Origin: a virus
IMG/VR virus record: IMGVR_UViG_3300022837_000695
Span: 1-28,967 of that record
Length of the DNA: 28,967 nucleotides
Direction: 5' to 3' (one strand)
Part shown: piece after piece, positions 1 through 28,967 of the stretch
How positions within the stretch are numbered: the stretch's first letter is position 1
Layout of the letters: the number at the start of each line of letters is the position of its first letter
Notes under the pieces: model-generated
The model's input: the letters and a program-made list of their open reading frames with translations, nothing else
The model's database searches: none
Told to the model about the DNA's origin: nothing
Program-made: the position numbers and the translations under genes

Positions 1-666
1 ATGACAACCAATCTAAGCCCAGGAAGCAAATGGTGGAACAACTGGTTAGAATCTACAAGCAGTTTGCAACGTAGAAGTATAACAGCAAGCTACCATGCAG
101 AGTTTGCAAATGAACAGGAGTTTGGGGATAAATGTCTCCAATTAATGAAAAATAATGTATATATTACGATCAATCAAGTTATGGTTCCTGAAATGTTTGA
201 AGAGCTTTACGAACGTTTACAGCGATTTGCCGCCAGAGGCATTAATGTTACTGTCAAGCCACAGTCCGATCCTACAGCCTCTCGTGTGGTATCCGGATAT
301 ACGGATGTACAACTCGGCTTGTTGCAAACAGGATTCCCACAAAGAATCCCAGACGAATTTAAAAAAATAATACCGTTATTGCAAGTAGAATTGCAAGACA
401 AAGACGGTAACGTCTACTACGTAGATCAAGCAGAACGCTTTAATTCCTTCGGATTCAACAAGTTCAAAGGCTGGAGTTGTAATGCAGGATACCAAGGATG
501 CGTCATTAGAGAGAATGAAGTTAAGCGCAGCTACAGTTGCCATGACGAACCTCTAGGCACGTTAGACGGCGGCTTTGAGCTCTTTAAAGCGCCACGTAAG
601 TGCATTACTCCTACTTGCGTAAGTAGTGCAGATAGTAAACTACCAAAGGTAAAGTATGAAAGTTGA
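1..666 (+). CDS. Radical SAM protein, C-terminal part (cut by window start)
   Basis: The reading frame is open at the window edge, so the N-terminal part with the CxxxCxxC cluster motif is missing. The visible start (MTTNLS) matches the internal 'TTN' strand of radical SAM barrels rather than a true start. The C-terminal third carries a cysteine-rich auxiliary-cluster region: FKGWxCNAG with C160, then C167, C180, C201 and C206. The same FKGW-C-N-A-G layout and a Cys cluster followed by AD occur at the end of the radical SAM protein at 10894-11796, so the two are paralogues with a SPASM-like tail. It overlaps the next gene by 11 bases. The likely role is radical chemistry on an unknown substrate. 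The family call rests on the C-terminal half and the paralogue. Confidence 0.72.
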   Translation: MTTNLSPGSKWWNNWLESTSSLQRRSITASYHAEFANEQEFGDKCLQLMKNNVYITINQVMVPEMFEELYERLQRFAARGINVTVKPQSDPTASRVVSGYTDVQLGLLQTGFPQRIPDEFKKIIPLLQVELQDKDGNVYYVDQAERFNSFGFNKFKGWSCNAGYQGCVIRENEVKRSYSCHDEPLGTLDGGFELFKAPRKCITPTCVSSADSKLPKVKYES

Positions 667-1261
667 AATACAAGATGTGTTATTCTGGATGGATGCTATT
701 CGTAATAGTGAAGATCGCTATCGTACTCTAGAAAGCTTTTGGAAAGGACAAGTCAACAGTAAAGTTTGGCTCATTGAACAATTAACTAAAGTGTATAAAG
801 CGCATTATAGTAAATCTAATATAGTAATTTTTGGTGGCTGGAACGGAGTACTATCAAATCTGCTATTTAATAGTGATATGTCCATTAGGCACATTACAAG
901 TGTAGATATAGACCCTGTATGTGAAGAAACAGCGTGTACAGTAAACAAGCGTCAGGAAATCGAAGGACGGTTTACCGCAGTAACAGCAGATATGTGTGAT
1001 TATTCATCTCCTGCAAATATTATTATTAACACAAGCTGTGAACACGTTACGCAAGAACAATACGAACAATGGTTAAGTAATCAACCAGACGATGCAATAT
1101 TTGTAATACAGAGTAATAACTATTTTGACTTGCCCGAACATATACGTTGTGCAACAGACGCAGATGACTTTATGCGTATGAGTAAAGTTAAACCTCTATG
1201 GCGAGGTGAATTTGAAACTCCTATGTATACACGCTATATGATTATTGGAAAAAAGAAATGA
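656..1261 (+). CDS. Class I SAM-dependent methyltransferase-like protein
   Basis: 201 residues, small for a complete methyltransferase. A Rossmann-type SAM site is visible: the glycine-rich motif IFGGWNG at residues 58-64, the acidic strand end SVDIDP at 82-87 and an INTSCEHV motif at 124-131, which in this phage family replaces the usual motif IV. Members occur in marine T4-like phages; substrates are unknown. The start is supported by AAAGG 5 bases upstream. The start overlaps the preceding radical SAM gene by 11 bases, and the stop overlaps the next radical SAM gene by ATGA. It is therefore cotranscribed between two radical SAM enzymes, which suggests methylation of the same substrate. That link is inference. 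Confidence 0.75.
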   Translation: MKVEIQDVLFWMDAIRNSEDRYRTLESFWKGQVNSKVWLIEQLTKVYKAHYSKSNIVIFGGWNGVLSNLLFNSDMSIRHITSVDIDPVCEETACTVNKRQEIEGRFTAVTADMCDYSSPANIIINTSCEHVTQEQYEQWLSNQPDDAIFVIQSNNYFDLPEHIRCATDADDFMRMSKVKPLWRGEFETPMYTRYMIIGKKK

Positions 1262-2109
1262 AGCCTACTTTAAAATATTCAGAAATGTACATTACCAATG
1301 TATGTAATTACAGTTGTACACATTGTCAGAGCTTTAATAATTATGCTTTCAAAGGACACCAGCGGTGGGACGACTATAAAGATGAGTACGAACTGTTAAG
1401 CAAAAAACTTGATATTGGCATAATACAACTTATGGGCGGCGAGCCTACACTGAATCCTGATTTCAATAAATGGCTCAAAGGTATATCTAACTTATGGCCA
1501 ACTGCTAAATTACAAATATCTACTAATGGGTCAACACTTAATAAACTAACACAAGATGTTTATGATGTACTATCAAAGAATAATGGTACACTTTGGATAA
1601 CATGTCATGATATAAAACTTTATGACGGCTTTTTAGACTTTATTAACACATTCCTTGATGTAATCGTATCTGATACTGGAGAAGCTCCTGCTCGCAGAGT
1701 GTCTAGAATATTCATTGATAAAAACGGTGTTGAAGTAATTCTTGACTGGTCACAAACATTTAGAGCTAGTGCAATGGACTTAGTTAATAAGCAACTAACA
1801 CTGGGGTACGATAGCGATGTAGACGAAGCACACGATGTTTGTGGATTTAAAACTTGCCATCAACTTAATAAAGGCAAATTATACAAATGTCCATTAGTAA
1901 GTGTATTACCAGATTTTTTAAATCAATTTAATGTTGCAGTTGCAGATAAAGAGTTAGCACATGCATATCAACCAATGTCGCACGATGATGATGTTGAGAA
2001 ATTTGTAAACAATTTAGTTAATCCTATACCGCAATGCAAATTTTGTCCTAGTAACTATAACATAGGACACGACTTTATTGGTACTGATAAAAAAGTTAAA
2101 CAAACTTAA
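1258..2109 (+). CDS. Radical SAM protein with C-terminal Cys cluster
   Basis: 283 residues. The 4Fe-4S/SAM motif CNYSCTHC gives C16, C20 and C23, followed by the SAM-binding MGGEPT (GGEP at 60-63) and an ISTNG strand. The C-terminal region has C195, C200, C211, C260 and C263 (CKFC), consistent with one auxiliary Fe-S cluster of SPASM/twitch type. Such enzymes often modify peptides or small molecules; the substrate here is unknown. The start overlaps the methyltransferase stop (ATGA) behind a purine-rich stretch, so the two are translationally coupled. It converges with the oxygenase gene at 2096-2695, and the two coding ends overlap by 14 bases with no room for a separate terminator. Confidence 0.88.
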   Translation: MKPTLKYSEMYITNVCNYSCTHCQSFNNYAFKGHQRWDDYKDEYELLSKKLDIGIIQLMGGEPTLNPDFNKWLKGISNLWPTAKLQISTNGSTLNKLTQDVYDVLSKNNGTLWITCHDIKLYDGFLDFINTFLDVIVSDTGEAPARRVSRIFIDKNGVEVILDWSQTFRASAMDLVNKQLTLGYDSDVDEAHDVCGFKTCHQLNKGKLYKCPLVSVLPDFLNQFNVAVADKELAHAYQPMSHDDDVEKFVNNLVNPIPQCKFCPSNYNIGHDFIGTDKKVKQT

Positions 2110-2695
2110 ATTCAGTAGCAATACACATACGAGGCTCACTTGGCATATGTGCATCTACAGCATGTAAAATAGTATTGTCCATAATAACAATATCGCCTTC
2201 TTCGATAGCAAGTCTAAGTACGTCACTATCTTGATATTCGCTAGGCCAATCACCGTAATTGCTGTTGTGTATAAAAACTAAATTTGATCCACCCAAAGGA
2301 GCTTTAGGATAGAATAACATTATTAGAGTTTTTTCATCTTCTTCGGTATACCTATCCCAGTGATTTCTAGTTTCGCAACCTGCATAAGTTAAATTAATCC
2401 ACATATTATCAAATTGTAAATCAGTGGCATCTGAATACAAATTAGCATACTTTATTCCTGTTTGTTTAAGTGTATCTAATAGTATATTAAATTGTTTCGC
2501 TTTATCGCTAGTTAATGTAAAATTAAGATCTGTACTACAAACTCGTCCACCTCTTGCGTACGGGTGACTAACATCTTTATTTTCAGGAAGCATAAGATGC
2601 TTCATTACTTCGTCATGTAGTTCGTTCGAAAATAATGTGTTTATATCATTATTTTTAATTATAACAACTGGTAATCCAAATATTGATAATATCAT
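2096..2695 (-). CDS. Putative Fe(II)/2OG-dependent oxygenase
   Basis: 199 residues, with the 2-His-1-carboxylate pattern of cupin-fold Fe(II)/2OG oxygenases: H112-W-D114 (NHWDRY), a distal H178 (TILHAVD) and R189 near the C-terminus as the likely 2-oxoglutarate anchor. The stretch GDIVIMDNTILHAV resembles the segment before the distal His in phage oxygenases of the 2OG-FeII_Oxy type. It is the last gene of the minus-strand operon that starts at 5410 and follows speD after 13 bases. The likely activity is hydroxylation of an unknown substrate, possibly the product of the aminotransferase/amidinotransferase/SpeD genes upstream. The start has only a weak purine stretch (AAAGAAG). Confidence 0.72.
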   Translation of the reverse strand: MILSIFGLPVVIIKNNDINTLFSNELHDEVMKHLMLPENKDVSHPYARGGRVCSTDLNFTLTSDKAKQFNILLDTLKQTGIKYANLYSDATDLQFDNMWINLTYAGCETRNHWDRYTEEDEKTLIMLFYPKAPLGGSNLVFIHNSNYGDWPSEYQDSDVLRLAIEEGDIVIMDNTILHAVDAHMPSEPRMCIATEFKFV

Positions 2696-2708
2696 AATAC
2701 TTCTTTCT

Positions 2709-3080
2709 TTACTTCACTTCGTTTAATCCAAATTCTCTATCTAGGTATTTCCATTCAATTTTAACAGGATCCCATTGTTTTAACTCTGCAAAAATAATGT
2801 CTTTATTTAAAGCACCACATGTGTAAACATCTAGTTGCACAAGTGCTGGCTCAACAGCGTCCCATACATGTATTGCAATATGACTAGTTTCGATTACAAC
2901 TACGCCAGTTAATCCTTCGTTACCGGGCATGTCAACATATGCAGTAATAGGCCCTCGGCATACTTTCATACCAATTTTATCTACTAGTTCAGTAAGCCAA
3001 TTTTGTAACCAAACTTCATCTCTTGGAGGGTTGTTAACTTCGGTACGAATGATCAAGTGTTTGTGTTCTAGTAATTTCAT
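2709..3080 (-). CDS. speD: S-adenosylmethionine decarboxylase proenzyme (SpeD-like)
   Basis: 123 residues, the usual size of bacterial SpeD. The family self-cleaves before a serine to make a pyruvoyl cofactor and yields decarboxylated SAM, the aminopropyl donor for polyamines. The cleavage region reads ETSHIAIHVW. S66 would become the pyruvoyl group, H71 is the processing His (S+5 as in the family), and C88 in YTCG is the catalytic Cys. The residue before the serine is Thr instead of the usual Glu, and the usual Ser three residues later is Ala. SpeD genes are known in marine cyanophages. No spermidine synthase is visible here. The start overlaps the stop of a 45-residue ORF (ATGA) and lacks a strong ribosome site, so translation is probably coupled. 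Confidence 0.85.
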   Translation of the reverse strand: MKLLEHKHLIIRTEVNNPPRDEVWLQNWLTELVDKIGMKVCRGPITAYVDMPGNEGLTGVVVIETSHIAIHVWDAVEPALVQLDVYTCGALNKDIIFAELKQWDPVKIEWKYLDREFGLNEVK

Positions 3081-3214
3081 AAGTTATCTAATTGTTCTTT
3101 AATACAGTCTTCAGCATGGACTATGTACTTATTATCACTAGAAATGCCGGTGTCGTTGATTAACTTTATTCCACCGGCTCGCTTAATAACATCTTGTACA
3201 GTTAATTGTTCCAT
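3077..3214 (-). CDS. Small protein of 45 residues, function unknown
   Basis: A short frame fills the gap between the amidinotransferase stop (3216) and the speD start (3080). It begins MEQLTVQDVIKRAGG and ends KEQLDNL, and its TGA overlaps the speD ATG. The sequence is mixed-charge and probably helical, with one Cys and no membrane segment. The precise junctions on both sides and the otherwise unexplained 135-base gap argue that it is real. I do not recognise it. It could simply couple speD translation to the upstream gene, or be a small partner protein. Confidence 0.5.
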   Translation of the reverse strand: MEQLTVQDVIKRAGGIKLINDTGISSDNKYIVHAEDCIKEQLDNL

Positions 3215-3215
3215 A

Positions 3216-4298
3216 CTAAATAATTGACCTTTTAGAACCACGCCTTTTAGTATCTAATGTACTGCAATGAATGCCACCTTCCCAGAACAGCATATGACGT
3301 TGGTCACATACATGACAATCAATTCCGTGTGTTTTTAAGAATTTAAATAGATCTGGAACTTCTCGTCCAAAGATAAGGTTGTTTCTATCCACAACTAGTA
3401 CGTTAAAGTCAAAGCAACAGTCTTGGTTATATCCTGTCCAATTACCTAAATAATTTTCAACCCAGTCTAATTCGTATCTACCACCTTTAGCAATGAAGTT
3501 TCTTTTGTATTCTTTTGTCTTCGGTGAAGGAACAAATTGTTCAGCATCGATTAATTTTAAATGCCGCAATGCATGTGGTACCCATTCAATGCCAGCATGT
3601 AAAACTGTCTCGTCGTCGATCATAAGAAATCCGTGATCAATATGTCCGTAGTTTTCAGCATGCCCGTTAGTGTTTTCTATAAATTCAAAGTCTGTTAAAT
3701 TACGTTTAAGCCATTCGTAGCCTTTTTTACTACCAGGTCCATCGGCGTCTATAATAATTTTATCACCTACAGGATACATAGTTGCTGTGTGAAATAATAT
3801 TCTGTCTTTTAATTTACTATAATAAATGTTAGCTCCGGGCTCTTGCCCCGGCATGTACCATATGTCACTTGGCGTAACAGGAACTAATGGAGGAGCAGCT
3901 TGGCTAATCCAATTATAGCCCTCGTCAAACATTTCTGAAAATATATTATAAAAACTTAGTCCATCAAAATACCGATCAGTTAAGCTAGTGTATGTTTGGA
4001 TAATAGTTTTATCTAATACTTTGTATTGGTCTCTAGGAACGGTTGGTCCCATTGGAAACTTTACATCAAACCCTGACATTGCGATATGACCATCGTAATG
4101 ATATACGTCTGGTCTCTTAACTGTAACTCCGGCTGCTTTTAAGAAGTCTGCTAATTTGTCAAAGTCTTCTTTTGTTTCGTCTAGTATTTGATTAAACTGT
4201 GATAAGTTCTCATTTGGAAATAAATGATCTAAGTCACCACCTGCATACGAATCTGCAACAATAACTTCTTCTAGTGGGTCGTATTCTGTGTAAACCAT
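3216..4298 (-). CDS. Glycine/inosamine-type amidinotransferase
   Basis: 360 residues, matching the length of AGAT/StrB-type amidinotransferases of the guanidino-group-modifying superfamily. These move an amidino group from arginine to an amine acceptor through a Cys-amidino intermediate. The catalytic triad region is visible: GHIDHGF with H219 and D221, and the nucleophile C345 in GGIHCST followed by LDTKRRG. The start overlaps the end of the aminotransferase by 28 bases and is fixed by AGGAG 8 bases before the ATG. The pair suggests that the aminotransferase makes an amine that is then amidinated to a guanidino compound, as in streptidine-type pathways. The acceptor is not deducible. Confidence 0.87.
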   Translation of the reverse strand: MVYTEYDPLEEVIVADSYAGGDLDHLFPNENLSQFNQILDETKEDFDKLADFLKAAGVTVKRPDVYHYDGHIAMSGFDVKFPMGPTVPRDQYKVLDKTIIQTYTSLTDRYFDGLSFYNIFSEMFDEGYNWISQAAPPLVPVTPSDIWYMPGQEPGANIYYSKLKDRILFHTATMYPVGDKIIIDADGPGSKKGYEWLKRNLTDFEFIENTNGHAENYGHIDHGFLMIDDETVLHAGIEWVPHALRHLKLIDAEQFVPSPKTKEYKRNFIAKGGRYELDWVENYLGNWTGYNQDCCFDFNVLVVDRNNLIFGREVPDLFKFLKTHGIDCHVCDQRHMLFWEGGIHCSTLDTKRRGSKRSII

Positions 4299-5410
4299 AT
4301 TAGGTTCTCCTGTAGTGCTTCAAAGTATTCATCGCCCGCGTTCATCGGTATTACATAAAAGTGTTTGTCTTTTTTATTGTCGCTTCTAGCAGCTTTAAAT
4401 ATTAATCCATATCTACTAGTAACTACGTGTCCGTTATTTTCAAATACTGAAATAGCACGTTCTACTATTTCGTCATGCTTTTCTAATAAGTTATCACGTT
4501 CTAGAATATCTAAGTATTTTATAGCACTAGCTATTCCTGCTAAACTAAAGCTGTAAGTAAATCCGTGTTCCCAGAAAAAGCCTTCAGGCAGAACATTTTC
4601 AATTCTCTCATTATATAATACCATACTTAGGGGGAAAAATCCACCTGTTATTGCTTTGCCCATAGTTGAAATATCTGGCTTGATAGGAGTGTCATGCCAA
4701 CCTACATAGTTACCTGTCTTACCACCACCAGTAAAGATATCGTCAAATATAATTACAACATCGTGGTCTGTGCGTAGTTTGTCTAAGTGTGCCCACCATT
4801 CATCAGTAGGAGGTAGCAGCGCAGAACCGTATGAACATGGTTCGATCATTACAGCAGCCACATTATCCCAGTCTATATCTTGCTCTGCCCAGATTCTGGA
4901 TATGCGTCTTGTATTCTGATGCGGCTCTAGTGTATAAAATGGATTGTCCATAAAGTTTTCGTAGCCTACGCTGCATGTCATCATAGTACTACCGTGGTAG
5001 CTGTCGCTGAACCCTACAACTATGTTCTTATGTTTGTTGCCTTTTTGCCATTGGTATGCAGTAGCTAATTTAATAGCGCCTTCATTAGCATCGGACCCAC
5101 TAAGTGAATAAAAAGACTTCATTCCAGTTAGTGCATGAACTCTGTCGGCAAATTCAAAGCTGATATGATTTAATCTGTTAGCACCGCCCTTTGACATTTG
5201 GTTTTCGCCAAGCTCAGGACGTTCGCCTTTGAGTACATCTGCAACAAAGTCTACGATTTCGTCTTTTTGGTATCCTAATACAAATGCACCAAAGTGCATA
5301 AGAGGATCTATAACTTTTCTACCTTCTCTAATTTCACCATAATTCCACCTCGGTAACGGTAAAAGTATGTCTTGGACTTGGTGTTCAGGTATTAATCCTT
5401 TAAATTTCAT
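4271..5410 (-). CDS. Class III (PLP) aminotransferase
   Basis: 379 residues with class III landmarks in order: SLSGSDANEGAIKLA (residues 102-116, phosphate-binding region), SYHGS (137-141), VMIEP (187-191), IFDDIFTGGGKTG with D223, and STMGKAITGGFFP with the PLP lysine K252. The fold is that of glutamate-1-semialdehyde aminomutase, BioA and omega-aminotransferases, which interconvert keto or aldehyde groups and amines. It is shorter than the roughly 420-450 residues usual in the family, mostly in the C-terminal domain. It is the first gene of a minus-strand operon with a perfect late promoter (5436-5443) and AGGAAAC before the ATG. Coupling with the amidinotransferase implies guanidino-compound synthesis (inference). 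Confidence 0.88.
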   Translation of the reverse strand: MKFKGLIPEHQVQDILLPLPRWNYGEIREGRKVIDPLMHFGAFVLGYQKDEIVDFVADVLKGERPELGENQMSKGGANRLNHISFEFADRVHALTGMKSFYSLSGSDANEGAIKLATAYQWQKGNKHKNIVVGFSDSYHGSTMMTCSVGYENFMDNPFYTLEPHQNTRRISRIWAEQDIDWDNVAAVMIEPCSYGSALLPPTDEWWAHLDKLRTDHDVVIIFDDIFTGGGKTGNYVGWHDTPIKPDISTMGKAITGGFFPLSMVLYNERIENVLPEGFFWEHGFTYSFSLAGIASAIKYLDILERDNLLEKHDEIVERAISVFENNGHVVTSRYGLIFKAARSDNKKDKHFYVIPMNAGDEYFEALQENLIWFTQNTTH

Positions 5411-5435
5411 GTTTGTTTCCTATTCAGTGTTAAAC

Positions 5436-5443
5436 TATTTATA
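5436..5443 (-). promoter_or_regulatory. T4-type late promoter (TATAAATA)
   Basis: On the minus strand the sequence is an exact TATAAATA, the T4 late promoter -10 element, 25 bases before the ATG at 5410 with AGGAAAC between them. It would drive the aminotransferase-amidinotransferase-speD-oxygenase operon late in infection. The bases just upstream (TAGTTAACTACGCATATA) recur at 26319-26336. Confidence 0.7.
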
Positions 5444-5457
5444 TGCGTAGTTAACTA
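5440..5457 (-). repeat. 18-bp promoter-linked repeat, copy 1
   Basis: The minus strand reads TAGTTAACTACGCATATA, identical over 18 bases to the plus strand at 26319-26336. It contains the palindrome TAGTTAACTA and runs into the late promoter here. A diverged version (TTAACTACACA) precedes the CATAAATA at 13084. It may be a binding site or a recombination trace. Confidence 0.5.
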
Positions 5458-6068
5458 TCTATGTAGTTCTTGAATATTTCACATCCTCTTTCCATTGTTA
5501 TTGGCTCGTTATTTTCTAATAACACAAAACAAAAGGTCCAGCGGTATTCGTCGCCAGGATTCCATGTAGAGTGAAGCTGTCCAACATTAATAAGACTAGG
5601 CTTGTTTATAACAGCTTCGTACACTAAGTCACAGTCGTCAAAATCTGCTATTATGCTATAGTCTATGTCAATGTCAGGATTAATACCAGCCTCATAAAAC
5701 TTCTTATTAGATCCACTGGCTGTGCCACCGTAAAATTTTTCATACTTTGTTTCGTCTCTAATTTTGTACCATCGTGTGGTGCTATCTTCCGGCCCCCATG
5801 TAAAGTTTAATTTACATACGTCTGCGGTCCCAGGCAACATTCCAGGATCGGCATGAAGTGGTACATCGCTGCCACCTGGACATGTATAAAACGCTTCTAA
5901 GATATTAGATAATTCTAGCCCAAGACTTTGAATCCACTCTCTAAAAGGTTGATAAACATCGCTTTCTTCCATTGCAACTGCAAAACGTTCGCCAGCATAA
6001 TTAAATTTTTCTGGTTTAGTAAACTCAAATGGAAGTGTTAAGTATCGGTGGTATATATTTTCAGTCAT
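5451..6068 (-). CDS. Putative Fe(II)/2OG-type oxygenase
   Basis: 205 residues from the ATG at 6068. That start overlaps the stop of the upstream gene by ATGA and has AAAGGAGA about 11 bases upstream; a longer open frame to 6170 has no such support. The metal-binding pattern is VPLHADPG (H72-A-D74), with a distal H166 in QLHSTWN and R176 in EYRWTF. The HADPG motif and the N-G-x-x-H-S ending are also seen in Asp/Asn beta-hydroxylase-like cupins. It is the last gene of the halogenase operon (8550 to 5451), so it may hydroxylate the same substrate. Its stop lies just before the late promoter of the next operon. Confidence 0.68.
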   Translation of the reverse strand: MTENIYHRYLTLPFEFTKPEKFNYAGERFAVAMEESDVYQPFREWIQSLGLELSNILEAFYTCPGGSDVPLHADPGMLPGTADVCKLNFTWGPEDSTTRWYKIRDETKYEKFYGGTASGSNKKFYEAGINPDIDIDYSIIADFDDCDLVYEAVINKPSLINVGQLHSTWNPGDEYRWTFCFVLLENNEPITMERGCEIFKNYIDS

Positions 6069-6499
6069 TGTTCTAAAATCTCCTTTAAATAATCTTTGTC
6101 CCAGAACGAGTAATACGATGTATTTTGTAGTGTATCTCTGCCCTTTTGCAGCCCAGCCCTGTCTTGGCATAATAATATATTATATTTTCCGTTACTAGTT
6201 TGTACTCCATTAATATTAGAATATCTATCTATACCGTCTGGCAAAAATACTAAAGAAGGATAAAAACTATTGTACTCTTTTGCAATAGTATCTAGTTGTT
6301 CGAATGTGTACTTGTTGTCTAGTATATAAACTATTAGTTCTAATGAACCTAGCACAGGATTAATATTGAGGTCTACTAAATGTTCTACTTTGTATCTAGC
6401 TTTTTTGGCAAACGGACAAACAGGTAATCCTCCTAATTCAGAACGTGTTTCTGAAATCTTATCAATCCATTCAGAAATACCTTGTTCGACGCTACTCAC
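6065..6499 (-). CDS. Unknown protein with a CPFAK motif, between halogenase and oxygenase
   Basis: 144 residues from a GTG at 6499 that overlaps the halogenase stop (GTGAGTAG) with GGAAAG upstream. An ATG at 6529, further inside the halogenase, is possible but has poorer spacing. The N-terminal part carries GLPVCPFAKKA, resembling the CPFAK motif of DUF1415-like proteins; the rest is mixed alpha/beta with no signal peptide or membrane segment. A link to DUF1415 is a guess from this motif only. Position between halogenase and oxygenase, with coupled starts on both sides, suggests a role in the same reaction sequence. Confidence 0.66.
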   Translation of the reverse strand: MSSVEQGISEWIDKISETRSELGGLPVCPFAKKARYKVEHLVDLNINPVLGSLELIVYILDNKYTFEQLDTIAKEYNSFYPSLVFLPDGIDRYSNINGVQTSNGKYNILLCQDRAGLQKGRDTLQNTSYYSFWDKDYLKEILEQ

Positions 6500-8051
6500 T
6501 ACTAGCTTTCCATTTTTTGCTAGGTACATTTCCAAAGATATTACTCTTAAGCCATGCGTAGTTGTTTTCGCCTAATGATGAAATATACTTATGTTTATTA
6601 TTATTAAAATCAAAATGCATCTTTGCTAATATTTTATCTGCATCGCTAGAGTTATTCCGAATGTCGAAATCTATATTCCAGTGAGCTGCAAGTTGTGCCC
6701 ACATATAATCAGGAAACATAGTATATCCTGTAATAGCCCCAAGCATACTATTACGTTTGTTATAAATTTTGTCTATAACTAAAGATGCATGATCGTTTGC
6801 TTTTCCCATTACCTGCATGTCTGTCCAAAATTTAGTATCTGTTCTAGGACTAAGCGTATAGTGTACTAAAATAAAATCAGCAATGTCGTCAATAGTACAT
6901 GCCATTTTTTCATTATACGAATCATAATTTGCTAGATTTAATACTTCGTTCAATCTTCTAATACTAGTAACTATGGTGTATAGCGCATTTGCTTCAAGTG
7001 GCTCGACAAATCCACACGTTAGGCCAACAGCTACACAGTTTCCGTTAGCAAACGTTTCTAATCTCTCAGGCTTCCATTTAATTAATCTTGGTTCGTTTTT
7101 AGGAGTCTTAATTTGTTTTAGAAAATGCTCTTTAGCATCCTCGTCACTAACATGTTGTGAACTAAAACAGTAGCCGTTCCCGGCACGATGATATAGTCCT
7201 ATATTAAAACGCCATCCGTATGGCTCTGCAATACTTTGTGTATAGTTTACCATCTCGGATTCAGGATTGCTATAATCGGTTTGGCACACCCAGGCACTAT
7301 CTATTGGATGATCGTATGTTTTTGTTTTCCAGTCTAGTGCATTAACTAATACTTTACTAAACCCGGTACAGTCGATAAACCAGTCAGCAGTTATTATAGA
7401 TCCATTGTCTAATTCGATTGAACTAATGTCTTCTTCGTGTACATTTACTTTAATAACGTTGGCAATTATATTAGTAATATTAGGAGCAACTTTAGTTTTA
7501 ATATAAGTGCCTATAAGCTCTGCGTTAATATGATGGGCATAACTGTGTGCTTGATTTAACACAGCAGTATTGTTATTATATGGAGAAACATTATTTTCCA
7601 TATAATGAAACTGTGGGCAAAAGTATTGATCAAATCTGTCATACGTATTATTATGCAAGAAGTGAGATAAAATATCTATAGTTCTTGCTTGTGTAGTATT
7701 TTCACTAAAATCGTTGCTGGATACATTTTTAGATATATCCTTGTACAGGTTTTTTGCAGGAGTAGTGTAATTAAAGCTAAAATACGACTCGTCATCTGCA
7801 CCGCACCAGTCAACAAACTTATTTGCATACTTGTGAATAGCACCTGTTTCTTTCATCCAGTCGGTTTCGTCCATGTCAATCTCTTCAAAGAAATCTCGAA
7901 CGTGCGGAGTAACACTTTCACCAATTCCGATCTTTGGAATAGTAGCAGACTCTACAACTGTAACATTTTCACTACCGTGGTACTTTGCAAGATAAGCAGC
8001 AGCCATCCATCCTGCTGTGCCACCGCCGACTATTACTATTTTTTTATTCAT
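6492..8051 (-). CDS. Flavin-dependent (tryptophan-type) halogenase
   Basis: 519 residues, the usual size for PrnA/RebH-type halogenases, which use FADH2, O2 and halide to make HOCl that reacts through an active-site lysine. Visible features: FAD motif GGGTAGW (9-15), IGIGESVTPH (41-50), the putative catalytic K78 in NKFVDW, a W-x-F-x-I version of the GWxWxIP motif (GWRFNIG, 279-285) and FVEPLEANAL (348-357) with the conserved Glu region. The second Trp and the Pro of the diagnostic motif are changed to Phe and Gly, so the activity might be halogenation of a different substrate or another flavin reaction. No flavin reductase lies nearby. The start overlaps the upstream oxygenase by 8 bases. 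Related genes are known in some marine cyanophages. Confidence 0.86.
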   Translation of the reverse strand: MNKKIVIVGGGTAGWMAAAYLAKYHGSENVTVVESATIPKIGIGESVTPHVRDFFEEIDMDETDWMKETGAIHKYANKFVDWCGADDESYFSFNYTTPAKNLYKDISKNVSSNDFSENTTQARTIDILSHFLHNNTYDRFDQYFCPQFHYMENNVSPYNNNTAVLNQAHSYAHHINAELIGTYIKTKVAPNITNIIANVIKVNVHEEDISSIELDNGSIITADWFIDCTGFSKVLVNALDWKTKTYDHPIDSAWVCQTDYSNPESEMVNYTQSIAEPYGWRFNIGLYHRAGNGYCFSSQHVSDEDAKEHFLKQIKTPKNEPRLIKWKPERLETFANGNCVAVGLTCGFVEPLEANALYTIVTSIRRLNEVLNLANYDSYNEKMACTIDDIADFILVHYTLSPRTDTKFWTDMQVMGKANDHASLVIDKIYNKRNSMLGAITGYTMFPDYMWAQLAAHWNIDFDIRNNSSDADKILAKMHFDFNNNKHKYISSLGENNYAWLKSNIFGNVPSKKWKASSE

Positions 8052-8550
8052 GTAACGTAACCTGTAATACTACTCTTGGAGTAGATCCTATATTAGCTGC
8101 ACCATGTAGTGCAGCACTATTTGCGTATTGAAATATATCACCCTTTTTGTAGTTAGTTGTAACATAGTCTTCGTACATAAAGATGTGTCCGGGTTGCCAG
8201 TCTTGTAATGGTATCCAAAATCTATCTGCATTTTGTTGTTGCACAGTATGAGGATCCATATGCATCGGCATAAAGTTGCCAGGCAGCATTTTAGTAATCC
8301 ACCAGTGTTGCAGTCTGCCGCATGTTGAAATATTTGGAACGTCTATTTGTAAATTGTCTTTATCAAACATTTGAAAGTACACCGCAGTAGGATCATAACC
8401 AGCATCAATTGCTTTTTGCCACTCACGTTTTCCTTTGTCTCCATCTGGAATACCGCCTTGCTTAGGACGCAACATGCCTTCTTTAGACATTACTTGCTCT
8501 ACAACTTGGGTAATCCAGTTGTTATTTTCTATATTACCTAAATGTTTCAT
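8044..8550 (-). CDS. Putative Fe(II)/2OG-type oxygenase
   Basis: 168 residues from the ATG at 8550; a TTG two codons upstream is possible. The metal site reads PMHMDPH (H97-M-D99), with distal H149 (ALHGAAN) and R159 as probable 2-oxoglutarate ligand. The spacing between HxD and the distal His (about 50 residues) fits the Asp/Asn hydroxylase/2OG-FeII family. It is the first gene of the halogenase operon. A late-like ACTAAATA ends 6 bases before the ATG and no ribosome binding site is visible, so the mRNA may have almost no leader. The HGAANIGSTPR end resembles the HAGFNAGLGTK end of the oxygenase at 13771-14340. Confidence 0.72.
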   Translation of the reverse strand: MKHLGNIENNNWITQVVEQVMSKEGMLRPKQGGIPDGDKGKREWQKAIDAGYDPTAVYFQMFDKDNLQIDVPNISTCGRLQHWWITKMLPGNFMPMHMDPHTVQQQNADRFWIPLQDWQPGHIFMYEDYVTTNYKKGDIFQYANSAALHGAANIGSTPRVVLQVTLHE

Positions 8551-8556
8551 TAACAA

Positions 8557-8564
8557 TATTTAGT
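8557..8564 (-). promoter_or_regulatory. Possible late promoter (ACTAAATA)
   Basis: ACTAAATA on the minus strand matches the late -10 element except at one core position and ends 6 bases before the ATG at 8550. If used it would start transcription at or next to the start codon. It would serve the halogenase operon. Confidence 0.35.
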
Positions 8565-8617
8565 TACTAGTCCTGCACTCTTATTGCCAAACTGAAGAAC
8601 ATAGATCGGGCCTCGGC

Positions 8618-8625
8618 GATAAGTA
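8618..8625 (+). promoter_or_regulatory. Possible late promoter (GATAAGTA)
   Basis: GATAAGTA differs by one base from NATAAATA and lies 19 bases before the ATG at 8645, with AGGAAAAC in between. The same GATAAGTAC string precedes the other twitch-domain radical SAM gene, on the minus strand at 13063-13070. The rest of the 94-base divergent gap (8551-8644) holds a locally GC-richer block around 8606-8620 with no recognised gene. Confidence 0.35.
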
Positions 8626-8644
8626 CACAATAACAGGAAAACAT

Positions 8645-10051
8645 ATGTCTAAGTATTGGTACGATAAAGAAGATACAATTCTAGGGAAGTTTCAACGTGA
8701 CCTAGAAACTAAATCAAGTTGCACGTTTTGTGTACTACCGTGGATACACTTAGCAACTCGTCCTAATGGCGATATGAGATTATGCTGTACTGCAAATGCA
8801 AGCGGCGCAGGAGAAAATCACACTGTTGGATTGATCAAAAACAAAGACGGCAGTCATGCTAACTTTGGAAAAGTTACTCCTATGGAAGCATGGAACAGCG
8901 ACTTTATGAAAAATGTTCGTACTACTATGCTTGCAGGCGAAATACCAGCAAGTTGTACAGGATGCTTTGACGAAGAATCACAAGGCATTGTTAGTAAACG
9001 TATCTGGGAAACTTATACTTGGTTAAATGACGAAGGTGTTGACGCTGAAGAATTAATACGCCAAACAGAAGAAGATGGCACTGTGCCTGAACGCTTGCAA
9101 TACCTAGATTTGCGTTTAGGACATACTTGTAATATTAAATGTGTAATGTGCAGTCCACATGATTCAAGCAAGTGGGTTGCAGACTGGCAGAAACTTGTTC
9201 CGCAGTTAGAAGATGAATCTGTAAAGAAACAGATGACATGGGATAAGAAAGAATTTAATAACAAGTGGCACGAAAAAGAATCATTCTGGAAAGAGTTGTA
9301 TGCACAAATACCTAATCTAAAACAAGTCTACTTTGCTGGCGGCGAACCTTTAATGATTAAAGAACATAAAATGTTTATTCAAGAAATTGTTAGACAAGGT
9401 TATCAAGACAAAGTGTTATTACGCTATAATTCAAATGGACTTCTTGTGGACAACGAGCTAATTGAGTTGTGGAGCAAGTTCCGCAAAGTTAAATTTGCAG
9501 TTAGTGTTGATGCAAGTTTTGAACGTGACGATTACATACGCTTCCCTGGAAAGTTTGCAGAAGTAGAGCGCACTTTGCATATGTTAGACAATACTCCTGA
9601 TAATATACATGTTAGTATGGCAACAGCAGTACAGATATTCAACATCAAACATATACCAGACTTTATAAAGTGGAAAGTAAACAGCAACTTTAAGAAGATG
9701 AATGTAGGACGAGTACACAATATGATGATGGGAGGTGGACTTGTTAATGCACACTTAGTTCATATACCTACATTCCTTAACATTACAATGTTACCTGAAG
9801 CAGACAAACAAGATGTACGCGAACGCTTTGCAGAACTTAAAACATGGTTATGGGACAATTATACACAAGACGATGAATTTTGGATACACAATCCTAAGGG
9901 CTGGCGACAGTGGACAGGATTATTAAAGCATATGGATAGTCGAGATAATAGTCATATGCTGCCAGGCTTTAAAGAGTATGTAAACAAACTAGATACAATA
10001 CGTAAGCTAGATGCTGCATCTATATTTCCTGAACTAGCACACTTACTGTGA
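8645..10051 (+). CDS. Twitch-domain radical SAM protein
   Basis: 468 residues with an unusual order. A Cys-rich twitch/SPASM-like domain is at the N-terminus (C26, C29, C47/C48, C104, C107; motifs CTFCVLPW and CTGCFDEE), followed by the radical SAM core with CNIKCVMC (C162, C166, C169) and AGGEPL (GGEP 232-235). This layout is that of the N-terminal-twitch radical SAM family seen in marine phages and bacteria. Substrates are unknown; auxiliary-cluster radical SAM enzymes often act on peptides. The gene stands alone on the plus strand, with CAGGAAAAC before its ATG, and ends 9 bases before the convergent SGNH gene. A paralogue lies at 11789-13057. Confidence 0.9.
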   Translation: MSKYWYDKEDTILGKFQRDLETKSSCTFCVLPWIHLATRPNGDMRLCCTANASGAGENHTVGLIKNKDGSHANFGKVTPMEAWNSDFMKNVRTTMLAGEIPASCTGCFDEESQGIVSKRIWETYTWLNDEGVDAEELIRQTEEDGTVPERLQYLDLRLGHTCNIKCVMCSPHDSSKWVADWQKLVPQLEDESVKKQMTWDKKEFNNKWHEKESFWKELYAQIPNLKQVYFAGGEPLMIKEHKMFIQEIVRQGYQDKVLLRYNSNGLLVDNELIELWSKFRKVKFAVSVDASFERDDYIRFPGKFAEVERTLHMLDNTPDNIHVSMATAVQIFNIKHIPDFIKWKVNSNFKKMNVGRVHNMMMGGGLVNAHLVHIPTFLNITMLPEADKQDVRERFAELKTWLWDNYTQDDEFWIHNPKGWRQWTGLLKHMDSRDNSHMLPGFKEYVNKLDTIRKLDAASIFPELAHLL

Positions 10052-10060
10052 AATCGTTAA

Positions 10061-10903
10061 TTAAAATCTGTTAGGATTAGTTCGGTCAAATGTAACAGGC
10101 ATAACATTTACTTTTTGTATATTAGTTACATGGTAATCCCATGTTTTTACAAATTCGCTAGCAATTAAATTGTGAGTAATAGTGTTGTTTAAATAACTCA
10201 ATGCTTCTGATGGTAGTGGATGTGCGTCACCATAGTTTGGTCTAGATTTGTTTTTAATAATATCATTTAACATTGGGTATTTTATATTCTTAAACATATC
10301 TTTATATAACTGTATGACTTCTACTCCTTCTATATAATCACTATCATTAATAATTCCTTGAGAAAGATTAGTTTGATAATCAGACCACTGTTGTTCAAAT
10401 TCTTCAACAGTTGCAATTTTCTTTTTAATGTCTGTTTCTACTCGGTTCATATTCGGCCGTATTAGCGGCAATCCATTTAAATTTACCCAATCAACATTCC
10501 AGGCATCTAATAAGTGTTGGGTAGCGTCAATTGTTGCAAAATCTCTAATCATAAGTCCTTTGCCTTGATTTGCAAATTTCTTAGCCCATGACTTTCCGTA
10601 TACTTTTTCTCGTTGTATAGTAGGAGTTAATAACCAATCATCGTTGACATATCTATCTTCTCTAGAACAGCTAGTCCACATTACTATAACTAAGTCATCT
10701 TTATTAAAGGTATTGCGCTTGTTACATTCTATAATAGAATTAAAAATATATTGATTGCCTGCACCACCGCATCCCCAGTTTTCGTATATAGGAATGTTAT
10801 TTCCAACTAAGTCAGCCCAAGTAGGCCATATGTAATTAGTAAAACTGCATCCAAATGCAAAGAATCTTTTGTATTTACGAACGTCTAAATTAGTTATTTG
10901 CAT
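10061..10903 (-). CDS. SGNH/GDSL hydrolase-like protein
   Basis: 280 residues. SGNH blocks can be traced: FAFGCSFT with the putative nucleophile S20, GCGGAGNQ (44-51) giving the Gly and Asn oxyanion residues, MWTSCSRED in block III, and GDAHP with D226 and H228 as the Asp/His pair. Members are esterases or acetyl hydrolases acting on acylated sugars or lipids, and similar SGNH-like proteins are common in marine phages. There is no signal peptide. The start overlaps the end of the upstream radical SAM gene by 10 bases, so it belongs to the three-gene operon 13057 to 10061. It may remove or transfer an acyl group on the operon's product; that is inference. Confidence 0.75.
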   Translation of the reverse strand: MQITNLDVRKYKRFFAFGCSFTNYIWPTWADLVGNNIPIYENWGCGGAGNQYIFNSIIECNKRNTFNKDDLVIVMWTSCSREDRYVNDDWLLTPTIQREKVYGKSWAKKFANQGKGLMIRDFATIDATQHLLDAWNVDWVNLNGLPLIRPNMNRVETDIKKKIATVEEFEQQWSDYQTNLSQGIINDSDYIEGVEVIQLYKDMFKNIKYPMLNDIIKNKSRPNYGDAHPLPSEALSYLNNTITHNLIASEFVKTWDYHVTNIQKVNVMPVTFDRTNPNRF

Positions 10904-11796
10904 TTTGTTAACGGAATATCAGCAGCGCATGTACAAAATTTACGAGAACAAGTAATAGCCTCTTGAGGAACTTCAAACGTATTATTATATATATTGCCTA
11001 AACTTCCTCCTACCCTGCAAGTTGCACGATGTACATCCCCGTCCCAATTAATCATTAAACTTTCAAGGCCTGCATTACACTTCCATCCTTTGAACTGATT
11101 TAATTTATGCTTAATAACATCGTTGGCATGCAGCATATCATTATCGTCAATGATACAGTTTGGCTTTACAGTTGCAACTTTACTTAATATCCAATCTAAG
11201 TCTGCTGTCTGATAGCGTAAATCGTCAAACCATTCTCGATTATCTGCTTCGGTCCATCTGATACGTCTGCACACATATGGAATGTTATGTCCTTCTAACA
11301 ATGTAGCTGCTGCTCTAACTTCGTCCATGTGTTCGTGATGTGCCATTAGATTGACTTGGTATAGTGTAGCCATGCCTTCCATATCTAGTAGTTGCGAGTA
11401 CTTAACAACGTTTTCAGCAGCTCGCCGACTGTGTTTGTTATCAAAATGTAAACTAAACACCCATTGGTTTACTGGTTGCTTAATGTACCAATCTGATGAG
11501 CGTAGCCCATTAGTTGTAACACTTAGCCAATCTAAACTATCTCTGGCACATTTTAATATTTCATTTATTTTAGGATGTACAGTTGGCTCGCCACCAGTTA
11601 AACTAAGACGTATTGGTTTATCTAATTCCGCTAATTTATATATTGCAGCAGTCATTGTATCTATATTAGTGTGCGGACTAAAGTTATCGTGTATTTCCGC
11701 AGGACAGTATCCGCAATCTAAGTTACAGCGTTTGCCTATATTCCATTCTACATGAACACTGGTATGATGTCCCCATCGACTTTCTACTTTAAACAT
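10894..11796 (-). CDS. Radical SAM protein with SPASM-like tail
   Basis: 300 residues from the ATG at 11796, which overlaps the upstream stop (ATGTTTAA). A GTG at 11838 would extend it but lies deep in the upstream gene. CNLDCGYC gives C24, C28 and C31; TGGEPT gives GGEP at 68-71; SVTTNG follows. The C-terminal part has FKGWKCNAG (C240), C260, and C283, C288 and C290 followed by AAD, matching the partial protein at 1-666. This pattern indicates an auxiliary Fe-S cluster. It is cotranscribed with the twitch radical SAM gene upstream and the SGNH gene downstream. The substrate is unknown. Confidence 0.86.
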   Translation of the reverse strand: MFKVESRWGHHTSVHVEWNIGKRCNLDCGYCPAEIHDNFSPHTNIDTMTAAIYKLAELDKPIRLSLTGGEPTVHPKINEILKCARDSLDWLSVTTNGLRSSDWYIKQPVNQWVFSLHFDNKHSRRAAENVVKYSQLLDMEGMATLYQVNLMAHHEHMDEVRAAATLLEGHNIPYVCRRIRWTEADNREWFDDLRYQTADLDWILSKVATVKPNCIIDDNDMLHANDVIKHKLNQFKGWKCNAGLESLMINWDGDVHRATCRVGGSLGNIYNNTFEVPQEAITCSRKFCTCAADIPLTKCK

Positions 11797-13057
11797 ACGG
11801 AATAAATTCTGGATTAGCTGCAAGGAAGTCTTGCCCACGAGTTTTATCTAAGCGTTTGTTAAACTCTATACAGTCTTGCCAATGTGTTTCATACATGCAC
11901 TTTGCTTGTAAGAAGTTAATGTTATCTTGTATCTGTTGTAGTGTTACAGTTTCTAATAGTTTATGCTGTTTAACCATCGGGTATTCTAATACTTCTGTTT
12001 TCATTTGTTCTAAACGTGCTATTACTTTTGCTTTTAGTTCTGGCGGCAATACTTGCGCACTTAATGATTTAGGATAAGATACTCTGTGAGAATAAAACAC
12101 AATTCCTAGTTCGTTAATAAAGTAATCAATAACTTTATCAATCTGCATTATGTTGTTTGATTGTACAGTAAATGCACCAACTACTCTGCTTACATTAGGA
12201 AAACTCTTAAAAACTTTAATGTTTTCTTCTATTACGCTAAATTTACCATTGCCTCTAATGTACTCGTAAACGTCATGTAAGCCGTCTATGCTTACGTTTA
12301 CAGCTATGCTTTTAAACTTAGGCCAATAGTCATGGATCGTTCTGCCACCTTTAATGCCCAGCGTAGTACCGTTTGTAGCGTACTTTAGTTCAATGTTGTC
12401 ACCGTACTCTGCAAGCTTGTCTAGTATCTTGTAATGGTATGGATCCATTAGAGGCTCACCGCCTGCAAACTCTACACGCCTAAAGAATGGTAATAGTTTT
12501 TCAAACGATGACCACCAGTTGTCGCTATTATCGAATGGTCCTATATACTGCCCTGGCTTAGTTACAAGTGATTCTACAATAGGAATTAATATGTTATCTT
12601 CTTTTTTATAAAACTCTGTTACTTGATCCCAGTCCTTCCAGCTAGTACTGTCTAACGGATTACACATACGGCATTTTAAGTTGCATAAGTTGTTTAGTTT
12701 AATTTCCATAGTAGGAAGTTCAAACGGCATTGTATAATCTTCTTCTAATGCATCAAGTGCATCAGGGTACAAGTTGACTCTAGCTTCAGGTATTACCCCT
12801 GCTATATGACGCTGTCGTAAGCTCTGCACCCCCTGATCTTCTAGGTCAAAGCAAGGTTTGCACACTTCTGGACGTTCGTTATTAAGAACTTGCTTGCGTA
12901 CTTCGCGCATGGCATCACCATTCCACACTTCTTCTAGTGTTTCGTTTTGAATATAGCCAATAGGCGCACTACGGCAGCATATCTTAATGGCACCGTCTTC
13001 GCGGGTAGCTAGTCCTGTAAAAGGATGCATACAAAATGTACATGATTTATTATTCAT
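11789..13057 (-). CDS. Twitch-domain radical SAM protein
   Basis: 422 residues, a paralogue of the protein at 8645-10051. The N-terminal twitch-like domain has CTFCMHPF (C6, C9), ICC (C27/C28) and CKPCFDLE (C66, C69). The radical SAM core has CNLKCRMC (C125, C129, C132), FAGGEPL (GGEP 199-202) and YATNG. The C-terminal part is mostly helical with C388 and C397 the only late cysteines. It is the first gene of the operon ending with the SGNH hydrolase. A late-like GATAAGTA ends 5 bases before the ATG. GGATAAG could act as a weak ribosome binding site, but a leaderless transcript is also possible. Confidence 0.9.
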   Translation of the reverse strand: MNNKSCTFCMHPFTGLATREDGAIKICCRSAPIGYIQNETLEEVWNGDAMREVRKQVLNNERPEVCKPCFDLEDQGVQSLRQRHIAGVIPEARVNLYPDALDALEEDYTMPFELPTMEIKLNNLCNLKCRMCNPLDSTSWKDWDQVTEFYKKEDNILIPIVESLVTKPGQYIGPFDNSDNWWSSFEKLLPFFRRVEFAGGEPLMDPYHYKILDKLAEYGDNIELKYATNGTTLGIKGGRTIHDYWPKFKSIAVNVSIDGLHDVYEYIRGNGKFSVIEENIKVFKSFPNVSRVVGAFTVQSNNIMQIDKVIDYFINELGIVFYSHRVSYPKSLSAQVLPPELKAKVIARLEQMKTEVLEYPMVKQHKLLETVTLQQIQDNINFLQAKCMYETHWQDCIEFNKRLDKTRGQDFLAANPEFIPYV

Positions 13058-13062
13058 AAAAG

Positions 13063-13070
13063 TACTTATC
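13063..13070 (-). promoter_or_regulatory. Possible late promoter (GATAAGTA)
   Basis: GATAAGTA on the minus strand, one base from NATAAATA, ends 5 bases before the ATG at 13057. It mirrors CATAAATA on the other strand of the same 39-base gap. Confidence 0.35.
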
Positions 13071-13083
13071 CATTAACTACACA

Positions 13084-13091
13084 CATAAATA
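13084..13091 (+). promoter_or_regulatory. T4-type late promoter (CATAAATA)
   Basis: CATAAATA matches NATAAATA exactly and ends 5 bases before the ATG at 13097. It is preceded by TTAACTACACA, like the promoter at 5436-5443. With the usual T4 late spacing, transcription would begin at the start codon. Confidence 0.55.
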
Positions 13092-13096
13092 AATAT

Positions 13097-13774
13097 ATGA
13101 TAGCACAGACTAACTACCTTGTCAATGATAAAATTAAAAAAGAGTTAAAGTCTGCTGATATAGATGTTAACTTTAAGTTACCTTTAAATGAGCCTACTGG
13201 GGACTTTTTCTACGATGCGTGGACTATTAAAGAAGAATACAAAGGCACAGTATGGGACAAACTAGTATCTACATTACCTAGCAACATAGGCGAAGCACGA
13301 TTAATAAAACTAGAGCCTGGACAGGCATATCGCTCGCATGCAGATATGGACGATAGGTATCATTTTAATATCCAGGGCGAACGTAGCTTTGTATTATATA
13401 CTGACGCTAATTTAATATACCCGCAGGTAGAATCAAACTATTGGTTTGATATGAACGCCGGTGAACTGCATAGCGCAGTAAATACAGGACGAATTGATAG
13501 AATACAATTAGTAGTTAGGAAACTACTTAATCAAAATATATTAATAGATCCTGTGCATATAACAATGACATTAACTACATTCACGCCTGATTATAGATAT
13601 GTGTTTGATGAGTTTTACAGTCCCTGGCTTAATGCAGCAAATAAAAACGGAATAGTAAATAGCTTTGTGTATAACACTAACTACGTTTCGTTTAACATTG
13701 AAAGTAGTCATTTAGAAGAATTTAAATTAATCGAAACTTCGTATTTTAATTTAGCAGTAGGAACAGCAATATGA
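13097..13774 (+). CDS. Asp/Asn beta-hydroxylase-like oxygenase
   Basis: 225 residues. The jelly-roll iron site reads YRSHADMDDRYHFNIQG, with H81-A-D83, a distal H125 (GELHSAVN) and R135 in DRIQLVV. This HxD...HFNI...HSAxNxGxxDR layout is typical of the aspartyl/asparaginyl beta-hydroxylase-like family. Residues 140-225 form an extra C-terminal part that I do not recognise, containing a TLTTF strand and aromatic residues. There is no ribosome binding site before the ATG and no alternative start nearby. It is coupled by ATGA to the next oxygenase gene, so two oxygenases are made together. Confidence 0.75.
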   Translation: MIAQTNYLVNDKIKKELKSADIDVNFKLPLNEPTGDFFYDAWTIKEEYKGTVWDKLVSTLPSNIGEARLIKLEPGQAYRSHADMDDRYHFNIQGERSFVLYTDANLIYPQVESNYWFDMNAGELHSAVNTGRIDRIQLVVRKLLNQNILIDPVHITMTLTTFTPDYRYVFDEFYSPWLNAANKNGIVNSFVYNTNYVSFNIESSHLEEFKLIETSYFNLAVGTAI

Positions 13775-14340
13775 AACATTACTTAGGAAAACTACCGCCG
13801 CATTTATGTGACTCGTTAATTAACGAATGTCTACAACATACTGTGACGCCGTTTACTGGTAATAGAGATCTTGATCCTGGGCATGCATTTTACGAAGATC
13901 ATTTAAAACAAAAACAACTAGCTGACAAACACGGTTATTCAAAAGGCAACAGTGTAGAATTCTTTCATTACAGACCAGGCACTCACTACGACAAAGAAGT
14001 TAACAAAATAATTGGCAAGGCATCTAATACCACAGTATTACAAAGTTTTATTAGTGAAATACGTCCTGGAAAGTGCGCTCCTTGGCATTGGGATATTCCT
14101 AGTCTAACAGAGGATGTTAACTTGGTCGGGTATACTAAAGAACAGTTAATGAGATGTATTTGTTTTATAGATAAACCTAAACCAGGACAAGCATTTATGG
14201 TCGAAGACGAATGTTTCTATATGGAACCACAAGGTACTATATATCGCTATCCGAAACTAGAAAGCTGGCATGCAGGATTTAATGCCGGGCTAGGCACTAA
14301 GTTCCTTTTTACATTTACAGCCTTAGTAAGTTCCACTTAG
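13771..14340 (+). CDS. Putative Fe(II)/2OG-type oxygenase
   Basis: 189 residues. The iron-binding motif is PWHWDIPS (H106-W-D108) and the distal ligand is H167 in SWHAGFNAG. The position normally held by Arg is K177 (GTKFLFTF), which can also bind a carboxylate. The block between (RCICFIDKPKPGQAF) looks like the beta-strands before the distal His in phage oxygenases. The start is translationally coupled to the upstream oxygenase. The end overlaps the convergent gene at 14323 by 18 bases. The substrate is unknown. Confidence 0.7.
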   Translation: MKHYLGKLPPHLCDSLINECLQHTVTPFTGNRDLDPGHAFYEDHLKQKQLADKHGYSKGNSVEFFHYRPGTHYDKEVNKIIGKASNTTVLQSFISEIRPGKCAPWHWDIPSLTEDVNLVGYTKEQLMRCICFIDKPKPGQAFMVEDECFYMEPQGTIYRYPKLESWHAGFNAGLGTKFLFTFTALVSST

Positions 14341-15132
14341 TTTTAATTTTTCTCTAAATGCATCAGTGAACGTTCCGTCAATACGCATACCGTATGTAGG
14401 ACTCATAACACGATTCCCTCCGTGCCAATCTTGATCATTCCAAAAAGCTGCACGAGTGTTAATGCCGTGTTTCATCTTTTTGTCAGGATCCCAAATATAA
14501 AATTGATTGCGAGTGTCTGTACGGATATGTATAAACTCGTTGTTATGATCTTCGTATCTGTCTTTGGGCCATATGCCGTTTTGTGCGCCTAAGTCTCTGT
14601 GTTCAAATGGCAATCCATCTGCTTCGCAGTGAAAAAACATTACTCGACCAAATGATTTGAATATTTCATTATCCTTAAAGCCTTGTAGCCAACGCATAGT
14701 ATTAGGAAAGAACTCTGATTCTTCAGTTTCTTTTTTCTCCTCAGGACGATCATCCCAGTCGCCTTCTTCGTGTAAGAAGTAATAGATATAAGGATCGTAC
14801 GCTTCCATTGCCATTTTAAGATAACGTGTAATTACATTACGCTGCTTATAGTCTTTAAAGTCTGTAGGCCATATTTTCATACCCTCTACTTTAATTGGAT
14901 CATCGTCGGGCAATGCTTGGAACTCTTCCATTGCAGCATATATAGGTTTCCAATTAAGCGTGTAACTCATGTCTTTAAATTCAAAGCCTGGTTTCATCCA
15001 AGTGCCTTCTTTTGCAAACCATCTTGCTTCAGCAAAGCCTCGCATAATTTCTGGCTGCAATTGTTCAAACGTTTCCATGTCTACGTGCTGTTCCATATCT
15101 AAGTATGGTCGTCCGTTAATACCTTTAATCAT
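14323..15132 (-). CDS. Putative Fe(II)/2OG-type oxygenase (larger type)
   Basis: 269 residues. The iron site is LPFEHRDLG with H178 and D180, followed by distal H237 (DWHGGNRV) and R250 as candidate 2-oxoglutarate ligand. A charged, very acidic insertion (DWDDRPEEKKETEESE, 125-140) separates the N-terminal half from the jelly-roll. The N-terminal half (RGFAEARW, WKPIYAAMEEF) is not familiar to me. It follows the zinc-ribbon radical SAM gene after one base, with AAGAGAAG before the ATG, and is the last gene of the operon 18283 to 14323. Confidence 0.66.
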   Translation of the reverse strand: MIKGINGRPYLDMEQHVDMETFEQLQPEIMRGFAEARWFAKEGTWMKPGFEFKDMSYTLNWKPIYAAMEEFQALPDDDPIKVEGMKIWPTDFKDYKQRNVITRYLKMAMEAYDPYIYYFLHEEGDWDDRPEEKKETEESEFFPNTMRWLQGFKDNEIFKSFGRVMFFHCEADGLPFEHRDLGAQNGIWPKDRYEDHNNEFIHIRTDTRNQFYIWDPDKKMKHGINTRAAFWNDQDWHGGNRVMSPTYGMRIDGTFTDAFREKLKLSGTY

Positions 15133-15133
15133 G

Positions 15134-16342
15134 CTACTTCTCTTTTTTATATACTGTTAATAAATCTAATGGTTCTTTAGTTGGATTTCTAGTAAACATA
15201 TATCGTTCGATTGGACTGTCAGGAAGGGTATTGCCTTTATTTTTCCAAGCGTCTCTTCTAATAATTTGATGTAAGAAATTTGTTATACCACCTGGCACAA
15301 AATCGCACCATGGTCCAGAGCGAAGTTCTTCCATATCAATATCTGTTTCGTCACACCATTGAATAATTCTTATGTCTTTGCCGTCTATTTTAGCCATAAC
15401 ATGATATATATTATTGTCAGCTTCTACAATTCTTTCAAATAATTTATTATTATCCTTACACCATTGTTCGATTGCTTTGTATACGTCACTAACAAATATA
15501 CGCACTTGTCCAGGATTACGACCAATATCGCTTCCGTAACGAATTCTAAAGTTTTTACTTCGCCATTCGTTGCTACATATTTCGTTCATTATAAAGTCAA
15601 CTTCTCCTAGAGTCATCATAGTATAACTGATATAACTTATATGTAATCCTTCTGCATGTGCATTATGAATGGCTTCAAGTTGTTTTCTTCTAATTACTTT
15701 GTGATCATTATAACTTGGATGATTCAATCCTATGTTAACACTACTTAATCCGCTTGCAATTGCCGACTTTACATAGTTTCTATCTGAAAAACGAATACCG
15801 TTAGTCATTACAGACACAGTAATACTAGGATCTAAAGCATTAATTTGTTCAACAAGACTATTAAAGTCCTTACGTAAAGTTGGCTCTGCTCCACTAAGGA
15901 TGACGCGATGTATAGCATCTTCGCCAAGGGGCCACTTTTTAATTTGTGAAATAATTTTTTCAGCTGATTGATCTGTAAGTGCATTATCAGGTTCGTGATA
16001 ACAATGCGGACAGGCTAAATTGCACCTGTCAGTTACTTCTATTAGCACTCCGCCGTTAAAGTTGTATTGAGGGTTATCTTGGGTATAGTATATATTACGA
16101 TAAAATTCGTAATCACTTTCAATCATGTGGTGACTTGTACCGTGTGTTTCACAATGTTTGGCTATAAATACTTGATTATTTTTGTGATAGCGTAATGCCG
16201 GAACATGATAATGACAGTGCTGGCATAGACTAACAGTGGGCAACAGTTCATTACCATCGACGTCTTCTATTGCAGAACGTATAGTATCAATTGCGTTCTG
16301 CGTAAATTGATTTATACCAACTATTTTAATTTGATCTAACAA
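15134..16342 (-). CDS. Radical SAM protein with N-terminal Zn-ribbon-like motif (Tes/MJ0619-like)
   Basis: 402 residues. The N-terminus holds CQHCHYHVPALRYHKNNQ and KHCETHG (C40, C43, C64, H67), the C-x2-C...K-x-C-x2-HG module that precedes the radical SAM core in tetraether-lipid synthase (Tes) and MJ0619-like proteins. The core follows with CNLACPHC (C107, C111, C114), SGAEPT (151-154) and SVMTNG. Known relatives make C-C bonds or methylate inert carbons, but substrate transfer to this phage protein is unsafe. The start is a TTG at 16342 overlapping the upstream stop (TTGTTAG) with AAAGGAAC 8 bases before it; no better start exists. It sits among three oxygenases and a kinase-like protein. 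Confidence 0.84.
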   Translation of the reverse strand: MLDQIKIVGINQFTQNAIDTIRSAIEDVDGNELLPTVSLCQHCHYHVPALRYHKNNQVFIAKHCETHGTSHHMIESDYEFYRNIYYTQDNPQYNFNGGVLIEVTDRCNLACPHCYHEPDNALTDQSAEKIISQIKKWPLGEDAIHRVILSGAEPTLRKDFNSLVEQINALDPSITVSVMTNGIRFSDRNYVKSAIASGLSSVNIGLNHPSYNDHKVIRRKQLEAIHNAHAEGLHISYISYTMMTLGEVDFIMNEICSNEWRSKNFRIRYGSDIGRNPGQVRIFVSDVYKAIEQWCKDNNKLFERIVEADNNIYHVMAKIDGKDIRIIQWCDETDIDMEELRSGPWCDFVPGGITNFLHQIIRRDAWKNKGNTLPDSPIERYMFTRNPTKEPLDLLTVYKKEK

Positions 16343-17043
16343 TTATTAGTTCCTTTATTGTATATTTGTTTTGCTGCATCTATAAAGTCGTCAGTATAGT
16401 TTTTTCTAAAACTTTCAAAACATAAATGTTGTAATGTATTTAACGATTCTGGCTCATCCCAACTTATGCCCATAGTCTCTATTTGTGTACGCATTATATC
16501 TTGTCTTGTACTGTATATATGACTAGCATGATCTGAAATCTTAATTGAACCTTCACTTTCGTGATAGCAGAAAAAATGATTAAAACTTTTTAATTTTCCG
16601 TCTACTATAAAGTAACTGCTAGGATGTAGGCTATATTTGTATAATCCTACATCTTTGTATGCTTGTAATATCTCAAGCATTTGTTCTCTCCAGTCTGGCA
16701 GCACACTATCGTAATTTGCTACAGTGCAGTTAGCACGATTCCAAAAGTCAATCCCGTCAACACTAAGGTATAATTTTTGTTCTTGTGCATCGACTTTAAA
16801 TATGTTAGGAACATGCTGCGGATATTCTTCGGCCATTAGTTGTGAATACTTAACTTCTCGATTCCACTTTTCTGTCATTAATGCAGGATCAAGTACTTCG
16901 TTTTGTCCTTTGTGATAAACAGCATCATTGTAAAACCATTGACAAAACAACTGTCTATCTTCTCTCATAAGACTTGTGTAAATTAAATTGTTACGACATT
17001 TCCCTTCGCCTGGTATGTCATTCCAGTAGTAATCGTAGTTCAT
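16336..17043 (-). CDS. Kinase-like-fold protein, function unknown
   Basis: 235 residues. EKWNREVKYSQLM (58-70) looks like a kinase alpha-C helix with E63. LYLSVDGIDFW (91-101) resembles the hinge, and LYKYSLHPSSYFIVDGKLKSFN (135-155) resembles the catalytic loop of aminoglycoside-phosphotransferase/protein-kinase folds. The catalytic Asp of HxD is absent (H140 is followed by Pro-Ser-Ser) and the usual DFG is not clear, so it may be inactive as a kinase or have another role. Neighbours are coupled on both sides: ATGA with the upstream oxygenase and TTGTTAG with the radical SAM gene. The fold is a low-confidence guess; that it is a real gene is much surer. Confidence 0.72.
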   Translation of the reverse strand: MNYDYYWNDIPGEGKCRNNLIYTSLMREDRQLFCQWFYNDAVYHKGQNEVLDPALMTEKWNREVKYSQLMAEEYPQHVPNIFKVDAQEQKLYLSVDGIDFWNRANCTVANYDSVLPDWREQMLEILQAYKDVGLYKYSLHPSSYFIVDGKLKSFNHFFCYHESEGSIKISDHASHIYSTRQDIMRTQIETMGISWDEPESLNTLQHLCFESFRKNYTDDFIDAAKQIYNKGTNNC

Positions 17044-17684
17044 ATGTATAATGCCTTGTTGTTGTACTTTTCTAAGCTACGGTTAATTAATGCGTTATGT
17101 TTATCATTATCTATAATACCAGCAGTAGTCAATATTATTTTTGGTCGATGTGTTTCTACTGCTCCATGCCATACATTGTTATTATTAAATGCAAAGCACG
17201 GACTCTGTATATTTGGATAGTGTTTTTCTCCGTTTTCTTCTTTACTAAAATAAAACGTATTATGTTTAGGGTCTGTTAAATAAATTGTATAACGTCTAGG
17301 TTCTGCCGGATTATGCGGATCGTGTGCATCTTGATGATTTGGAATGGGTCCTAATTGATAAAGCATACCACTTACTGTTAATTGCTTAAATGGCAATTGT
17401 TTGATACAGTTAGCAAGACTAGGAAATGTTTCCTCAAATCCAGGATGAAAAAATAAGCCTTCGTTTACTCCGTCAGTTCTACGATTGTCCCACATTTCTT
17501 TATCAAACCTACGCCAGTCTTTAGGTTCCTTACAAGTTGAAGTCATTGCCCATGCATGCCGGTTTGAAGTTAACTCCCAATAGTCGTTATCTAACAATTT
17601 ATGATTTTCGAACCATTGCAACAGCAATTCTTCGTTAGGCCATTCTACATCAATATCTATAGGCAAGTATGCTAGATGTTTCAT
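17040..17684 (-). CDS. Putative Fe(II)/2OG-type oxygenase
   Basis: 214 residues. The iron site is IPNHQDAHDP (H117-Q-D119), and the distal region is NNVWHGAVETHRPKIIL with H173 and R180 or K182 as carboxylate ligand. PRRYTIYLTDP between them is the strand that in this family follows HxD. Both ends are coupled by ATGA overlaps (upstream oxygenase at 17681, downstream kinase-like gene), with AGAAGGAAC before the ATG. It is the second of two adjacent oxygenases in this operon. The substrate is unknown. Confidence 0.7.
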   Translation of the reverse strand: MKHLAYLPIDIDVEWPNEELLLQWFENHKLLDNDYWELTSNRHAWAMTSTCKEPKDWRRFDKEMWDNRRTDGVNEGLFFHPGFEETFPSLANCIKQLPFKQLTVSGMLYQLGPIPNHQDAHDPHNPAEPRRYTIYLTDPKHNTFYFSKEENGEKHYPNIQSPCFAFNNNNVWHGAVETHRPKIILTTAGIIDNDKHNALINRSLEKYNNKALYI

Positions 17685-18283
17685 ATAGTTCCTTCTAAAG
17701 ATATTAAGTCGTTGAGTTTATCTTGTTTTAATCTAAAAATAATAGTAACTCTGTCTTCATTACTAGAATTAAATGTGTGATGCGGATTTGTAGTGTTTAA
17801 CAAATAAGCACTTCCATCTGCAATTAGTTCGTATTCTTTGTCAAATGTTATTGCAGGACCGCTAGTGTGAATAGGCAACCACACAGTGTATTCGTCTTCT
17901 GCATCAGTATGCTCGGTAACCTTGCCACCTGGCGGCTGCACACTTACTGCCCAGCGATACCCAAACGGTATCTTATCTTGCAAACGACTAATTATACCAA
18001 ATGCTAATTCTGTATTACGATAATCTACTGTTTCGTGTTTGCTAATATTCCAAGGAGGACACGGTATTGTAATATCTTTTAAATTACTTTGTATAGCCCA
18101 GCCGTGTGTTAATAAGTTAGCAGGATCTTCGTAAGCAGCATCTCGCCATTGTTTGACAATATCATTGCCACACTTCTCCCAACTCCAATCTAAATGTTGG
18201 TAGTCTGTGTTTAATTTGTCGTAGTATTGGCGTAGTTCGTTAATACCTAATTTAAAATTTAGTTTTGTTACAGTATCCAACAT
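17681..18283 (-). CDS. Asp/Asn beta-hydroxylase-like oxygenase
   Basis: 200 residues. The jelly-roll core shows PPGGKVTEHTDAEDEYTVWL with H125-T-D127, then GSAYLLNTTNPHHTFNSSNEDR with distal H168/H169 and R178, and TIIFR after it. The pattern HTD...LNTTxPHxxxNxxxxDR is characteristic of Asp/Asn beta-hydroxylase-like proteins. It is the first gene of the operon 18283 to 14323, with a CATAAATA late promoter 17 bases upstream and GAGGAG before the ATG. This is the clearest late expression signal of the accessory region after 5436. Confidence 0.75.
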   Translation of the reverse strand: MLDTVTKLNFKLGINELRQYYDKLNTDYQHLDWSWEKCGNDIVKQWRDAAYEDPANLLTHGWAIQSNLKDITIPCPPWNISKHETVDYRNTELAFGIISRLQDKIPFGYRWAVSVQPPGGKVTEHTDAEDEYTVWLPIHTSGPAITFDKEYELIADGSAYLLNTTNPHHTFNSSNEDRVTIIFRLKQDKLNDLISLEGTI

Positions 18284-18300
18284 CGGACTCCTCTGAAAAA

Positions 18301-18308
18301 TATTTATG
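18301..18308 (-). promoter_or_regulatory. T4-type late promoter (CATAAATA)
   Basis: On the minus strand CATAAATA is followed after 17 bases by the ATG at 18283, with GAGGAG in between. The site is part of the near-palindrome TATTTATGTAAATA, whose plus-strand half faces the opposite operon. Confidence 0.68.
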
Positions 18309-18314
18309 TAAATA
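18307..18314 (+). promoter_or_regulatory. Possible divergent late promoter (TGTAAATA)
   Basis: TGTAAATA keeps the TAAATA core and ends 7 bases before the ATG at 18322. No ribosome binding site is visible in between. It overlaps the minus-strand promoter, so the two operons may be fired from one site. Confidence 0.35.
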
Positions 18315-18321
18315 CGTTACA

Positions 18322-18942
18322 ATGGGATACAGATACGATTTAACAGACACGCATGTCAAAATTTATTACGAGTCTACACCTGAGTTTGAAAAAGTAAGAG
18401 ATATTTGCTTAGAGGAAGATAACTGGCTTCGCAATAATTATATTAAAGATAATTTAAAAGTAGAAGAACACACAGGCTACGGTGTACTTTACCAAATCAG
18501 CACGGGCAAACCTATGGTAATGGGAGGTGTGTTTAACGACAGTAGATATCCTCCTAATGTTGCTAAACAAATTAACAGACTGTACACTTTTCCAGACTTT
18601 AGAATGACTGCTACAGATATGACAGACGGCTTTCGTTGTACCTGTAAACTAATAGATGCACTAGAAGAAGTAAATACGTATGAAGTGTACTTAATCACAA
18701 TGCAAAATCGTCCTGCAAGACCTAACAGAGGATTTTGGAAAGTATGGTGTAAGCACATGGACATTGCCAGTGAAGGCGCATGGGCATTAGGAACAAATGG
18801 ATATATACAAACTTGCCCGTGGCCCGTACAAAAGTGTTGGCAAAATTTTGTATGGAAAGAGACAACACAAGGTGCCTTTGACAACTGGGCACCAAAGACA
18901 ATTACTCATGCTGAATGGAGTAAGTTAGAGGAAGGCAAATGA
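18322..18942 (+). CDS. Conserved phage-type protein of unknown function (GNAT-like guess)
   Basis: 206 residues from the ATG at 18322; an upstream in-frame extension to 18265 would run through the divergent gene and promoter. The middle, GYGVLYQISTGKPMVMGGVFNDSRYP as a whole (residues 52-77) followed by QINRLYTFPDFR, has the strand-turn feel of an N-acetyltransferase core, but no acetyl-CoA loop is convincing. The C-terminal half is rich in Trp and Cys (KCWQNFVWKE). It is coupled by ATGA to the desaturase. I do not assign a function. Confidence 0.65.
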   Translation: MGYRYDLTDTHVKIYYESTPEFEKVRDICLEEDNWLRNNYIKDNLKVEEHTGYGVLYQISTGKPMVMGGVFNDSRYPPNVAKQINRLYTFPDFRMTATDMTDGFRCTCKLIDALEEVNTYEVYLITMQNRPARPNRGFWKVWCKHMDIASEGAWALGTNGYIQTCPWPVQKCWQNFVWKETTQGAFDNWAPKTITHAEWSKLEEGK

Positions 18943-19709
18943 ATTTAAACACCAAAGTAAGACTGTTACAAGGATTCAATCACGTAGTAACCATACCGGC
19001 AGTTGTATATGCAGTGTACACACAACAGTATTACCTATTTGCAATTGCTGCAATTTCTTGGTTAATTATTGGACCTATTAGCAGTGTTATAACTCTGCAT
19101 AGATTACTAACACATAGAAGTTTTAAAACATACCCTTGGTTAGAAACTATACTAAGTTACATTAGCGTTATTAGCACAGTAGGACCTACAATGAGTTGGG
19201 TAGCTTTACACAGACAACACCATGCACAATCAGATAGAGAAGGCGATCCGCATAGTTCGTGGGCTGATGGCAAGTTTAATTTTAAAGAAGCAATTAAAGT
19301 TTGGCTAGGATACGATTGGAAAGTACCAGCTATCCCAGTAAGGTATATTAAAGACTTGATGCGTAGTCCTACACATAAGTTTATCTTTAAAAACTACTTT
19401 AAAATTATATTTGCATTTTCTGCTGTATTACTATTAATAGATCCTGCACTATGGTTATTTGCATATGTTGTTCCTGCAAGCATGACAGTGCATCTAATAG
19501 GCGTAGTTAATGTGCTTGGACACTATCATGGCTACAGAAATCACGAAACAAAGGATCATAGTTCTAATAGTTGGATTGCTAACATTGTTAGTTTAGGTGA
19601 AGGATGGCATAACAACCATCATGCAAAGCCTGCAAATTATCACACTGGAGAAAAATGGTGGGAGTGGGACTTAATGGGATCATTAATTAAATTAATTAAG
19701 ATTGACTAA
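18939..19709 (+). CDS. Fatty acyl desaturase, membrane-bound diiron type
   Basis: 256 residues. Three histidine boxes bind the diiron centre: HRLLTH (54-59), HRQHH (91-95) and HNNHH (224-228, in GEGWHNNHH), with accessory H185 and H195. Hydrophobic membrane segments lie around 17-52, 66-90 and 155-192. The family is the delta-9 acyl desaturase type, which places a double bond in an acyl chain at the cytoplasmic membrane and needs an electron donor such as ferredoxin from the host. It is cotranscribed with the unknown protein before it (ATGA) and with the sulfotransferase-like gene after it (TAATG). Desaturases are known in marine phage metagenomes. It would change host membrane or a lipid-linked product. 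Confidence 0.92.
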   Translation: MNLNTKVRLLQGFNHVVTIPAVVYAVYTQQYYLFAIAAISWLIIGPISSVITLHRLLTHRSFKTYPWLETILSYISVISTVGPTMSWVALHRQHHAQSDREGDPHSSWADGKFNFKEAIKVWLGYDWKVPAIPVRYIKDLMRSPTHKFIFKNYFKIIFAFSAVLLLIDPALWLFAYVVPASMTVHLIGVVNVLGHYHGYRNHETKDHSSNSWIANIVSLGEGWHNNHHAKPANYHTGEKWWEWDLMGSLIKLIKID

Positions 19710-20314
19710 TGGGTACATTTTATATAGAAAAGCCTGAACTAGCATATGTCCATGTTCCTAGAACTGGCATGGCAATGAAGAAGGTTATCTCAGATTGGTT
19801 ACATCCTAACTTTAATGTACTATCTCACGTAGATTGGATGGTTGATCATCCGCACTTAGGCATGGTACGTGAACACTATCCAAATGCTAAGACAATAACT
19901 GTAGTACGCAACCCGTGGCAAAGAGTTTTTAGCTTATACCGCAAAGTGCGTGACGAAGGATATTGGTTAGACTGGAATGGACAAACTGTACTAGAACTAA
20001 AGCCTATCAATGAATGGGTTGCTGACTATTGCAATCCTGATATACCTTTTGAATTTCCAAGATGGTTTAATCGCTTTACGAATCAAGTAGACTTTATTAA
20101 TGTAAACAACGAATGGGTTGATTATATATGTAAAGCAGAAACCCTAGAAGAAGATTTAAAAACTGTACAAGAGTACTTAGGTTGTAACTTGCCATTACCT
20201 AACATTGTAGGATACGATCATTGGGAGTTCAAAGAGCATTTCAATAGCGCAAGTATTGCAGCCATAAAAAAAGTCCACGCACGAGACGTAGACTTTTTTA
20301 ATTATAAAGTTTAG
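19709..20314 (+). CDS. Sulfotransferase family-like protein
   Basis: 201 residues. The 5'-phosphosulfate loop is YVHVPRTGMAMKK (13-25) and the 3'-phosphate motif is TVVRNPWQRVFSLYRK (64-79), with R67 and S75 in the usual places. The loop has Arg (R18) where Lys is common. It is shorter than most sulfotransferases (about 250-300 residues) and may have a reduced acceptor domain. PAPS-dependent sulfation of a carbohydrate or lipid is the likely activity. It is coupled to the desaturase by TAATG, so a sulfated lipid or glycan is a reasonable but unproven product. The 3' end holds a hairpin that may act as terminator. Confidence 0.78.
   Translation: MGTFYIEKPELAYVHVPRTGMAMKKVISDWLHPNFNVLSHVDWMVDHPHLGMVREHYPNAKTITVVRNPWQRVFSLYRKVRDEGYWLDWNGQTVLELKPINEWVADYCNPDIPFEFPRWFNRFTNQVDFINVNNEWVDYICKAETLEEDLKTVQEYLGCNLPLPNIVGYDHWEFKEHFNSASIAAIKKVHARDVDFFNYKV
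20266..20299. terminator. Bidirectional hairpin terminator between convergent genes
   Basis: AAAAAAGTC (20267-20275) pairs with GACTTTTTT (20291-20299). An inner ACG/CGT helix follows one mismatch, leaving a 7-base loop. The A-run and T-run flank the stem, so it could end transcription on both strands at the junction of the plus operon and the minus structural gene. It lies within the last codons of the sulfotransferase gene. Confidence 0.65.
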
Positions 20315-20317
20315 TTA

Positions 20318-21535
20318 TTAGTTTAAGTCTACCCAGGCTGATCCAGTGTAGCCTTGGAACTTAGTACCTGTTGTATTAAACACCATCATACCTGCTGTTG
20401 GAGTAGTAATTACTGCATCTCTAGCAGTGTTATCAGCATATACACCTGGCTTAATGAATGATGTAGTTTCAACTGGTTTATTTCCAGTTAGTATGTTGTT
20501 CCATCCATCTGTACCGTGATAATAACTTAATCCAGCAAGTGTAGTATCGTATACTATTGTGCCTTGTAAACCTAATCCGCCACTTACTTTAGCAAGTAGT
20601 GAATTTTTGACTGTAGTTGTTATGCCTAGTGATTGAATTGCTGGTGCAGTAAATACTCCGTTTGATTCTAAACGAGCAAACGAAGTGTTGAATGTGCCGT
20701 TGTCATCTCGTATACTAAAATCTATTCTACCTGGTGTCGCTTCCGTACCAACAGTATTTTCAGATACTCCGATATTTATAACTGCTTGTGTTTTATAAGC
20801 AGCGCCATCGTATCCTTCGCCTAATATTGACAATATTGAATCGCCAACAACAACAGTAGTAGGAGCAGCAAGTGTTCCTCTTGAAGTTGTAGTACGGTGT
20901 ACTGGGCCTTGTTCAATTTCGCCCCCAACAGTTTGAGATACTAACTTTACCCCTGTTGCTGTTGTTCGTACTACGTTTGTATTGCTCTTAAGATCTAAAA
21001 TGCCTTCTGCTGTAACACTATTTGTACTAGTTGTAGAAGCAAGAAGTGACTGAATAGTAATAGTATTGCCAACTCCGTCTACTATAAGTGTACTATCATC
21101 AGCAAATAAACTACCAGTTACGTCACCGGTTACGTTAATTGTAGCAGAGCCAGTTAATGTGCTTGCAAGCAATGTTCCGGCAGTTGCATCAAAAACTACA
21201 GTACTATCGTCTGCAATCAAGTCGCCCATAATGCGACCTACAGTTAGTTGACCGTCACCTAGGTTAATATTTCCTGTAGCAGTAATTGTACCAGTAATAT
21301 TAATATTACCTGTTCCAGTAATATCGTTTCCGTTTAAGTCTAGTGTTCCACCTAGTTGCGGAGTAGTATCAGCTAATACAGAATCAATTGTTCCTGAAAT
21401 GCTAGTAATACCTCCAGCAGTAGAACCGTCACCTACGTATAGCTGTTTTGTGTCTGTTGTATATACTAATTCACCTGCTAAGGGGGTGATTCCTAATCTT
21501 TCTGTATTAGTACCGCGTCTTACTTGTAAGGCCAT
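20318..21535 (-). CDS. Tail fibre/baseplate-like structural protein
   Basis: 405 residues. The N-terminus (MALQVRRGTNTERLGITPLAGE and VYTTDTKQLYVGDGST, read as two adjacent pieces) matches the N-terminal domain of Mtd-type tropism and tail proteins in marine phages. The middle is a Gly/Thr/Asn-rich repeat region with parallel beta-helix character, including GDLIADDSTVV (104-114) and GSLFADDSTLI (141-151). The C-terminus (PTAGMMVFNTTGTKFQGYTGSAWVDLN in several pieces) is the common fibre end seen in T4-like marine phages. It probably builds part of the virion's host-contact apparatus. A late promoter CATAAATA lies 30 bases upstream, with AGGAG before the ATG. Confidence 0.82.
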   Translation of the reverse strand: MALQVRRGTNTERLGITPLAGELVYTTDTKQLYVGDGSTAGGITSISGTIDSVLADTTPQLGGTLDLNGNDITGTGNINITGTITATGNINLGDGQLTVGRIMGDLIADDSTVVFDATAGTLLASTLTGSATINVTGDVTGSLFADDSTLIVDGVGNTITIQSLLASTTSTNSVTAEGILDLKSNTNVVRTTATGVKLVSQTVGGEIEQGPVHRTTTSRGTLAAPTTVVVGDSILSILGEGYDGAAYKTQAVINIGVSENTVGTEATPGRIDFSIRDDNGTFNTSFARLESNGVFTAPAIQSLGITTTVKNSLLAKVSGGLGLQGTIVYDTTLAGLSYYHGTDGWNNILTGNKPVETTSFIKPGVYADNTARDAVITTPTAGMMVFNTTGTKFQGYTGSAWVDLN

Positions 21536-21565
21536 CTATTAACTCCTGGATAATATTGTTACTAG

Positions 21566-21573
21566 TATTTATG
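21566..21573 (-). promoter_or_regulatory. T4-type late promoter (CATAAATA)
   Basis: The minus strand reads CATAAATACTAG 30 bases before the ATG at 21535, with CAGGAG nearer the start. It serves the structural gene, the expected class of a T4-type late promoter, and so supports the reading of the same motif in the accessory region. Confidence 0.7.
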
Positions 21574-21588
21574 CCTTTGACTGAAAGA

Positions 21589-21900
21589 TTAGTTACGCTT
21601 CTTCATAAATAATGCTGTACGCTTTTTAATATCGTACTTAACTTTCTCAGTATCTAGTCTAAAATCAATACTATCGATAACATCTTCGTATTGCTCGAAT
21701 AGTTCTTCTAGAGCCAATTCGATGTCTACGTTCTTTTTTTCGCGAGATCTTTTAACATCAATTTCCCAGATCTTTCCATCTTTAAACTTGACATTAATGC
21801 TGTGCAAATATTCAATTGGTACAACATCAACATTAATTTCGCTAAAAACCTCAGGCCATGTATCAACAACACCTGGTGGAAGTTTCTTACCCTTAGGCAC
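21589..21900 (-). CDS. Small conserved phage protein, function unknown
   Basis: 103 residues if started at the GTG at 21900, which overlaps the upstream stop (GTGCCTAA). An ATG at 21987 would overlap the upstream gene by 95 bases and encode a Lys-rich stretch that is the shadow of that gene's tail. The protein is basic at its N-terminus (PKGKKLPPG) with a central VKFKDGKIWEIDVKR strand pair and an acidic LALEELFEQYEDVID helix. Similar small proteins accompany the neighbouring gene in marine T4-like phages. It may be a virion or assembly component; no activity can be assigned. Confidence 0.7.
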   Translation of the reverse strand: MPKGKKLPPGVVDTWPEVFSEINVDVVPIEYLHSINVKFKDGKIWEIDVKRSREKKNVDIELALEELFEQYEDVIDSIDFRLDTEKVKYDIKKRTALFMKKRN

Positions 21901-22522
21901 TCTCGGCAGTTTTCTTAGTTGTTTTTTTGGTAGGAGCAAGTTCTTCTGCTTCGCTGCGTAACCGCTGTGCCTCTTTAAACATTGCATCAGCTTGCGAGCG
22001 TAGTTGTTTAGCTAAACTTTCGTCATCCAAAATACCATCATTAGTTGTAACCGCTTCGTCCATTGCTGCCATACTTGGTGTAACATATGCATCAGCTGCA
22101 TTAGCTACACCCGTATTTGCTACTTGTGGTTTAGCACCACCTAGTGCAAGATCTGCAACAGTTACACCTTTTTGTTGGGCAATAATGTTATTAAGTTCTG
22201 CTAAGTTAATAGATGCATTGTTATTAGGGGTCATTTCTACCAAGTTAGTAGCAACTTTTTGCATTCTACCTGTGGTGTGGAAACGGGCAAGCATATTACT
22301 ACCATCGGACAATTGTGATCTTGCCATTGCTTCGCCAAGTTCGTATGCATCTTGTGCAGTAGCTGAATTAATTAAATTAATAAGCGAGTCATGATCAGCT
22401 GCTTCTAAACTTTCAGTCAATACTATGACACAGTTTTCTGGTTCACCGGGTACTACTCGATATACTACGCCGCATTTTTTTCTAGTTTTAGCAATACGAC
22501 CTACATGTTTTGTATCAGCCAT
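21893..22522 (-). CDS. Conserved phage protein (MADTKHVGRI family), possible virion protein
   Basis: 209 residues. The N-terminal domain (MADTKHVGRIAKTRKKCGVV, VVPGEPENCVIVLTESL) is conserved among marine T4-like phages, where it lies in the structural region. A central segment (ARFHTTGRMQKVATNLVEMTPNN) is followed by an Ala-rich linker with LGGAKPQ, then a predicted coiled coil (LAKQLRSQADAMFKEAQRLR, about 168-187) and a Lys/Thr-rich tail. AAAGGAG precedes the ATG at 22522. It is cotranscribed with the small proteins on either side. A structural or assembly role is inferred from position only. Confidence 0.78.
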   Translation of the reverse strand: MADTKHVGRIAKTRKKCGVVYRVVPGEPENCVIVLTESLEAADHDSLINLINSATAQDAYELGEAMARSQLSDGSNMLARFHTTGRMQKVATNLVEMTPNNNASINLAELNNIIAQQKGVTVADLALGGAKPQVANTGVANAADAYVTPSMAAMDEAVTTNDGILDDESLAKQLRSQADAMFKEAQRLRSEAEELAPTKKTTKKTAESA

Positions 22523-22524
22523 TG

Positions 22525-22752
22525 TTATTCTCCTTTAGGTGCTTCTTGTTGTGCCGCAACTGCTGCCAAGAATGATTCTAGTTTATTGTAAATGGTGCCA
22601 ACTGCTACCATTTCGCTTGTCTTAAATGCACCGCGCTGACTTGCTACGTCAATAACTTGTTTAATTGTAGTTAAGTCATTAACTGTTAGCTCTGAGGTAG
22701 CTGCTGCTTCTTTTAAGGGGGTAGCTGCTGCTTCTTTAACTTCTTCGGACAT
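22525..22752 (-). CDS. Small conserved phage protein, function unknown
   Basis: 75 residues. The N-terminal part carries a direct repeat (KEAAATPLKEAAAT), and the remainder is a helical conserved block, LTVNDLTTIKQVIDVASQRG and FKTSEMVAVGTIYNKLESFL. The start has AGGAGAAAAATT before the ATG. It is followed by the MADTKHVGRI-type gene after 2 bases. The block is shared with other marine T4-like phages; no activity is known to me. Confidence 0.75.
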   Translation of the reverse strand: MSEEVKEAAATPLKEAAATSELTVNDLTTIKQVIDVASQRGAFKTSEMVAVGTIYNKLESFLAAVAAQQEAPKGE

Positions 22753-22771
22753 AATTTTTCTCCTGTTATGT

Positions 22772-22779
22772 AATTTATA
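22772..22779 (-). promoter_or_regulatory. Possible late promoter (TATAAATT)
   Basis: TATAAATT (7 of 8 matches to TATAAATA) lies 19 bases before the ATG at 22752 with AGGAG in between. It would serve the three small structural-region genes 22752 to 21589. Confidence 0.4.
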
Positions 22780-22785
22780 TTATAT

Positions 22786-23064
22786 TTAATTGTATTTCAA
22801 ATACGGACACGCCAAAGTGAAATAAGAAATTTCTTTAGCTTCCTCAAATCCAACTTTAGTCATGTTCTCAATACTGTTGCTACTAGATACTGCAACAGCC
22901 TTGCCTACATAAAATCTACCTTTAAGATGTTGTTCTATCCATTTAACTAGACTTTGGTCTAAGTTGTATCTTGTAGGCAAAAGAATGTATTCAAAATGCG
23001 GAGCAGGTAAATTTGCTCTCCGTATTTCAAAAAAGTTTAATGCATTGACTTCTTTTAGTTTCAA
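22786..23064 (-). CDS. Conserved phage protein of unknown function
   Basis: 92 residues from a TTG start at 23064 that overlaps the upstream stop (TTGA) and has GAGGAAA 6 bases before it. The sequence has aromatic residues and FYVGKAVAVSSSNSIENMTK as a strand region; no signal peptide. It is coupled to the VWA-metallopeptidase gene. I do not recognise a family with certainty. Confidence 0.7.
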   Translation of the reverse strand: MKLKEVNALNFFEIRRANLPAPHFEYILLPTRYNLDQSLVKWIEQHLKGRFYVGKAVAVSSSNSIENMTKVGFEEAKEISYFTLACPYLKYN

Positions 23065-24350
23065 GCCGTTTCCTCGTAATGTGCTGTTAGTCCAAACGGT
23101 GCCTGCAAGTTCTTATCACTATGACTATGGATAATAAAGATAGTATCGCAATACGATTCATCACCCCAGCTATTCCAAGGATATCCATCTGTAAACATAA
23201 TGAACTTCTTAGGTTGAATATCATTATATTTCATGTACTCCCAGTTAGCATCAAAATCAGTACCGCCGCCGCCAATAATTTCGTAGGATGACAAATCATC
23301 GCCGCCGTCTGCACTAAAGTCTTGCTCGTTATAGACCTTAGTATCAAAGCACCACAATTTAATGTTGTAGTCTTTGTATTCGTCCATAATGCCTTTAATT
23401 TCGCTTAGGAAGTCCTTTGCTTGATCGTTACCGATTGAGCCACTCATATCAAGTGCAATACAAATATCAATAGTTTCATCAAAGTTCATTCCTGGCAAAA
23501 TGGCACCAGTCATTTGTCCTTTACGGCTTGGCCGGCTAAAGGTGTAATCGTTGCGTATAGTACTTTGGATTTGTTGACGCAGTATTTCGCGCCAGTTCAT
23601 CTTAGGCTCAGTAAGCTCTTTGATCATACGCTGTACTTCGCCTGGTGTATTACCTGCACCTGATGATTGCGCCGCCGAAATCATGTTTTCTTTGATCTCG
23701 TCTTTGATCTTTTTCAGTTCTTCTTTAGAATATGTAGGACGGCTTTTGCTTTCTTTACCGTCGGCTCCGCTACCGCCAGGCTTGCCGTCTTTGCCGTCTT
23801 CACCTTCCCAGTCGATATGCTCGTCTAGTAGTTCGCCAAGTTGTTTAAGAAACTCTTCACCTTTATTCTTAGCGTCTTCAAAGATGTCGTCATATACGTC
23901 TTCTGAAGACCATTTGTCGTATTTAAAGTCTTGGTAGCAGTCAATAAATGTTGGCTTAGTACCAATACGATCTCGCACAAGCAAATTATTTACAATATAG
24001 TCTGCGGCAATATTATAAATTTTTGGAATACGGTCTTGTCTACGAGTTAAGTGGTCAAAGACGCAGTGTAGAATCTCGTGTGCAATAACAAACTCAATTT
24101 CTTTGTTTGACATTGCATTAAAGAATTGAGTATTAAAATACAAGTTACGTCCGTCTACGGCAGCAGTACCTAACCAATCATCTGCACTTTTGATCTGCAA
24201 ACGAGTTGCCATATTACCAAAAAATGGATGACGTAACAGCAATCCAACACGAGCTACAATGATACGATCAAGTACATCAACTCGCATCAATCTAAGTTGT
24301 TCTTCAGTAAGCTCTTTAGGTTGCCAATTTTTCTTGCCTGTGACGCTCAT
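23061..24350 (-). CDS. Metallopeptidase-like protein with C-terminal VWA domain
   Basis: 429 residues. The N-terminal zinc site is IAHEILHCVFDH (H91-E92-x2-H95 with H100 as possible third ligand). A charged linker (about 150-240) includes a Gly/Asp-rich stretch (GEDGKDGKPGGSGADGKE, 183-200). The C-terminal VWA-like domain has MIDAS residues DMSGS (301-305), GGTDFD (T364, D365) and MFTDG (T387, D388). This is the DUF2201/VWA-like architecture that in marine phages sits beside a MoxR ATPase. The pair resembles AAA/VWA chelatase-type complexes. It has its own sigma-70 promoter (24381-24409) and AAAAAGGAATG before the ATG. Confidence 0.87.
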   Translation of the reverse strand: MSVTGKKNWQPKELTEEQLRLMRVDVLDRIIVARVGLLLRHPFFGNMATRLQIKSADDWLGTAAVDGRNLYFNTQFFNAMSNKEIEFVIAHEILHCVFDHLTRRQDRIPKIYNIAADYIVNNLLVRDRIGTKPTFIDCYQDFKYDKWSSEDVYDDIFEDAKNKGEEFLKQLGELLDEHIDWEGEDGKDGKPGGSGADGKESKSRPTYSKEELKKIKDEIKENMISAAQSSGAGNTPGEVQRMIKELTEPKMNWREILRQQIQSTIRNDYTFSRPSRKGQMTGAILPGMNFDETIDICIALDMSGSIGNDQAKDFLSEIKGIMDEYKDYNIKLWCFDTKVYNEQDFSADGGDDLSSYEIIGGGGTDFDANWEYMKYNDIQPKKFIMFTDGYPWNSWGDESYCDTIFIIHSHSDKNLQAPFGLTAHYEETA

Positions 24351-24380
24351 TTTGCATTCCTTTTTAACTGTTATGTATGT

Positions 24381-24409
24381 ATTATATATTACTTTACAGG
24401 AAAAGTCAA
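24381..24409 (-). promoter_or_regulatory. Sigma-70 promoter (TTGACT-17-TATAAT)
   Basis: On the minus strand the -35 TTGACT (24404-24409), a 17-base spacer and an exact TATAAT (24381-24386) are followed by the VWA gene at 24350. A hairpin lies upstream at 24418-24440. Confidence 0.75.
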
Positions 24410-24417
24410 GTGAAAAT

Positions 24418-24440
24418 GGACGTTTTTATTGAGAACGCCC
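24418..24440 (-). terminator. Weak hairpin after the MoxR gene
   Basis: On the minus strand GGGCGTT pairs with AACGTCC (one G-U pair) around a 9-base loop, followed by ATTTTC. It lies after the MoxR stop and before the VWA promoter, so partial termination is plausible. Confidence 0.35.
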
Positions 24441-24454
24441 AAACTCTTTTATGG

Positions 24455-25540
24455 TTACGCTTGTTGAGCGGCAGTAATATACTTACCATAACGTGTATGA
24501 AACTCGTCAAAGCACTCAGTTTCATCTGGGTCAATAGGCAAAGCATACTGTGTAAGAGCAAGTTTAATACCCATAACAACTAGCTCAGTCTCAAAGTTAT
24601 CCATTGCAAAGCGCAGGAAGTTATTTACTTTGGCATCAAACTTTTTATCGTTCTTGTCGCATGCTTCTTTAAGCTCATAGCACAAAGACACAGTTAAAGA
24701 GTACATAGCACTAATTTCTTTTGACTTCATCTCTTTAACTTTGCCCTCTAAAATATCAGTAGGATTAGGCATTGTTGCCGACACTCGACGATGTGCCATA
24801 AATTTTACAGCAAGACCTTCGCCTACTGCGCCACTAACTAAATCAGTAGTAGTGGTGTCATCGTCATCATCTTCAAGCAATTCACTAACAAACATCCATG
24901 AACGAGGAGTAGCAAACGAACGACTTGGGCTCTTAGGATCAAAGTCGTACAAGTCTTTCTTTGCAAATGTCAAGTAACCTACAACATCGCGGTGTACTTT
25001 GTTATCAACTGCCCACTGGAACCAGTCATCAAATGATACTGCAAGTTCTAAGTGTACAAAGCGGTTAGCCAACGGAGCAGGCATACGGTACGTAACGCCC
25101 TTATCAGCTTCACGGTTACCAGCGGCAATAATAAGAACATTATCTGGTAATGTATACTGTCCAACTTTGCGATTCAAAATCAACTGATATGCTGCCGCTT
25201 GTACACTAGGAGCCGCTGAGTTCATTTCGTCTAGGAAAAGAATAATGAATTTATATTTAGATGCCATTTCAGCATCTGGCAACTCGCTAGGAGCACCCCA
25301 AACCATTTTGTGCTGATTTGGATCGAAGTACGGAATACCTTTGATGTCTGTAGGTTCCCAAAGGCTCAAACGAATATCAATAACTTTGGCTTCCATTTGT
25401 TCACCAATCTGATGAACAATATCTGATTTACCAATACCTGGAGGACCCCAAAGGAACAACGGACGCTTTTTCTTAAAAGCACGTACAATGCTTTTCTTTG
25501 CGCTGTTAGGAGTAACGGTACGAAGTGTGGAGATTTCCAT
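24455..25540 (-). CDS. MoxR-type AAA+ ATPase
   Basis: 361 residues. Walker A is GPPGIGKS (32-39), Walker B LFLDE (101-105), sensor 1 N142 (AAGNREAD) and an Arg finger near R160 (PLANRF). The C-terminal part is helical with an acidic DDDDDTTTTD stretch. MoxR ATPases usually work with a VWA-domain partner to remodel or load metals or cofactors on target proteins; here the partner is probably the next gene. The role in the phage is not known. It has a sigma-70 promoter (25589-25617) and AAGGAACACAAA before the ATG. Confidence 0.9.
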   Translation of the reverse strand: MEISTLRTVTPNSAKKSIVRAFKKKRPLFLWGPPGIGKSDIVHQIGEQMEAKVIDIRLSLWEPTDIKGIPYFDPNQHKMVWGAPSELPDAEMASKYKFIILFLDEMNSAAPSVQAAAYQLILNRKVGQYTLPDNVLIIAAGNREADKGVTYRMPAPLANRFVHLELAVSFDDWFQWAVDNKVHRDVVGYLTFAKKDLYDFDPKSPSRSFATPRSWMFVSELLEDDDDDTTTTDLVSGAVGEGLAVKFMAHRRVSATMPNPTDILEGKVKEMKSKEISAMYSLTVSLCYELKEACDKNDKKFDAKVNNFLRFAMDNFETELVVMGIKLALTQYALPIDPDETECFDEFHTRYGKYITAAQQA

Positions 25541-25588
25541 TTTGTGTTCCTTAAAGGGTTATAAGTGCTTGTGTCTAACTATGTATAT

Positions 25589-25617
25589 ATAATAACACTG
25601 ATAACAGCAAAGGTCAA
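25589..25617 (-). promoter_or_regulatory. Sigma-70 promoter (TTGACC-17-TATTAT)
   Basis: Minus strand: TTGACC (25612-25617), 17 bases, TATTAT (25589-25594), ahead of the MoxR start at 25540. It overlaps the 3' end of the gene at 25614-26021. Confidence 0.65.
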
Positions 25618-26021
25618 CCACTATTGGAGTCTAAATCGTCTTTTTTATGTCTGTTTAGGGCCTTTGTTAGGCCATACTTGCGTATATCGCCGCTAAACAG
25701 GTGTAATTCCATGGCTTTTTTCTCGTTTGTAACAATAATGCCATGCCTACCTAAGTAATACGGACAGTCGATAAAGTTGTCCATCCAAATTATTACATTA
25801 GTAGTAAGCTCAAAATCTCTAGGATACGGAACTTCATAGGTAGTAAGTTCTATATCTTCTGTAATAAAGCGAAAGCCTTCATCAGTAAGACGCAGCCCGC
25901 CTGTATCTTTTGCTCGTGTGTTCTTCCACCACACCGGAAAATACTCCTTTACAGCAGACTCACCGATACTTTTGTCAGCAGCCTTAAGGAATATTTTAGT
26001 GTAGGTTTCTTTCCAGTTCAT
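25614..26021 (-). CDS. Conserved phage protein of unknown function
   Basis: 135 residues. The sequence has AVKEYFPVWWKNTRAKDTGGL (21 residues, spanning 23-43) with GLRLTDEGFRFI after it, and a C-terminal basic tail (LNRHKKDD). The TxxGLRLTDxGF piece resembles a winged-helix-like turn, but that is weak. The start overlaps the upstream stop by ATGA. No family is recognised. Confidence 0.72.
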   Translation of the reverse strand: MNWKETYTKIFLKAADKSIGESAVKEYFPVWWKNTRAKDTGGLRLTDEGFRFITEDIELTTYEVPYPRDFELTTNVIIWMDNFIDCPYYLGRHGIIVTNEKKAMELHLFSGDIRKYGLTKALNRHKKDDLDSNSG

Positions 26022-26305
26022 TCGAAGATCGTTTCGCCTGTGGTAAGTTTAACCACAGAAAATTCGTCACTATTAAACAAATTGTTTAATTTTTTGGCTA
26101 GATTAAATGCATGCCCAGGATTTGAGAAGCTGGTCTTTTTATACTTAGGTCCTGGATAGCTAGTAAGCATATTTGCACTTTTAAGATTAAAAGGCTGATT
26201 TTGGAAAAACACAGCCCAAATGGCATCAGAATGTAAGACTTGTTCAGTTTTATAAGTCTTTTTATCTACATGTTCTTTTAATATGGTAGGCTTGGGTCTG
26301 CTCAT
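26018..26305 (-). CDS. Conserved phage protein of unknown function
   Basis: 95 residues, basic, with a central SYPGPKYKKTSFSNPGHAFN region and a helical AKKLNNLF segment. AAAGGACAACGTAT precedes the ATG, and a GATAAATA element is 29 bases upstream. It is coupled by ATGA to the next gene. Function unknown. Confidence 0.72.
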   Translation of the reverse strand: MSRPKPTILKEHVDKKTYKTEQVLHSDAIWAVFFQNQPFNLKSANMLTSYPGPKYKKTSFSNPGHAFNLAKKLNNLFNSDEFSVVKLTTGETIFE

Positions 26306-26318
26306 ATACGTTGTCCTT

Positions 26319-26336
26319 TAGTTAACTACGCATATA
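26319..26336 (+). repeat. 18-bp promoter-linked repeat, copy 2
   Basis: TAGTTAACTACGCATATA, identical to the minus strand at 5440-5457, so the two copies are inverted relative to each other. Here it overlaps the GATAAATA late-like element on the minus strand. Confidence 0.5.
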
Positions 26337-26342
26337 TTTATC
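26335..26342 (-). promoter_or_regulatory. Late-type promoter (GATAAATA)
   Basis: GATAAATA fits NATAAATA and lies 29 bases before the ATG at 26305, with AAAGGAC in between. It would serve the genes 26305 to 25614. Confidence 0.55.
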
Positions 26343-26358
26343 TCTTTTTAGAGTAGAT

Positions 26359-26601
26359 TTACCACTTGCTTCCGCCATCCATATTAATTTGAATCACATC
26401 GTCCGCACCGCTATTCTTACGTGCAAGCAACTGCTCAAGGTCGCCGTTTAATCTTGCCATAACTTCGCCTAGAGTAAATGCAAGGCGTCGAGCTTGATCA
26501 ATATTCATCTTCAGCTCTTTTTGGTTAGATGCATCAGCGCCCTTAACTTGACTAATAAACTGCTGAATAGGATTAGTGTTTAAAGGTTCAACGGTTGACA
26601 C
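26359..26601 (-). CDS. Small conserved phage protein, function unknown
   Basis: 80 residues from a GTG at 26601, supported by CAGGAG 6 bases upstream and a 14-base overlap with the previous gene. A helical middle (IDQARRLAFTLGEVMARLNG) is followed by a DLEQLLARKNS segment, consistent with a short coiled coil. No function is recognised. Confidence 0.7.
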   Translation of the reverse strand: MSTVEPLNTNPIQQFISQVKGADASNQKELKMNIDQARRLAFTLGEVMARLNGDLEQLLARKNSGADDVIQINMDGGSKW

Positions 26602-27046
26602 AGCTTAACTCCTGACGCATCTCAATTTCACTTTTGAATGGACCTTTAGTAGTGTAACGTTCTACTGTAATAAGTTTAGGACAAAAGCTCTTAACCCAAC
26701 CTTTTTCAAACTGAATAATATAGTATCCTGCACAGTACAAACTCTTGCTCTTATCGCTTTTAGTAAACAAAGGAAGTTTACGTTTTACGTCAAACATAGG
26801 GTTAAAAGGAGTTGAGTTAGTTGCATAACCGTGTACTTCTTTTGTACTGATTTCAGTTATTGCTAACTCAGTCCAACTTAGTTTTTGATCTAATGCTTTA
26901 GTAAGTTGGTTTTCAGTATGATAAAATTTAGTACCTGTCGGAGTACTTAAAATATACTGATCCTCATTTAAACTAATAGTGCCAAATTTAACACCTTTGT
27001 CTTCAACAATCCAAAACTTATTTTTAATAATTTCTTTTGCATTCAT
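26588..27046 (-). CDS. Conserved phage protein of unknown function
   Basis: 152 residues from the ATG at 27046, which overlaps the nuclease stop (ATGA); the frame extends upstream to 27115 but only as a shadow of the nuclease gene. The start MNAKEIIKNKFWIVEDKG is typical of a protein found next to the 5'-3' nuclease in marine T4-like phages. Strand-rich, with no catalytic motif visible. Confidence 0.75.
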   Translation of the reverse strand: MNAKEIIKNKFWIVEDKGVKFGTISLNEDQYILSTPTGTKFYHTENQLTKALDQKLSWTELAITEISTKEVHGYATNSTPFNPMFDVKRKLPLFTKSDKSKSLYCAGYYIIQFEKGWVKSFCPKLITVERYTTKGPFKSEIEMRQELSCVNR

Positions 27047-28032
27047 ACCGGATACCTCGCATTTAATGGCTCTGCATAATAAGTAGCTTGATCTGCAATA
27101 CGTTGCATATCCCACTTAGCACAGAATTTCATAAGACGCATGCCTACTTGATCTACTGTCTTAGGCACAGCATGCTCTTTAATTGTAGTAGTAATTAGTT
27201 CTTTAATGTGTTCGGGTTGTGCAGTTAAGTCACACAGTACTACATTACGCTGATAATCATCTAGCACACGATGTTCGACACCTTCATGATCAGTCCAACG
27301 CTGTAGCATCATGTTATTCCAGTTAAAGCCTTTTGTAACTTTATCTTCAAACGCTTCTGTAAGGCCAACTTTGTTCTTAGTGCCTTTTGTACGCACACCG
27401 GGATATGCACTAAACACATTATCACTAGTGTCGCCACGCATACACTTTTCAAAAATTTGCCACTTAGGATTAGGAGCAGGTTTTACTTCTTTGGTCTTCT
27501 TGTCAATAATAGGCTCACGCTTCTTATCGTCAAAGTATCCTTTGTGTGTAATAATTGTATTACTCACACCGTTGTACTGCTGTACATTAGGTGCAATAAG
27601 TTGTGCAAAGTCGCCATCTGTACTAATAATAATATGAGTGTCATTCGGGTGCATTTGTACCCAACCTGCAATAAGATCATCTGCTTCTAGTTGCTTGTGT
27701 TGCATAACAGTACAGTTAGTCTTTTCTGTAACAAAGTTTTTAAACTCGTCAAAGATTTCCCAAAACGCTGTATCTTCTGCAGATTCAGTAGGAGTAAGTT
27801 TATCACGTGCAACTTGTCTGTTACGCTTGTAAGGAGCATAAAAGTCCTTACGCCAGCTACGACCTTCTAAACAGAACACAACGTGATCTGCTTTAAAGTC
27901 AGTCCATGCTTTCTTTACACTGTTTAGCGTAATGTGTAGTGCCATGCCTACCTTTGTGTCGATATCGCCGCGTACTACGTGACGAGCTCTAAAGAACGTA
28001 TTTGCTGTGTCTACCAGAATGTATGTACTCAT
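27043..28032 (-). CDS. 5'-3' nuclease, T4 RNase H/FEN-like
   Basis: 329 residues. The PIN/FEN metal-binding carboxylates are visible: D8 (ILVDTAN), E56 region (FCLEGRSWRK), E116-A-D118-D119 (LEADDL), D139 and D141 (STDGDF), then a GDTSDN motif (about 205-210) of the helix-hairpin/H2TH region. KRNRQ after YAPYK matches the arch-start of phage exonucleases. It removes RNA primers and flaps during phage DNA replication. Preceded by a consensus sigma-70 promoter (28059-28087) and AAAGG, it is likely an early or middle gene. It is coupled to the next gene by ATGA. Confidence 0.88.
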   Translation of the reverse strand: MSTYILVDTANTFFRARHVVRGDIDTKVGMALHITLNSVKKAWTDFKADHVVFCLEGRSWRKDFYAPYKRNRQVARDKLTPTESAEDTAFWEIFDEFKNFVTEKTNCTVMQHKQLEADDLIAGWVQMHPNDTHIIISTDGDFAQLIAPNVQQYNGVSNTIITHKGYFDDKKREPIIDKKTKEVKPAPNPKWQIFEKCMRGDTSDNVFSAYPGVRTKGTKNKVGLTEAFEDKVTKGFNWNNMMLQRWTDHEGVEHRVLDDYQRNVVLCDLTAQPEHIKELITTTIKEHAVPKTVDQVGMRLMKFCAKWDMQRIADQATYYAEPLNARYPV

Positions 28033-28058
28033 ATTATATATGTGCCTTTAGTGTTATC

Positions 28059-28087
28059 ATTATAGCATATGATTGATAGAATGTCAA
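28059..28087 (-). promoter_or_regulatory. Consensus sigma-70 promoter (TTGACA-17-TATAAT)
   Basis: Minus strand: perfect TTGACA (28082-28087), 17-base spacer (28065-28081), perfect TATAAT (28059-28064), ahead of the nuclease start at 28032. The host RNA polymerase would be expected to use it early. Confidence 0.85.
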
Positions 28088-28477
28088 TCATGATACTTCG
28101 CTTTTGCTTTTATTAATAGGCACTACGTTAATGTACCCCATTTCTCGCGCTGTGTTAAGACCTTCTTCGCCTAACACTTGCATAGCAATAGTTCGAAACC
28201 ATCCATCTACAATCTGTTCGTTTGACTCACCGCTATAACCAGCATCAAGTAGTTCTTCAATAAACTGATTATTCCAATCAAGCTCAAAGAAACCGTTCTT
28301 AATATTCTTTGGATTAATTTGTGTATCTAACACAGCAACCCATGCTTCGCCTTTAGCAGTAGCAGCTTCTTTTTCTTTAGCAAGAATTGCTCTGCGTAAA
28401 TATTCATTAGTAGATTCTACAGGCATTTCTTGTTGTACTTTTTCTTCTCTGCCTAGTAGCTTATTGAGCCATTTCAT
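28088..28477 (-). CDS. Conserved phage protein of unknown function
   Basis: 129 residues. A basic N-terminus (MKWLNKLLGREEK) and a helical, Ala-rich region (RRAILAKEKEAATAKGEAW) precede ELDWNNQFIEELLDAGYSG and DGWFRTIAMQVLGEEG. Similar proteins occur beside queE and the nuclease in marine T4-like phages. CTAAGGAAACACAT precedes the ATG at 28477. The stop is immediately followed by the nuclease promoter. Function unknown. Confidence 0.75.
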   Translation of the reverse strand: MKWLNKLLGREEKVQQEMPVESTNEYLRRAILAKEKEAATAKGEAWVAVLDTQINPKNIKNGFFELDWNNQFIEELLDAGYSGESNEQIVDGWFRTIAMQVLGEEGLNTAREMGYINVVPINKSKSEVS

Positions 28478-28566
28478 ATGTGTTTCCTTAGTTTATCGAT
28501 TTGTTCATCTTTGTGTACGCCCTGCCTAAGGGCGTTAAGCGCATCGTCATCAAGTCCCCCAGGCAT
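28474..28566 (-). CDS. Possible 30-residue protein between queE and the next gene
   Basis: A frame MPGGLDDDALNALRQG...RKHI starts inside the end of queE (ATG at 28566) and stops in the ATG of the gene at 28477. The composition (charged, helical) is protein-like and the TGA/ATG junction is exact. It is very short, has only a weak GGAA before its ATG, and a competing frame exists. Confidence 0.3.
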   Translation of the reverse strand: MPGGLDDDALNALRQGVHKDEQIDKLRKHI

Positions 28567-28967
28567 TTCCGAATAAGCTAATGTGGAGTCTCGGAGTGAA
28601 TCGGTATCCTTTTGCCATAGCAAGTTTTGCAACTTCTTGTACGGTAAGGTTATAACCTTCTGTACGACCGCCCATCGGCATAAGATATACTGGAACATTG
28701 ATCCCAATTTTTCTGTAAGCCTCGACAGCTCGATCAACTTCTTCAACGTCAACGCTGTCAGCAACAACAAATTTAAAATACATGTCAGCATTAAGTATAG
28801 AGCGGTAATTGGCAGCAACAGCAGGCTTAATAGCGTCTGTCCAAGATTCACCAGATACGGAGAGCTTGGGCGAACAACTAAACGTTGTTTTAAATCTTGC
28901 CTGATTCTTAAGGTAATCGGCAAACTCCGTGTGTAAAAATTGTGTAGTGTTTGTTTCAAATGTAACA
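28550..28967 (-). CDS. queE: QueE-like 7-carboxy-7-deazaguanine synthase, C-terminal part (cut by window end)
   Basis: About 138 residues of the C-terminus, the frame being open at the window edge; the radical SAM CxxxCxxC is outside. Visible features are VTFETNTT, FSCSPKLSVSGE, LMPMGGRTEGYN and the end RLHISLFGNAWGT, all typical of QueE. QueE rearranges carboxytetrahydropterin to 7-carboxy-7-deazaguanine, used for queuosine or for phage DNA 7-deazaguanine modification. T4-like marine phages commonly carry it. The other 7-deazaguanine genes are not in the window. Confidence 0.85.
   Translation of the reverse strand, partial: VTFETNTTQFLHTEFADYLKNQARFKTTFSCSPKLSVSGESWTDAIKPAVAANYRSILNADMYFKFVVADSVDVEEVDRAVEAYRKIGINVPVYLMPMGGRTEGYNLTVQEVAKLAMAKGYRFTPRLHISLFGNAWGT

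Follow-up and report, generated by a model that had tools for sequence, protein, structure and literature searches.

Radical SAM and Fe(II)/2OG oxygenase genes are concentrated in an exchangeable island coupled to a tail protein in an uncultured phage lineage

The analysis of the IMG/VR record IMGVR_UViG_3300022837_000695 (positions 1-28,967, referred to as the window) revealed that the region 1-18283 belongs to an island which phages of an uncultured lineage exchange. This island is rich in radical SAM and 2OG enzymes with intact metal sites, and it is exchanged together with the C-terminal part of a tail protein. The original prediction, made from the sequence of this region, was of a dense cluster of oxidative and radical enzymes in a phage; the cluster is real, as confirmed by Pfam, PHROG, motifs, folds and relatives, and the phage origin was borne out. 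The source lineage apparently consists of large, uncultured bacterial viruses. The term T4-like gained no support, with the MoxR backbone gene being nearest to jumbo phages (51.7% at best), and the interpretation as a whole is partly supported. The features of the window are the following:

1..666, plus strand: rSAM0, C-terminal part (95% identical to a 334-aa radical SAM protein of G003)
656..1261, plus: putative class I methyltransferase-like protein, the usual partner of rSAM0
1258..2109, plus: rSAM1 (Pfam Radical_SAM 6.9e-12)
2096..2695, minus: 2OG-Fe(II) oxygenase (phrog_81, PHROG 2OG oxygenase, 9.8e-12; HxD at 112)
2709..3080, minus: S-adenosylmethionine decarboxylase family (Pfam AdoMet_dc 1.6e-13; below the NCBIfam equivalog cut-off)
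3216..4298, minus: amidinotransferase (HsvA 5wpi, 3.6e-23)
4271..5410, minus: class III aminotransferase (Pfam 6.8e-43)
5451..6065, minus: putative 2OG oxygenase (HxD...H conserved in 4 aligned sequences)
6065..6535, minus: DUF6875-like protein (phrog_10325 2.2e-20; Pfam DUF6875 0.013, below cut-off)
6492..8051, minus: flavin-dependent tryptophan-type halogenase (Pfam Trp_halogenase 4.9e-93; 6frl 1.2e-55; VirX1 5e-49)
8044..8556, minus: 2OG oxygenase, AspH-like (H99, D101, R112 and H151 invariant in 25 aligned)
8645..10051, plus: rSAM2, twitch-domain radical SAM (NF033640 376.7 bits, cut-off 170)
10061..10903, minus: SGNH/GDSL-like protein, optional (family-model grouping)
10894..11838, minus: rSAM3 (Pfam 7.1e-9)
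11789..13057, minus: rSAM4, twitch-domain radical SAM (NF033640 327 bits, cut-off 170)
13097..13774, plus: 2OG oxygenase of the core block (H81, D83 and H125 invariant in 10)
13771..14340, plus: 2OG oxygenase, same family as 8044 (iterative search; conserved iron site)
14323..15132, minus: 2OG oxygenase, core marker (predicted 2OG fold, Z 9.8)
15134..16342, minus: rSAM5 with HMPTM-type zinc ribbon (Pfam 9.2e-19 and 1.1e-10)
16336..17043, minus: predicted pseudokinase with a kinase fold, accompanying 14323 (matches the kinase TTK by profile, E 5e-4)
17040..17684, minus: probable 2OG oxygenase (predicted fold, Z 9.0; model pLDDT 59)
17681..18283, minus: 2OG oxygenase, Asp/Asn beta-hydroxylase type (Pfam Asp_Arg_Hydrox 2e-6; PDB beta-hydroxylase 2.7e-10)
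18265..18942, plus: island gene without assigned family (93-100% identical in G001, G002, G014 and G016)
18939..19709, plus: fatty-acid desaturase family (Pfam 1.5e-20)
19709..20314, plus: sulfotransferase-like (Pfam Sulfotransfer_3 1.1e-4, below curated cut-off)
20318..21128, minus: Mtd_N tail protein, C-terminal part, exchanged with the island (residues 137-405 100% identical to G001)
21129..21251, minus: tail-gene transition zone between near-identical blocks (21075-21251 93.8% identical to G019)
21252..21535, minus: N-terminal 94 residues of the tail protein, which stay with the backbone (Mtd_N 2.7e-11)
23061..25540, minus: two backbone markers, a VWA-domain protein and a MoxR-type ATPase (Pfam DUF2201, AAA; phrog_1314, phrog_1297)

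Concerning the radical SAM enzymes, six had been proposed. Five of them (1258, 8645, 10894, 11789 and 15134) are complete, score above the Pfam Radical_SAM cut-off and carry CxxxCxxC. The sixth, at 1-666, also belongs to the group and is cut by the window edge; it shows no CxxxCxxC because the window begins inside the gene, and its full-length relative in G003 has the radical SAM domain. A seventh, a QueE-like fragment, was found at 28550-28966, beyond the region 1-18283. An identity as Viperin/pVip defence proteins was rejected, since the window scores reach at most 47 bits against a family cut-off of 180, and PADLOC matches at most 51 bits.

Eight oxygenases with an HxD...H iron site had also been proposed, and HxD is present in all of them. 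HxD and the distal histidine are invariant among aligned relatives for six of the eight families, while HxD is found in 8 of 9 aligned members of the 17040 family and in 95% of 22 for 17681. Folds and profiles support a relationship to known 2OG members for seven proteins, weakly for 17040. The 8044 and 13771 proteins form one family by iterative search, which matches the 17681 family by profile (probability 86%), and 13097 has a profile link of probability 75%. The 14323 model (pLDDT 74) resembles PHD2 (Z 9.8, rmsd 3.4, 164 aligned). The 17040 model resembles the 2OG hydroxylase 7v4m (Z 9.0, rmsd 3.2, 147 aligned) and gave no Foldseek match at E <= 0.001, being the weakest of the supported cases. 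The eighth, 5451 (listed as 5451-6170, with a start probably near 6065), is a putative member by its motif, which is conserved in its few relatives; profile tests gave it no clear support.

The predicted flavin halogenase was also recovered. It keeps in the alignment the Lys and Glu that we take to be catalytic, and it is optional, being present in one of nine complete islands and in 5 of 42 core loci. The 656..1261 family, present in 9/9 complete islands, had no Pfam or PHROG match nor a significant PDB profile hit, and may be methyltransferase-like. The DUF6875-like gene adjoins the amidinotransferase in some relatives. The 10061 gene is missing at the corresponding place in G002 and G003, and a protein grouped with it by the family model scores Pfam Lipase_GDSL at its cut-off.

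The enzymes are organized around a conserved core. In 42 non-redundant viral loci, chosen by the presence of 14323 (a protein with 315 viral relatives), the predicted pseudokinase occurs in 41, rSAM4 in 29, rSAM3 in 28, the 2OG oxygenase 13097 in 26, and rSAM2 and rSAM5 in 24 each. Moreover, all 20 long records with 14323 carry 8-15 radical SAM matches. Independent shuffling among relatives, which the original prediction had named as evidence against itself, was not seen for the core, whose co-occurrence is conserved; the island edges do vary. Neither 14323 nor the pseudokinase had relatives in 84,980 bacterial and archaeal genomes or 50,697 phage records. In the weak kinase match of 16336 (E 5e-4), the aligned catalytic positions read Ser138, Ser143 and Asn155, invariant in 27 aligned sequences. 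These presumably correspond to the HRD Asp, the catalytic Asn and the DFG Asp; as all three are replaced, an active protein kinase was rejected.

The concentration of these enzymes in the island goes beyond chance. Nine relatives have complete islands; their 367 island genes include 112 radical SAM and 39 2OG genes, and the 433 genes outside none, with QueE left out of the radical SAM count and the 2OG family models seeded from this window. The radical SAM filter misses some members (Pfam finds 117 in the same nine records, with outside QueE-type genes among the candidates), and Pfam detects radical SAM in 5 of 148 island proteins previously unlabelled. Exceptions beyond the nine are G029, with three radical SAM genes away from the island, G028, whose backbone genes include one radical SAM and one 2OG gene, and G025, with one 2OG gene and an amidinotransferase in the backbone.

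The island exceeds 20 kb in the window, and in relatives its outer markers lie 31-48 kb apart. Its exchange is directly visible: positions 1-21128 are 99.98% identical to G001 and 21252-28967 are 99.97% identical to G018, while G017/G018 and G019 share the window's backbone at 99-100% identity and carry different islands. The QueE-like gene travels with the backbone, about 7 kb past the junction. The window shows one side of the island; in G015 and G019 the other flank holds tail-fibre and baseplate genes.

The junction between island and backbone falls within the Mtd_N tail-protein gene. The N-terminal 94 residues are 100% identical to G017/G018 and 41% to G001, whereas residues 137-405 are 59-63% identical to G014 (incomplete) and G016, whose islands are related to this one, and 13-28% to 15 records with other islands. 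This coupling was quantified in 15 records (105 pairs), with at most 15 genes past the tail gene counted as island. The N-terminus follows the backbone (rho 0.54, p 0.001) but not the island (0.00), while the C-terminus follows the island (rho 0.40, p 0.0005) and not the backbone (-0.07); backbone and island are uncorrelated (0.04). With G001 left out, the correlation of C-terminus and island was still 0.38; it was 0.29 (p 0.012) when the five genes of the island closest to the tail gene were dropped. The coupling may reflect mere physical linkage, since the conserved N-terminus is the nearest shared sequence. Among 20 long records, six have no Mtd_N match, and in 13 of the 14 that do it lies within 15 kb of 14323, a modest association (Fisher p 0.014, with the nearest gene taken and rows not dereplicated). 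The island is not adjacent to the baseplate wedge in any of the five long records with a wedge match; in two jumbo records it is far from it (113 kb vs 244-270 kb in G053, 237 kb vs 13-23 kb in G051).

Regarding these data, we tentatively favour a type-switching cassette, in which island and tail C-terminus are exchanged together and the enzymes would share a single target, the tail tip being the likeliest. Recombination inside the Mtd_N gene would swap the island of radical SAM, 2OG and other tailoring enzymes between phages, so that it moves with the C-terminal part of the tail protein, presumably the receptor-binding part. The enzymes may then act on the tip itself by hydroxylation and radical C-H chemistry, with halogenation, sulfation and guanidination as options. 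With the pseudokinase as a possible adaptor, tip and modifiers would thereby stay matched. Virion modification is possible. It is more doubtful that the swappable, virus-specific set installs combinatorial modifications on a receptor-binding tip, both being inherited as one serotype-like cassette; host recognition would then extend past the twenty amino acids. In proteusin-type maturation clusters, several radical SAM enzymes, an AspH-like 2OG hydroxylase and a methyltransferase act on one ribosomal polypeptide. Unlike in those clusters, no precursor-peptide gene was seen in the island of the window, where 328 nt of 1-20317 are noncoding (the search covered genes neither overlapping others nor distant). 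The AdoMet decarboxylase, aminotransferase and amidinotransferase resemble small-molecule enzymes, which counts against the tail-tip reading. Also against the cassette are the records with the island away from the baseplate wedge or with no Mtd_N match, the radical SAM or 2OG genes outside the island in G025, G028 and G029, and the lack of the window's junction in other contigs.

The coupling of tail C-terminus and island also fits a somewhat less probable function, likewise matched to the tip, in which the island modifies the surface of the infected host (for example a lipid or an outer-membrane protein) and blocks superinfection or re-adsorption. Serotype-conversion-like roles have been proposed for pelagimyophage island genes in the accessible text of PMC7029224, the desaturase and sulfotransferase-like genes adjoin the tail gene, and Vibrio phage K566 has an annotation for the lipid A acylation protein PagP among its radical SAM genes. 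Against it, and in favour of the tail-tip reading, no record exceeds the cut-off for glycosyltransferase family 2 (0/39, with matches below it in 5/39) or family 1 (0/25). Moreover, among the listed 25 of 79 Pfam families those for sugar nucleotides match 2-3 of the 148 unlabelled island proteins each.

A diffusible small molecule, namely a guanidino compound built on a polyamine or on arginine and then oxidised and halogenated, appears unlikely. The AdoMet decarboxylase, amidinotransferase and class III aminotransferase genes stand in a row, the best PDB match of the amidinotransferase is HsvA (the inosamine-phosphate amidinotransferase 1bwd, SxtG and AGAT also match), and Campylobacter modules carry an amidinotransferase too. 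However, the amidinotransferase family is present in 2/9 complete islands and the other two in 0/9, so this module is variable, and no scaffold-building enzyme was seen in the window. A hot-spot of unrelated auxiliary genes (e.g. for Fe-S or redox supply) with no joint product has even less in its favour: distant islands differ widely in content and Fe-S-related roles have been suggested for radical SAM-rich marine genomes (PMC5332604, in its accessible part), but the core is conserved with similar gene order around 14323, and the exchange spans 21 kb at 99.98% identity.

It is improbable that the junction is a chimera produced when two co-resident phages were assembled. No other contig showed exactly this junction (a search that may omit records very near the window's own), but about 123 bp lie between the near-identical stretches and resemble G019 with 45 codons fewer (G019 having 45 more residues there), and the exchange between G018 and G019 is visible with the window left aside. 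A DNA-hypermodification pathway, to which the QueE-like gene past the junction could point, can practically be dismissed, as that gene belongs with the backbone, no nucleotide-modifying family appeared among 30 proteins scanned with Pfam, and coupling to a tail protein would not be expected.

Interchangeable radical SAM modules and host-recognition islands are already known, and calling the region undescribed was too strong in view of the accessible text of PMC2853527, PMC5332604 and PMC7029224. According to the first and to the CP220 annotation, Campylobacter phages CP220 and CPt10 have an interchangeable module of five radical SAM genes and an amidinotransferase, believed to be swapped as a block between related phages, with 11-12 radical SAM genes per genome and a tail-fibre gene within ~20 kb. 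The window likewise combines several radical SAM genes with an amidinotransferase, apparently homologous to that of CP220 (24.9% over 98%), in a cluster replaced as a whole between closely related phages. The radical SAM proteins are weakly similar; the 2OG families match nothing in a 48-kb CP220 stretch, whose cluster holds two sugar-transferase-like genes, and the islands here are larger. The pelagimyophage host recognition cluster, as outlined in the available portion of PMC7029224, is a hypervariable island of the structural region, between VrlC and the neck gene gp14, with tail fibres and radical SAM cassettes. In the relatives of the window the island is likewise hypervariable and adjoins tail-fibre genes. 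Glycosyltransferases are conspicuous in that cluster (GT8 most represented), whereas families 2 and 1 do not exceed the cut-off here, and its authors infer gradual divergence over complete replacement, whereas whole replacement is seen here. In HTVC008M, 2OG genes stand in tandem, flanked by baseplate and neck genes, and cyanophages also carry 2OG and halogenase genes. This set, with VirX1, shares the tryptophan-type halogenase (~30% identity to isolates among the matches listed), but the radical SAM model finds none in a 48-kb HTVC008M stretch. The T4-like marine genome TARA_ERS488813_N000010 has 12 radical SAM genes in 183 kb, discussed as Fe-S metabolism, and the paper on it (PMC5332604) does not contain "2OG", nor does its accessible text speak of exchange. 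No published description was found of such a scale, of the 2OG partnership or of the tail-tip coupling.

Radical SAM genes of marine viruses have so far been interpreted as auxiliary metabolism (PMC5332604 and PMC7150976, in the text available). An island of radical SAM and 2OG genes exchanged with the tip of a tail protein points to a role in recognising the host or in the chemistry of its surface, and we infer a function in modifying the tail tip or the host surface. Its swap between near-identical viruses suggests a changeable chemical "signature" for recognising or altering hosts, and the core, with two families absent from the cellular genomes searched, may therefore also hold new chemistry. 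Should the enzymes act on the tail tip, adsorption would have a layer of post-translational chemistry invisible to sequence-based host prediction.

The window is the entire IMG/VR virus record of 28967 bases, which is probably a fragment of a larger genome. Its left 20 kb are gene-dense, with 328 noncoding nucleotides within 1-20317, and encode the enzymes named in the original prediction, which had claimed a dense cluster of radical SAM proteins, Fe(II)/2OG (2OG) oxygenases and a halogenase. Five radical SAM proteins (rSAM1 to rSAM5, at 1258, 8645, 10894, 11789 and 15134; genes are given by their start) are over the Pfam cut-off, ORF 1-666 (rSAM0) is the C-terminal part of a sixth, cut by the window edge, and the halogenase is clearly tryptophan-type. 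Concerning the eight 2OG oxygenases claimed, HxD is present in all of them and seven are backed by profiles or predicted folds; this backing did not extend to 5451, for which the conserved HxD motif is the sole support and which profile comparison did not link to other 2OG families. The least supported of the seven is 17040 (model pLDDT 59, no Foldseek match at E <= 0.001). Profile comparison gave no link between the 8044 family and either 14323 (probability 2%) or 17040 (26%), and therefore the 2OG identity of these two rests on predicted folds. Against the PDB, the 17040 profile gave chance matches only, the 8044 family profile gave weak matches only, and no significant match was obtained for the methyltransferase-like 656 family. 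The remaining features are the following.

Left side: AdoMet decarboxylase
Left side: class III aminotransferase
Left side: amidinotransferase, closest to HsvA
Left side: desaturase
Left side: sulfotransferase-like protein
Left side: kinase-fold protein
Left side: methyltransferase-like protein
Right 8 kb: phage backbone, with Mtd_N tail protein, VWA, MoxR, 5'-3' exonuclease and QueE fragment
28550-28966, minus strand: C-terminal fragment of a QueE-like radical SAM protein (phrog_2076, 4.8e-24), part of the backbone and not of the island

For the MoxR gene, viral contigs yielded at least 591 relatives, but the closest isolate match is only 51.7% (Pseudomonas jumbo phages), so the phage lineage appears, from sequence, to be uncultured. 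A nucleotide search of window positions 1-20000 against the phage collection gave no match. The left-side genes form an island that is exchanged together with the C-terminal part of the tail gene. Two related viral records, G015 and G019, show what lies on its far side: a giant structural protein, then also tail-fibre genes and a baseplate wedge.

The island keeps its place among relatives while its content changes. It was complete, from the left marker gene to the tail side, in nine of the ten long records tried; G029 was left out of the count because its left marker was not found. The nine complete islands span 31-48 kb, with 7-21 radical SAM genes each. Together they hold 112 radical SAM and 39 2OG genes among 367 genes, as counted with a radical SAM filter that misses QueE and some others (the Pfam count in the same records is 117), 2OG models seeded from the window and intervals that take in a few tail genes. 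Outside the islands of these records, neither was found among 433 genes (QueE not counted). A Pfam scan of 148 of the 178 unlabelled island proteins (8 straddling tiles and 22 mostly short proteins omitted) added radical SAM in 5, TauD in 3 and PhyH in 2. G029 is an exception, with three radical SAM genes located away from the island. A radical SAM match was present in 36 of the 38 records searched, some of which may be fragments; G021 and G038 have one match each, and G026 and G027 none. The methyltransferase-like gene occurs in all nine complete islands, the amidinotransferase in two and the halogenase in one.

Some particular features were also observed in these records. The richest island of this analysis is that of G024 (10-54 kb), with 21 radical SAM genes in 44 kb. 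In G025 and G028, single radical SAM, 2OG or amidinotransferase genes are inserted among backbone genes near MoxR. A conserved protein of 73-74 aa adjoins the methyltransferase-like gene in G019 (46078-46299), G020, G022, G033 and G034, being identical in G020 and G033, and a different conserved protein of 84 aa adjoins rSAM1 in G003-G005 and G013-G016. Compared with the window halogenase (6492-8051), that of G007, whose island is nearly identical in other respects, shows 76% identity, and G016 carries a different one (31%) at another site; therefore, halogenase genes seem to be exchanged one at a time. The large viral record G009 (265680 bp) has five tryptophan-halogenase matches.

A conserved core surrounds 14323, whose family query confirmed 315 relatives in viral contigs. 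The best 80 of these 315, collapsed at 90% identity, gave 42 loci, where counts within 10 kb are lower bounds, since many of the loci stop short, and do not bear on the more distant rSAM0, 656, AdoMet decarboxylase and amidinotransferase. The kinase-fold gene was found in 41 of these 42 loci, followed by rSAM4 (29), rSAM3 (28), 2OG 13097 (26), rSAM2 and rSAM5 (24 each), 2OG 8044 (15), 2OG 13771 (10) and the halogenase (5). Before collapsing, 75 of the 80 loci held both the kinase-fold gene and 14323; the two were direct neighbours in 39 of these and separated by a single gene in 20. The VWA backbone marker lies inside the 10-kb flanks in 4 of the 42 only, these flanks being too short to call the others different lineages. 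Among 80 MoxR loci, both genes occur in the same four and in no other. No relative of either family was confirmed among 50,697 phage records or among 84,980 genomes of bacteria and archaea; the latter were pre-filtered with two short peptide patterns per family, so that misses are possible. On these data, radical SAM and 2OG genes are not shuffled independently in the core across the 42 loci, contrary to the outcome that would have refuted the original prediction; the island edges vary.

Comparison of near-identical records revealed exchange of the island as a unit. Window positions 1-21128 are 99.98% identical to G001, whose backbone matches at 72.5% over 22158-28297; the backbone end (28472-28906) is again 92% identical, which suggests, at the sequence level, a second recombination event. 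The window backbone, on the other hand, is 99.97% identical to G018 (21252-28967), 99.96% to G017 (21252 to 27996) and 99.1% to G019, records whose islands differ from that of the window. G018 and G019 themselves have 9.9 kb of backbone in common at 99%, and their islands share at the DNA level two short stretches only (68-73%). The switch occurs around codon 95 of the Mtd_N gene. Compared with G017/G018, the encoded protein shows 100% identity over residues 1-94 and 23% over residues 137-405; compared with G001, the corresponding values are 41% and 100%. The window's own junction may be a local assembly error in this record, because the search for a second contig carrying it found none, but the exchange pattern is independent of this junction. 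Across all 105 pairs of 15 records (G002, G012, G014, G033 and G038 dropped), the tail N-terminus correlates with the backbone (rho 0.54, p 0.001) and the C-terminus with the island (rho 0.40, p 0.0005), with no correlation between backbone and island (0.04, p 0.35). The correlation of C-terminus and island persisted, at 0.38, when G001 was omitted, and at 0.29 (p 0.012) when the five island genes closest to the tail gene were omitted; without both G001 and G016, a weak correlation of the N-terminus with the island appeared (0.21, p 0.02).

Among 20 long records with 14323, an Mtd_N match was absent from 6 and lay within 15 kb of 14323 in 13 of the other 14 (Fisher p 0.014, with the nearest gene used and rows not dereplicated). 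A baseplate wedge match was present in 5 of the 20; it never adjoined radical SAM genes, and in two jumbo records it lay at a great distance from them. Wedge positions and the records lacking Mtd_N count against a universal link between the island and the tail module.

The kinase-fold protein has a weak match to TTK (E 5e-4), and the Asp, Asn and Asp that TTK carries at the HRD, catalytic Asn and DFG positions are replaced in it by Ser, Ser and Asn. Because of these replacements it is predicted to be catalytically inactive, and it may act as an adaptor. rSAM2 and rSAM4 fall within the twitch-domain subfamily NF033640, and no radical SAM protein of the window is over the cut-off of any equivalog among those listed. 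In proteusin maturation all enzymes work on one polypeptide, and the window resembles it in its many radical SAM proteins, AspH-type hydroxylases and methyltransferase-like protein, and in showing no scaffold builder. By this analogy the enzymes would share one polypeptide target, for which the tail tip travelling with them is the natural candidate. The main rival is that they act on the host surface and not on the tail tip. Glycan synthesis received no support from searches of related records for glycosyltransferase families 2 and 1, but other glycosyltransferases may be present, since the scan of 148 island proteins listed 25 of the 79 Pfam families tallied. A RiPP cluster was rejected for the window since the island has hardly any room for a precursor gene. 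Viperin-type defence (scores far under the cut-off) and DNA hypermodification (no markers in the Pfam scan of window proteins) were also discarded.

Related modules have been described in other phages. Campylobacter phages CP220 and CPt10 are reported to differ by a cluster, each with five radical SAM genes and an amidinotransferase, called an interchangeable module (PMC2853527), and the pelagimyophage host recognition cluster is described as holding glycosyltransferases and radical SAM cassettes (PMC7029224). Moreover, 12 radical SAM genes are mentioned for a T4-like marine genome (PMC5332604), and halogenase and 2OG genes are given as common in cyanophages, in 20 sequences and in 76 of 153, respectively (PMC10452541). 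Neither radical SAM-2OG pairing at such density nor island co-exchange with the tail tip was found among openly licensed papers, judged partly from the matches listed. A smaller cluster, with four annotated radical SAM genes and, in their midst, a lipid A acylation gene (PagP), lies at 161-179 kb of the record of the named jumbo phage Vibrio phage K566 (OZ196521), and this phage could be a possible laboratory model.
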